DNA from: an uncultured Verrucomicrobiota bacterium
Lineage (GTDB): Bacteria > Verrucomicrobiota > Kiritimatiellia > RFP12 > UBA1067
Direction of reading: 5' to 3'
Assembly: GCA_945834475.1 (NCBI GenBank)
Contig: CAMAHK010000011.1
Coordinates: 1-45,869, forward strand
Length of the DNA: 45,869 bases
Part shown: one piece after another, positions 1 through 45,869 of the stretch
How the letters are laid out: each line of letters starts with the position of its first letter
How positions within the stretch are numbered: position 1 is the stretch's first letter
The notes under the pieces: model-generated
Told to the model about the DNA's origin: nothing
Databases searched by the model: none
Seen by the model: the letters and a program-made list of their open reading frames with translations, nothing else
Made by a program: the position numbers and the translations under genes

Positions 1-238
1 GCTCCTCTCTTGTACAAGATATAACGATGCACGCCAGATCAAGGTTCACGTCCCGATTCTCGACGAACCTCAAGTCGAGATAGCGGTCGATGAAGTCCTT
101 ATACTTCTTGCAGTTGTGCACCATGTCGCCGAGATGAACGATGAAATCGACCTTGCTGGATACATATCCCCCTTGTCCGATTAAGCCATTAATGATAAAA
201 TCATCGCATGATTCAATCAAATCACGAAGTCCTGATTC
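1..238 (-). pseudogene. Fragment resembling a calcineurin-like metallophosphoesterase (partial or decayed)
   Basis: Reading leftwards from a TGA at 239-241, one frame stays open to the window edge. It encodes VDFIVHLGDMVHN (about 114-152), which resembles the metal-binding GD block of calcineurin-like phosphoesterases, followed by KDFIDRYLDLRF. The DxH block that should lie some 30 residues upstream is absent, and the frame has no ATG before the GD block; only a TTG at 218-220 could start it. It overlaps the 5' end of the regulator at 208 on the other strand. I read it as a 5'-truncated remnant, or a gene continuing beyond the window with a disrupted start. The family is inferred from one motif only. 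Confidence 0.35.
173..201 (+). promoter_or_regulatory. Possible promoter of the XylR-like regulator
   Basis: TTGTCC (173-178), a 17-nt spacer and TAAAAT (196-201) form a reasonable sigma-70-type promoter. Transcription would start at about 208, the A of the ATG, so the mRNA would be leaderless. This fits the absence of a Shine-Dalgarno sequence. Inferred from spacing and consensus only. Confidence 0.4.
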
Positions 239-1335
239 TCATCAGCGCCGATCCCCCGCACCGCTTTGAGGGGATTGCGCGCTTGGCCGGCGAACACGGC
301 TGGCATATTCGCACGGAGGCGCGTCGCTCGCCGCCGAAAGACTGGCAGGGGGACGGCGTCCTCGCGATGCTGGACGGCTCTCCCGCGCTGATGGACTTCG
401 CGCGCCGCATCCGCCGCCGCGGCATTCCGCTCGTCGACCTCATCGAGGACTGTCCCGAGTTCAAGGTGCCGCGCGTCGCGGGTGATAATCCTGAGATCGG
501 ACGCCTCGCCGCCGCCCATTTCAACGAACGCGACTTCCGTCACGCGGCGTTTTTCTCGGTGCGCCACCATCACTCGCACGACCTCCGTATCGCCGGCTTC
601 AACGAAGTCTGGCGCGGCGCACCGCTCGCGGTCTGGCTCTGGCCGGACGAAGCAGGCGATGCGTCCGACGACTGGCGCAAGATGAGCGCGTGGCTCGCCG
701 CCAAGCTGACGTCCATGCCCAAGCCGCTCGCGATCTTCTGCTGGAACGACTATGACGCGACGCACGTCCTCAACGCCTGCCGCCGGCTTGAGCTGAACGT
801 CCCGAACGATGTCGCCCTGCTCGGCGTGGACAACAACGCCGTCATCTGCGAGCACCAGATCGTCAACCTCTCGTCCATCGCCCACGACCACGCGCGCGTC
901 GGCTACCTTGCGGCCGCGACACTCGAGCGGCTCATGTCCGGAGGCACACTCAAAAGCGATCTCGTCCGCGTGAAGCCCAAGGGCATCGTGACGCGCGAGT
1001 CGACGGAGACATTCGCCGTCTACGATCCCGAGCTCCAGCCCGCGATCGACTTCATCACCCGAAACCTCTCACGTCCCCTCGGTGCCGCGCAGATCGCCGC
1101 CGCCCTGAAGATCCCGCGCATCCGCCTGGATCGGCTTTTTGCAGCCAAACTCGGACGCAGCGCGGGGGCCGAGATCGCCCGCCGCCGCATCGCCGCCGCG
1201 AAGAAGCTCCTCGACCGAACGGACCTCCCGCTCGCCGAGATCGCCTCCCGCTGCGGCTACTGCCACGCCTCCTTCTTCATCCGAACCTTCAAAAAGGCCA
1301 CGGGCAAGACACCTACCGCCTACCGAACGCGATGA
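208..1335 (+). CDS. XylR-like AraC-family transcriptional regulator with LacI-type sensor domain
   Basis: A 375-residue protein. Residues 1-270 form a LacI/PBP1-like ligand-binding domain (GIARLAGEHG near 23-32, GVDNNAVICE near 210). Residues 275-375 form an AraC helix-turn-helix pair ending in a typical recognition segment (LAEIASRCGYCHASFFIRTFKKATGKTP). This domain order is that of the XylR subfamily, which senses a sugar and activates carbohydrate genes. It is the only plus-strand gene here. It ends 16 nt inside the convergent hydrolase gene (stop at 1320-1322). Its natural targets are unknown; neighbouring genes are not sugar genes, although a fucosidase lies 11 kb away. The ATG at 208 has no Shine-Dalgarno. 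Confidence 0.88.
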   Translation: MIQSNHEVLILISADPPHRFEGIARLAGEHGWHIRTEARRSPPKDWQGDGVLAMLDGSPALMDFARRIRRRGIPLVDLIEDCPEFKVPRVAGDNPEIGRLAAAHFNERDFRHAAFFSVRHHHSHDLRIAGFNEVWRGAPLAVWLWPDEAGDASDDWRKMSAWLAAKLTSMPKPLAIFCWNDYDATHVLNACRRLELNVPNDVALLGVDNNAVICEHQIVNLSSIAHDHARVGYLAAATLERLMSGGTLKSDLVRVKPKGIVTRESTETFAVYDPELQPAIDFITRNLSRPLGAAQIAAALKIPRIRLDRLFAAKLGRSAGAEIARRRIAAAKKLLDRTDLPLAEIASRCGYCHASFFIRTFKKATGKTPTAYRTR

Positions 1336-2216
1336 TGCCAGCCCGCGCCCGCGAGTTTCGCAAAGGCTGCGGTCATGTTGGGGACTGTCCCCCACGCGCG
1401 GCGAATCTTCTTTGGGTCGAGAATGCGCGCGTGGCCGGTCACTTTGTTGCGCTCGAGCTTCCAGCCGTTGCGCGTGTCGAGAACGTCCCACCAGATCTCG
1501 CGGTCCATCACCGGCGCCTCGACCGTGATGAAGTCCTGCACGACCATATCCTCCTTCGGCAAAGGCTCGCCTTCGATCGTCTTCTTGAGACACGCGAGAT
1601 AGAAGAGCGCATGATGGTTCGCGATTTCCTTCAGCTTCTCGCTCTTGCCCCAGACCGAGTCGATCGGTGTTTCCTTCACGAGTGACGCGGGGACGACGAC
1701 CTCGGTGACGTTGGCGAGCTTCTCCACCGCCCCGTTCGCGCCGAACGCCGCCGACCATTCGAGCCCGAGCGCCGCGTAGACGTAGCGAAGCGTCACGTCC
1801 TGCGGATTGCAGATTGCGAGCACCGGGAGACGACTCCCCTTTCCGACGCCCGACACCTCCTGATCCTTGAGTGGAATCGCCGCGCCCATCAGCACGACCT
1901 CGCGCACGGCAAGCCCCTTCGCCCCGAGCCGCGACGCGACGCGTGTCACGATACGGCCACCGAGGGAGTGTCCGACCAGCACGAGTTCGTCGCGCTTCTC
2001 GGGCGGCAGCGCCGCGATTTCCGCGACGAACTTGTCCGCCGCCTCATCCGCGTGTTTCGTCGCGAGCGGCCAAAGCGTATCGCCATCCCACGACTTAAAG
2101 ACGACCTCTGCGCCCGGGAATGTCGCCTCAAGCGCCGGAACGACGCCCTCCTGCACCTCCTGCGTCCGCAGCCAACCAGGGAAATACCAAACGATCATAG
2201 CGAGTAGGATATTCAT
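1320..2216 (-). CDS. Alpha/beta hydrolase (RBBP9/YdeN- or lipase-like)
   Basis: 298 residues from the ATG at 2214-2216. The nucleophile elbow GHSLGG follows a predicted strand (ELVLVGHSLGGRIVTRVASRLG), as in serine alpha/beta hydrolases. A candidate acid lies in the NPQD segment and a candidate His in NHHALFY. There is no signal peptide, so it is probably cytoplasmic. The substrate cannot be told from sequence. It starts 14 nt after the transposase stop and its 3' end overlaps the convergent regulator gene. Near its C terminus the reading WGTVPN is encoded by the palindrome GGGGGACAGTCCCC (1380-1393), which recurs at 37363. The open frame extends further upstream, but that part shadows the transposase gene and lacks family similarity. 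Confidence 0.75.
   Translation of the reverse strand: MNILLAMIVWYFPGWLRTQEVQEGVVPALEATFPGAEVVFKSWDGDTLWPLATKHADEAADKFVAEIAALPPEKRDELVLVGHSLGGRIVTRVASRLGAKGLAVREVVLMGAAIPLKDQEVSGVGKGSRLPVLAICNPQDVTLRYVYAALGLEWSAAFGANGAVEKLANVTEVVVPASLVKETPIDSVWGKSEKLKEIANHHALFYLACLKKTIEGEPLPKEDMVVQDFITVEAPVMDREIWWDVLDTRNGWKLERNKVTGHARILDPKKIRRAWGTVPNMTAAFAKLAGAGWHHRVR
1380..1393. repeat. GGGGACTGTCCCCC palindrome, copy 1 of 2
   Basis: The 14-nt word GGGGGACAGTCCCC (here seen from the minus strand) forms a GGGGA/TCCCC stem around CAG. An identical copy lies at 37363-37376. Both copies are inside coding sequence and both are read as G-T-V-P. Confidence 0.5.
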
Positions 2217-2230
2217 TTTTCTTTTAAGGG

Positions 2231-3373
2231 TTAGGCGGACGCGGAGGTCCGCCACGATGAGGTGGGTGGTGTCGGGGCGAGCGCGGCAACGAGCGAGGCG
2301 AGGGTATGTCCCGGGGTGACCGCGCCCGCCCAGACTTCGGCGGCGTTGCGCAAGATGTATTCGTTGCACCACACCGCGCGTTGCTTGTTAAGTCCTGAGC
2401 CAGTCTCAACAGGCGAAATCAACAAGGCCCGCCCTTCGGCGCACGACTTGCGAATCTCTTCGGGCAGCTCCGCTTCCGGTGGAATGCCCCCGGGATAGAC
2501 GCAAATGAAGCGCTGGCCGTTGCGCAAGACGCGCGCAAAGACCGCCCGTTCCTGCGCGCTCGTAAAAGTCGAAATCACTGGCGGCTTCTCGGCCTCGGCT
2601 TCGACTGGCGTTTCATCGTCTGCGTCGAGATGTCGCCGACCCGTTTGCGGACGCTTCCAAAGGAGCCGCGGCTTCAAGTCGTCTTGATAAGCTCCTTGGG
2701 ATGCGACAAAGCCGACAAACGCGGCATTCAAAAGTCCAACGTTGCCGTAGACGTGTGACGTGACAAGACCAAAGCGGTCGCGCGTCCATTTCTTCGGATT
2801 GTTGCGAATGTACGCGCGAACTTTCTCGCGCACCGTCTCATCGGCGGCGAGGCTCTCCCAATAGTCGCGCTGCCACGGCGTCGTACCGACATCGACGACC
2901 CGACCTGCCGATTTGAGATCGCGATAGAGCTTCGAACAATAGCTCTTAAAGCGCCCGATGACCACGCCGAGCTGATGCGGCGAATTCGTCGGCCGTCCGT
3001 CGATCTTCACAAGCAGATGCACGTGATTGGGCATCACGACAAATGTATCTATTGTTGTCCCCGAGTAGTATGCTCCCAAATTGCGTATCGTCTCTTCAAT
3101 CGCCGCCCCGAGATCGTTCAAGACCGCCCGCTCGCCGACGATCGCCCCGAAGATCGTCTTATTGAAAGCCGCCTGAATCGTCACAAAGAACCACCCACGT
3201 GAATAATCGATATCTGGATGACGCAACATCGGCCGCCACCCCTTAACCGACTTTCCCAAAGGTCTCCCCAAACCCTTCACAACCGACTTCCCCAAGGGCT
3301 CCTCCTCGAGCTGGCGGGCCTCCGTGCCCTCGGGCTGGCGGGCCTCCGTGCCCGCATTATTCATCCCCCTCAT
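2231..3373 (-). CDS. REP-associated tyrosine transposase (RAYT, IS200/Y1 family) with DprA-like C-terminal domain
   Basis: 380 residues. The Y1_Tnp domain spans about 49-200: HUH motif MPNHVHLLV (His117, His119) and the probable catalytic tyrosine in WQRDYWES (Tyr171). Residues 245-345 are an extension not needed for single-strand transposition. With YPGGIPP, EIRKSCAEGRALLISP and WCNEYILRNAAEVW it resembles the Rossmann-like part of DprA/Smf (SLOG-like) proteins; this is my inference. The ATG at 3371-3373 is preceded by a strong purine-rich site (GAGGGGGAAGGA). ATG 3227-3229 (AAGGGGTGG upstream) is an alternative that would leave the repeated N-terminal segment (AGTEARQPEGTEARQ, LGKSV twice) untranslated. 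RAYTs act on REP hairpins, and related hairpins sit at both ends of this gene. Downstream, the hydrolase starts after 14 nt. Confidence 0.85.
   Translation of the reverse strand: MRGMNNAGTEARQPEGTEARQLEEEPLGKSVVKGLGRPLGKSVKGWRPMLRHPDIDYSRGWFFVTIQAAFNKTIFGAIVGERAVLNDLGAAIEETIRNLGAYYSGTTIDTFVVMPNHVHLLVKIDGRPTNSPHQLGVVIGRFKSYCSKLYRDLKSAGRVVDVGTTPWQRDYWESLAADETVREKVRAYIRNNPKKWTRDRFGLVTSHVYGNVGLLNAAFVGFVASQGAYQDDLKPRLLWKRPQTGRRHLDADDETPVEAEAEKPPVISTFTSAQERAVFARVLRNGQRFICVYPGGIPPEAELPEEIRKSCAEGRALLISPVETGSGLNKQRAVWCNEYILRNAAEVWAGAVTPGHTLASLVAALAPTPPTSSWRTSASA
2234..2253. repeat. Hairpin at the 3' end of the RAYT gene (REP-like)
   Basis: GGCGGAC / GTCCGCC is a perfect 7-bp stem around GCGGAG. It abuts the RAYT stop codon. 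The stem-loop matches, in opposite orientation, the two hairpins at the 5' end of the gene (3311-3354), with A-T replaced by G-C in the stem. Confidence 0.65.
3239..3300. repeat. Imperfect direct repeat in the RAYT 5' region
   Basis: AACCGACTTtCCCAAaGG (near 3245) recurs as AACCGACTTcCCCAAGGG (near 3281). In the coding frame it yields the duplicated LGKSV(V)KG. It lies between the hairpin copies and the conserved transposase domain. Confidence 0.5.
3311..3354. repeat. Two tandem copies of a REP-like hairpin at the 5' end of the RAYT gene
   Basis: CTGGCGGGCCTCCGTGCCC occurs at 3311-3329 and 3335-3353, a 24-nt period. The core CGGGC / GCCCG stem encloses CTCCGT. The loop and stem match the 2234-2253 hairpin in inverted orientation. 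Paired REPs bordering a RAYT gene are typical of this family. Confidence 0.65.
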
Positions 3374-3383
3374 TCCTTCCCCC

Positions 3384-3503
3384 TCAAAATCGGAACGAAC
3401 AGAAGATCAGCGGCCACAGATTGACACGCTCGGCGGCGGCAGCCGGTTGGCCCAAGAGCACTGACGAGATTAATGCGATCATCAAGAACAGTTTCTGATT
3501 CAT
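3384..3503 (-). CDS. 39-residue secreted peptide or truncated exported-protein gene
   Basis: An ORF too short for most gene callers: MNQKLFLMIALISSVLLG, a hydrophobic signal peptide, then a probable cleavage site QPAAAA and the tail ERVNLWPLIFCSFRF. It has a good ribosome site (GAGGTG 6 nt before the ATG at 3501-3503) and a TATAAT box at 3514-3519, so it looks expressed. The stop lies 10 nt before the transposase start. I interpret it as the 5' end of an exported-protein gene cut off when the transposase element arrived; a genuine secreted micropeptide is the alternative. No family can be assigned from 15 mature residues. Confidence 0.45.
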   Translation of the reverse strand: MNQKLFLMIALISSVLLGQPAAAAERVNLWPLIFCSFRF

Positions 3504-3513
3504 AACACACCTC

Positions 3514-3519
3514 ATTATA
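3514..3519 (-). promoter_or_regulatory. -10 box (TATAAT) upstream of the 39-residue ORF
   Basis: TATAAT on the minus strand, 10 nt upstream of the ATG at 3503. It overlaps the stop codon of the preceding DUF2339 gene. No convincing -35 hexamer is visible. Confidence 0.35.
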
Positions 3520-5320
3520 GTAGAAAAGTTTTTCTAAACCTCAGATAGAGAAACGCGCCGACAATGAGCAAGATACCCACAACCGCGAAAACACCGACGC
3601 GCCCCGGCGTCGCGAGGGATGCCGTGTCAATGAGAAGAACCTTGGCAACGGAAAGGCCCAAGAGCCCCAGTCCAACGAAACGGACCGCCCTGAGACGACG
3701 CACGATGCCAAGCGCCAGAAGGCCAAACGCCGTACCCGCCCAGACCAAGGTCATCAACCCCGTCTTCAACGTCGGCAAGTACAGTCGGCCAATCCAACCG
3801 CTTTCAGCCGAGACATAGATGAAGAGGAAAAGCGATGCAACGGTGAAAATGCAACGCCGTCCACCCGCCAGCCAGCGACCAGCCGCGCAAAGTCGACGCG
3901 CCACAAAGGTCAACGCCGCCACCACCGGCAAGAAGTACAGCGCCCGCAAGCCGATCTCCGAGATAAAGCCAACCGTCCGGAAGCGATAGTAGACATAGGT
4001 TGAATCGTAGAAGTGCAATGCGACACCCAAGAAGGCCACCGAGAGAAGCCCCGTGAGAATCATCGAGAAGACCTCTAGCGTCCGCTCCTTGAAGCGCAGT
4101 CCGAGTTCACCGAGCAGAACCGCCACAAGGGCAAAATCCAGCATCATCCAATCATAGGCCGACGCTTCCATCAACTTGATCACCAACGCGAGGGCCGCGT
4201 AGAGAACCGCCCACGAAATCAGCACCGGCGCACCTGTCCCCGCCGCCCAGTCCCGACGGCGAACGCCGACGGCCAGCGCGGCAAATGCGGCAGCAGCTCC
4301 GCAAAGTCCAAGCGTCGGAGGGTCGTAAGGCGACAGTCGAAGCAGATCGATCAACCACACAAGCGAACCGAGGCACACGAACGCCCAGCAGAAGCCGTTC
4401 TCGCCCGGGAGACGCCGCCGCGCGCCAAGCATCGTGAGCGCGAGGGCCTGTGCCAGCAGGATCGTGCTGTGTACACCCCCCAGCGGATACGCGAAACTGT
4501 GCGCCCCCATCTGATGAGCGACGACGAGCGCCACGAAGCCAATCGGCGTCCAACGGCGCAGATACGCGATCGTCGAAGCGCCGAGCGTCAGCATCGCGAG
4601 ATAGACGGCGAGGAACGTGTCCGCCGACCGGAACTGCGCGATAGAGGGCACGAGAAAACCGCCGACTAATGCGAGGGACGCAATCGTCAACGACTCGAGG
4701 CGGACGGACAACGCACCCGCCGCGACCGTCGCCGCCGCGAGGCCAAGAAAGGCCGCGACTTGCGAGCTGATGACCGGCGGGTCGAAATAGCGATGTCCGA
4801 GGCCGAACGAGAGATAGAGCGCAACAAGTCCGAGCGCCGCAAAGACTTCGCCGAGGATCGCATAGTTCGCACGCCTGAACTTCATCCACGTGCCGCCGAC
4901 CGTGCCGACGAGTCCCCAGAACATCAACCCGTAGACGCGCTGCGCAGGACCGATCCAGCCGCGGTTGATCGCGAGCATCAGGAAATACGCCATCGCACCC
5001 ACCAGGAGCATCGCACCGATCCGCGTCAACCACCGCGTCGCGACGGCAAATTCGCGCGTCATCCCCTGCGGCGCAAAGCCACCGCGCACGGCAAACCAAT
5101 CGCCGACACGGTTGATGAACCGCTCAAAGGCATCCGGTTCCGGCGACGGCATCGGCGCCTTCGGCAGCGACACGCGAATGATCGGCTGGGACTTCACCAC
5201 GACAACCGGCTCAGATTCAGGCGCGACAACGGGCTCGGGCTTCGGCAGCAACGACGCCACTTCCTCCCGAAGCGTATCAATGCGCTTCAAAATCGACTCG
5301 ATCTTAACTCTTTCATCCAT
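3515..5320 (-). CDS. DUF2339 polytopic membrane protein
   Basis: About 601 residues. An N-terminal cytosolic part has a short heptad-like helix (ESILKRIDTLREEVASLL) and a proline/valine-rich linker. From about residue 95 to the end there are some 14-18 hydrophobic segments with the alternating Gly/Leu-rich pattern of DUF2339, starting with WLTRIGAMLLVGAMAYFL. Members of the family are common in Bacteroidetes and Verrucomicrobia and have no established function. The ATG at 5318-5320 is chosen because GGAGG lies 8 nt upstream; an ATG at 5333-5335 or a GTG at 5342-5344 in the same frame are alternatives. A TATAAT box at 5389-5394 suggests its own promoter. Confidence 0.85.
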   Translation of the reverse strand: MDERVKIESILKRIDTLREEVASLLPKPEPVVAPESEPVVVVKSQPIIRVSLPKAPMPSPEPDAFERFINRVGDWFAVRGGFAPQGMTREFAVATRWLTRIGAMLLVGAMAYFLMLAINRGWIGPAQRVYGLMFWGLVGTVGGTWMKFRRANYAILGEVFAALGLVALYLSFGLGHRYFDPPVISSQVAAFLGLAAATVAAGALSVRLESLTIASLALVGGFLVPSIAQFRSADTFLAVYLAMLTLGASTIAYLRRWTPIGFVALVVAHQMGAHSFAYPLGGVHSTILLAQALALTMLGARRRLPGENGFCWAFVCLGSLVWLIDLLRLSPYDPPTLGLCGAAAAFAALAVGVRRRDWAAGTGAPVLISWAVLYAALALVIKLMEASAYDWMMLDFALVAVLLGELGLRFKERTLEVFSMILTGLLSVAFLGVALHFYDSTYVYYRFRTVGFISEIGLRALYFLPVVAALTFVARRLCAAGRWLAGGRRCIFTVASLFLFIYVSAESGWIGRLYLPTLKTGLMTLVWAGTAFGLLALGIVRRLRAVRFVGLGLLGLSVAKVLLIDTASLATPGRVGVFAVVGILLIVGAFLYLRFRKTFLL

Positions 5321-5382
5321 ACCCAAATCCTCCATTTTCTCCACCTCTACACGGCCTCAAATCAAACCAAACGCTCCTCAAC

Positions 5383-7332
5383 TCACCCATTATACCACGC
5401 ATTGAGCTTCGCATTGAACTCGAGCCGTGTTCCCGTCGCCGCCCAGGACTTCACCTGCTCGGTCAGGTTCGCGACTTCCATCGTCACCTTCCGCCGCGGC
5501 ACGAACGGCGCGACGAAGAGCCAGAGAAGAACGCTCTTCACGAACGTCGGCACGAACGCCGGCGAGTCGTCGCGGCCGGCACGCGACCAGATCGAGCCCC
5601 AGAGCCCGCGCGTCCTGACGCCGATCACCTGTACGTTCGGCGGCAGCTCGCGGCAAATGTTGTAGGCGAGCTGACGCGTGCCGATGTCCTCGTACTCGGG
5701 CTCGGTCTGGATGTGTCCCGAGGGATAGAAGATGACGTTCCCGCCCGTCGCGAGCGCATTCTTGACGATGTCGCCGAGCCCCCGCGCAATCGTCGCACCC
5801 TTCGTCGACCGGTTCTTGCGCAGGTCAGGCACCGCCACCGCCCCGAGCGTCTTCAACACCTTCGGCGCAACGAAACCCGTCTTGAAGAAGCTTTCATCGG
5901 CCAGCGGCTTCAGCGGATAGCGCCAGAACTCGGCCCCGACCAGCATCGGGTCAACCATCGCGGGGTGGTTGGGGAGGACGAGAAGAGGTTGAGGTTGAAG
6001 GTTGAGGTTGACGGCGGAGGTTAGACCTTTGACTGCGACCCCGTACCGCGGTGCGTCCTCGCCCGCGGCGCTGCCAACAGCCTCTACAAGACCTCTCACG
6101 TCGACATTATACCGTCTGTGAAAGATCCAGCGGCCGACGTAGAGGAGAACCTTCGTATAGCTGAGCGCAAAGTAGAGCGGTGCGATCGCGAAGAGAATGG
6201 CCAGGAGCGCGAGGAACGCGCGGGGACCGCAGAGTGCGCTCACGCCGATGTAGACAACCGAGGCCGCGAACATGAAGAGGAACGAGACCTGGTTGAAATA
6301 GGCGAGCATCGTATTGAGACGTGGCCCCTTCACAACCTTCTGGATCTCCGCATCCAGCGGCAGCTTGAAGAACCCAAGGTCAAACGCAAGGACACCGATC
6401 AGGATCGCAAATGCCGTCGGCTTGAGCGGCACAAAGAAGAGGATTGAGAGAATCACCGCCGCGAGAAGGCCCGTGACGACCGTCCAACCCAGAAGGAAGA
6501 CCTTGCGGTCGACGAAACCGGCGAGGACCTGTCCCGCGACAATGCCAATCGCCGCCGTGCACAAGACCCCGCCCGTCGCGCTCGCCGAGAGGCCGAGCAT
6601 CTGCTTGCCGTAGACGATGAGCCCCTGCTGGAGCATCGCTGCCGCAAACCAGAAGACGGAGAGCGTGAGGATGACGGCGTTGAGTCCCGGATAGCGCAAC
6701 GTCGCCATTCGCGCGGCGCGGCGGAGGTAACGGACGGGATTGATCGCGTGGATCGTGCGGTTCGGCACCTCCTCGGCGCGAATCGTGTACGAGCCCGCGA
6801 GCCCCAGCACGGCGAACGCGACGAGCGCCCCGCAAGCCACGATTATCGGCGCACGGTCGAAGACGAAGCCCGCCGCGATCGTGCCGCCGAGAACGGCAAG
6901 AAACGCGACGCCTTCCATGCCGCCCATCCCGACTGATATCCGGTCGGCGCCGCCCACGTCGCGGACAAGCGCGTATTTCGCCGGGGAATAGAGCGAACTC
7001 TGGATTCCCATCAGGAGAATCGCCCCGACGACGCACGGAATCGACTGCGTCAGGAAGCCGACGATTGCAAGCGCGACGATCGGCAGTTCCACTCCCTTCG
7101 CGAGCCGGAGGATCTTCACCTTCGGGAAGACGACCGTCAGTCGATCTGCAAGCGGCGAGCAGAGGATGTACGGAAGCACGAGCGCCCCGGCTGTCGCGCC
7201 CATGAAAACGGAATGCAGCCGCTCGTCGGCGAGCCAACCGAGAATCACGAAACTCGCGAACGTCTTCAGGAAGTTATCATTGACAACCCCGAAGAAGTTC
7301 GTGAGGAAGAGGGAGGTGAAGGAGGGTTTCAT
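5383..7332 (-). CDS. MFS transporter fused to 1-acylglycerol-3-phosphate acyltransferase (LplT-PlsC-like)
   Basis: 649 residues. Residues 1-400 form a 12-helix major facilitator resembling lysophospholipid flippase LplT (LTNFFGVVNDNFLKTF, YSPAKYALVRDV). Residues 440-649 are a PlsC-type acyltransferase with the NHxxxxD motif (LPNHPAMVDPMLVG) and a later FYPSGHIQ block. This order matches LplT-Aas-type lysophospholipid re-acylation proteins, but the AMP-dependent synthetase domain is missing; a separate one is encoded at 38145-39827. Between the domains, residues 422-449 hold a REP hairpin and a CAACCT tract read in frame (APRYGV...NLNLQPQP). The ATG at 7332 is used; GTG 7354-7356 is the only upstream alternative. 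It follows the TetR gene by 27 nt, probably co-transcribed. Confidence 0.88.
   Translation of the reverse strand: MKPSFTSLFLTNFFGVVNDNFLKTFASFVILGWLADERLHSVFMGATAGALVLPYILCSPLADRLTVVFPKVKILRLAKGVELPIVALAIVGFLTQSIPCVVGAILLMGIQSSLYSPAKYALVRDVGGADRISVGMGGMEGVAFLAVLGGTIAAGFVFDRAPIIVACGALVAFAVLGLAGSYTIRAEEVPNRTIHAINPVRYLRRAARMATLRYPGLNAVILTLSVFWFAAAMLQQGLIVYGKQMLGLSASATGGVLCTAAIGIVAGQVLAGFVDRKVFLLGWTVVTGLLAAVILSILFFVPLKPTAFAILIGVLAFDLGFFKLPLDAEIQKVVKGPRLNTMLAYFNQVSFLFMFAASVVYIGVSALCGPRAFLALLAILFAIAPLYFALSYTKVLLYVGRWIFHRRYNVDVRGLVEAVGSAAGEDAPRYGVAVKGLTSAVNLNLQPQPLLVLPNHPAMVDPMLVGAEFWRYPLKPLADESFFKTGFVAPKVLKTLGAVAVPDLRKNRSTKGATIARGLGDIVKNALATGGNVIFYPSGHIQTEPEYEDIGTRQLAYNICRELPPNVQVIGVRTRGLWGSIWSRAGRDDSPAFVPTFVKSVLLWLFVAPFVPRRKVTMEVANLTEQVKSWAATGTRLEFNAKLNAWYNG
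5389..5397 (-). promoter_or_regulatory. Extended -10 promoter (TGGTATAAT) for the DUF2339 gene
   Basis: TGGTATAAT on the minus strand, inside the last codons of the upstream MFS-acyltransferase gene and 68 nt before the DUF2339 ATG. The same extended -10 word occurs upstream of the rpiB-glyA gene (21859) and the 66-residue membrane protein (45778), suggesting a common vegetative promoter form. Confidence 0.45.
5986..6011. repeat. CAACCT/GGTTGA tandem tract inside the MFS-acyltransferase gene
   Basis: Four units of GGTTGA with one extra A, reading CAACCT on the coding strand, translated as NLNLQPQP just before the acyltransferase domain. Related tracts: 23843, 25160, 27107, 29791, 40914, 41694. 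Confidence 0.75.
6041..6071 (+). repeat. REP-like hairpin copy A (in MFS-acyltransferase gene)
   Basis: Head CCGTA, then 5' arm CCGCGGtGCG, loop TCCT, 3' arm CGCCCGCGG (6046-6068): a 9-bp stem with one bulged T. Subtype GtGCG/CGCC. In the gene it is read as part of EDAPRYGV. Confidence 0.75.
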
Positions 7333-7359
7333 GTTTGAGTTGAAGTTAACTCTCACAAC

Positions 7360-8010
7360 TTAACTCTCGTAACTCAACCCCGAAAAGACGCTCGCAGCGA
7401 CATGCTCCGCGACGGCGTCTCGCCAAGCAGCCCGGCTCAGGCCTTTCGGACGGAACGGCTTCAGGGCCTTTTCGTCGGCGAGGGCATAGATTGTCACTTG
7501 AGACCAGATGGAGGCTGTTACCATGCCTCGCGGTGAGGTCACCGCGGGTACTTTCGGGGACGCCCTCGCGATCAGCTTCTCGAGAGCCGCGTAGACCGGC
7601 TTACCGAAGGTGTCCATGAAGGATTTGAAGAATTCCGTCGGACGCGTCACCTCTTGCCGGAAGAGTCCCGCGCAAAGCTTCTGCGCCCTTTCCGTTGGAA
7701 TCGTCATGAAGAGCATGTCGTCGATCCACTCGCGCACGGCCGCCCGCCAACTCGCCGCGTCCTTTACCTTCGCGGGAATCTCCGCGAGCGGCGCGCCGAG
7801 GTCGCCGAAGAGCCGCTGCGCGACAATCTTGTAAAGCTCGGCCTTCGACCCGAAGTAGCGGTTCGCCAGCGCCACGTTCGCCCCCGCCGCCTTGCAGATC
7901 GTCCGCACAGAGGCGAGTTCATAGCCCTTCTCCGCGAACTCGATCTCGGCCGCCGCAAGGATCGCCTCGCGCGTCTCGATACCGTCGGTTCTCTTTTTGC
8001 GTTCGTTCAT
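7360..8010 (-). CDS. TetR-family transcriptional regulator (CecR/YbiH-like)
   Basis: 216 residues. The N-terminal TetR helix-turn-helix is clear (REAILAAAEIEFAEKGYELASVRTICKAAGANVALANRYFGSKAELY, about 13-58). The C-terminal part resembles the CecR/YbiH ligand domain (WIDDMLFMTIPTERAQKLCAGLFRQEVTRPTEFF), seen in regulators of efflux and membrane-stress genes; the subfamily is inferred. It precedes the MFS-acyltransferase by 27 nt, so it probably controls that operon and itself. A perfect -35 (TTGACA, 8066-8071) and AAGGAAGG ribosome site lie upstream. Confidence 0.9.
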   Translation of the reverse strand: MNERKKRTDGIETREAILAAAEIEFAEKGYELASVRTICKAAGANVALANRYFGSKAELYKIVAQRLFGDLGAPLAEIPAKVKDAASWRAAVREWIDDMLFMTIPTERAQKLCAGLFRQEVTRPTEFFKSFMDTFGKPVYAALEKLIARASPKVPAVTSPRGMVTASIWSQVTIYALADEKALKPFRPKGLSRAAWRDAVAEHVAASVFSGLSYES

Positions 8011-8042
8011 CGCGTGCCCTTCCTTTCGTAAACACGCGATTA

Positions 8043-8071
8043 CTTTATCACATTTCCGTCCACCCTGTCAA
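8043..8071 (-). promoter_or_regulatory. Promoter of the tetR / MFS-acyltransferase operon
   Basis: TTGACA (8066-8071), a 17-nt spacer, then ATAAAG (8043-8048; TAAAGT with an 18-nt spacer). Located 33 nt before the tetR ATG, in the 92-nt gap after the purH-like gene. An eight-T run on the minus strand just after that gene (8083-8090) may serve termination, but no strong hairpin precedes it. Confidence 0.55.
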
Positions 8072-8102
8072 GCAGGAACGGAAAAAAAAGCACAGAGACT
8101 AC

Positions 8103-9401
8103 TTAGTGACGGAACGAGCGCTGGCCGGTGAAGACCATCGCGATGCCCGCGTCATTCGCGCAGTCGATGACGTCCCAGTCGCGGATCGCGCCGCCCGGCT
8201 GGACGACTGACGTGATGCCTTCGCGCAGGCCGACCTCGAGACCGTCGCGGAACGGGAAGAACGCGTCGGAGACCATCGCGCAGCCCGGAAGGCCGCCCTT
8301 CTCCGCCTTGGTCTGTTCCATGATCTCGGCCTGCTTCTTCGCGCCGTCCTCCTCGCCGAACGCGAGACAGAGGTCGTTGAAGGGCTTCTGGTACTTCTCC
8401 CACGCGATCCAGTCCGCGTGCTTCGTGTACGCCTTGTCACGCGCGATCTCGGCGACGCCGACGCGGTCCTGCTCGCCTGTGCCGATGCCGACCGTGACAC
8501 CGTCCTTCACGTAAAGGACGGAGTTCGACGTGACGCCCGCCTCGACGAGCCAGCCGAAGACGAGGTCTTCGTATTCCTTCGCCGTCGGCAGGCGGTTGAT
8601 CTTGTACTCCTTGTACGAGACCTCGCCCGTCTCCTTGTTCGTGATCTTGCGGTTGCAATAGGCCGGCATGAAATCCTCGGGCTTGCGCGCGTTCGCGCTG
8701 AACGAGGTCTGCGCGACGATGCCGCCGTCAATCAGCGACTTGAAGTCAATGACATGCTTCGCGACGAAGCTCGTGAGGCGATCCATGTTCTTGATACGGA
8801 AGACGCGCAGATTCTTCTTCGTCGCGAAGAGGTCCATCACGCCCGGCTTGAAGTCAGGAGCCACGACGACTTCGGCGTAGTTCTCGATGATGAGCTTCGC
8901 CGTCTCGAGGTCGCACTCGCGGTTGAGCGCGATCGCGCCGCCGAACGCCGCCAGGCGATCCGCCTTGTTCGCACGGAAATAGGCCTCGGCGAGCGTCGAG
9001 CCCGTCGCGACGCCGCACGGATTGTTATGCTTGACGATGACCGCGCACGGCTTGTCCATCAGATAGCGGAGAATGTTGAGCGCGTTGTCCGTATCGGTGA
9101 CGTTCGTCTTGCCCGGATGCTTGCCCGACTGCAGGAGTTCGGGAACGGACGCGAGGTACTGCCCCGGCTGAAGAATCTCGACATCGCCGAGAACGAGGTT
9201 GCCGTTCACGAGCTTGTAGAGCGCCGCCTCCTGTCCCGGATTCTCGCCGTACCGAAGCCCCTTCTCCTCGCCGCCGATGTTCCACGTCACCTTCTCGTAA
9301 TGGAACGTCTGACGATTGCCGCCGTCAATGAACGAGATTTCCATCTGCGGGGCGAAATGATCAGCTTCAATGGTCTTGTAGGCGGCCTTCAGGTCTTTCA
9401 T
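8103..9401 (-). CDS. purH: Stand-alone AICAR transformylase (PurH C-terminal domain only)
   Basis: 432 residues. It matches the AICAR transformylase domain: RYGENPGQEAALY, then IVKHNNPCGVATG with the catalytic-site Lys-His, FGGAIALNRECD and FRDGLEVGLREGITSVVQPGGAIRD near the end. It converts AICAR plus 10-formyl-THF to FAICAR in purine synthesis. The IMP cyclohydrolase (MGS-like) domain that normally precedes it, some 190 residues, is absent, and the initiating MKDLKAAYKTIEAD shows no sign of truncation. The cyclohydrolase step must be encoded elsewhere. A TATAAT box at 9439-9444 lies 38 nt upstream of the ATG. Confidence 0.9.
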   Translation of the reverse strand: MKDLKAAYKTIEADHFAPQMEISFIDGGNRQTFHYEKVTWNIGGEEKGLRYGENPGQEAALYKLVNGNLVLGDVEILQPGQYLASVPELLQSGKHPGKTNVTDTDNALNILRYLMDKPCAVIVKHNNPCGVATGSTLAEAYFRANKADRLAAFGGAIALNRECDLETAKLIIENYAEVVVAPDFKPGVMDLFATKKNLRVFRIKNMDRLTSFVAKHVIDFKSLIDGGIVAQTSFSANARKPEDFMPAYCNRKITNKETGEVSYKEYKINRLPTAKEYEDLVFGWLVEAGVTSNSVLYVKDGVTVGIGTGEQDRVGVAEIARDKAYTKHADWIAWEKYQKPFNDLCLAFGEEDGAKKQAEIMEQTKAEKGGLPGCAMVSDAFFPFRDGLEVGLREGITSVVQPGGAIRDWDVIDCANDAGIAMVFTGQRSFRH

Positions 9402-9438
9402 CAGTTACTCCTTACTGCGAGAAAAGAATTTTCCTTGT

Positions 9439-9444
9439 ATTATA
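9439..9444 (-). promoter_or_regulatory. -10 box (TATAAT) of the AICAR transformylase gene
   Basis: TTTTTGTTATAAT on the minus strand, very similar to TTTTTGGTATAAT before rpiB-glyA (21859). The predicted start lies about 30 nt before the ATG. So the long structured stretch further upstream need not be part of this mRNA. Confidence 0.5.
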
Positions 9445-9459
9445 ACAAAAATTCCCCGC

Positions 9460-9856
9460 GCATAAGGCGGCAAAACGGCACTATGGCCGCACGGTGAGAC
9501 GCGGTGGTTGCATTGAACCTGCCCTGCTCCAAATACGCGGCCTCCGGGCGGTGACGCCCGACCCGCACTTCCGGCCTGCACGGGTTGGCTGAAGTCCGTG
9601 ACTTTCCTGCTTATCGACACCTCCTTTCGGATGCGACGACAGCGTAGGGTCGGGGTGAGTCGCGGAGAGTTTTTCGGGACCGACGCGGCTGGCGATGCCT
9701 CGATTAACCGCAAAGACTGCGGGCGGAAGTAAAAGAAACGCGGCTCATTCACCTCGGGGATGCCGTGTCGGGTGGGTTCCCGAAAAAGCTCGGAGCGAGC
9801 TGCACCCCGACCCGCAGCGGCGCCTTCTGCGACAAGGCCCGGACAGCGATCCGTCT
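9460..9856. ncRNA. Strongly structured non-coding region (candidate RNA, class unknown)
   Basis: About 400 bases between the superoxide reductase stop and the purH promoter. Nested long-range pairings are visible: 9647-9657 with 9803-9813 (perfect 11 bp), 9670-9679 with 9778-9787 (perfect 10 bp), 9681-9689 with 9762-9770 (9 bp with one G-U), 9698-9702 with 9755-9759, and an inner hairpin CCGCA/TGCGG (9708-9722). A second domain has the hairpin CGGGCG-GTGA-CGCCCG (9545-9560), a GNRA loop if transcribed on the plus strand. Size and architecture would suit RNase P RNA, tmRNA or a similar RNA, but I could not match the conserved cores of these, SRP RNA or a known riboswitch. The strand is unresolved. 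Confidence 0.45.
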
Positions 9857-10225
9857 TCACCTGCGCCATAACCCGTGCATGTTGCAATAGGCGTAGACGT
9901 GAATGATCTCATCGTGCGGAATCAGGGCGAATTGCGCCTCGGGATAACAGCAGGCCTTCAGGTACTTGAGCTGATATCCCGCCTTCGTCTCCAACACGAT
10001 CCAGGCAATGTAATGCGACTCCGTCATCGGATGCTCAAGCGTGCCGACACGCACCCACACGATTCCATTTTCGTGCGAATAGACGGGCACATGCTTCTCC
10101 AGTACGCCGTCGCCCGTGCCTACGACCAGCTCCTTCATCGTCTCGGAGCAGCACGCCATCTCGGCGGAGGTTTCCTTGATCAGGCAAACGATTTTTCCGC
10201 ATTTCTTGCATCGGTAGAACTTCAT
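9857..10225 (-). CDS. dfx: Desulfoferrodoxin / class II-type superoxide reductase
   Basis: 122 residues from ATG 10223-10225 (AAGGAG site 7 nt upstream; the longer open frame upstream is not homologous). The N-terminal desulforedoxin-like rubredoxin site is FYRCKKCGKIV...ACCSETM (CxxC and CC). The neelaredoxin domain carries the four His of centre II (KHVPVY, EHPMTESHYI, HGLW) and the axial Cys of YCNMHGLW. It reduces superoxide to peroxide without releasing oxygen, typical of anaerobes and microaerophiles. It is the last gene before the structured region, 111 nt downstream of the prepilin peptidase gene. Confidence 0.92.
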   Translation of the reverse strand: MKFYRCKKCGKIVCLIKETSAEMACCSETMKELVVGTGDGVLEKHVPVYSHENGIVWVRVGTLEHPMTESHYIAWIVLETKAGYQLKYLKACCYPEAQFALIPHDEIIHVYAYCNMHGLWRR

Positions 10226-10336
10226 GGGCCGCTCCTTTCTTATGAGGGATGGTGATACCCGAGAGTTTACCACTCCTCGCATAGGATGTCGGTCGTAAAG
10301 GAAACCGATTCGTCGCTCAAACGGACACAAGAGACC
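10226..10336. other. Short intergenic gap
   Basis: Contains the dfx ribosome site (AAGGAG) near 10233. No clear promoter or terminator hairpin was seen in the remainder. Confidence 0.3.
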
Positions 10337-11239
10337 TTACTTCATCAGGCCGAGATACCACCTGACGATCTCAACGCCGTAGAACATCCAGAGCAATGTC
10401 GCTAGGCATATGTACGGCCCATAGGGAATCTCGACGAACTTGCCGAACTTCGTCTTCGAGAGCGCAATCAGCGAAACGCCGATCACCGAGCCGAAGAGCG
10501 ACGAGAAGATGAGGACGAACAGAACGGCCATCGGACCGAACAACGCGCCGACCGCCCCCATCAGGAAGACATCGCCCATCCCCATCGCCTCGCGTTTGAA
10601 CGCCTTCGTGCCGAGAAGCCTGATGAGCGCAAACAGACCAAAGCCGAAGGCGAGACCCAGAAGGGACTGAATGACCGAATAACTGAATAACTGAATGACC
10701 GAATCGGGAAATTGGCGAGTTGACGAATTGGCGAATTGGTGAATCGTCACGACGCCATTCCACAAGACACCAAGGATCATGCCGCCGACGGTCATGAAGT
10801 CCGGCAGGAGCTTGTGGTCGAAGTCGATCATCGAGCCGACGATCATGAGCGAAATCCAAATCCACCAGACCGACAGATGAAACCAGTTTAGCCATCCCAA
10901 GAAAGGATCGCCCATCAAATGAAACTTCGGCTCCACGAATGCGCCAGCCGCAGCAAACACATGAATGAACGCCGCGAGAAAGAGACACCCACCGAGCGTC
11001 TCTATCAGAATGTAGCGCGGCGAGATCGGCGCTTTGCAGGTCGCGCACTTGCCGCGCAGGAAGAGCCACGCGAGAATCGGGATGTTCTGGTAGCCCTTGA
11101 TCGGCGTTCCGCATTTCGGACAGTGCGACGGCGGCGAGACAATCGACTCCCCGCGCGGCACGCGCCAGATGACGACATTGAGGAACGACGCAATGCACGC
11201 CCCGAGGGCAAACGAGAAGATGGCGAAGATCGTATTCAT
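10337..11239 (-). CDS. pilD: Prepilin peptidase / N-methyltransferase (type IV leader peptidase)
   Basis: 300 residues. It cleaves type IV prepilin-like leader peptides in the inner membrane. The N-terminal region has the zinc tetracysteine site (CPKCGTPI...CATCKAPI) expected for the methylating form; then come about eight helices with the two catalytic aspartates, in SMIDFDHKLLPD and MGMGDVFLMG. Residues 165-191 (TIHQFANSSTRQF, then DSVIQLFSYSVIQS) do not belong to the family: they are encoded by an 8-bp tandem repeat tract (10666-10746) between transmembrane segments and also found at 13709. ATG 11237-11239 is used; the longer open frame upstream runs through a REP hairpin. gpsA lies 41 nt upstream. 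Confidence 0.9.
   Translation of the reverse strand: MNTIFAIFSFALGACIASFLNVVIWRVPRGESIVSPPSHCPKCGTPIKGYQNIPILAWLFLRGKCATCKAPISPRYILIETLGGCLFLAAFIHVFAAAGAFVEPKFHLMGDPFLGWLNWFHLSVWWIWISLMIVGSMIDFDHKLLPDFMTVGGMILGVLWNGVVTIHQFANSSTRQFPDSVIQLFSYSVIQSLLGLAFGFGLFALIRLLGTKAFKREAMGMGDVFLMGAVGALFGPMAVLFVLIFSSLFGSVIGVSLIALSKTKFGKFVEIPYGPYICLATLLWMFYGVEIVRWYLGLMK
10666..10746. repeat. 8-bp tandem repeat tract inside pilD
   Basis: Units ACTGAATG, ACCGAATA, ACTGAATA, ACTGAATG, ACCGAATC are followed by AATTGGCG-like units. The same two unit types in the same order occur in the gap at 13709-13746 on the opposite strand. In pilD the tract is translated without a stop. Confidence 0.75.
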
Positions 11240-11251
11240 TGCGTGGAAACG

Positions 11252-11280
11252 CCGCGGCCGAGACGGCTCGCGGTACGGAG
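11252..11280 (-). repeat. REP-like hairpin copy D (gpsA-pilD gap)
   Basis: On the minus strand: head CCGTA, 5' arm CCGCGaGCCG, loop TCT, 3' arm CGGCCGCGG (core 11252-11273). It fills most of the gap between the gpsA stop and the pilD start. It may act as an mRNA stabiliser or attenuator there. Confidence 0.75.
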
Positions 11281-12267
11281 TTATTCGCTCTTCAGCTCGC
11301 GCCCCATCATCGCGGCGACGGCGTCCTTGGCGTTGAAGCCCTCGTAGCAGAGGGCGTAGACGAGTTCGCAAATCGGCATCTCGACGCCGAGCTTCTTCGC
11401 GATCTCGTGGACGACCTTCGCGTTCCAGACGCCTTCGGCGACCATCTGCATCGAGCCGAGGATGTCGGCGATCTTCTCGCCCTTGCCGAGGCGTTCGCCA
11501 ACGGAGTGGTTGCGCGAGTGCTGCGACGTGCAGGTAACGATCAGGTCGCCGATGCCGGCGAGCCCGTTGAGCGTCTCCTCCTTGCCGCCGTAGGCGAGCA
11601 CAAAGCGCTTCATCTCGACGAGTCCGCGCGTAATGAGCGCCGCGCGCGTATTGTCGCCGAAGCCCATGCCGTCCGAACAGCCGACGGCGATCGCGAGAAC
11701 GTTCTTCACCGCGCCGCCGATCTCGACACCGACCGGATCGTTCGACGTGTAGACGCGGAAGAGCGGACCCGACCAGATTTCCTGCACGCGCTTCGCCTTC
11801 GCCGCGTCCGGACAGGCGGCGACGATCGTCGTCGGGATGCCGCGCGAGACTTCCTCCGCATGCGTCGGTCCAGCCAGGGCCACGATCGGCCCCGTGCCGA
11901 GGATCTCCTCGCCAAGATCAGTCATGCGGCGGTTCGTCTTCTCGCAGAGTCCCTTCGTGATTGAGACGACGAGCATGTCGGACGTGATGAGTCCCCTGAA
12001 CGATTCCACCACGTGCGTGAAGAACTTCGACGGCGGCGCGAGGACGACGACCTCGGCACCGGCAACCGCTTCGGCGCGGTCGCCCGTCAGATTCAGATTG
12101 TCGGGGAGTGTGACGCCTTTGAGGAACTTCTCGTTCCGCCGCGTCTTCTTCATCTCCTCGATGTACTCGGGGAACGCGCCCCAAAGCGTGACCTCGTGGC
12201 CGTACCCCGCCAGAAGCATCGCGTTCGCCGTGCCCCAGCCGCCGTCTCCGATAACTGCAATCTTCAT
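11281..12267 (-). CDS. gpsA: Glycerol-3-phosphate dehydrogenase [NAD(P)+]
   Basis: 328 residues, the normal GpsA length. The NAD(P) site is GDGGWGTANAMLLA (about 7-20; usually GxGxWGTA). Catalytic-domain blocks include KGLCEKTNRRMTDL, ALAGPTHAEEV, GAVKNVLAIAVGCSDGMGFGDNTRAALITRG with the catalytic Lys, and AGIGDLIVTC. It reduces dihydroxyacetone phosphate to sn-glycerol-3-phosphate for phospholipid synthesis. ATG 12265-12267 has AAGGAAA upstream; a hairpin (12290-12311) separates it from the fucosidase stop. Confidence 0.95.
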   Translation of the reverse strand: MKIAVIGDGGWGTANAMLLAGYGHEVTLWGAFPEYIEEMKKTRRNEKFLKGVTLPDNLNLTGDRAEAVAGAEVVVLAPPSKFFTHVVESFRGLITSDMLVVSITKGLCEKTNRRMTDLGEEILGTGPIVALAGPTHAEEVSRGIPTTIVAACPDAAKAKRVQEIWSGPLFRVYTSNDPVGVEIGGAVKNVLAIAVGCSDGMGFGDNTRAALITRGLVEMKRFVLAYGGKEETLNGLAGIGDLIVTCTSQHSRNHSVGERLGKGEKIADILGSMQMVAEGVWNAKVVHEIAKKLGVEMPICELVYALCYEGFNAKDAVAAMMGRELKSE

Positions 12268-12289
12268 AGTGGTAGATTTCCTTTTCTGC

Positions 12290-12311
12290 GACGAGGCAAG
12301 AGTGCCTCGTC
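12290..12311. repeat. Hairpin family 2, copy 1 (upstream of gpsA)
   Basis: GACGAGGCA / TGCCTCGTC is a perfect 9-bp stem with loop AGAG. Flanks GGGGACG...CGTCGCA (minus strand) match the copy inside nadC (45427-45448), while the central stem differs with both arms changed together. Confidence 0.65.
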
Positions 12312-12323
12312 CCCGTTTACGCT

Positions 12324-13694
12324 TCACTTCGCGTTAGTCATCCACTGAGCCGTGTCCGTCTCACCGTTCGTTGTCGTCGCGTTCATCACGCGGTTGAGCG
12401 TCTTCGGGTCGACATAATAGAGTCGCATCGCTGGGACGACCTTGCCGGCGAAGGAATCCGTCTCCACCGTCAAGGATTCCGCCGCGACCGGCTGCGGCAG
12501 CACACGGATGCGCTTGATGCCGAGCGCGGTTCCGGACGCGATAACCTTGCCCGCCGACTTCAGTGTCCAGCTCTTGACGGACTCGCCCTGGGCGACATCC
12601 TCGGCCATCACGACGACATTGCACGGACCCTTCGTCACGGGCTGCGCGAAGAACTCCTTCTTCAGCTCGCCGAAGCGCTTGAGCGCGGCGACGTCCTCGG
12701 GGGCAAGGCGTCCGTGGCGGTCGGGGGCGACACCGAGATTCATCGTACCGCCGTTGCCGACCGTATTGAGATAGCGCTGCATCAGGAACTCGCCGCAACG
12801 GACGGTATTCTTTTCCTTCTCATGATAGAACCAGCCCTTACGAAGCGGGAAGTCGGCTTCCGGCGGATGGAAGGTCGTGCCGTCCTTCAGGTCGCCGCGA
12901 TTGCAGTACGTCCTGTAGCAAGACTTATCATACGAACGGACGGTTGCCGCCGAATCGTCGCACAGTTCGCCGCGCTCGTTGCCCGGCCAGCGGAAGTCCG
13001 CACCATCACCCTCGTTGAAGATGCAGACCTTCGACTGCAACTTCCGAACCATCGCAAACGTCTCGGTCTCATAGCGGTAGTAGCCGTCCGGAATCTTCCG
13101 ACGCTCGCGTGCGCCGCCGTAGTAGCCGTCACCACCGTTCGCGCCATCGAACCACATCTCGAAGACTTCGCCATAATCGCCCGAGAGGAGCTCGCGAATC
13201 TGCGCCTGAAAGACGTCCGTCACGTACTTCTCCGAGCCATAGGCGGCGTTGTTGCGGTCCCACGGCGAGACATAGACGCCGAACTTGAGTCCGTACTTGC
13301 GACAGGCCTGTTCCATCTCCTTGACGTAGTTGCCCTTGCCGCCCCGGAACGGGGACTTCGTGATGTTGTGCTCCGTCGTCTTCGTCGGCCAGAGGCAGAA
13401 ACCGTCATGGTGCTTCGCGACAATGATGAGTCCCTGAAGGCCGCCAACCGCGCACGCGCCGACAATCTGGTCGGCGTCAAACGCATCGGGATTCAGCCAC
13501 GCCGGATCCTCGTCACCAAACCCCCACTCACGGTCAGTGTAGGTGTTGAGTCCCCAATGCACGATGCCATAAACTTCGACCCCCTCGCGAATGCGCTCGA
13601 GCTGCGCGGGACGCGGCACCGGCCGCTCCGCGGCACCAACCGAAAGGACATAAGACATAAGACATAGGACAGACGTCGCCATTTTCACTTTCAT
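12324..13694 (-). CDS. GH29 alpha-L-fucosidase, secreted
   Basis: 456 residues. A signal peptide (MKVKMATSVLCLMSYVLSVG) is followed by the GH29 catalytic barrel: VYGIVHWGLNTY, KHHDGFCLWPT, GLKFGVYVSPWD and EVFEMWFDGANG, whose Asp183 is the expected nucleophile. A C-terminal beta domain follows from about 365. It releases fucose from glycans such as mucin or plant polymers in the periplasm or outside. The hydrophobic core of the signal peptide is encoded by tandem TTATGTC units (13646-13674). ATG 13692-13694 has AGGAGGG 6 nt upstream; the frame extends only to a TTG further up. Substrate linkage is not predictable. Confidence 0.92.
   Translation of the reverse strand: MKVKMATSVLCLMSYVLSVGAAERPVPRPAQLERIREGVEVYGIVHWGLNTYTDREWGFGDEDPAWLNPDAFDADQIVGACAVGGLQGLIIVAKHHDGFCLWPTKTTEHNITKSPFRGGKGNYVKEMEQACRKYGLKFGVYVSPWDRNNAAYGSEKYVTDVFQAQIRELLSGDYGEVFEMWFDGANGGDGYYGGARERRKIPDGYYRYETETFAMVRKLQSKVCIFNEGDGADFRWPGNERGELCDDSAATVRSYDKSCYRTYCNRGDLKDGTTFHPPEADFPLRKGWFYHEKEKNTVRCGEFLMQRYLNTVGNGGTMNLGVAPDRHGRLAPEDVAALKRFGELKKEFFAQPVTKGPCNVVVMAEDVAQGESVKSWTLKSAGKVIASGTALGIKRIRVLPQPVAAESLTVETDSFAGKVVPAMRLYYVDPKTLNRVMNATTTNGETDTAQWMTNAK
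13646..13674. repeat. Heptamer tandem repeat in the fucosidase signal peptide
   Basis: Seven-base units GACATAA/GACATAG (TTATGTC on the coding strand), three to four copies, encode the LCLMSYVL core of the signal peptide. Confidence 0.55.
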
Positions 13695-13708
13695 TACAAA
13701 CCCTCCTT

Positions 13709-13746
13709 CATTCGCCAATTCGCCAATTCGGTCATTCAGTCATTAA
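13709..13746. repeat. 8-bp tandem tract between ribBA and the fucosidase gene
   Basis: Units CATTCGCCA, ATTCGCCA, ATTCGGT, CATTCAGT, CATTAAA. This is the reverse complement of the pilD tract (10666-10746), with both unit types in the same order. It covers the ribBA stop codon region and the whole gap. Confidence 0.7.
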
Positions 13747-14972
13747 AAAATATGTCCCATCTTCTCGCGCTTCGTGTCGAGATATCTCTTGTCGTGCGCG
13801 TTCGCCGGAATGATGATCGGCACGCGCTCGACGATTTCGAGTCCGTAGCCCTCGAGGCCCGCGATCTTGCATGGGTTGTTCGTCATGAGCCTGAGCTTGT
13901 GGATGCCGAGGTCGACGAGCATCTGGGCGCCTTCGCCGTAGTCACGGAGGTCGGGGGCGAAGCCCAAGGCGACGTTCGCTTCGACGGTGTCGAGTCCCTC
14001 CTCCTGCTTCTTGTAGGCGTGCAGCTTGTTCGCGAGCCCAATGCCGCGACCTTCCTGGCGCATGTAGAGAACGGCGCCTCGGCCTTCCTTCTCGATCATC
14101 TCCATGGCGGTGTGCAGCTGGGGACCGCAATCGCAGCGCTCGCTGCCGAGAACGTCGCCTGTGAAGCATTCGGAGTGAACGCGCACGAGGACCGGCTCGC
14201 CGTCCGCGACATTGCCCTTCACGAGTGCGAGATGTTCAAGCCCCGTCAGGCGGCTCTTGTACATTGTGAGCGTGAAGCTTCCGTGATCCGTCGGCAAATC
14301 AACCGTCTCGATCTTGTCGACAAGGAAATTCCGCCGTTCACCTTCACCTTCAACCTTCTCCTCCTGATCGCCTTTCGCCAAGCGAAAGGCGATCAGGTCA
14401 GCGATCGTCATCATCTTGAGATGATGCTTCTGCGCGAAGGCCTCGACGTCATCCATGCGGGCCATGTTACCGTCGTCCTTCATGATCTCGCAGCAAAGGC
14501 CGACTTCCTTCAAGCCCGCGAGGCGGCAGAGGTCAACCGTCGCCTCGGTGTGACCCGCGCGTTTGAGAACGCCCCCTTCGCGCGCCTGCAGCGGGAACAT
14601 ATGTCCGGGACGGCGGAAGTCCTCGGGCTTCGCGCCGTCCTTCACCGTGGCGAGCGCGGTCATCGAACGCTCGGCGGCGGAAATGCCCGTCGTCGTGTCG
14701 ACGCCGTCGATCGAAACGGTGAACGCCGTCTGGTGGTTGTCGGTGTTCGTCTGAACCATCTGCGGAAGGCCGAGCTTCTCGCACCACGCGCGGCTCATCG
14801 GCATGCAGATAAGCCCCTTCGCATGGGTCGCCATGAAGTTCACATTCTCCGTCGTCGCGAATTCGGCCGCACAGATGCAGTCGCCTTCGTTCTCACGGTC
14901 CTCGTCATCCGTGACGAGAATGATCTCGCCCTTCCGAAGCGCCTCCAGACACTCTTCAACAGTATTGAACAT
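13743..14972 (-). CDS. ribBA: Bifunctional DHBP synthase / GTP cyclohydrolase II
   Basis: 409 residues. RibB domain about 1-200 ([48 protein letters not shown]); RibA domain about 210-409 with the zinc ligands [14 protein letters not shown] and [13 protein letters not shown]. It makes both riboflavin precursors, from ribulose-5-phosphate and from GTP. The linker [19 protein letters not shown] is encoded by a perfect 16-bp inverted repeat (14363-14397) followed by a CACCTT/CAACCTT tract. ATG 14970-14972 lies 2 nt after the pyrE stop with no Shine-Dalgarno, suggesting translational coupling. Confidence 0.95.
14363..14397. repeat. Perfect 16-bp inverted repeat in ribBA linker
   Basis: CCTGATCGCCTTTCGC (14363-14378) and GCGAAAGGCGATCAGG (14382-14397) pair perfectly around CAA. 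It falls exactly between the two enzyme domains. Confidence 0.8.
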
Positions 14973-14974
14973 TT

Positions 14975-15589
14975 TTACGAACCCGGATGGCACGCCTTTG
15001 AACCAGATTTACACATCGGACACTCAGCGGCCGTCCAGGTCTCGGGCGTCATCTGCATGAGCGAGAACATCGGAATGCGGCCGAACTTGACCTTACCGGC
15101 CGAGCGGTCGACGAGAAGGACGACGCCCGCGACCTTCGCGCCTGCCGCCTTGACGAGATCGATCGTCTCCTGCACACGGCCACCCTTGGTGACAACGTCT
15201 TCGGCGACGACATAGCGTTCGCCCTTCTTGAGCTCGAAGCGGCGCATCGCGAGAACCGTGTTCGGCTTGCCCGTCGCATCGACGCCCTCGCCCTGAACCT
15301 TCTCCGCGAAGACGCACTTCACGTTCAGTTCGCGCGCAACCTCGTGTCCGACGAGGATGCCGCCGACTGCCGGCGAGATGACGCCGTCGATTTTCTTGCC
15401 GAGCTTGCCGCTCGCCACCGCGCGACGCGTCACTTCCTTGCAGAGCTTCTCGGCGATGCGCGGATAACGCAACACGTTCGCGCACTGGAAGTAGCGGTTC
15501 GAATGGAGCTTGGAGCGGAGCTCGAAATGTCCCTCGAGAAGCGCACCCGTGTCCTTGAACGCCTTAAGTACCTGCTTTTCTGTCATCAT
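14975..15589 (-). CDS. pyrE: Orotate phosphoribosyltransferase
   Basis: 204 residues. The PRPP-binding loop is [16 protein letters not shown], the flexible-loop region is KVQGEG, and [18 protein letters not shown] is the conserved substrate segment. It attaches orotate to PRPP in pyrimidine synthesis. The C-terminal tail has CPMC, possibly a metal site, followed by SKACHPGS. Start at 15587-15589 with AAAGGAACC upstream; a second ATG follows directly. It lies between the ExbD-linked small gene (15 nt) and ribBA (2 nt), in one operon. Confidence 0.95.
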
Positions 15590-15604
15590 GATCTCTGGTT
15601 CCTT

Positions 15605-16060
15605 TCAGTTAAGTTTGAGCAAGTCGTCTTTGGAGAACGCCGGCTGTCGCCCAGACTCCGCCGCCTCGGCCGCCAGTCGGGACGGTGCGTCGGCCGCGGA
15701 GGTCGGACGGTAAGCGGGGAGCGGATAGGCGATTGGTGTCGGATACGGCGCTGACAGCGCCGGCACCGGGCCGATGTCAAACGACCGCGTAACGTCTTCC
15801 TCCGGAAGCTCGCCCAGCGGCAATCTCACGCGCATGCGCTGCATCGCCGAAGACTCGTCCTGCCATGTCGCTTTCGCAGATGCGAGAAGCAACTCCTCCT
15901 CTTCGGTGGAAAGGGTGACAAAGGCCGCCGAGGCCGCAGGTTCGGCCGACACCGGCCGAGCCTTGAAATCGAAAGCCGCCAGCGGAAACGACAGGACGAC
16001 CCCGGCCGACAGGGCGCCGACCGTCAGAACCGACCGAAGCTCGCGCCACAGCACCGTCAT
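15605..16060 (-). CDS. Small single-pass membrane protein of the ExbB/ExbD cluster, unknown function
   Basis: 151 residues with one N-terminal hydrophobic segment (LTVGALSAGVVLSFPLAAF), an acidic middle and a proline-rich stretch (IGPVPALSAPYPTPIAYPLPAYRP). Its ATG overlaps the ExbD stop by 4 nt (ATGA), so it is translated together with the transporter-motor genes. Topology and position recall TonB, which often follows ExbD, but the TonB C-terminal domain is not recognisable. I do not assign a function. Confidence 0.65.
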   Translation of the reverse strand: MTVLWRELRSVLTVGALSAGVVLSFPLAAFDFKARPVSAEPAASAAFVTLSTEEEELLLASAKATWQDESSAMQRMRVRLPLGELPEEDVTRSFDIGPVPALSAPYPTPIAYPLPAYRPTSAADAPSRLAAEAAESGRQPAFSKDDLLKLN

Positions 16061-16530
16061 TCGTCCTCGCCCGCTTTCTTTTCGGCAAACAGGACCTTGC
16101 GCATGCCGTTTCGTCGCGCCAAAGCCGCAAAGGCCATCAGCTCCCCGCCGGTCACGCGGCGGTCGGCCAGCGCCAACAGCGTCTTCCGTCCGGATCGCGC
16201 CGTGATCTCCGCCAGATGCTCCCCAAGCGCCGCCATCGAGTTCGGGTCGCCCATCAGATAGCGCGAATCGTCGAAGAATACCAGCGTCTCGTGCGGAGTC
16301 GGCATGATCAGCGCCACCGGCCCCGTCGCCTCGCCTTCGGAGAGAGCCGCCTCGGGGAGGTCAAAGAGCATGCCCTTCGAAGCGAGAAGCGTCCCCCCGA
16401 TGATCCAGAAGAGGAGCAACAGCAAGCCCAAGGTCACCCAGGGCGCGGCCGCGACCACGGGACGGAGGCTCAGCGCACCGTAGCGCCAGATCCCCTGCGT
16501 GCGTTCCGGACTCCATCCCCACGGACTCAT
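16057..16530 (-). CDS. ExbD/TolR-family biopolymer transport protein
   Basis: 157 residues. A single transmembrane helix near 30-52 (WVTLGLLLLLFWIIGGTLL) precedes a periplasmic domain ending in the ExbD pattern (LLALADRRVTGGELMAFAALARRNGMRKVLFA). Such proteins use the proton gradient with ExbB to energise outer-membrane processes. The conserved Asp normally found in the helix is not evident (W/IGG instead), which is unusual and may mean a structural role. It overlaps exbB and the following gene by 4 nt each. Confidence 0.75.
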   Translation of the reverse strand: MSPWGWSPERTQGIWRYGALSLRPVVAAAPWVTLGLLLLLFWIIGGTLLASKGMLFDLPEAALSEGEATGPVALIMPTPHETLVFFDDSRYLMGDPNSMAALGEHLAEITARSGRKTLLALADRRVTGGELMAFAALARRNGMRKVLFAEKKAGEDE

Positions 16531-17138
16531 TTGCGCGTCTCCTCACGACGAGTTGAAATGAAACCGACGATCTGGCTCGCAGCCGCCTCAAGTTCGACGA
16601 CCGTGCGATCGAGACGGACGCGCAAAGAGCCGTACATCACCGAGACGGGAATCGCCACCGCGAGTCCCATCGCGGCCGCGACCAAAGCCTCCATCGCCCC
16701 GGTGAAGAGATCGGCCCGCGCCACGACGTCCTGGGCATTCGCCACGAGAACCGTCTTGATGAATCCGATGACCGTTCCGAGCAACCCCAGGAGCGGCGCG
16801 ATCTGGGCGATGATCGCGAGCGACGCCAGACGGCGGTCCAAGCGGCCGATCTCGGCACGTCCCTGGGAATCGACGGCGTCGCGCAGCACGCGGGCCGAAC
16901 CCGAGGCGTGTCGAATCGCCGTCGCGACGACATTCGCAACCGGCGCGCCCGTGTCCTCGCAAATCGCCAGGGCCTCCTCGTCGTTGCCCGCCGAAAGGAT
17001 GTTGACGATTCCCTTGAGAAAATCCTGATAGTCGATCTGGGCGCGCCGCAGCTCGACCAGGCGCTCGAAATAGACCACGACCGACACGATTGCCAGCAAC
17101 AGGAGAATCCAAGAGACGATGCCGCCCATCAACATCAT
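16527..17138 (-). CDS. ExbB/TolQ/MotA-family proton channel
   Basis: 203 residues with three hydrophobic segments: SWILLLLAIVSVVVYF near 9-24, SLAIIAQIAPLLGLLGTVIGFIKTV near 105-130 and ALVAAAMGLAVAIPVSVMYG near 150-170. The APLLGLLGTVIG block is diagnostic for the family. With the next gene it should form an inner-membrane energy-transducing complex. The ATG overlaps the TPR gene stop by 4 nt. TPR-ExbB-ExbD gene groups are frequent in Verrucomicrobia-type genomes and are thought to energise TonB-like transport, though the target is unknown. Confidence 0.92.
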   Translation of the reverse strand: MMLMGGIVSWILLLLAIVSVVVYFERLVELRRAQIDYQDFLKGIVNILSAGNDEEALAICEDTGAPVANVVATAIRHASGSARVLRDAVDSQGRAEIGRLDRRLASLAIIAQIAPLLGLLGTVIGFIKTVLVANAQDVVARADLFTGAMEALVAAAMGLAVAIPVSVMYGSLRVRLDRTVVELEAAASQIVGFISTRREETRK

Positions 17139-19177
17139 AGAAACAGTCCTTTCTTGTAGATTCGCGAGATGCGCTTCTCCGCCTCTTCGGCTGCCGGCAC
17201 GCCGCTCTCGACGACGAGCTTGAGAATGCCAACCGCCTGATAGTCGCGTCCGCGGTCTTCAAAGCCCTCTGCCAGAATGAACGCCGCGCGTGAAAAGACC
17301 GCGCGGGCCTTGTCTCCGAAACGTTCGCCGCGCTGACGGCCGTCCCGATAGGCCAGAACGACTTGCGTGTAGTACTGGTCGATCGCCTCGTCGGTGCGCT
17401 TCAGCTTCTCAAGCGTCCGGCCGATCTTAAAGGCCACGGACAGACGCAGGTCCGCGTCCAGCTCTTCGCCAAACAGCACCGCACGATAGGCCTCAAGCGC
17501 CGCCTGATACCGGGCCGGATTGTCCACACCCGTCGCAAAAAGCGCATCGGCCTTGAGCAAACGGGCCTTCAGACGGTCTGCGCGCTCCGTGCCGGACGCG
17601 GCCGTCGCACGGTCCAGCACCAGGACCGCCTCGTCAAACCGCGCCTGTTCGACCAAGGCTTCCGCCTGCACGAGCAGCGCCGGCGCCACGGCTGCCGACT
17701 CGGGATAGCGCTCGGCCAGTTGCGTCGCGATCTGGATCGACTGCGCGAAGTCATTGTCCGCAAAGGCCGCACGCGCGGCCCAAAGTAGCGCCACAGGGGC
17801 GAATGTCGCGGTGGACTTGAGATCCGCATAGGTCCGGAACAGCGAGACGGATTCCTTCCATTCGCACCTGTTGTAGGTGAATTTGGCCAGCCAGAGGACG
17901 GCCTCGGCGCGCACGAAGGGCTCCACCGACGTCTCGGCCAGTACGCGGGCCTTGCCCGAGGCCTCATCGTCACGTCCGAGACCGTAAAGACACAGCACCT
18001 CGAAGAAATCCATTCGCGCCTTCCGGCTCGGATCGGCCGCGGCAACTTCCGCAAACGTCTTTCGCGCCTCCTCGAACTGATAGGCCTTGTAGAAGTCACG
18101 ACCGCGGGTCTCGCGTTCACGCAGGCCGATCAGCCGCTTCAGCGCCACCGCCGTTTCGGTCTCCGGATACTTCTCGAGTACCGCGCGATAGCGTCCCATC
18201 GCCTCCGCCCCGCGGCCGAGCTCCGAGAGGGCGTCGCCCTGCCGCAAGATCGTCCGCGCCCGCGCCGAGTCGGCCTCCGCCAGAGCCTCAGCCGCAACAA
18301 ACGCCTGAAACGCCTCTTCGAATCGGCCAAGCTTAAGCAAAGCCTCGCCGCGTCCCTCCTGCACGTCCAGCCGCTTGAATGCCGTCGGCCAGATTTCGAC
18401 GGCATCGGCATACGTCTTGACCGCCTCTTTCCAACGCCCCGCGCGTGCAGCGGCATTCGCCAGCGCAACGAAGGCGTCGCAGGCGCCCTCGGCATCGGGC
18501 GCATCCGCCACGACCGCGCGAATCAAACGCGTGCCCTCCGCTTCCGACTCCTTGCGACTGACAAGGGACATCCCGAGCCGCAGGGCAATACGGCGCTTGA
18601 GCGGCACCGAAACCGTACGCCTGTAGGCGTTTCGCATCGCCGTCTCGTCCCCAAGGTTGATGCTAGCAATCGCCACGGCCCGCTCTCCCGCGTTCGTCAG
18701 GGACAGGACTTCCGCCCAACAGGCCTTCGCCGCCGGCAGATCGGCGCGCTTCAGACAAAGGTCGGCTTCCAGCATCTTGGCCTCGGCAAGTCCCGCCTGA
18801 GAGCCCGAAGCCTTCAGACACTCGGCCGCCGCCGCCAGCCGATTGTCGACCACAGCCTGATAATAGGCGAACGCCGCACTGTTCGTCGGCACCGCCGCCG
18901 TCGCAAGCTCGGCCTTGACATCGTCCCAACGGCCCTCGCTCGCGTAGCTCTCTAGAATCACCAGCCGCGCCTCATCGCCACCGGCCGCCGCCGCATGAAG
19001 ACGCGCAACCTGCCACAGGCCGTCGCGCAACGCGGCGCGTGCCACGTCAAGGTCGGAGGGCTGTCCGGCGAAAGCCGACAGAGCGAAAGCCGAGAGGATG
19101 AGAGAAACGAACGTCGCACACGACGGGCGACTCGCGACGACCGACTTTCGGGATCTCTCTGGGAACGCGACTTTCAA
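17135..19177 (-). CDS. Exported TPR-repeat protein, partner of ExbB/ExbD
   Basis: 680 residues. A signal peptide (FVSLILSAFALSAFAG) is followed by many helical pairs of TPR type, for example AVKTYADAVEIWPTAFKRLDVQEGRGEALLKLGR and GRGAEAMGRYRAVLEKYPETETAVALKRL; a YbgF/BamD-like pattern runs to the end (AIDQYYTQVVLAYRDG). It is probably periplasmic and a scaffold. The only start in a sensible place is TTG 19175-19177, preceded by AAGGTAG; no ATG occurs before the signal peptide. It follows era by 9 nt and overlaps exbB by 4 nt. Confidence 0.85.
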   Translation of the reverse strand: MKVAFPERSRKSVVASRPSCATFVSLILSAFALSAFAGQPSDLDVARAALRDGLWQVARLHAAAAGGDEARLVILESYASEGRWDDVKAELATAAVPTNSAAFAYYQAVVDNRLAAAAECLKASGSQAGLAEAKMLEADLCLKRADLPAAKACWAEVLSLTNAGERAVAIASINLGDETAMRNAYRRTVSVPLKRRIALRLGMSLVSRKESEAEGTRLIRAVVADAPDAEGACDAFVALANAAARAGRWKEAVKTYADAVEIWPTAFKRLDVQEGRGEALLKLGRFEEAFQAFVAAEALAEADSARARTILRQGDALSELGRGAEAMGRYRAVLEKYPETETAVALKRLIGLRERETRGRDFYKAYQFEEARKTFAEVAAADPSRKARMDFFEVLCLYGLGRDDEASGKARVLAETSVEPFVRAEAVLWLAKFTYNRCEWKESVSLFRTYADLKSTATFAPVALLWAARAAFADNDFAQSIQIATQLAERYPESAAVAPALLVQAEALVEQARFDEAVLVLDRATAASGTERADRLKARLLKADALFATGVDNPARYQAALEAYRAVLFGEELDADLRLSVAFKIGRTLEKLKRTDEAIDQYYTQVVLAYRDGRQRGERFGDKARAVFSRAAFILAEGFEDRGRDYQAVGILKLVVESGVPAAEEAEKRISRIYKKGLFL

Positions 19178-19186
19178 CTTTCTACC

Positions 19187-20140
19187 TTAAACCAAATCGC
19201 CCATGTACCCGAGCTCGGCGAGAATCTTCGGATTCTTCATCCAGTTCGGCTCGACGCGCACCCAGAGCTCCATCGCGGCCTTCACGCCGAACATCTCGCC
19301 GACCTCGCGCTCCGAACACTTGCGCACGTACTTGATCGTCTGCGCCGCCTTGCCGATCACAATCGGCTTCTGTGACGCGCGGTTGACGAGAATGTCGACG
19401 CCGATTTCCCACACGGGGAGATCCGTGCCGTTCGCAGACGTGCGCGGCGGCTTCTCGTGAATCGACTTCACGAAGACGCCGAGTTCGTGCGGGAGCTCCT
19501 GATGGAGTTTCGCGAGATACTTCTCGCGAATCGAATCAGCGATCGCGAGCTTGCGCGGATAGTCGGTGACGATATCGTCGTCAAAAAGCTTCTCGCCTTC
19601 CTCCGCAAGCTCGAAAAGCGCCTCCCCGACCTGCTTCGCCCCACCCGGAGTGGACGCGATGCATTTGATCCAAAGGGGCTCTCCGTACCGCGAGCCGTCC
19701 TCGGCCGCGGCGCTGGTAAGAGCTTCCGCCCACGCATCCCTGAACATCGTCTCGTAGAACGGCGCGCGGTCGGCCTTGTTGAGGACGAAGACCACCTTCT
19801 CGGGCTTCTCCTTCGCGATGCGCTGCATCCAACCGATGTCCTCGAGCTGCGGCTCCTGCGCGGCGTCGAAGACAACACAGGTGATGTCGGTACCCGCCGC
19901 CGACCGACGGGCCATGCGGTTCAAAAGCCGACCGAGTTCGCCGACGGCCTTGTGGAGCCCGGGCGTGTCCAGAAGCACAAGCTGCCCGCGCTCATCGGAG
20001 ACGATGCCGCGCACCGTATTGCGCGTCGTCTGCTCGACAGGCGAGACAATCGAAACCTTTTCGCCGACAAGGGCATTGACGAGCGTGGATTTACCCGCGT
20101 TCGTCCGCCCCACAATCCCCACAATCGCAACTTTAGACAT
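19187..20140 (-). CDS. era: GTPase Era
   Basis: 317 residues. G1 is GRTNAGKST (usually GRPNVGKST), G2 region VEQTTRN, G3 DTPG, G4 NKAD; a C-terminal KH domain carries VIGKAAQTIKYV. Era binds the 3' end of 16S rRNA and helps 30S assembly. Between G4 and the G5 region the usual loop is extended by residues around 143-150 (AAEDGSRYGE), encoded by a REP hairpin (19685-19716). The gene starts 2 nt after the rpiB-glyA stop, so it belongs to that operon. The hydrophobic effector region is otherwise normal. Confidence 0.95.
   Translation of the reverse strand: MSKVAIVGIVGRTNAGKSTLVNALVGEKVSIVSPVEQTTRNTVRGIVSDERGQLVLLDTPGLHKAVGELGRLLNRMARRSAAGTDITCVVFDAAQEPQLEDIGWMQRIAKEKPEKVVFVLNKADRAPFYETMFRDAWAEALTSAAAEDGSRYGEPLWIKCIASTPGGAKQVGEALFELAEEGEKLFDDDIVTDYPRKLAIADSIREKYLAKLHQELPHELGVFVKSIHEKPPRTSANGTDLPVWEIGVDILVNRASQKPIVIGKAAQTIKYVRKCSEREVGEMFGVKAAMELWVRVEPNWMKNPKILAELGYMGDLV
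19685..19716 (+). repeat. REP-like hairpin copy B (inside era)
   Basis: Head CCGTA, 5' arm CCGCGaGCCG, loop TCCT, 3' arm CGGCCGCGG (core 19690-19712): a 9-bp stem with one bulged A. Nearly identical to copy C in dnaG. Confidence 0.8.
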
Positions 20141-20142
20141 GA

Positions 20143-21822
20143 TTACGGAACCGGGAAGCCCTTGACGAGCTCGGCTGCTTCACGCTTGACGCGCTCCTGC
20201 ACGGTCGTGTCGGCGATGTGGTCGAGGACGTCCGCGATCCAGGTGCCGATCTTGATCATCTCGGGCTCCTTCATGCCGCGGGTCGTCGCCGAGGCCGTGC
20301 CGACGCGGATGCCCGAGGTCTTGAACGGACTCTCCTGGTCGTACGGAATCGTGTTCTTATTGACGATGATGCCGGCCGCGTCGAGCGCCGCCGCCGCTTC
20401 CTTGCCCGTGATGCCCTTCGAGGTCTTCACATCCACGAGGAAGAGGTGGTTGTCGGTGCCGCCCGAGACGATGCGGTAGCCGCGGTCCTGAACCGTCTTG
20501 CAGAGGACCTGGCAGTTCTTCACGACCTGCTGCGCGTAGCCCTTCTTCTCCTCGCTCATCCACTCGCGGAACATGACGGCCTTCGCCGCGATGATGTTCT
20601 CGAGCGGGCCGCCCTGCATGCCCGGGAAGACGGCCGAGTCGAGCGCCTTCGCCCACTGCGCCTTGCAGAGGACCATGCCGCCGCGCGGACCGCCGAGCGT
20701 CTTGTGGGTCGTCGTCGTCACGAAATCGGCATACGGGACCGGCGAGGGATGCGCCCCGCCCGCCACGAGGCCCGCGATGTGAGCCATGTCGACCATCATG
20801 ATGCAGCCGACCTTGTCGCAGATCTCGCGAATGCGCTTGAAGTCGATCGTGCGCGGATAGGCCGAGGCGCCCGTGAGGAGGATCTTCGGCTTCACTTCCA
20901 TCGCCTCGCGCTCCATCGCGTCATAGTCGAGCATCTCGGTCTTCGGATCGACCGTGTAGGGGACGATGTTGTAGATCTTGCCCGAGAAGTTGACGGCCGA
21001 ACCGTGCGAGAGGTGACCACCCTGGTCGAGGCTCATCGACATGATCGTGTCGCCCGGCTTGATCGTCGCGAAGTAGACGGCCATGTTCGCCGCCGAGCCG
21101 CAGTGCGGCTGCACGTTCGCGTGCTCCGCGCCGAAAAGCGCCTTCGCGCGGTCGATCGCGAGCTGTTCCGCCGCGTCAACCGGGAGACAGCCCGAATACC
21201 AGCGCTTCCCCGGATAGCCCTCGGCGTACTTGTTCATGAGCACCGAGCCCGCTGCCTCGCGGCACGCACGGCTCGAGGTGTTCTCGGACGCGATAAGGTT
21301 GATCTCGGCGTCTTCCTGCGCGGTCTGCGCGGCGATCGTCGCGAAGATCTCGGGATCGGACGCCATCAGGCCCGAGCAGTCGGAGAGACGATTCGCACGC
21401 TCGAGCTTCCAGCGGCGGCGCGCGTGACGCGCGTCTTCGTCGACCGGCGTCGCCACAAAGGCCTTCGCGATCTCGACCGCATAGGCCGGGGAAACGACAT
21501 CCGCCCCGAGGCAGAGGACGTTCGCGCCGTTGTGCTGGCGCGTCGTCACGGCCGCGTCCGTCGTCGCGCAGATCGCCGCACGGACGTTCTGGAAACGGTT
21601 CGCCGTCATCGACATGCCGATGCCACTGCGGCAAATGAGAATACCGAAGTCGGCCGTGCCCGAGGCGACGTCCAGCGCGACCTTGACCGCGTAGTCGGGA
21701 TAATCGCAGCTCGTCTTGTCGGCCGGGCCCTTGTCGTCAATCGTCGCCAAAGCGGAAAGCGCAGAAACAAGCGTCGCCTTGAGCTCGACGCCACCATGGT
21801 CGGAACCAATTGCAATCTTCAT
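20143..21822 (-). CDS. glyA: Ribose-5-phosphate isomerase B fused to serine hydroxymethyltransferase
   Basis: 559 residues, two enzymes in one chain. Residues 1-145 are RpiB ([26 protein letters not shown] with the active-site Cys64, [13 protein letters not shown]). Residues 152-559 are [41 protein letters not shown], and [11 protein letters not shown] with the PLP lysine Lys374. The Arg usually found after TL is Gly here. RpiB interconverts ribose-5- and ribulose-5-phosphate; SHMT makes glycine and methylene-THF. The linker is short and in frame, with no internal ribosome site. AGGAG lies 6 nt before the ATG; a TGGTATAAT promoter is at 21859. Confidence 0.95.
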
Positions 21823-21858
21823 GTGAACTCCTAGATATAGGTTCTTGTTTAAGCTTGA

Positions 21859-21867
21859 ATTATACCA
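21859..21867 (-). promoter_or_regulatory. Extended -10 promoter (TGGTATAAT) of the rpiB-glyA operon
   Basis: TTTTTGGTATAAT on the minus strand, 37 nt before the ATG in the 66-nt gap after the VWA gene. No -35 hexamer stands at standard spacing (a TTGACC is too close), so it fits an extended -10 promoter. It probably drives rpiB-glyA through ribBA. Confidence 0.5.
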
Positions 21868-21888
21868 AAAATTGAGCGGTCAAGCGCA

Positions 21889-22935
21889 TTAGGCCAGGCG
21901 ACGTGTTGCGGACATCGAGAGGGAGACAGCGGCCAACACGAGCACGGCGCCAAGCAGAAGGAACGTCGCAAAGTGCTCGGTCCAGCGATCGTAGGCGTCG
22001 GACTCGAGCTTCGTCGTCTCCAATTGCGAAATTTCTTCGAGCGCCTCCTTGAGTCCGTCGCGGTCCTGGACCGAGAAGTAGCGACCGCCCGTCTTCGCGG
22101 CGATGGACTTTAGCTGCTTCTCGTCGAAGGTCATATCCGCATAATTGATCGCCGTCCGTCCGAAGATGTCACGCCCGAAGATCGGCGTCCGCCTCGCCCG
22201 CGTGCCGATGCCGATCGCATAGACTTTGACACCCATCTTCGCGGCAGCAGCCGCCGCCTCATTCGGCTCGACCGCGCCCGTGTTGGAGACACCGTCCGAA
22301 AGCAAGATCACAATCTTCGACGTCGGCTTCGCGTCCTTGAGCCGCGCCAGCGCCGTCGCGAGTCCGTCGCCAATCGCCGTCATCTGCTCGTCGCCGGCGA
22401 TGGTGTTGCCCTGCGCATCGACGGCCACGGACGGGATCTGCACGCCCCGGAGGACGTTCAAGAGCGCCTGATGGTCGGCCGTGAGCGGCGAGCGCGTCGC
22501 CGCATAGCCGCCGAAGGTGACGAGTCCAATGAGGTCGTCGGGTCGCTTCTCGACGAATTCCGCAAAAAGTTTCTTCACGACCGCGAGGCGCGTCGTCTCG
22601 CGCGAGAACTTCTCGCCGGGCGGCGTTAGGTCCAAGGCGTCCATCGACCCCGAAACATCGACCGTCATCGCAATCGCAATCGCATCGACACTCCGGCGTT
22701 CGTGGGCGAGCGGCGAACGCGGACGCGCAACTGCGATGACGAGGAGTGCGAGCCCCGCCAGTAAAACGAACGGCGTCAGCGCGGCAACCTTTGCCCGCCA
22801 GCCCGCCGCATTCGCGGGGATGCGGCCCACGGCCGAGAATCGGATGCCGCCCTTGCGTCCGCGACGAAGAAGTCGCCAGGCCGCGAGGCCAAGCGGCAGG
22901 GCCAACAGAAGCAACCAGGGATTCACAAAATTCAC
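21889..22935 (-). CDS. BatA-like VWA-domain membrane protein
   Basis: 348 residues. Two N-terminal hydrophobic segments (LLLLALPLGLAAW, ALTPFVLLAGLALLVIAVA) precede a von Willebrand A domain with a complete MIDAS start (TVDVSGSMDALDL) and LLSDGVSNTG; a final helix near 325 (FATFLLLGAVLVLAAVSL) anchors the C terminus. This is the BatA/BatB type that works with MoxR, DUF58 and DUF4381 proteins in envelope or stress functions that are poorly defined. It overlaps the DUF4381 gene by 4 nt and is the last gene of the long operon. Confidence 0.9.
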   Translation of the reverse strand: MNFVNPWLLLLALPLGLAAWRLLRRGRKGGIRFSAVGRIPANAAGWRAKVAALTPFVLLAGLALLVIAVARPRSPLAHERRSVDAIAIAMTVDVSGSMDALDLTPPGEKFSRETTRLAVVKKLFAEFVEKRPDDLIGLVTFGGYAATRSPLTADHQALLNVLRGVQIPSVAVDAQGNTIAGDEQMTAIGDGLATALARLKDAKPTSKIVILLSDGVSNTGAVEPNEAAAAAAKMGVKVYAIGIGTRARRTPIFGRDIFGRTAINYADMTFDEKQLKSIAAKTGGRYFSVQDRDGLKEALEEISQLETTKLESDAYDRWTEHFATFLLLGAVLVLAAVSLSMSATRRLA

Positions 22936-23840
22936 GATTGGCCTCCCCCGACGTCCGACATCCGACGTCCGACGTCCTTCGAATCGTCCTTCAAATAGGA
23001 GCGCGCCGAGTCCGTGGCCTCATCCGCCATCTCGGGCGTCGCCTCGACGCCGGCGAACTTGATGAGGTCGGCCGACTCGAGAAAACGTTTCAGCGCGTCG
23101 GGGGCGAGGTTGCCCCCGCTCTCCGTGAGGCTCTTTCCGGCCTCGCGGAGGAATTCCTCGGTCGTGAGGTTCGGAGCCTTGATGCCGTACTTGCGCTGAA
23201 CGTAGCGGCGGACGACCATCGTGAGCTCGACGTAGAAGTCCTTGTAGCGTCCGCGCCCCGGAAGCCCCTTTTTGAGAAGTCGGTCGAGCTCAACCCAGGC
23301 GCGCTCGATCGGGCTCATGCGATGCTCCTTCACCTTCTGCGCCAGGAACCGAACGAGCAACCAGCAACCGACAACCAACAACGCCACCGCGAGAAGCGCG
23401 ATGACAACCCAACCGACGAGCTCCCAGCTGAGCGGCGGCAAGTCGCGCGTCGGGTTGGTTTCCATCGCGCCGGTCACCGGTTCGCGCGCGGCCGGCGGAG
23501 TGAAGTAGACCGGCGGAACGAGAACATCACCCACCGCCAGGGGCTTCAGCTTGTACGTCTCGGCGGCGGGCTCGGGGACGAGGCGCCAGTTGGCGACCTG
23601 CACCGTCGAACCGTCGGGTTCGGTTTTCGGCTCTTCGGCGAAATCCTCGGCGAGCGAGAATCCGGCGACCCTCTCGCGGAGGTCGGGGAGTGTCGCCACC
23701 ACACCGCGCGGCGTCTTCAACGTCACCGTCAGGAAAAGGCTCTTCGCCGGATCGACCTGCGTCGATTCGCCTTCAATCGTCAGATCGACGCCGTTCGCCC
23801 CCGCCGTCGTCAGAATCGCTCCTAAAAGAATCCCCACCAT
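22932..23840 (-). CDS. DUF4381-type membrane protein of the MoxR operon
   Basis: 302 residues. An N-terminal hydrophobic segment (MVGILLGAILTTAGANG), an immunoglobulin-like extracytoplasmic part to about 135, one transmembrane helix (LVGWVVIALLAVALLVVGCWLLVRFL) and a helical cytosolic domain (VELDRLLKKG...YVELTMVVRRYVQRKYG). This is the DUF4381-like component of MoxR operons. The C-terminal tail KDVGRRMSDVGGGQS is made of heptamer repeats (22949-22977). ATG 23838-23840 is used because GAGGTTGAAG from the adjacent GGTTGA tract supplies its ribosome site. Confidence 0.8.
   Translation of the reverse strand: MVGILLGAILTTAGANGVDLTIEGESTQVDPAKSLFLTVTLKTPRGVVATLPDLRERVAGFSLAEDFAEEPKTEPDGSTVQVANWRLVPEPAAETYKLKPLAVGDVLVPPVYFTPPAAREPVTGAMETNPTRDLPPLSWELVGWVVIALLAVALLVVGCWLLVRFLAQKVKEHRMSPIERAWVELDRLLKKGLPGRGRYKDFYVELTMVVRRYVQRKYGIKAPNLTTEEFLREAGKSLTESGGNLAPDALKRFLESADLIKFAGVEATPEMADEATDSARSYLKDDSKDVGRRMSDVGGGQS
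22949..22977. repeat. Heptamer tandem repeat at the DUF4381 gene 3' end
   Basis: CGACGTC, CGACATC, CGACGTC, CGACGTC in tandem, translated as VGRRMSDVG just before the stop codon. Confidence 0.65.
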
Positions 23841-23842
23841 GT

Positions 23843-23869
23843 CTTCAACCTCAACCGCCAACCTCTACC
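23843..23869. repeat. CAACCT/GGTTGA tract in the murA-DUF4381 gap
   Basis: CTTCAACCTCAACCGCCAAC and following bases fill the 30-nt gap between the murA stop (23871) and the DUF4381 ATG. On the coding strand the unit next to the ATG (GAGGTTGAAG) looks like a Shine-Dalgarno site. Confidence 0.6.
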
Positions 23870-23870
23870 T

Positions 23871-25154
23871 TCATTCCCTCACCACATCCCCGCCGAGCGC
23901 ACGAAGCTCCTTCTCGACCGCCACGTAACCGCGGTCGATCGACTCGGCGTTGCTGATGCGCGTCTCGCCCTTCGCCGCCAACGCCGCGATGACAAGCGAG
24001 ATGCCGGCGCGGATGTCGTTTGAACTGACCGTGCCCCCGGCAAGCCGCGTCGGTCCCGTCACGACCACGCGATGCGGATCACACTGCACGATCTTCGCGC
24101 CCATCTGTCGGAGGTGGTCAACGAAGTATAGCCGCGACTCGAACATCTTCTCGTAGAAAAGACACGTGCCACGCGTCTGCGTCGCGACGACGATCAGCAC
24201 CGAGAGAATGTCCGAGGGAATCGCCGGCCACGTGTCGTCGGCGATGGACGGAATCGCGTCGCCGAGATCGTACTTCATCTTGAGCCGCTTCTTGGGCACA
24301 TACGTGAGCGTCCCCTCGCGCGAATTCGTCGTCCAGGTGATGCCGAAACGATGAAAGGCCTTCGCGAGCACCTCGAACGGCGCGGATTCGACATTCGTGA
24401 GCGTGAGCGCGCCGCCCGTCACCGCCGCCGCGGCAATGTAGCTTCCGGCCTCGATGTAGTCACAACCGACGCGCACGGTCGCCCCGTGCAACGCCGGGAC
24501 GCCCGTCACGCGAAGGAGATTCGTGCCCGCGCCCTCGATCTGTGCGCCCATCGCGTTCAGCATATTCGCAAGGTCGACGATGTGCGGCTCACAGGCGGCG
24601 TTATAGATTTCGGTCTTGCCTTCAGCGAGGACGGAGGCCATCAGGATGTTCTCCGTCGCCGTCACCGACGCCTCGTCCAAGAGCATCTTCGCGCCTTTGA
24701 GTTTTCCCTTAAACGTCAGCGCCTTCTTGCCCAGCGTCGCCTTCGCGCCGAGCGCCCGGAAACCATCGAAATGCGTGTCGAGCCGGCGGTGGCCGATTGC
24801 ATCGCCGCCGGGCGGCGGCAACGATGCGCGTCCAAGCCGCGCGAGAAGCGGCCCCGCGAAGAGGAACGACGTGCGGATCTTCGCCGCGAGCATCGGATCG
24901 ATCTTCGCCGTCTTCAGCTTCGCCGCCGCGAGCGTCACCGTACCGGCCGCGAGATCGCGCGACACCTTCACCCCGAACGTCTTCGCCGCCTCCAGCATCG
25001 CCGCGACGTCGGCGATCTCGGGGAGATTCGCGATCGTCACCGGTTCGGACGTGAGGAGCGTCGCCGCGATCATCGGCAGGGCAGCGTTCTTGTTGCCGGG
25101 TACGCGATGCGTACCGGTAATCGTCTTGCCGCCTTTGATGATGAGTGTGGACAT
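23871..25154 (-). CDS. murA: UDP-N-acetylglucosamine 1-carboxyvinyltransferase, Cys-to-Asp variant
   Basis: 427 residues, the normal length. The UDP-GlcNAc loop GNKNAALP is intact, as is the two-domain inside-out barrel pattern. In the active-site loop the sequence is PPPGGDAIGHRRLD where E. coli has PGGCAIG: Asp118 (codon 24801-24803) replaces the catalytic Cys115. Known Asp variants (for example in mycobacteria and chlamydiae) are active and resist fosfomycin, so the same is predicted here. It starts the lipid II pathway. Unusually it sits between the DUF58 and DUF4381 genes. No Shine-Dalgarno precedes ATG 25152-25154; a CAACCT tract is there instead. Confidence 0.95.
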   Translation of the reverse strand: MSTLIIKGGKTITGTHRVPGNKNAALPMIAATLLTSEPVTIANLPEIADVAAMLEAAKTFGVKVSRDLAAGTVTLAAAKLKTAKIDPMLAAKIRTSFLFAGPLLARLGRASLPPPGGDAIGHRRLDTHFDGFRALGAKATLGKKALTFKGKLKGAKMLLDEASVTATENILMASVLAEGKTEIYNAACEPHIVDLANMLNAMGAQIEGAGTNLLRVTGVPALHGATVRVGCDYIEAGSYIAAAAVTGGALTLTNVESAPFEVLAKAFHRFGITWTTNSREGTLTYVPKKRLKMKYDLGDAIPSIADDTWPAIPSDILSVLIVVATQTRGTCLFYEKMFESRLYFVDHLRQMGAKIVQCDPHRVVVTGPTRLAGGTVSSNDIRAGISLVIAALAAKGETRISNAESIDRGYVAVEKELRALGGDVVRE

Positions 25155-25159
25155 GGATG

Positions 25160-25185
25160 AGGTTGAGGTTGGAGGTTGAGGTTGA
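25160..25185. repeat. CAACCT/GGTTGA tract upstream of murA
   Basis: GGTTGA GGTTGG AGGTTGA GGTTGA on the plus strand, CAACCT on the coding strand. It ends 6 nt before the murA ATG, in the orientation that offers no ribosome-binding complementarity. Confidence 0.7.
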
Positions 25186-25200
25186 TGGCGGATCTTTGGC

Positions 25201-26124
25201 TTAGCGTTTGCGGGCGCGACGGCGGAAGAGGGCGCGGACCTCGTTGATGTAAGGGGTTGCCGTGTCGATCGGGAGTGTATCGATCGCATGCTTGCGGAAG
25301 ACCTTGAGGAGCGCTTCGCGCTCGGCGGCGGCCTTTGCGGCGAAGGCGCGGCGCACGGCCCGGGACGAGGTGTCGACGAGCATTAGCGCACCCGTCTCCG
25401 GATCCTCCAGCTCGACAAGTCCGACATCGGGCAGCTCCGACTCGGCCGGATCCGAGACCGGCACGCAGACGAGATCGTGATGCCGGGCCGTCGCACGGAG
25501 TAGGTTCTCGGGAAGGGAACTGTTACCCGCCGCAGGCGAGACGCACCGCGGTACGGAGTTAAGGAAGTCGCTGACGAGGAAGACGACGGCCTTGCGCTTC
25601 TGCACGCCGTTCAGGAACTTAAGCGCGCCTTCGAGATCCGTGCCGCCCTCCGCCTCGTCTTCGGCCGCGAGCACTTCGCGCACGAGGCGCATCACGGAGT
25701 CGCGTCCCTTGCGCGGCGGAATGTACTTGACGATCTTGTCCGAGAAGAGGATGAGCCCGATCTTGTCCTGATTGCGAATCGCCGTGAGCGCGAGAAGCGC
25801 CGTCACTTCCGCCGCAAGCTCGGCCTTCGAGCGATGCACGGAACCGTAGCTCTGCGAACCCGACACGTCGACGAGAAAGAGAATCGTCAGTTCGCGCTCC
25901 TCAGAGAAGCGCTTGATGTGCGGGACGCCCGTGCGGGCGGTGACGTTCCAGTCGATCGTGCGGACATCGTCCCCGGCGATGTACGGACGCACTTCGTCGA
26001 ACTCGACGCCCTGTCCCTTGAAGGTCGAATGATAGTCGCCGGCCAGCTGGTCGTCAATGAGGCGGTTGGTGAGGATTCGAATCTTCCCCACCTTCGCCAT
26101 GAGCTCTTTAACGTCAATCGCCAT
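25201..26124 (-). CDS. DUF58 protein of the MoxR operon
   Basis: 307 residues. The DUF58 signature is clear: GQGVEFDEVRPYIAGDDVRTIDWNVTARTG, then a VWA-like core with LFLVDVSGS (MIDAS-type) and VVFLVSDFL. The family partners with MoxR ATPases. Around residues 192-198 the loop NSVPRCVSPAAGN is encoded by a REP hairpin (25530-25556), just after the FLVSDFL strand. Its ATG overlaps the moxR stop by one base; murA follows after 46 nt. The C terminus is strongly basic (FRRRARKR). Confidence 0.9.
   Translation of the reverse strand: MAIDVKELMAKVGKIRILTNRLIDDQLAGDYHSTFKGQGVEFDEVRPYIAGDDVRTIDWNVTARTGVPHIKRFSEERELTILFLVDVSGSQSYGSVHRSKAELAAEVTALLALTAIRNQDKIGLILFSDKIVKYIPPRKGRDSVMRLVREVLAAEDEAEGGTDLEGALKFLNGVQKRKAVVFLVSDFLNSVPRCVSPAAGNSSLPENLLRATARHHDLVCVPVSDPAESELPDVGLVELEDPETGALMLVDTSSRAVRRAFAAKAAAEREALLKVFRKHAIDTLPIDTATPYINEVRALFRRRARKR
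25530..25556 (-). repeat. REP-like hairpin copy E (inside the DUF58 gene)
   Basis: On the minus strand: head CCGTA, 5' arm CCGCGGtGCG, loop TCT, 3' arm CGCCTGCGG, with one G-U pair (core 25530-25551). Same subtype as copies A and F. Confidence 0.7.
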
Positions 26125-27086
26125 TACGGCACCGGCACTTCGTCCAGAATCTTGTCGATGATCTTATCGGACGTGATGCCTTCCGCCTCGGCCTCGTACG
26201 TGAGGAGGATGCGGTGGCGAAGGACGTCATGGACGACTTCCTTCACGTCCTGCGGCGTCGCATAGGCGCGACCGTGCAAGAGCGCGTTGCCGCGCGCCGC
26301 GAGGTTAAGCGCCAGCGTCGCACGCGGACTCGCCCCGCACTGGATCATCGTGTTCGGCTCACGCGACTTGAAAACGATGTCGAGAATGTAGTCTCCGACC
26401 TTTTCGTCGCAGTAGACGTCCTTCAGCGTCTCGCGGAGCGTCGCAATCGCCTCGGGCGTGCAGACCGTCTTCGCCTCGGGGGCCTCGGACTTCTCGGCGA
26501 AGCGTTGCATGATGCGGCGCTCGTCGGCCTTCGACGGCGTCTCGACGAGGCACTTGAACATGAAGCGGTCGACCTGCGCTTCGGGGAGCGGGTACGTGCC
26601 TTCCTGCTCGAGCGGGTTCTGCGTCGCAAGGACGAGGAACGGCTTCGGGAGCGCGTACGTCTCGTCACCGATCGTCACCTGCTTCTCCTGCATCGATTCG
26701 AGGAGGGCCGACTGAACCTTCGCCGGCGCACGGTTGATTTCGTCCGCGAGGAGGAGGTTCGTGAAGACGGGACCTTTCTTCGGCGTGAACTCGCCCGTCT
26801 TCGGCGAGTAGATGAGCGTGCCGACGACATCGGCCGGCAGGAGGTCCGGCGTAAAGGAAATGCGCTTGAAGCCGAGCCCGAGCGCCTTCGCGAGCGTGTT
26901 CACCGAGAGCGTCTTCGCAAGGCCCGGCACACCCTCGAGAAGGACGTGTCCCCCGGTCGTGAGCGCGAGGATGAGCCGATCGATCAGCTTCTCCTGTCCC
27001 ACAATGACCTTCGCGACTTCCTCGCGAATCTTCGCAACGAGTTCGCCCTGCGCGGCGATCCGATTAGTAGCTTCTTTCAGATCCAT
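26124..27086 (-). CDS. moxR: MoxR-family AAA+ ATPase
   Basis: 320 residues. Walker A GVPGLAKT, Walker B LLLADEINRAPAKVQSALLESM and sensor motif FLVLATQNPLEQEGTYPLPEAQVDRF are all present, followed by the helical lid (GASPRATLALNLAARGNALLHGR). MoxR proteins are thought to act as chaperone-like ATPases for VWA-domain partners, here the DUF58, DUF4381 and BatA-like proteins downstream. A GAGGAG site lies 9 nt before the ATG. It follows dnaG by 28 nt, a gap occupied by a GGTTGA tract. Confidence 0.94.
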   Translation of the reverse strand: MDLKEATNRIAAQGELVAKIREEVAKVIVGQEKLIDRLILALTTGGHVLLEGVPGLAKTLSVNTLAKALGLGFKRISFTPDLLPADVVGTLIYSPKTGEFTPKKGPVFTNLLLADEINRAPAKVQSALLESMQEKQVTIGDETYALPKPFLVLATQNPLEQEGTYPLPEAQVDRFMFKCLVETPSKADERRIMQRFAEKSEAPEAKTVCTPEAIATLRETLKDVYCDEKVGDYILDIVFKSREPNTMIQCGASPRATLALNLAARGNALLHGRAYATPQDVKEVVHDVLRHRILLTYEAEAEGITSDKIIDKILDEVPVP

Positions 27087-27106
27087 TTTTGATTCTCCTC
27101 TCTAAA

Positions 27107-27133
27107 TCTCAACCTCAACCTTCGACCTTAACC
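27107..27133. repeat. CAACCT/GGTTGA tract at the dnaG 3' end
   Basis: TCTCAACCTCAACC, then TTCGACCTTAACC. It spans the dnaG stop codon, encoding the last residues QVKVEG, and the start of the gap before moxR. Confidence 0.6.
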
Positions 27134-29091
27134 TGACTCTGTTGTAGCCAATCTCGTATCAACTCCTTGACCGACGACCATTTTACCGAATTGAGGCGCT
27201 TCAAGTCTAGGGTAATTTTCATGCGTTTCAAATCGGCCGCCGCATCACCTGTCGCGGGCAGGGCGCCGCGGATGCGCGTCAGGTGTTCGATCCAGAGTCT
27301 GCGCACGAACTCCTCGGCGATGTCCGACACGTCCAGCGAGCTCTCGAGCGCGCGATGCTGGTTCATCAGCAGCCGGTCGAACCAGGCGCGCTCCTCCGGC
27401 GGCAACGCGTCGCTCCAGGGGGCGATCAGGTCGCCGCCCTGCGCGATTTCCGCCCGCCACGTTTCCACGAACGCCCAGGTGAAGTCGTGCGCGAAGACCT
27501 CGCGCGGCAGGAATTCGCCAATAAGTCCGTCGAGATTCTTCGCCTCTTCCGAGTATTCGTTCGCGAGCAGAAACTCGCAGAACGCCATCTCCTTCGGCGG
27601 CGGGGGCAGCACCGTCGCCGCGGCTTCGCCGGCGAGGGGCCCCGGGTCGTCATCAACCGGCTCGTAGTCGTCAAGCTCGTCATACACCGTACTGTCGCCG
27701 CTCTCGGCGACAGGCGCGGTAACAGCAGGCTGGCCAGCGCCGCGGCCGAGGACGGCTCGCGGTACAGGGCTGGGCTGCGGTACGGCCTTGACCTTCTCGA
27801 GCTCCTCGCGGAGCGCCGCGTTCGGGAGCTTCATCAGCTTCGCGACCTCCTCAAGCATCGTCGCGCGCAGGATCGCGCCCGGACACTGTGCAATGGTGAG
27901 CAAAAGCTCCTTCGTAATTCGGTTGACGGCATCGACCGAATCGGGATTCTTCTCCTTCGCGCGTTCGGCGCGCACCTGGAAGGACATGATGGACTCCGCG
28001 CCGTCAAGCATCAAGCGGAAGTCGTCCGCCGGATGGCTGCGCAGATACGAGTCGGGGTCGTCCCCGTTCGGTAGCGAGACGACGCGCACGGGAAGTTCCG
28101 CCGCGAGGCAGAGGCGGGCGGACTTGATCGTCGCCTTGTGTCCCGCCCCGTCGTCGTCGTAGACAAGCGCCACCTGGTCGGCCGCCTTCTTCAGCATCCG
28201 CACATGTTCTTCCGTAAAGGCGGTGCCCTGTCCCGCGACCGCGTTCGGGAACCCGCTCGTCTGCAGGCGGATGCAGTCAATCTGGCCTTCGCAGACGATG
28301 ACCTCGCGATTCGGCGTGCGCGTGATCGCGGCGGCGGCCTTGTCGAAGCCATAGAGGACGTTCGACTTCTTGAAGACCGCGGTCTCCGGAGAGTTCACGT
28401 ACTTGCCGGATTTCTTCGAGTCGACGAGCTGACGTCCCGAAAATCCGACGACGCGCCCCTGCTTGTCGCGGATCGAGAACATGAGACGTCCGCCGAAACG
28501 GTGGTAGCCGAGATCGCCGGGACGCGTCGGGCCCTTGATGACGCCGGCCGCCTCGAGGTCGGCCGCCGAATACCCGTACTTCTCTCCCCACTTGAGGATC
28601 GTCGCGACGCCGTTCGGCGCATAGCCGATGATGTAGTCTTTCTGAATCTTGTCGCCGAGGTCACGCTCGGTCAGGTAGGTGCGCGCGAGTTCGGCCTCCT
28701 TCGTCTTGAGAAGGCAGCGGTGATAGAACTGGGCGAGCTCCGCAAGAAGCGCGAGGAGGCGCTTGCGGCGTCCCGCCTCGGGGTCTTCCTTCTCCTCGAT
28801 CTTGACACCGCACTGGTCGGCAAGCTTCTTGACGGCCTCGATGAAGGTCAGCCCCTCGTACTTCATCACGAACTTGATGGCGTCCCCCGACTCGCCACAG
28901 CCGAAGCAATGGTAGAAGCCCTTCGTGTCGTTGATGTTAAAGGACGGCGTCTTCTCGTGGTGGAACGGGCAGCAGGCCTTCTTCGAGATGCCCGCGATCT
29001 TCACGGGAATCCCGTAGGACGAAATGAGATCGGCGAGGTCAACCCTCGCCTTGATCTCCTCGACAGTTGCGTCTGTAATGCCCGTTGCCAT
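27115..29091 (-). CDS. dnaG: DNA primase
   Basis: 658 residues. Zinc-binding domain at 35-70 (CCPFHHEKTPSFNIN...FHCFGCGESGD pattern, CHC2 type), RNA polymerase domain with RLMFSIRDKQGRVVGFSGR, TOPRIM with IVCEGQIDCIRLQ and ALVYDDDGAGHKA. The C-terminal helicase-binding domain is divergent and preceded by a long acidic linker. In that linker, residues 444-451 (PRAVLGRGAGQP) are encoded by a REP hairpin (27735-27767). It synthesises replication primers. It lies between rfbB (12 nt) and moxR, an unusual place. Confidence 0.94.
   Translation of the reverse strand: MATGITDATVEEIKARVDLADLISSYGIPVKIAGISKKACCPFHHEKTPSFNINDTKGFYHCFGCGESGDAIKFVMKYEGLTFIEAVKKLADQCGVKIEEKEDPEAGRRKRLLALLAELAQFYHRCLLKTKEAELARTYLTERDLGDKIQKDYIIGYAPNGVATILKWGEKYGYSAADLEAAGVIKGPTRPGDLGYHRFGGRLMFSIRDKQGRVVGFSGRQLVDSKKSGKYVNSPETAVFKKSNVLYGFDKAAAAITRTPNREVIVCEGQIDCIRLQTSGFPNAVAGQGTAFTEEHVRMLKKAADQVALVYDDDGAGHKATIKSARLCLAAELPVRVVSLPNGDDPDSYLRSHPADDFRLMLDGAESIMSFQVRAERAKEKNPDSVDAVNRITKELLLTIAQCPGAILRATMLEEVAKLMKLPNAALREELEKVKAVPQPSPVPRAVLGRGAGQPAVTAPVAESGDSTVYDELDDYEPVDDDPGPLAGEAAATVLPPPPKEMAFCEFLLANEYSEEAKNLDGLIGEFLPREVFAHDFTWAFVETWRAEIAQGGDLIAPWSDALPPEERAWFDRLLMNQHRALESSLDVSDIAEEFVRRLWIEHLTRIRGALPATGDAAADLKRMKITLDLKRLNSVKWSSVKELIRDWLQQSQVKVEG
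27735..27767 (-). repeat. REP-like hairpin copy C (inside dnaG)
   Basis: On the minus strand: head TGTA, 5' arm CCGCGaGCCG, loop TCCT, 3' arm CGGCCGCGG, then CGCTGG (core 27740-27762). The core is identical to copy B in era, but in dnaG it is read in a different frame and orientation (VPRAVLGRGAG). Confidence 0.8.
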
Positions 29092-29103
29092 TGATCGCTG
29101 CGA

Positions 29104-30222
29104 TCAGCCCTTGCCGAGGCGTTGACCCGAGTAACGGCCCTGGTGAATCGGCCCCCACCACCATTCGTTGTCGAGATACCACTGAACGGTCTTCTTGATG
29201 CCCGTCTCGAAATTCTCGCGCGGCTTCCAGCCGAGCTCGTTCATAAGCTTCGACGGATCGATCGCATAGCGCAGGTCGTGTCCCGGACGGTCGGCGACAT
29301 ACGTGATGAGCGACTCGTACTTCGAACCGTCGGCCCGCGGACGGAGCTCATCCATGATCACACAGATCGTCTTGACGACCTCAAGGTTCGTGCGCTCGTT
29401 ATGTCCGCCGACATTGTACGTCTCGCCGTCGCGGCCCTTCTCGTTCACGAGCATCAGCGCGCGGGCATGATCCTCGACGAAGAGCCAATCGCGCACGTTC
29501 GCGCCCTTGCCGTAGACCGGCAGCGGCTTGCCGTCCAGACAGTTCAGAATCACCAGCGGAATCAGCTTCTCGGGGAAGTGATACGGCCCGTAGTTGTTCG
29601 AGCAGTTGGTGATCCGAATCGGCAGGCCGTACGTGTCGTGCCACGCGCGAACGAGATGGTCGGACGACGCCTTTGACGCCGAATAAGGCGAGTGCGGCGA
29701 ATAGGGGGTCTTTTCGGTGAAGTATCCCGTCTCCCCGAGCGTCCCGTACACCTCGTCCGTCGAGATGTGCTGGAAGACGAATCTACGCTTCGAGGTTGAG
29801 GTCGAAGGTTGAGGTTGAGAGGCGCTGTCATCCGGCAGAGAACGCCAGTACTTCAGGGCCGCCTGGAGCAGCGTCGCCGTGCCGGTCACGTTCGTGCGAA
29901 TAAACTCGCCCGGGCCGTCGATCGACCGGTCGACGTGCGATTCCGCCGCCAGATGGAAGATCGTATCAGGCTGGAACTCGGCGAACGCCTTGTCCATCGC
30001 CGCCTGATCGCAGATGTCGGCCTTGAGAAAGGAAAGTCGCGGATTCGACGACATCAGCGTCGCGGCATCGAGGCCGACTTCCTTCAGCGACTCGGGAACG
30101 CCCGCGTACGTGAGCTTGTCGACAACGAGAACCGACGCGTCAGTCTCCTTCAGCAGAAGTCGCGCAAGCGCACTGCCGATAAATCCAGCCGCACCCGTGA
30201 CAATACAACGCTTATTCTTCAT
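29104..30222 (-). CDS. rfbB: dTDP-glucose 4,6-dehydratase
   Basis: 372 residues, short-chain dehydrogenase fold: GAAGFIGS nucleotide site, [12 protein letters not shown], catalytic YSASK (within [12 protein letters not shown]), and the RNCSNNYGP-like block [19 protein letters not shown]. It makes dTDP-4-keto-6-deoxyglucose for deoxysugars such as rhamnose, presumably for the exopolysaccharide module upstream. Residues 131-145 ([15 protein letters not shown]) interrupt the usual loop before [13 protein letters not shown] and are encoded by a CAACCT tract. The other rhamnose genes are not adjacent. ATG 30220-30222 overlaps the kinase gene by 11 nt. Confidence 0.94.
29791..29820. repeat. CAACCT/GGTTGA tract inside rfbB
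   Basis: CGAGGTTGAGGTCGAAGGTT and following bases on the plus strand, four units with one T-to-C change, translated as [10 protein letters not shown]. Confidence 0.75.
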
Positions 30223-32632
30223 CGTTATATGCCTCCTTTTCGGACTCATTCTTAAACTCGTCGACATTCTTCTTCGAACCGTTCTTCGGCCGGTAACCGT
30301 AGCCATAGCCATAGCCATAGCCGTAACCATAGCCATAGCCACCGTAGCCATACTTGTGGTGGCCGTGATGGTGTGACGGCGAGAACGCTGCCGCGCTCGA
30401 GACCTCGACGTCGTTGACGATCACGCCCAGAATGTTCGCGCCGGCCTCCGCCAATGTCCGCGAACAGAACTGAATCGGCTTGAAGTGCGTTCGGTCGGGG
30501 CAGCACATGATGAGAACCGAGTCGGCCATAACAGCCAGGGAGACGACGTCACCAACGACGCCAAAGGGCGGCGAGTCGATGATGATGCGGTCATAGTTCG
30601 CTCGCGCCCAGGCGAAGAACTCGGCCACCACGGCGGAACCGAAGATCGTCGCCGGCGACACACCGTCCGGCGGCAGGGACGCCACGACGTCAAGCCCCTT
30701 CACGTCGGTCGCGTTGACCAGCGAAGCGAAATCCGGCATCTGTTCGCTCGCCTTCTGAAGGTTGTGCGAGAAGCTGCGCTCTTCCGTCAACTCAAGATTC
30801 CAAACTCGGGCCAGGCGAGGGCGCCGCAAGTCGAAGTCGACATGCAAGGTCTTCTTGCCAGTCTGCGCGTTGGCAATGGCAATCGACGTCGAGGTGATCG
30901 TCTTGCCTTCGCCTGGCTGCGTAGAAATGACCAGCATGCAATGCGAAAGCGCCTCATAACGCGGCGAGTCCAGGAGGTTGCGAAGTCCCGCGACAGCCTC
31001 GGCGAACTGCGAGTACTTGTCTTCGATCAGATAGCGCGCCACCTGCTCGCGCTTCTTCCGCCGAACGTGCGGCAAAACCGCCAACACCTTGAGCGCCAGA
31101 CGGCCCTCGATGTCAGCCAGATTGACAACGGTGTCTTCCAAGTTGTCCAACACCAACACAAAAAGGAGCCCGAGCGCAACCGAAAGAACGATGCCGGCAC
31201 CGAAAATTATGACCGGATTCGGAAGAACGGGTTTAGTCGGCACGTTGGCCGGACGCCCGACGCGAATGATTTCGTTATTGGCCTCCGCCTCCATGCGCGC
31301 CTTGTTCTCGTCGAGATACAGTCCTTCAAGGACCTTGTTCGCGACCGCCATTTCGTTTTCAAGCGTGACGAGATTCGCCTCGACAAGAATGATGCGCTGC
31401 GAAACCGAGACCAACTCGGCCTTCAGTTCCTCCTGGCGCGTCCTTAACGTCGCCAGCTGGCTGCGCGTGACCTGAAGCGTAGACCGCCCCGTTAACAGGG
31501 CGCGCGCCGCGGCATCAAGGAAGCGCTGGCGGGCAAGATCAGCCTTTTTCTTCTTGGTGATCACCTCGGGGTGGTTCTCTGTGAAGGTAAAGAGGAGTGT
31601 CTGGTATTCGCCGTCCGCCGCCTGATAGGCATTGAACTCGGCTGCGATTTCCTGTGCGCGCGGCACGTTGACGGCAAGCGAACCGTAGGTCGTCGGATCC
31701 TTCTGAACGGCCGCAAGCATCTTTTCCCACTCGACCAACTGCGTCTCCGAAGCCTCAAGCGCCAGAATGTCGGACGTCGTCTTCTTGAGCGTCTGGTCGA
31801 GTGTCTCCCGCGTCGAGCGAAGGTTGTCGACTTTGTTGGCGGTTCGGTAATCCAACAACTGCTTGTTGATCTTATCGACCTCCCGACGGCGCTTCTCGAC
31901 ATTCCCGTGGATGTCCGCGACAGCCTTGTCGCACCGCACGCGATTTTCTTCGTCCGTGAAGGCCTCAATCGACTCGGCATAGGCATTGGCTAGGGCCGCA
32001 CAAAGTGCTGGCGTCTTCGATCTGATGGAAATCGTGATGATGCGCGAATTCTTGACGAGCTCAAGCTTGGAACCGCCAAGCGTCGCGATGATTTCCTCGT
32101 CTGTGACCGTGGAAGCCGGATGATTCGCGCGATACTGCTGAACGATCTTCGTGACAATCTTGTCCGAGCGCCAATCGGGCGTGCGCGTGTTGAAGATCGT
32201 AGCAAAATCGTTTCCGTAGTCAAACTGCGTCGCATCCAGCGTACCCTGCCCACGTCCCATCGAACGGCGCATGTCCATCGTAAACTCGCTGCGGGCCTCA
32301 TAGATCGTCGGCGAGATTCGGTAAATCGCAAACGCGACAATCAATCCGATCAACATGAAGACGAAGACCGACAGCCAGCGCTGAGAAACGACGCGAAGCA
32401 TACGGCCAAGCGTAATCGTGCCGACAATCGAACCCTCATCGCCGCCGGAAGAGCCCATAGTCCCGCCGTATTGGCCGTACGCGCCATACTGTCCGTAAGA
32501 ACCGCCATAGGCACCCTTCCCGTAATAGACAGGTGCACGACCACCATACGGCAAATTCTTTGACGAACTTGATCCGTAATACATCGGAGCCGAACTGCGG
32601 GAGCTTCCGTAATATAGAGGCTTGTTAGACAT
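30212..32632 (-). CDS. Wzc/BY-kinase-type exopolysaccharide co-polymerase
   Basis: 806 residues. Residues 1-60 are tyrosine/glycine-rich (YYGSS repeated, [16 protein letters not shown]). Wzz domain with two transmembrane helices ([16 protein letters not shown] near 90, [22 protein letters not shown] near 500) and a coiled-coil periplasmic part. The cytosolic BY-kinase domain has Walker [13 protein letters not shown]' [13 protein letters not shown] and [11 protein letters not shown]. The tail has HHHGHHKYG and a long YG run, the usual autophosphorylation cluster. It controls polymer length and export with the Wza-like protein. ATG 32630-32632 overlaps the ligase gene by 8 nt. A tyrosine-rich N terminus in addition to the tail is unusual. 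Confidence 0.92.
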
Positions 32633-33983
32633 TACGTCCCTTCTCCTTGACAAATCCATTAGCCGAAATTGCAAATGCCGCCAAAAGCGGAACCAAGACC
32701 TGCGGCTGGAGCGGGGAACCGTCAAGCGACATCTCCACTCCGACAACAGCCAAAAGAAGCGGCAGAATCCAGGCCAGCGGATGGGGCAACGCACGTAGGC
32801 CTCCGATCAACCGCCTGAGATACGTTATCAACATCATCGCTAGCGGCACAACGAGCAAAAACGCACCAACCACGCCACGTTCGGCCAAAACAAGCCAATA
32901 GCCATTCAATGGCGCGGACTGCAAGGCGGTTATCACCTTCCAGTCCGCAGGTCTCGCCAGCAGGTTCATGTCAATGTTAAAAGATCCCAGCCCCGTTCCA
33001 AGCCACGGGTTGGCACGCCAGACGTCAAACGAGATACGCGACAGAACTTGACGAGCCGCAAGGAATTCATTGGTCAGGAATCCACCCGTCAAGAACGGCT
33101 CCGCCTTGTCCTGCAATACTGTTTCCGGAACCACAACCATTGCCAACACCACGGCGAAGACCATCGACATTCCCCACACCACAAGGCAACGGAAGTCGGC
33201 CGTCTTGCTGACTTTGATTCGAAGATAGACGAACAGATACAGGAGCAACAGCAGCCCGCTTGCTGCATAGAGTACGATCAGTCGAGGTGGCGAAAACACG
33301 AACAAACCCAACGCGGAACCGCAAACACCGACGACCGCCAACGGTAACGAACGCCACCAGCGTCGTTCAAAGACCGTGGCAAGAGCCCCCATTCCCAAGA
33401 GCCAACAGATACCGTAGGTCGGGCCAAGGTATGTCGGATCGGTCTGCAGGCATGACACCGCCCGAACCAGGAACTGTATGTCATTTCTCACCGCAAACAA
33501 CCAGCAGAGCACCGCAGCACCACCCCCAAATGACGCCATCAGAGAAAAAGCGGCACGAGCAGAACGTCCCAGCGCATGCCGACACCCCATAACGACGACC
33601 AAAGCCATATAGGCCAATGTAAAATGCCACAAACCAAGACCGTCCACGCAACCCGGTAAGACTGGCGCCCGAGGTGACGAAAGAGCCCACTTCGACTCTT
33701 CCGCATCATACGTCAACGTAACGCCAGAATTCAGCGCCCGCACGGCGGCGACGACAATCAGAACGAGACCAACCCAAAACAAGGGATCCCGGAAAATGCA
33801 TCTTGCAACACGTTTCCGCGCGTCATGAACCATTTCCGATCCTACGCGTGACGGCTCCAGCAGGATTGCCACCATCGCCAAAGACGCGACCCAAAGGATC
33901 GCTGTCTCTGAAAGGAAAAGCGGCGCGGTCGCCACAATGGCGAGGTGCGCCGCCAGACCATACTTGGTAATGATCTTCTGCAC
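32625..33983 (-). CDS. O-antigen ligase / Wzy-like polysaccharide polymerase
   Basis: About 452 residues with 11-12 hydrophobic helices and a large loop (about 290-345) holding the Wzy_C/WaaL-type motif (WRANPWLGTGLGSFNIDM). It probably polymerises or ligates repeat units at the periplasmic face of the inner membrane. No ATG exists near the 5' end; GTG 33981-33983, one base after the barrel gene stop, gives the shortest sensible start (VQKIITKYGLAAHL), and GTG 34014-34016 is an alternative overlapping that gene. It overlaps the kinase gene by 8 nt. Polymerase versus ligase cannot be decided by sequence. Confidence 0.82.
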   Translation of the reverse strand: MQKIITKYGLAAHLAIVATAPLFLSETAILWVASLAMVAILLEPSRVGSEMVHDARKRVARCIFRDPLFWVGLVLIVVAAVRALNSGVTLTYDAEESKWALSSPRAPVLPGCVDGLGLWHFTLAYMALVVVMGCRHALGRSARAAFSLMASFGGGAAVLCWLFAVRNDIQFLVRAVSCLQTDPTYLGPTYGICWLLGMGALATVFERRWWRSLPLAVVGVCGSALGLFVFSPPRLIVLYAASGLLLLLYLFVYLRIKVSKTADFRCLVVWGMSMVFAVVLAMVVVPETVLQDKAEPFLTGGFLTNEFLAARQVLSRISFDVWRANPWLGTGLGSFNIDMNLLARPADWKVITALQSAPLNGYWLVLAERGVVGAFLLVVPLAMMLITYLRRLIGGLRALPHPLAWILPLLLAVVGVEMSLDGSPLQPQVLVPLLAAFAISANGFVKEKGRNV

Positions 33984-33984
33984 G

Positions 33985-35232
33985 TCAGTAAGTAAAGCGC
34001 AGACCCACCGTGCCACGATAGCGGTCGTAATCGTAGCCGCGACCGTTCGAACTGCCCGAACTTGGGCGCGACATGCGGTATTCGAAATTCGTGAAGAGGG
34101 AAAGATAGCGGTTCAGCGTATACGAAAGCCCCAGACGGAACGAGGTGATGTCAAGGTCATAGTCATAGGAGTTGACGCCTTCGTACTCGCGCGTCTCACG
34201 GCGATAGGCCACATCAAACGTGCCGTTCAACTTGCCCTGAACCATCGCGTGAGCGACACCCCAGCTGATGGAGTCGACACGCGTCGAGCTGCTGTACTCG
34301 CGCTCCGACGGCTGATAGGAGCTAGAGGCGAGGAGCATCGTCCTCCAGGTGTCGGAGAGCGTCCAGTTCGCCGAAACCGTGTAAATGAAGCCATCCGAGC
34401 ACTTGCCGCCAGACTTATATTCATAGCGGCTCCAACCGCCGAGGACACGGTACTGGATGCGATCCGTCGCATAGGAGCCGATACCGGCCTGCGCCGACCA
34501 ACTCTCCGAGTCGCGCGACGCCGTACGCTTCAAGTTCGAGTTGCCGCCATCCTGCTGATAGCCGCCATAACTGCCGACGAGCAGGAAGTCCGTCCACTTG
34601 GTCGGCGCATAGCCCAATTCAGCACCCACCGTCCAGCGATCCCATCCGTAAAGACCCGAGCCGGACTTATCGTTGTTCGTGTTGTCGTAATCTACCCAAT
34701 AGTAGCTCCCGTTAATATCCGCATGGAGACCTTGACCGAAACGGCGCTGAATCGCGCCCGCTGTCGTCAACTCGCGACGATCACGGTTGTAACTATTGCC
34801 GCTCGCATCCTTCAACTCATCAAGTTGATTCATCTGACGATATATCTCGCTCAGCATCACCGTCCAACCGCGCTCACCTGGCTGCGAGTCCGTCCACGAG
34901 TACACCAGAGATTCGCCAAACGTATGGTGCGAGACATCACTGGAGTTGCGCTTCTTCGTGTACTGGTTGTATTGATAGTACGCCGACGCGAGCAACGACC
35001 AGTTCTCCGCCTTGTACTCGAGGCCGAGACCCGGGTTGATCATCCAGACGACGTCCTCGCCGCTGTCGCGCACGCCGCGGGACTGCGAGTCAAACGTCGC
35101 CGAAACCGACACGTACGGCTTGAGGGTCATTCGTTGGCCGATCTTGATACCCGATGGACGGTCCATCATCTCAGCACACGACGCCGACGCCACCAGAGCC
35201 GTCGTCAAGAGAACATAGCTTTTCGTATTCAT
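33985..35232 (-). CDS. Outer-membrane beta-barrel protein of the exopolysaccharide module
   Basis: 415 residues. A signal peptide (MNTKSYVLLTTALVASASCA) is followed by alternating amphipathic strands throughout, rich in Tyr, Trp, Ser and Asn (for example WSLLASAYYQYNQYTKK, SLFTNFEYRMSRP), ending in an aromatic residue (VGLRFTY), as is usual for barrels inserted by BamA. Barrels of this BBP2-like type are encoded in many exopolysaccharide loci and are proposed export pores. About 16-18 strands are likely. It lies between the unknown exported protein and the polymerase gene. Confidence 0.82.
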   Translation of the reverse strand: MNTKSYVLLTTALVASASCAEMMDRPSGIKIGQRMTLKPYVSVSATFDSQSRGVRDSGEDVVWMINPGLGLEYKAENWSLLASAYYQYNQYTKKRNSSDVSHHTFGESLVYSWTDSQPGERGWTVMLSEIYRQMNQLDELKDASGNSYNRDRRELTTAGAIQRRFGQGLHADINGSYYWVDYDNTNNDKSGSGLYGWDRWTVGAELGYAPTKWTDFLLVGSYGGYQQDGGNSNLKRTASRDSESWSAQAGIGSYATDRIQYRVLGGWSRYEYKSGGKCSDGFIYTVSANWTLSDTWRTMLLASSSYQPSEREYSSSTRVDSISWGVAHAMVQGKLNGTFDVAYRRETREYEGVNSYDYDLDITSFRLGLSYTLNRYLSLFTNFEYRMSRPSSGSSNGRGYDYDRYRGTVGLRFTY

Positions 35233-35249
35233 CGATTTCTCCTCGACAC

Positions 35250-36116
35250 TTACAGCTGGTTCGGATACCCGATCGGCTCTGACGGAAGCGGGGTCATGAG
35301 CTCTGTGTCAGCCGTTTCAGTCGCCGACGTTGCGAATTCGCGCGTATGCAGGTTCGACAGGATCTCAATTCCCTCGACCAAGTTGCTCAACAGCGAGTCC
35401 AGCACCTGCGGACCCGCCAGGCGAAGGACAACCGTCTGAACTGGCGCCGCCGTCTGCGCGTCGGCCGCACCGAGCATCGGCTCGTAGTTCTTCGCCCCAT
35501 CCTTGCCCGTCGCCGCGGGGATCCACTCCTTGCGCGCCACCTCGCGCGAGGCTTCCGGGAGCGTTTCGACCAATCTGTCCGTCAGGTCGGCCGGCGTACC
35601 GCCCGAGGCCTGCGCCAGCATCGCGATCGCGAACGCCGAACGCGCCGCGCCGTTCTCCACCGAGCTCATGCGCTCGTTCACGGCCTTCATGGCCGACTCT
35701 GCGATCTTCGTGAATTGCTCGTCGGTAAAGGTCTTCGTCGGATCGGCCGTACGGCTCAGGAGATCCGTCGCAATCGACTCCGAGACGATCGGCAGCGCTT
35801 CGGGCGCGACCGTCGCGAATACCTCGGCGAGCAACGTCGCGACATTGCCCTTCGCCGCGCCCCGCAACGCCGCCTTGTTCGCGTTGAGATACGCCGCCGC
35901 CTTCGCCTCGTTCGACCCAGGCATGCTCGCAATCGCCTCGTTGACACTCGCGAGGAACGCCGCCTGGTCGGCCGCCGGCAAGCTCTTCATCGTCGCCGTC
36001 ATCTTCGCCGAATCGGCAATGCAGGCGCCGATCTGGGCACGCGCATCGGAAAAGGAGATCGCCTGCGCGACCGCCGCCGCGACAAGTGACACCGCAACAC
36101 ACAGGATTTTCTTCAT
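35250..36116 (-). CDS. Exported alpha-helical protein of unknown function in the exopolysaccharide module
   Basis: 288 residues from ATG 36114-36116 (GGAAGG upstream). A signal peptide (MKKILCVAVSLVAAAVAQA) precedes an alanine-rich, all-helical mature protein with repeated short segments (ADQAAFLASVNEAIASM, NEAKAAAYLNANKAALRGA). The end is more polar (PLPSEPIGYPNQL). No enzyme motif is visible. It lies 19 nt after the Wza-like gene and 17 nt before the barrel gene, so a role in polymer export or its assembly is an inference from context. Confidence 0.75.
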   Translation of the reverse strand: MKKILCVAVSLVAAAVAQAISFSDARAQIGACIADSAKMTATMKSLPAADQAAFLASVNEAIASMPGSNEAKAAAYLNANKAALRGAAKGNVATLLAEVFATVAPEALPIVSESIATDLLSRTADPTKTFTDEQFTKIAESAMKAVNERMSSVENGAARSAFAIAMLAQASGGTPADLTDRLVETLPEASREVARKEWIPAATGKDGAKNYEPMLGAADAQTAAPVQTVVLRLAGPQVLDSLLSNLVEGIEILSNLHTREFATSATETADTELMTPLPSEPIGYPNQL

Positions 36117-36135
36117 ACCTACATACCTTCCGAAC

Positions 36136-36801
36136 TTAATACCAGGTCTCGGGGACCCATACCACGTCGCCGGCACGCAGGGCCATGTCCTTGTCAACAC
36201 GCCCATCCTTGCCGATTTCCTTTAAATCCACAATCGTCCGCGTGATGTGGCCGTCTTTGTCACACCGCGAGACCTGAATGGCCGAACGATTGGCAAAGGG
36301 CTTTACACCGCCAGCCATCTGCAGAACCTTCGTCACCGTCAACTCCATCGTCGAGGGAATATTGACCGGCCCCGGCGAACCGACCTCGCCGAGAACCGTC
36401 ACCGTCCCCCACGGACTCACACCCTTGCCGTCATACGGCGCAAACGTCACCGTCACCTGCGGCTGACGGTAGAAGGCCGAGTATTCCTTCACTAGCTTTT
36501 GCTTCAACGCCTCTAGCGTCAGCCCGTCACAGGCGACCGGCGATTGCAGGAGGAGCGGCATCGTGATGTCGCCCTTCTGGTCGACCAGCACGTTGATCGT
36601 CTCAGGAGGAGCCGCCGGCGTCCCCACCTGGATGATCAGCGCAATTCCGGGACGCACGCGCGGGCCATCCCACCACGTCGGCACAACATCCGCCGCCACC
36701 TGCCTCGCGGGCGGATCAAGAATCTCCATCAGTGTCTCGCACCCCGAAAACAACGTGCAAAACAACAACAGGAAGACCAATCTAATAAAGATTTTTTCCA
36801 T
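36136..36801 (-). CDS. Wza-like polysaccharide export lipoprotein
   Basis: 221 residues. A lipoprotein signal (FLLLFCTLFSGC, lipobox FSGC) is followed by the polysaccharide-export domain (PGIALIIQVG...VDQKGDITMPLL...LTLEALKQKLVKEYSAFY) and a SLBB segment (VTVLGEVGSPGPVNIPSTMELTVTKVLQMAGGVKPFANRSAIQVSR). It should form the periplasmic and outer-membrane channel for the polymer. ATG 36799-36801 is used; GTG 36805 is in frame. A good promoter (36813-36842) makes it the first gene of the module. Confidence 0.9.
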   Translation of the reverse strand: MEKIFIRLVFLLLFCTLFSGCETLMEILDPPARQVAADVVPTWWDGPRVRPGIALIIQVGTPAAPPETINVLVDQKGDITMPLLLQSPVACDGLTLEALKQKLVKEYSAFYRQPQVTVTFAPYDGKGVSPWGTVTVLGEVGSPGPVNIPSTMELTVTKVLQMAGGVKPFANRSAIQVSRCDKDGHITRTIVDLKEIGKDGRVDKDMALRAGDVVWVPETWY

Positions 36802-36812
36802 GCTCACTTAAC

Positions 36813-36842
36813 ATTGTATCAAAAGTTACGGATTGATGTCAA
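36813..36842 (-). promoter_or_regulatory. Promoter of the exopolysaccharide operon
   Basis: TTGACA (36837-36842), an 18-nt spacer and TACAAT (36813-36818) on the minus strand, 12 nt before the Wza-like ATG. It lies in the last codons of tsaE. It is the strongest sigma-70-type match in the right half of the window. Confidence 0.65.
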
Positions 36843-37251
36843 TGCTACGGACGTTGCAATTGTCATCTAAATGGGTAAAGCGAATATGCCGGGCCGAAGC
36901 CGGTATCAACGACCCCGCACGCTCCGGCCACTCGACGACGAGGATGGCGCCGTCCGTCAGGTAGTCCTCCCAGCCGATGGCGAGGACGTCATCCTCGTCG
37001 TGCAGGCGGTAAAGGTCCATATGAACAAGAAACGCGCCGTTGCCGCGGTGTTCCTGCACGATGCAGAAGGTCGGCGACGTCACGCGCCCCGCCACGCCCA
37101 GCGCCGCCGCCAAACCCTGCGTGAAGGTCGTCTTCCCCGCCCCCAGGTCGCCCTCGAGACAGACGATGTCGCCGGGCTTCAGTTCGGCCGCCAGCTTTCG
37201 CGCAAGCTCCCAGGTCTCCTCGACACTCGCGACTTCATAGGTACCCGTCAT
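36826..37251 (-). CDS. tsaE: tRNA threonylcarbamoyladenosine ATPase TsaE
   Basis: 141 residues. Walker [25 protein letters not shown] switch region, HMDLYRL and VVEWPER are all typical. TsaE works with TsaB and TsaD in t6A37 modification of tRNAs reading ANN codons. Other t6A genes are not present here. ATG 37249-37251 overlaps the 3' end of the dehydrogenase gene by 17 nt. Its 3' end contains the exopolysaccharide promoter. Confidence 0.93.
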
Positions 37252-38158
37252 CAGCCAACTCCTTGAAACAGTTCGCCACGTAATTCGGATCGAACGCCGA
37301 ACTGTGCGGCGAAACGATGCAGTTCGCAAGTCCGTCTAACTCCCGCGCGTTCGCCCCGAACAGGGGGACAGTCCCCGACGGCTCGTCCTTGCGAACGTCC
37401 AGATACGCGCCCGCCAGCCGACCCGTCTTCAGCGCCGCCGCGAGCGCCCGCTCGTCGACCGCGTTGCCCCGCCCGATGTTGACCAGCACGGCCTTCCGCG
37501 AAAGTTTCTTCAGGAACGCCGCGTTGACGTACCCGTCTGTCCCCGTCGTCGACGGCAGCGCGAGCACGACCCAGTCCGCCGCCTTCAGTTCCGCCGCCCG
37601 GACCGGCCGATGCCGACTCACCCCGGTTACGGCCACGCCCAAAGACTCGAGCTTCACCCCGATCGCCCGGCCGATGTTCCCGTAGCCGACGACCACGGCC
37701 TTCGTCCCCGCAACCGTCCGGCACTTGTCCGAAAGCCACGTCCGCGGCCATGCCGCTTCCGCCGCGCCCGACCGCGTATGCGCGGCCAGCGCGAAGAACC
37801 CCCGCGCCCAGCCGAGGACGAACGCTGCGACCGTCTCGGCGATGATCGGACCGTGGAAGTGGCCGAAATGGATCCTGACGCCGTCTGGACCCTCCTCCGG
37901 CACAAGCTCGCGCCCTGCCGCCGGCGTCGCCAGCACCTCCAGGCGCGACGCACGGGAAAACCACTCGGCCTTGAAATTCCAGACGATCGCATGCGTCGCC
38001 TCCGGCAGGCGCCTGAGGAACGCCGCCTCCGTCCGCGCCCGCACGATCCGCGCCCCCTTCGGCACGAGCGTGCGCAGAACACGAAGCGCACCCGCATCGA
38101 CGCGGAAGCACTTCTCGGGCCACTCTAGCCAGACGAGATAGAGATTACCTTTCGTCAA
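37235..38158 (-). CDS. D-2-hydroxyacid dehydrogenase family protein
   Basis: About 307 residues. The NAD site is [13 protein letters not shown], the catalytic Arg is in [14 protein letters not shown], the Glu in DVRKDEP and the His in SPHSSAF, so the active site is complete. The N-terminal substrate domain is divergent; the natural substrate is unknown. No ATG is available: TTG 38156-38158 ([14 protein letters not shown]) overlaps the acyl-CoA synthetase stop by 14 nt and is the likely start by coupling. A GGGGGACAGTCCCC palindrome (37363) encodes SGTVPL after the Glu motif. Confidence 0.82.
37363..37376. repeat. GGGGGACAGTCCCC palindrome, copy 2 of 2
   Basis: Identical to the word at 1380-1393 (opposite strand), read as GTVP in the dehydrogenase, between the DEP motif and the next helix. 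Confidence 0.5.
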
Positions 38159-39827
38159 GCGACCCCTTGTAGTTGCCGCGCCGGACCTTGCCGATCGCCG
38201 TACGCAGGAGCGGCTCCTTCGCGACGACCCACTTCCGGACGCGCTTGTAGTCGGCAAGCTCCGCACACTTCTCCGCCGCGCGCTTCATCACGGTCTTCAC
38301 GACCTCGTCCCAGTCCGGAAGCCGCCCGTCGTTCATCTCCTTGAACCAGTCCTCGTTCGGATAGATGATCGCGCCGACCTTCTCGCCGGGATCGTCGCCC
38401 TGCGTGTAGCCGACGACGACCACATCCTGCACGGCCGGTTCCTTGCCGATCATGATCTCGACCTCTTCCGGATAGATGTTCTTGCCCTCGCGGTTGACGA
38501 TCAGCGCCTTCTTGCGTCCGCAGATCGAGTAATACCCGTCCGCGTCGACGACCGCCAGGTCGCCCGTCTTGAGCCAGAGTCCGCCCTCGCCGTCGTCCTC
38601 GAAGCTCTCGGCTGTCGCGTCGGGATTGCGGTAGTAGCCCTTCATCACGTTCGGACCGCACACCTGGATCTCGCCGACGCCCTGGTCGTTCTGGTCTGCG
38701 AGCCGCACCCGAATGCCGTCGATCGCGAGTCCGATCGTCCCGACCTTCTGGCTCGTCGCCTCGCAGACCGACACGACCGGCGCACACTCGGTCAGGCCAT
38801 AGCCCTCGATGAACGTGACATGCAGCCGGCGGAACGCCTCCATCACGGCCTTGGGACACGGCGCGCCGCCCGTCACCATGAGCCGCAGCTTGCCGCCGAG
38901 TTTGAGTCGCACCATGTTCCAGACCAGACCCCGCAGGCCGATCTTCATCAGGAACTGCGCCACCTTCGACTTCTTCAGGCTGTCCTCAATCTTCTCGCAG
39001 AGCTTCTCACAGAGGAGCGGCACCACCGCCAAGATCGTCGGACGGTGGTCGTGGATGTCCCGCGCCACCGTGCGGATCGACTCCGCGAAGATCGTCTTCG
39101 CGCCGATGTAGTGCGCCGCGGCGAAATTGACGATGAACGAAAAGGCATGGAAAAGCGGCAGCACCGCAAAGAGCGAGTCGCGCTCCGAGAGGTCGGCCTT
39201 CAGCGTCTTGACCGTGCCCAACACGTCCGAGACGAAGTTCCGATGCGTCAGCATCGCCCCCTTCGGCTTGCCAGTCGTCCCGGAGGTGTAGAGAATCGAG
39301 GCGATGTCGTCCGGCTCGGCGACATGCGCGTCAAACCACGCGCCGCCGCCCGCAATGCGTAGGTCCTCGTAGGCAACGACATCAATGCGGTCCGCATACC
39401 GCTGGTTCGGCTTGACGGGACCGTCCACCACCACGACGCCGCGGATCGACTCGACTTCCTCACCGATCTCTAGGACCATCTTCAGGTGCGCGACATCCGT
39501 CGTCACGACGCGGACTTCCGCATTCTGCAGGATGTAGGCGACCTCGTCCTTGTGCAGCTTCGGATCGACCGGCACCACCGCCGCGCCCGTACCGACCTGC
39601 GCCAAGTACGCCTCCATCCAAAGCGGCGAGTTGCCGAGGATGATCGACGCGTTCTCTTCGCACGGCTTGAGCGCGAACTTCCGCCCGTAACCCTCCGCGA
39701 TCTCACGGACACCCTTGAGCTGCTCACCCCAAGTCCGCGTCTTCCAGACCTTATTTTCGCACCACGTGAAGGCCGGCAGATTCGGAATTCGAGCAGCCGT
39801 CTTCTCCAAAAATGTTCTGAGTGTCAT
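38145..39827 (-). CDS. Long-chain acyl-CoA (or acyl-ACP) synthetase, AMP-binding family
   Basis: 560 residues. ATP motif ILYTSGTTGKPKGAMLTHRN (about 183-202), IEGYGLTECAP, LKTGDLAVVDADGYYSICGRKKALIV with the hinge, and the C-terminal Lys segment TAIGKVRRGNYK complete the adenylate-forming fold. It activates fatty acids for lipid synthesis or re-acylation; it could supply the acyl-ACP synthetase activity missing from the MFS-acyltransferase fusion, though that is inference. An inverted repeat TGTGACA-N13-TGTCACA flanks the ribosome site, suggesting repressor control. The dehydrogenase gene overlaps its 3' end. Confidence 0.92.
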   Translation of the reverse strand: MTLRTFLEKTAARIPNLPAFTWCENKVWKTRTWGEQLKGVREIAEGYGRKFALKPCEENASIILGNSPLWMEAYLAQVGTGAAVVPVDPKLHKDEVAYILQNAEVRVVTTDVAHLKMVLEIGEEVESIRGVVVVDGPVKPNQRYADRIDVVAYEDLRIAGGGAWFDAHVAEPDDIASILYTSGTTGKPKGAMLTHRNFVSDVLGTVKTLKADLSERDSLFAVLPLFHAFSFIVNFAAAHYIGAKTIFAESIRTVARDIHDHRPTILAVVPLLCEKLCEKIEDSLKKSKVAQFLMKIGLRGLVWNMVRLKLGGKLRLMVTGGAPCPKAVMEAFRRLHVTFIEGYGLTECAPVVSVCEATSQKVGTIGLAIDGIRVRLADQNDQGVGEIQVCGPNVMKGYYRNPDATAESFEDDGEGGLWLKTGDLAVVDADGYYSICGRKKALIVNREGKNIYPEEVEIMIGKEPAVQDVVVVGYTQGDDPGEKVGAIIYPNEDWFKEMNDGRLPDWDEVVKTVMKRAAEKCAELADYKRVRKWVVAKEPLLRTAIGKVRRGNYKGSLDER

Positions 39828-39829
39828 TT

Positions 39830-39856
39830 TGTGACATCCTTTCGTTTCCTGTCACA
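39830..39856. promoter_or_regulatory. Operator-like inverted repeat before the acyl-CoA synthetase gene
   Basis: TGTGACA (39830-39836) and TGTCACA (39850-39856), 7-bp arms with a 13-nt spacer that contains AAAGGA, the likely ribosome site 3 nt before the ATG region. A bound repressor here, or a hairpin in the mRNA, would block translation initiation. The protein that binds is unknown. Confidence 0.45.
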
Positions 39857-39880
39857 CAATTTACCGTTTCCCCGTTGCCT

Positions 39881-40411
39881 TTACAACGCGGGATTCTCAA
39901 ACTCGCGGACGACGTCCAGCAGGACCTCTGCCAGATCGGGATCCGCCTCGAAAATGTTCACATTGTCCGAATAAGTCGTATTGCTCAAGTTCGCCTTCAC
40001 ACCGATGAACCGCTTCGTCTCATCCTTCTTCGAGCTCTTGCCGTTCTTCTCGCGGTCCAGGACCCCGTGGTTGACCAGCGTCTGGAAGATGTCGTTCGCA
40101 TCCTTCGGACTGATCTGCAGCCGGAACGTCTTGATCTTCGACCAATCCTCGCTCTTGTGCCGCTTCGCAAAATCGTTCGAGACGAGCTCACTCGTCCCCT
40201 TCTTCACCAGCACCAGCCCGTTGCCGTAGATCTCGACCCCGATCCGCCGCACCGGATCGCGGTTCAGGTTGTAATAGTGGATGATCACCCAGTTGAGCGA
40301 TGACTCCTTCACCGTGATATACGGGTCCACCCAAAACGGCCCGCAACCCGTCACCGTGAAGAGTGAACAGGTTATAGTGAATAACATCAAAAGAGTCCAA
40401 AGTCTTCTCAT
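39881..40411 (-). CDS. Lipoprotein of unknown function
   Basis: 176 residues. MRRLWTLLMLFTITCSLF, then VTGCGP is a lipoprotein signal with lipobox VTGC. The mature part is a small mixed fold (VDPYITVKESSLNWVIIHYYNLNRDPVRRIGVEIYG pattern) rich in charged residues, without catalytic motifs I recognise. Much of the signal-peptide core is encoded by TTCACT-like repeated units near 40360-40395. ATG 40409-40411 follows the coaX stop by 14 nt with GAGGTGATGG upstream. Confidence 0.7.
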   Translation of the reverse strand: MRRLWTLLMLFTITCSLFTVTGCGPFWVDPYITVKESSLNWVIIHYYNLNRDPVRRIGVEIYGNGLVLVKKGTSELVSNDFAKRHKSEDWSKIKTFRLQISPKDANDIFQTLVNHGVLDREKNGKSSKKDETKRFIGVKANLSNTTYSDNVNIFEADPDLAEVLLDVVREFENPAL

Positions 40412-40425
40412 CGTCCCATCACCTC

Positions 40426-41235
40426 TCAAACCTTTCCCCCCGCCGCTATCAGACCCGTTCCGTACAGCGTGAGCGTCGGATCGATGACGAACGGCAGGTC
40501 GAGGGACTTCAGAGCCCATTTCGCAAAACCGCCCGTCGCCACAAGCTTAAAATTCGTCTTGAAATTCTTCGTCAGTTCAGCAACGATCTCACGAACCATC
40601 CCGCGATAGCCGACGAGAGCCCCGAAACGCATCGCCTCCTCGGTTGACCGCCCGATCTTCGGCGCCTTGCCGGTACCAAGTTCCATTCGCGGCAACTTGG
40701 CCGTCCGCTCAAAAAGGTAGTCGCGCATGAGCGGAAAACCCGGCGCAATCACGCCGCCGCGCCAGACGCGATCCGCTGTCACAACCGCCGCCGTGAGCGC
40801 CGTGCCGAAGTCCATCACCAGAACCGGTGCCCCATATTGCGAAACTGCCCCCACCGCATCGGCGAGACGATCCGCTCCGATGGTCTCAGGCTGCGGGTAG
40901 TCGAGGGTGATGAAAGGTTGAGGTTGAGGTTTGAGGTTGACGGCAGCGGGCGGTTTCTTTCTTGTCGCGCCAAAGTCATCGCAGGTGACTTGATGAAACG
41001 TCACCCCGAGCTCCTTTGCGAGGGCTCGCCACTTCCGATCAACCTTCGGCACCACCGACACATACCCCATCGGTAGGGCGCACACTCCGGGTGCGCCGCC
41101 CCCAACCAACTCGCGCACGACGCGCGACGCGCCTTCAAAGCCGTCGTCACAGTGCGCAACATGACTCACGCGGCCGTCGGACCAGAGTCCCACGGCCGTG
41201 GAGGTGTTGCCCACGTCGACGACGACCAGCCTCAT
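40426..41235 (-). CDS. coaX: Type III pantothenate kinase
   Basis: 269 residues. ASKHA fold: VVDVGNTSTAVGL (phosphate 1), DYPQPETIGADRLADAVGA, VLVMDFGTALTAAVV and APGFPLMRD. It phosphorylates pantothenate, the first step of coenzyme A synthesis, and is not inhibited by CoA. Residues 93-110 (PPAAVNLKPQPQPF) before LDYPQPET do not belong to the family and are encoded by a CAACCT tract. ATG 41233-41235 overlaps the preceding gene by ATGA. Confidence 0.93.
   Translation of the reverse strand: MRLVVVDVGNTSTAVGLWSDGRVSHVAHCDDGFEGASRVVRELVGGGAPGVCALPMGYVSVVPKVDRKWRALAKELGVTFHQVTCDDFGATRKKPPAAVNLKPQPQPFITLDYPQPETIGADRLADAVGAVSQYGAPVLVMDFGTALTAAVVTADRVWRGGVIAPGFPLMRDYLFERTAKLPRMELGTGKAPKIGRSTEEAMRFGALVGYRGMVREIVAELTKNFKTNFKLVATGGFAKWALKSLDLPFVIDPTLTLYGTGLIAAGGKV
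40914..40940. repeat. CAACCT/GGTTGA tract inside coaX
   Basis: AAAGGTTGAGGTTGAGGTTT, then GAGGTTGA on the plus strand, four units with one extra T, translated as VNLKPQPQP. The following CCGTCAACC junction resembles that in the MFS-acyltransferase gene. Confidence 0.75.
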
Positions 41236-41690
41236 TTGCAAAGGCGAAGCTGCTGGTCGCAGAACGTGCGGACGTAGTCTTCCGAGGCGCCCGCCTTCGC
41301 ACGCTTGAGCGCCGCCACCCAGAGCGGACGCGCCTGCGCCGCCTTCGGGCAGCCCGGCGTCATCACGAGCTGCGTCACCGCCGCGATCTGCGTCAGCACG
41401 ATCGGATCGCCGTCATAGGCGGAACCGACCTGCGCCAGCAGGGCGTCGGCCGCGGCAGCGCTGGCGACAAAGCCCGCCAGAACCTTCGGCTCGGTCGCCG
41501 CACGCACGGCCGCAGGATTCGCCTGCTGCCACTCGTAGGCCATCTGATAGCCGTCCTGATGCGACATCGCCGGACCGTAGTCGGCGAACGCCGTCGCCGT
41601 CGAGGGCTGAAGCCCCGCCTTCGGCGAATAGCTCGCGCAGCCGACGCCGCCAAGGGCCAGAACAGCCGCAGAAAGAAGTCTAATCATCAT
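41232..41690 (-). CDS. Small lipoprotein of unknown function
   Basis: 152 residues. MMIRLLSAAVLALGGVGC gives a lipoprotein signal (lipobox GVGC). The mature protein is largely helical with two Cys near the end (CDQQLRLCK). It overlaps coaX by 4 nt. No known family recognised. A GGAGG in the GGTTGA-like tract (41694-41725) supplies the ribosome site. Confidence 0.7.
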   Translation of the reverse strand: MMIRLLSAAVLALGGVGCASYSPKAGLQPSTATAFADYGPAMSHQDGYQMAYEWQQANPAAVRAATEPKVLAGFVASAAAADALLAQVGSAYDGDPIVLTQIAAVTQLVMTPGCPKAAQARPLWVAALKRAKAGASEDYVRTFCDQQLRLCK

Positions 41691-41693
41691 ATG

Positions 41694-41725
41694 TCAACCT
41701 CCACCTCTTATCTCAACCTCATCTC
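41694..41725. repeat. CAACCT/GGTTGA-like tract upstream of the 152-residue lipoprotein gene
   Basis: TCAACCTCCACCTC, TTATCTCAACCTC: degenerate copies filling the 35-nt gap. On the coding strand GGAGGTTGAC lies directly before the ATG and would act as ribosome site. Confidence 0.5.
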
Positions 41726-43051
41726 TCACCCGAACATCTCCGTGCGCCACGGTTCGCGCATCATGTCCTCCTGGTAGAGGAAGCGCTCGGCCGCCGGATC
41801 GTTCTTCGCATGAAGCGTGTCGGGATCGAACTCGAAGCCGCGCCCGAGGCGCCACGCGACGATCGCAAGATTGAACATCGACGACGACCGGAAACCATTG
41901 CACTCGTTCAGGGCGAATGTCTTGCGGTTCAGGCAGCTGTCGATGAAGTCCGTCTGCTGCGGCGCCGGCTTCGGCAGGTCGGCGAGCGTCTTGAGGACCT
42001 TCTCCTCACTCCACCAGCCGTTCGCGTCCTTGATGCGCAGCGTCTTGCCGTCCTTCGCCTTCTTGTAGACGCAAAGGCCGTTCGATCCGCGCAGAAGCGG
42101 CTCCTCGCGCAGCGAGACGTCGCCGTCGAGAATCACCTCCGTGCCGTCCGCGTACGTGAGCGTGAAACGGTCGAAGCTGCCGACCGCCTCCGGATGCTGG
42201 GCAAGCCCCTTGTAGTCGATCTTCACCGGCGAGGTCTCGTCCTTGCAGAGGAGGTACTGCAGCGGATCGAGATAGTGCTGCGCCATGTCCCCGAGCCCGC
42301 CCGAGTCGTAGTCCCAGTAGCCACGGAACGACGTGCCGAAACGATGGTCGGAATACGGCTTCCACGGCGCCGGACCGAGCCACATGTCCCAGTCAAGCCC
42401 CTGCGGCACGACCTGGGCGTGATCCTGCACGCGCCCGGACCAGCCGAACTTCCACGAGAAGCCCTGGCCCTCGCCGAACACGCACTTGATCGGACCCTTG
42501 CCCAAAAGCCCGTTCTCGACGATCTGACGGATCGGCTCGACCGGCGTGCCGAAGCCGTAGAACGTGTCCTTGAAGCGGAACCACGTGTTGAGGCGGAACA
42601 TCCGCTTCTTGGCCTGGACGACCTCCATGACGCGACGGCCCTCGCCGACCGTGCGAGTCATCGGCTTCTCGCACCAGACGTCCTTGCCGGCCTGCGCCGC
42701 CATCACGCTCTGAACGCCGTGCCAGTGCGGCGGCGTACAGATGTGGACGATGTCGACGTCCTTGTCCGCCAGCAGCGCAAGGAAGTTCTCGTACGCCTTC
42801 ACCTTACCCCAGCCCGCCTTCTCGGCGGCCGCAAGGCCGGCCGTCACGCGCGGTGCATACGGATCGCACAGACCGATTAGGCGCGAGCCCTTGAACGGCA
42901 GGTGATTCTCGCTATGCGCAATGCAGCCGAAGCCGATGAGCGCACGCGTCAGCTGGTTCGAGGGCGCCGTCGCCCCCCACAGCACCTTCGCCGGCACAAT
43001 ATTGAAGACCCCGAAAGCCCCCGCCGTCTTAATAAAAGTTCTTCTATCCAT
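41726..43051 (-). CDS. Gfo/Idh/MocA-family oxidoreductase with Tat-type signal
   Basis: 441 residues. Begins MDRRTFIKTAGAFGVF, a twin-arginine-type leader. The Rossmann part has LIGFGCIAHSENHL (variant of GxGxxG), then WCEKPMTRTVGEGRRVM with the EKP motif, and YWDYDSGGLGDMAQHYLDPLQY typical of the exported subfamily in Planctomycetes and Verrucomicrobia. Such proteins oxidise or reduce sugar rings with bound NAD(P). Next to a DUF1080 protein it may form a 3-keto-glycoside step. GGAGG 7 nt before the ATG belongs to the repeat/REP junction at 43052-43090. Confidence 0.9.
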   Translation of the reverse strand: MDRRTFIKTAGAFGVFNIVPAKVLWGATAPSNQLTRALIGFGCIAHSENHLPFKGSRLIGLCDPYAPRVTAGLAAAEKAGWGKVKAYENFLALLADKDVDIVHICTPPHWHGVQSVMAAQAGKDVWCEKPMTRTVGEGRRVMEVVQAKKRMFRLNTWFRFKDTFYGFGTPVEPIRQIVENGLLGKGPIKCVFGEGQGFSWKFGWSGRVQDHAQVVPQGLDWDMWLGPAPWKPYSDHRFGTSFRGYWDYDSGGLGDMAQHYLDPLQYLLCKDETSPVKIDYKGLAQHPEAVGSFDRFTLTYADGTEVILDGDVSLREEPLLRGSNGLCVYKKAKDGKTLRIKDANGWWSEEKVLKTLADLPKPAPQQTDFIDSCLNRKTFALNECNGFRSSSMFNLAIVAWRLGRGFEFDPDTLHAKNDPAAERFLYQEDMMREPWRTEMFG

Positions 43052-43060
43052 TGTCAACCT

Positions 43061-43091
43061 CCGTACCGCGGTGCGTCCCCGCCCGCGGCCT
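43061..43091 (+). repeat. REP-like hairpin copy F (gap before the Gfo/Idh gene)
   Basis: Head CCGTA, 5' arm CCGCGGtGCG, loop TCCC, 3' arm CGCCCGCGG (core 43066-43088). Directly next to TCAACCTC (43053-43060), repeating the neighbourhood of hairpin and CAACCT tract seen in the MFS-acyltransferase gene. Confidence 0.75.
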
Positions 43092-43112
43092 CTCCAAGCA
43101 CCACCCTCAACC

Positions 43113-44582
43113 TCACAGTTCCTTGATGAAGACGTTCCTCCACTCGGTCGGATCGCCGTGGCACTGCAGCTCGAGCTGTTCCTTCGGGAAGATCGCCTGC
43201 TTGCGGTCCCAGTAGTTCTCCAGCGTCACGTTGTCGACGACCAAGACGCCGTTCAGCCACACGGTCACCTTCTCGCCGCGCATGATCACGTGGAAGCGGT
43301 TCCAGTCGCCGACGGGACGGTCCGCGATCGCGAGCGCATCGTGCGGATTCTTCTGGTTGTTGTAAAGTCCGCCCGAACCGATGCCCCACTGGTTGTGCGC
43401 ATCCCAGATCTGCACCTGCGGCGACCCGCGCAGATAAAGCCCCGAATCACCCGTAATCGAAAGCGTGCGCCAGTCGGCCCAGAGCTCGAAGTCCCCGAGA
43501 TCCTTGATCGTCGCCAGCGAATACCCGCCCTTGTAGCCGTCGAAGAAGAGGTTGCCATTGCGGACGTGCCAATGCTCGTCGCGCCCCTTGTCGGCAATCG
43601 CCTGCATCGCCGCGCGCTTCGCCGGCGTCGCCGCCTGACGGATGATCGGATTGTCGAACTTCTCCTCCGTCGTCACGCCCTTCCACATCGTCTTGAGCTG
43701 CTCGGGGCAGCCGTCGAAATACGTCGTGAAGCCGCACGGTGCCGCCATCTTCTGCTTCGGACAGACCGCACCCATCTTTGCGTCGTCCGGTAGCTCCTTG
43801 ATGCGGATGTTCTTCCACATCACGTGATGCCCGTGCCCGAGCCAGCCGATGTGGCCCTTCGCGTTGTGGAGACCCGGATGCTTCTTGCCGTCCGGCGTGT
43901 CGCCGTCGCCCCTGAACTTCGACATGTCACCCTTCGTGATCAGGTAACCGTTCAGGTAAACCTCGATCTCGCTGCCGATGACCTTCACTTCCTCGAAGTT
44001 CCACATCCCGGGCTTGCGCACGTAGCTACCACCGCCCGTGAAGTTCTTGTCCTTGCCCCAGATCTGCTTGTCGACGTTGTCACGGAGAGACGGCACGACG
44101 CCGTAGATTGACCCCGTGTACTGGTAGGGCTTGAGCTTGTCGACCTTGTTGGAGCCGTCGTAGTACCAGCTGCCGCCGTCATCGAGAAGCTGAAGCTCGC
44201 ACATGCCGTGATACGCCGCGTCCACGTCGGCCGACGGTGTGCGGATGCCCAGGCCGTTATTGCCGTTCTCGGGCATCACGAACTCAAAGCGGAGGATGAA
44301 GTTGCGATACTCCTTCTCCGTGAGGAGATTGCCGCGGTCGCCCTGAACCTTGCGGTCGGGGAAGCACGCGAGCACGTTCTCTTTCTTGACCGTGCCGTTG
44401 TTGAGCTTCACCTCGATCGTCTCAACACCATACATCTGCGAGCCCGTCCAGCCCGTCAGGTCCTTGCCGTTGAAGAGCGGGACAAACCCCTCCTCAATCG
44501 TCTCGGGATACGAATTCTCACACAGGCAGCAACACCCCGAAACCGCCGCCGCACCCATCAAGAAAAGAATCTTACCATCCAT
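43113..44582 (-). CDS. Lipoprotein with two DUF1080 (3-keto-glycoside hydrolase-like) domains
   Basis: 489 residues. MDGKILFLMGAAAVSGC is a lipoprotein signal. Domain 1, about 33-262, has FVPLFNGKDLTGWTG, NFILRFEFVMPENGNNGLGIRTP and HVMWKNIRIKEL; domain 2, about 340-489, repeats the pattern (FELWADWRTLSITGDSGLYLRGSPQVQIWD, EWRNVFIKEL). DUF1080 folds as a concanavalin-like sandwich and some members hydrolyse 3-keto-disaccharides. The segment between (MAAPCGFTTYFDGCPEQLKTMWK) is not recognised. It lies on the cell surface or periplasmic side, next to the Gfo/Idh protein. Confidence 0.9.
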   Translation of the reverse strand: MDGKILFLMGAAAVSGCCCLCENSYPETIEEGFVPLFNGKDLTGWTGSQMYGVETIEVKLNNGTVKKENVLACFPDRKVQGDRGNLLTEKEYRNFILRFEFVMPENGNNGLGIRTPSADVDAAYHGMCELQLLDDGGSWYYDGSNKVDKLKPYQYTGSIYGVVPSLRDNVDKQIWGKDKNFTGGGSYVRKPGMWNFEEVKVIGSEIEVYLNGYLITKGDMSKFRGDGDTPDGKKHPGLHNAKGHIGWLGHGHHVMWKNIRIKELPDDAKMGAVCPKQKMAAPCGFTTYFDGCPEQLKTMWKGVTTEEKFDNPIIRQAATPAKRAAMQAIADKGRDEHWHVRNGNLFFDGYKGGYSLATIKDLGDFELWADWRTLSITGDSGLYLRGSPQVQIWDAHNQWGIGSGGLYNNQKNPHDALAIADRPVGDWNRFHVIMRGEKVTVWLNGVLVVDNVTLENYWDRKQAIFPKEQLELQCHGDPTEWRNVFIKEL

Positions 44583-44611
44583 CGTTCACCTTCACCTTTC
44601 ATTTTTACTTC

Positions 44612-44624
44612 GGGCCACAGGCCC
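44612..44624. repeat. Short hairpin between nadC and the DUF1080 gene
   Basis: GGGCC / GGCCC around ACA, 3 nt after the nadC stop codon. Without a T run, so a weak terminator at best or another REP-like element. Confidence 0.35.
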
Positions 44625-44626
44625 AC

Positions 44627-45556
44627 TCACACCACCTTCCATTCGAGCGACAGGTCGATCGACCCCGCCGAATGCGTGAGGCACCCGAGCGAAATCGCCG
44701 TGACGCCCGTCGCCGCGACTTCCTTCGCGCGCTCGAGCGTAATCCCGCCCGACGCCTCGGTCTTCGAGATGCCCTTGCACATCTTGACACACTTCTTCAT
44801 GTCGGCGCAGCTCATGTTGTCGAGCATGATCCACTCGGGTTTCGCCTTGAGCGCACTCTCGCATGCCCTGAGGCTCTCGACCTCAACTTCGACGTCGAGC
44901 TTCGGAAACGCCTTGCGCGCCGCGACGACCGCCTGGTCGAGCTGGTCCGGGTCGCCGCCCTTCCAGAGACGGCGGTGATTGTCCTTCATGAGGACGCGGT
45001 CATACATGCCCATGCGGTGGTTCGTGCCGCCGCCGCAGGTGACGGCGTACTTCTCGAAAACGCGGAGCCCCGGTGTCGTCTTGCGCGTGTCGAGGATGAG
45101 CGTTCCGTACTTCTTCGTCGCGTCGACGAACTTCTTCGCGAGCGTCGCCGTCGCGCACATGCGCTGCATGAAGTTGAGCGCCGTCCGCTCGGCCGCAAGA
45201 ATCGAACGCGCCTTGCCGCGGAAGGTGAGAATCGTCTCCTTCGGCTTCACGACGGACCCGTCGGGTTTCAGAATCGTCACCTTGATCTTCGGGTCGACCG
45301 CCTTCATGACGGCCTTCGCGACCGTCGCCCCGGCGACGACGCACCCCGTGCCCTTCGAATAGATCTCGCCCGTTGCAACCGCGTCAGGATCGACCAACGC
45401 CTCGCTCGTCGCGTCGCACCAGAGGGGACGCGACATTCCTGTCGCGTCGCAACGAGAATCTCCCGCCGCGCCCCGTCCGTCCACACTCCAAAGATCCTCA
45501 TCCAGGGCCAGCCGCACAGCGGCCTTCGCCCGGGGCGAAAGCATCACATCCTTCAT
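44627..45556 (-). CDS. nadC: Nicotinate-nucleotide diphosphorylase (quinolinate phosphoribosyltransferase)
   Basis: 309 residues. Conserved blocks: GEIYSKGTGCVVAG, LTFRGKARSILAAERTALNFMQRMCATAT, LILDTRKTTPGLR, KYAVTCGGGTNHRMGMYDRVLMKDNH, IMLDNMS and ASGGIT. It converts quinolinate and PRPP to nicotinate mononucleotide. Near the N terminus, where the family reads EDLGxGDVTSEAL, there is instead a roughly 20-residue insertion (about 23-45, including RCDATGMSRPLW) before CDATSEAL. The insertion is encoded by a perfect 9-bp hairpin (45427-45448). nadA and nadB are not adjacent. The gene follows the 66-residue membrane protein by 14 nt. Confidence 0.94.
   Translation of the reverse strand: MKDVMLSPRAKAAVRLALDEDLWSVDGRGAAGDSRCDATGMSRPLWCDATSEALVDPDAVATGEIYSKGTGCVVAGATVAKAVMKAVDPKIKVTILKPDGSVVKPKETILTFRGKARSILAAERTALNFMQRMCATATLAKKFVDATKKYGTLILDTRKTTPGLRVFEKYAVTCGGGTNHRMGMYDRVLMKDNHRRLWKGGDPDQLDQAVVAARKAFPKLDVEVEVESLRACESALKAKPEWIMLDNMSCADMKKCVKMCKGISKTEASGGITLERAKEVAATGVTAISLGCLTHSAGSIDLSLEWKVV
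45427..45448. repeat. Hairpin family 2, copy 2 (inside nadC)
   Basis: GACGCGACA / TGTCGCGTC is a perfect 9-bp stem with loop TTCC. The flanks GGGGACG...CGTCGCA match the copy at 12290-12311. It is translated as part of the nadC insertion. Confidence 0.7.
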
Positions 45557-45570
45557 TCGTCAGTCCTCCA

Positions 45571-45771
45571 TCAGGCGCCCTTCAGGAAGTCCCAATGCTG
45601 ATACAGCATGTACGTCAGAAGCGCGACGACGCCCAACGCGACGAGCGCCGCGCCGAAGGCCACGGTCAGCGACTTGCCGCCGGCAGATTTCGGTGCCTCT
45701 GCAGGCGCATCTAGACGAAAACGGTCGGCGATGGTCGCGCCGCCTTCTTTTGCTGGTTTCTTGATAGTCAT
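45571..45771 (-). CDS. Small single-pass membrane protein, unknown function
   Basis: 66 residues. A charged N-terminal half (TIKKPAKEGGATIADRFRLDAPAEAPKSAGGK) and one C-terminal helix (SLTVAFGAALVALGVVALLTYMLY) ending in QHWDFLKGA. No family recognised. ATG 45769-45771 stands 6 nt after a TATAAT box, so the mRNA may be leaderless. It is followed by nadC after 14 nt. The upstream open frame is not plausible coding sequence. Confidence 0.65.
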   Translation of the reverse strand: MTIKKPAKEGGATIADRFRLDAPAEAPKSAGGKSLTVAFGAALVALGVVALLTYMLYQHWDFLKGA

Positions 45772-45777
45772 AACAGC

Positions 45778-45817
45778 ATTATACCACTTCTCCGTGAGGA
45801 AAATCAAGTTCTCACGG
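45778..45817 (-). promoter_or_regulatory. Promoter with flanking inverted repeat for the 66-residue protein / nadC
   Basis: TGGTATAAT (TATAAT at 45778-45783) with TTGATT (45802-45807) 18 nt upstream. The -35 lies between inverted arms CCGTGAG (45792-45798) and CTCACGG (45811-45817), the arrangement of a repressor operator. Predicted start at about 45771, the ATG itself. The remaining bases to 45869 show nothing else. Confidence 0.5.
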
Positions 45818-45869
45818 GCGCATCTGTGGATTTTAAAACTTCTTCTCCCCATCTGCACCTACCAATAGC

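Follow-up and report, generated by a model that had tools for sequence, protein, structure and literature searches.

A family of short palindromic hairpins occurs in roughly 300 copies in the source genome, the draft genome of a gut bacterium, and more than half of those that could be classified run in frame through open reading frames (ORFs). The best reading, and in our judgement a probable one, is that of a REPIN family mobilised by a RAYT and tolerated within coding sequence. The hairpins would then be species-specific REP/REPIN copies, short, non-autonomous and palindromic, which a RAYT-like HUH/Y1 transposase at C1:14.1-14.8 kb probably copies and which would land in genes and intergenic DNA alike. 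Survival within a gene would require that the frame is kept and no stop codon added; the favoured copies would sit where a loop or linker varies in length and would specify a peptide that is not Arg-rich, and the survivors would be translated as additional loop residues, with purifying selection setting which lengths and phases persist. Translation of the inserts in the cell, as well as their near-neutrality, is what we infer from these patterns.

Hairpin copies in the window and in the source genome

The source genome is a 2.57-Mb draft of 134 contigs (85.5% complete), one entire contig of which forms the window, that is, the whole stretch of 45,869 nucleotides analysed here (Table 1). All six hairpins listed in the preliminary description are present, scoring 48-56 bits against 12.5 bits for the runner-up place in the window under a covariance model built from those same six copies, and their density (6 in 45.9 kb) is about the genome average. 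Three copies lie on each strand, and an Rfam scan of the window returned nothing at gathering score. The stem of 9 bp with a single bulged base, the loop of 3-4 nt and the two subtypes, three copies each and one GT copy with a G-U pair, were correctly described; the head CCGTA, said to be shared by all, is found in the other copies and is replaced by CTGTA in the copy at 27735. Four copies do lie in frame within genes, as had been claimed, and all four ORFs have clear coding scores, the name of the MFS-acyltransferase-like one deriving from two Pfam matches slightly below their cut-offs. The copy at 11252 starts directly after the gpsA stop codon and is intergenic if the downstream gene begins at the ATG near 11239. 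The nearest named relatives of Era are metagenome-assembled genomes (MAGs) of Kiritimatiellae, Verrucomicrobia and Lentisphaerae, many of them described as from animal guts. The ORF around 45425..45448, which bears a copy of a second repeat family, has the look of nadC by its sequence.

Table 1. Hairpin copies, host ORFs and related features. Positions refer to the window unless another locus is named.
Feature	Position	Strand	Description
Copy 1	6039..6074	+	GT type, 4-nt loop; runs antisense and in frame through the MFS-acyltransferase-like ORF; encodes GSAAGEDAPRYGV, residues 428-440
Copy 2	11246..11280	-	AG type, 3-nt loop; between gpsA and the type IV leader peptidase gene
Copy 3	19681..19715	+	AG type, 4-nt loop; runs in frame through era; encodes TSAAAEDGSRYGE, residues 142-154
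Copy 4	25524..25558	-	GT type with G-U pair, 3-nt loop; runs in frame through the DUF58 gene; encodes NSVPRCVSPAAGN, residues 189-201
Copy 5	27735..27769	-	AG type, 4-nt loop; runs in frame through dnaG; encodes SPVPRAVLGRGAG, residues 441-453, outside Pfam domain matches
Copy 6	43059..43094	+	GT type, 4-nt loop; intergenic
Host ORF, MFS-acyltransferase-like	5383..7356	-	657 aa; Pfam matches below cut-off
Host ORF, GTPase Era	19187..20140	-	317 aa
Host ORF, DUF58 protein	25201..26124	-	307 aa
Host ORF, DNA primase DnaG	27115..29091	-	658 aa
Second-family REP copy, unrelated to the main family	45425..45448	-	in frame in nadC-looking ORF
RAYT-like ORF	L075:1712-2380 (C1:14.1-14.8 kb)		222 aa; Y1_Tnp-like

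Genome-wide, the covariance model gave at least 150 matches (all 150 scored candidates, at E up to 1), and pattern searches allowing up to 3 mismatches found the 4-nt-loop form at 166 places and the 3-nt-loop form at 170, two sets that may overlap, compared with 1 each for the reversed-pattern control. Copies for the analyses below (301, with up to 4 mismatches) were collected from 122 merged stretches, amounting to 467,056 bases of the 2.57 Mb, which were picked around the 150 covariance-model matches, the listed 3-nt-loop places and four places from the 4-nt list (2 of 42 further stretches, C111 and C127, were omitted). The exact pattern is present in 1 of the 345 genomes of the class, the source genome itself, and a covariance-model search of 57 relatives, with up to 118 candidates scored per genome, gave no match. 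The counts are far above those of the reversed-pattern control, and the picture of a REP-like, dispersed family with compensatory subtypes, placed in frame in core enzymes, holds well beyond the window. That the hairpins arise by chance in GC-rich genes, or are artefacts of a fragmented draft, is scarcely credible: the draft state of the assembly would allow for artefacts, but the control stands at 1 against 166 and 170, and the flanks differ between copies inside conserved genes.

With imperfect palindromes of 20-40 nt in more than 100 dispersed copies, the family has the size and copy number of REPs. It departs from REPs in its placement, which is in large part not extragenic, and from the GTAG super-family, with its unpaired terminal GTAG degenerate at positions 2 and 3, in its consensus head, which is GTAC and is present in each of the six window copies. 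In the wider family this head is followed by tails such as CGTCTCCAAG or CGGGTAACAG.

Conservation of the hairpin

The structure had been called selected rather than chance on the strength of the six window copies. This conclusion was not earned from the window, since these copies show a double-sided change at one pair only and their covariation score was reached by 27 of 500 shuffles. The wider family is more informative. Across 94 distinct cores from the 301 copies, 56 have G-C and 28 have C-G at the inner pair, this being the sole free test of covariation because the pattern used for collection fixes most other stem bases. In addition, there are three stem types that differ in the position of the bulge, the third (GCC/GG) bulging elsewhere. 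The exchange at the inner pair and the third stem type support a conserved hairpin.

Placement in coding DNA

Of 294 copies lying away from stretch edges, 168 (57%) run in frame through ORFs, with both flanks coding in one frame and no stop in the element, where 'coding' denotes a custom codon score with a fixed threshold, trained on source-genome DNA, rather than the output of a gene caller. The remainder have one coding side (64), coding flanks on the same strand in different frames (20), no coding side (18), the same frame with a stop (13), or flanks on opposite strands (11). Random placements of 39 nt in the same DNA are in frame at nearly the same rate (1740/3000, 58%; p = 0.80). When no more than 3 mismatches are allowed, 157 in-frame copies remain, spread over 99 ORFs, and among 40 host ORFs drawn at random from the 79 complete ones outside the window, 19 passed an NCBIfam cut-off, including dxs, queA, tsaD, gltX, panC, recD2 and hydF; dxs carries four copies and queA two. 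Protein-coding palindromes thereby become countable, with 168 insertions of a single family lying in frame within the examined part of one genome.

Bias in reading frame

The hairpin core is free of stops in all six frames with either loop type, and the in-gene copies nevertheless use these frames very unevenly. In the phase tables, which cover 157 of the 168 in-frame copies (those with up to 3 mismatches; 74 plus, 83 minus), the 5 of 12 combinations of frame and loop that specify at most two Arg hold 133 copies, and the other seven hold 24. Among the 83 minus copies taken separately, 64 fall into two of six classes. The reading AGETHRGT accounts for 43 of the 44 minus copies with a 3-nt loop, and the 39 minus copies with a 4-nt loop are divided between AGEDAPRYG (21) and PRARTHRGT (18), the latter being a three-Arg frame used 18 times contrary to a simple low-Arg rule. 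On the plus strand the bias is in part avoidance of stops, as the tail CGGGTAACAG brings a TAA into one frame; among plus copies without stop-triplet tails, 40 of 44 are still in low-Arg classes. For annotators, the repeated peptides AGETHRGT, AGEDAPRYG, VPRCVSPAAG and VPRCVLARG are recognisable as derived from the repeat.

A bias of this kind might be set at insertion, by a target motif with a preferred codon position, and its presence in each orientation would fit such a preference. However, the phase used shifts with loop length, minus copies with a 3-nt loop being in one phase in 43 of 44 cases and those with a 4-nt loop divided 18/21/0, and the loop alters the phase whichever end of the element is fixed. 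A fixed target phase therefore fails to explain the pattern, and we consider this explanation very unlikely. It is more improbable still that ribosomes skip the hairpins, or that the RNA loses them, leaving proteins without extra residues in the manner of the mobile bypass elements of some yeast mitochondria. The position of hairpins inside conserved genes would suit such bypassing, which has no need of a stop-free, frame-keeping, Arg-poor reading, yet the phases are strongly biased, and few copies shift the frame (a crude rule picks 11 of 33 borderline copies, some of the 11 being plainly intergenic).

Inverted pairs

Neighbouring copies less than 120 nt apart are arranged head-out in 41 cases, compared with 14 head-in and 18 tandem, the arrangement of REPINs. 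Among head-out pairs found by pattern, the core-to-core length is a multiple of three in 25 of 31, and among those in the 467 kb examined the length is divisible by three in 35 of 44, the spacer offsetting the summed loop lengths (permutation p at most 5e-5, with pairs that share descent treated as independent). Because most pairs lie in genes, the triplet length may have been imposed on the insertions one by one, through purifying selection, and need not be a property of the mobile unit. An apparent triplet length in non-genic pairs also, with 5/5 at first, was not retained, as inspection left two or three pairs that look non-coding.

Insertion sites in the host proteins

The residues encoded by the era copy are found in 0 of 28 relatives (the alignment covers 28 of 33 loci, without L061, L064 and the distantly related L071-L073; 27 entered the model), and the site is a loop of variable length. 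Structure prediction places this insert at the end of a helix and in a coil (residues 146-155), followed by a strand, with modest confidence (mean pLDDT 74.7). Likewise, the DUF58 insert is found in 0 of 29 relatives and lies where loop length varies. DXS bears two inverted pairs at two length-variable linkers, found in 0 of the genomes of 27 relatives, and the solved structure 2o1s shows gaps at both sites. The alignment of TsaD to solved chains breaks at the insert, and the inserts of PanC and GltX fall in regions that align weakly and with gaps. Among the Era, DUF58 and DXS orthologues examined, none carries the same residues at the same sites.

These observations bear on whether in-gene copies are kept for a function, either of the hairpin on the mRNA (in stability or pausing) or of the peptide in the protein. 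Conservation of the hairpin and the biased phases would be expected from retention of this kind; against it stand the unrelated nature of the host proteins, the occurrence of both orientations (74 plus and 83 minus of 157), the absence of inserts from the orthologues examined and an in-gene share equal to that of random placement. Such retention is in our view unlikely, and toleration of a mobile family remains preferred.

In some relatives, unrelated repeats appear from alignment to recur in the same loops of Era, DXS and DUF58. The congener G002 has an unrelated hairpin-forming repeat (its folding bettered by 6 of 200 shuffles) in both DUF58 and DXS, 87% alike over 55 nt, the DXS repeat occupying a linker that bears an inverted pair in the source genome. 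Another repeat is common to the Era of MAG RGIG2266 and the DUF58 of the relative G030 (92% alike over 96 nt).

A candidate transposase

Ten Y1_Tnp-like places were found in the source genome, seven of them above the cut-off, and the place at C1:14.2 kb is below it. The ORF at this place, on the minus strand, is bordered by inverted copies of the family (minus, 14029-14056, 35 nt away; plus, 14788-14814, 27 nt away), with more copies nearby, as is seen for Y1/HUH transposase genes linked to REPs. Its Pfam Y1_Tnp score is 20.7 bits against a cut-off of 23 and its best solved relative is TnpA_REP (chain 4er8, E = 0.14), and for these reasons it is termed 'RAYT-like'. An NHLH and a later Tyr were spotted by eye, which would correspond to the motifs of such transposases. 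This gene probably copies the main hairpin family, as its position among the copies suggests.

Relation to known palindromic elements

The preliminary description overstated the novelty of in-frame tolerance, as intragenic REPs have been published, chiefly from Opitutus terrae and Rickettsia conorii (PMC3733652). According to the sections of that paper drawn on here, intragenic GTAG REPs are most numerous in O. terrae, a verrucomicrobium (Di Nocera et al., 2013). As described there, the O. terrae REPs and their dimers lie in frame inside ORFs, as in the present family from the same phylum, and the GTAG REPs share with it stem subtypes whose two sides change to match, RAYT genes that have REPs at their flanks and a proportion of dimers or groups exceeding half of the inserts, and differ from it in the head (GTAG, here GTAC). 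The comparison with O. terrae follows the text of PMC3733652, those sections providing no in-gene share to set beside the 57% (random level) found here. A similar likeness, by placement only, is to the Rickettsia palindromic elements, which in the same sections are in-frame palindromes in many unrelated protein genes, tolerated as additional residues; the organism is unrelated, and the present family has a RAYT-like gene among its copies. Inverted REP pairs as the unit, as well as REPs flanking a RAYT gene, are shared with the REPINs of Bertels and Rainey (2011; PMC3116915). In Pseudomonas fluorescens SBW25, however, 14 of 1,067 16-mers overlap genes according to the sections drawn on, whereas in the present family most classified copies are in genes and the pairs have frame-preserving lengths. 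Those sections of PMC3733652 and PMC3116915 note no random-level in-gene share, frame-matched loop and spacer lengths, Arg-frame bias or recurrent use of loops. A literature search with most subscription journals outside its range found no account of REPs in Kiritimatiellae. Such insertions are known from a few bacteria, and their present extent and recurrent landing sites look new.

A second family and a gene-avoiding congener

The second family of the source genome, GACGCGACANGAGTGTCGCGTCCC, is unrelated to the first and occurs at 113 places (up to 3 mismatches), with copies on both sides of another Y1_Tnp gene (C17). It is in frame in 31 of 61 copies, for which reason the notion that the in-gene habit is a property of one element was dropped, and 9 of its 13 pairs have lengths divisible by three (p = 0.014). 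Neither is the habit general to every congener, a view that was likewise abandoned. In the congener G008, 2 of the 40 copies of a RAYT-linked family are in frame, whereas random placements within those loci are so in 762 of 2000 cases (p = 5e-11 versus the source-genome family; p = 3e-6 versus the random placements in G008 loci), the copies having been classed with a codon model retrained on G008 and the random placements with the source-genome model. The likeness of the second family and the difference of G008, the one congener tested, suggest that the habit follows the organism rather than one element. The G008 pairs seldom lie in genes and for the most part share one fixed length, yet 8 of 12 are at multiples of three, so that triplet length by itself is no proof of a life in genes.

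Tentatively, and with more doubt than belief, one may go further and suppose that coding DNA is the normal habitat of this lineage's palindromic mobile elements, with loop and spacer lengths matched, pairs in multiples of three, Arg-poor peptides and genes no worse a target than spacers, and that the Era, DXS and DUF58 loops, repeatedly hit by unrelated repeats across species, may be a recurring source of new protein loops. The main family, the second family and the gene-avoiding congener together make it possible to test directly which places in proteins accept insertions, which traits an element needs for life inside genes and whether such elements feed loop evolution.

Repeats in Era and other genes

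In named relatives (loci in the table), the length-variable Era loop that carries the first-family REP-like insert in the present genome is occupied by different repeat peptides, either of the TGTTGILPV type, which is encoded by ACTGGGACAACGGGC repeats, or of the RVESGELRVESE type. Within the present genome, a REP copy is found at residue 173 of an ORF with an N-terminal part matching IspH and a C-terminal part matching UppS, both above the NCBIfam cut-offs, representing a possible IspH-UppS fusion. The second, unrelated REP family is also present in the window, in frame (residues 37-44) in the N-terminal region of an ORF that we take to be nadC-like.

No first-family copy lies close to the Y1_Tnp ORF of the window, the closest being at 6039. 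In two congeners (G008 and G014), palindromic repeats flank the Y1_Tnp genes, and each congener has its own, different repeats.

GGTTGAGG-type repeats are scattered over the window in seven places, one of which, near first-family copy 1, is read as AVNLNLQPQP in the MFS-acyltransferase-like ORF.

Coordinates of repeats and ORFs in the window and in other loci (L).
Feature	Location	Strand	Remarks
Era-loop repeat	L065 2423-2456
Era-loop repeat	L066 2424-2489
Era-loop repeats	L047, L048 Era genes
IspH/UppS ORF	L078:1049-2785 = C1:98709-100445	+	579 aa
Second-family REP	window 45425-45448	-	1 mismatch
Y1_Tnp ORF	window 2231-3373	-	380 aa; Pfam, 32.4 bits, above cut-off
Y1_Tnp-flanking palindromes	L218 931-1066, 1775-1869
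Y1_Tnp-flanking palindromes	L235 856-990, 1472-1567
GGTTGAGG-type	window 5986-6011		inside MFS-acyltransferase-like ORF
GGTTGAGG-type	window 23845-23870
GGTTGAGG-type	window 25160-25185
GGTTGAGG-type	window 27109-27134
GGTTGAGG-type	window 29793-29820
GGTTGAGG-type	window 40896-40949
GGTTGAGG-type	window 41694-41719
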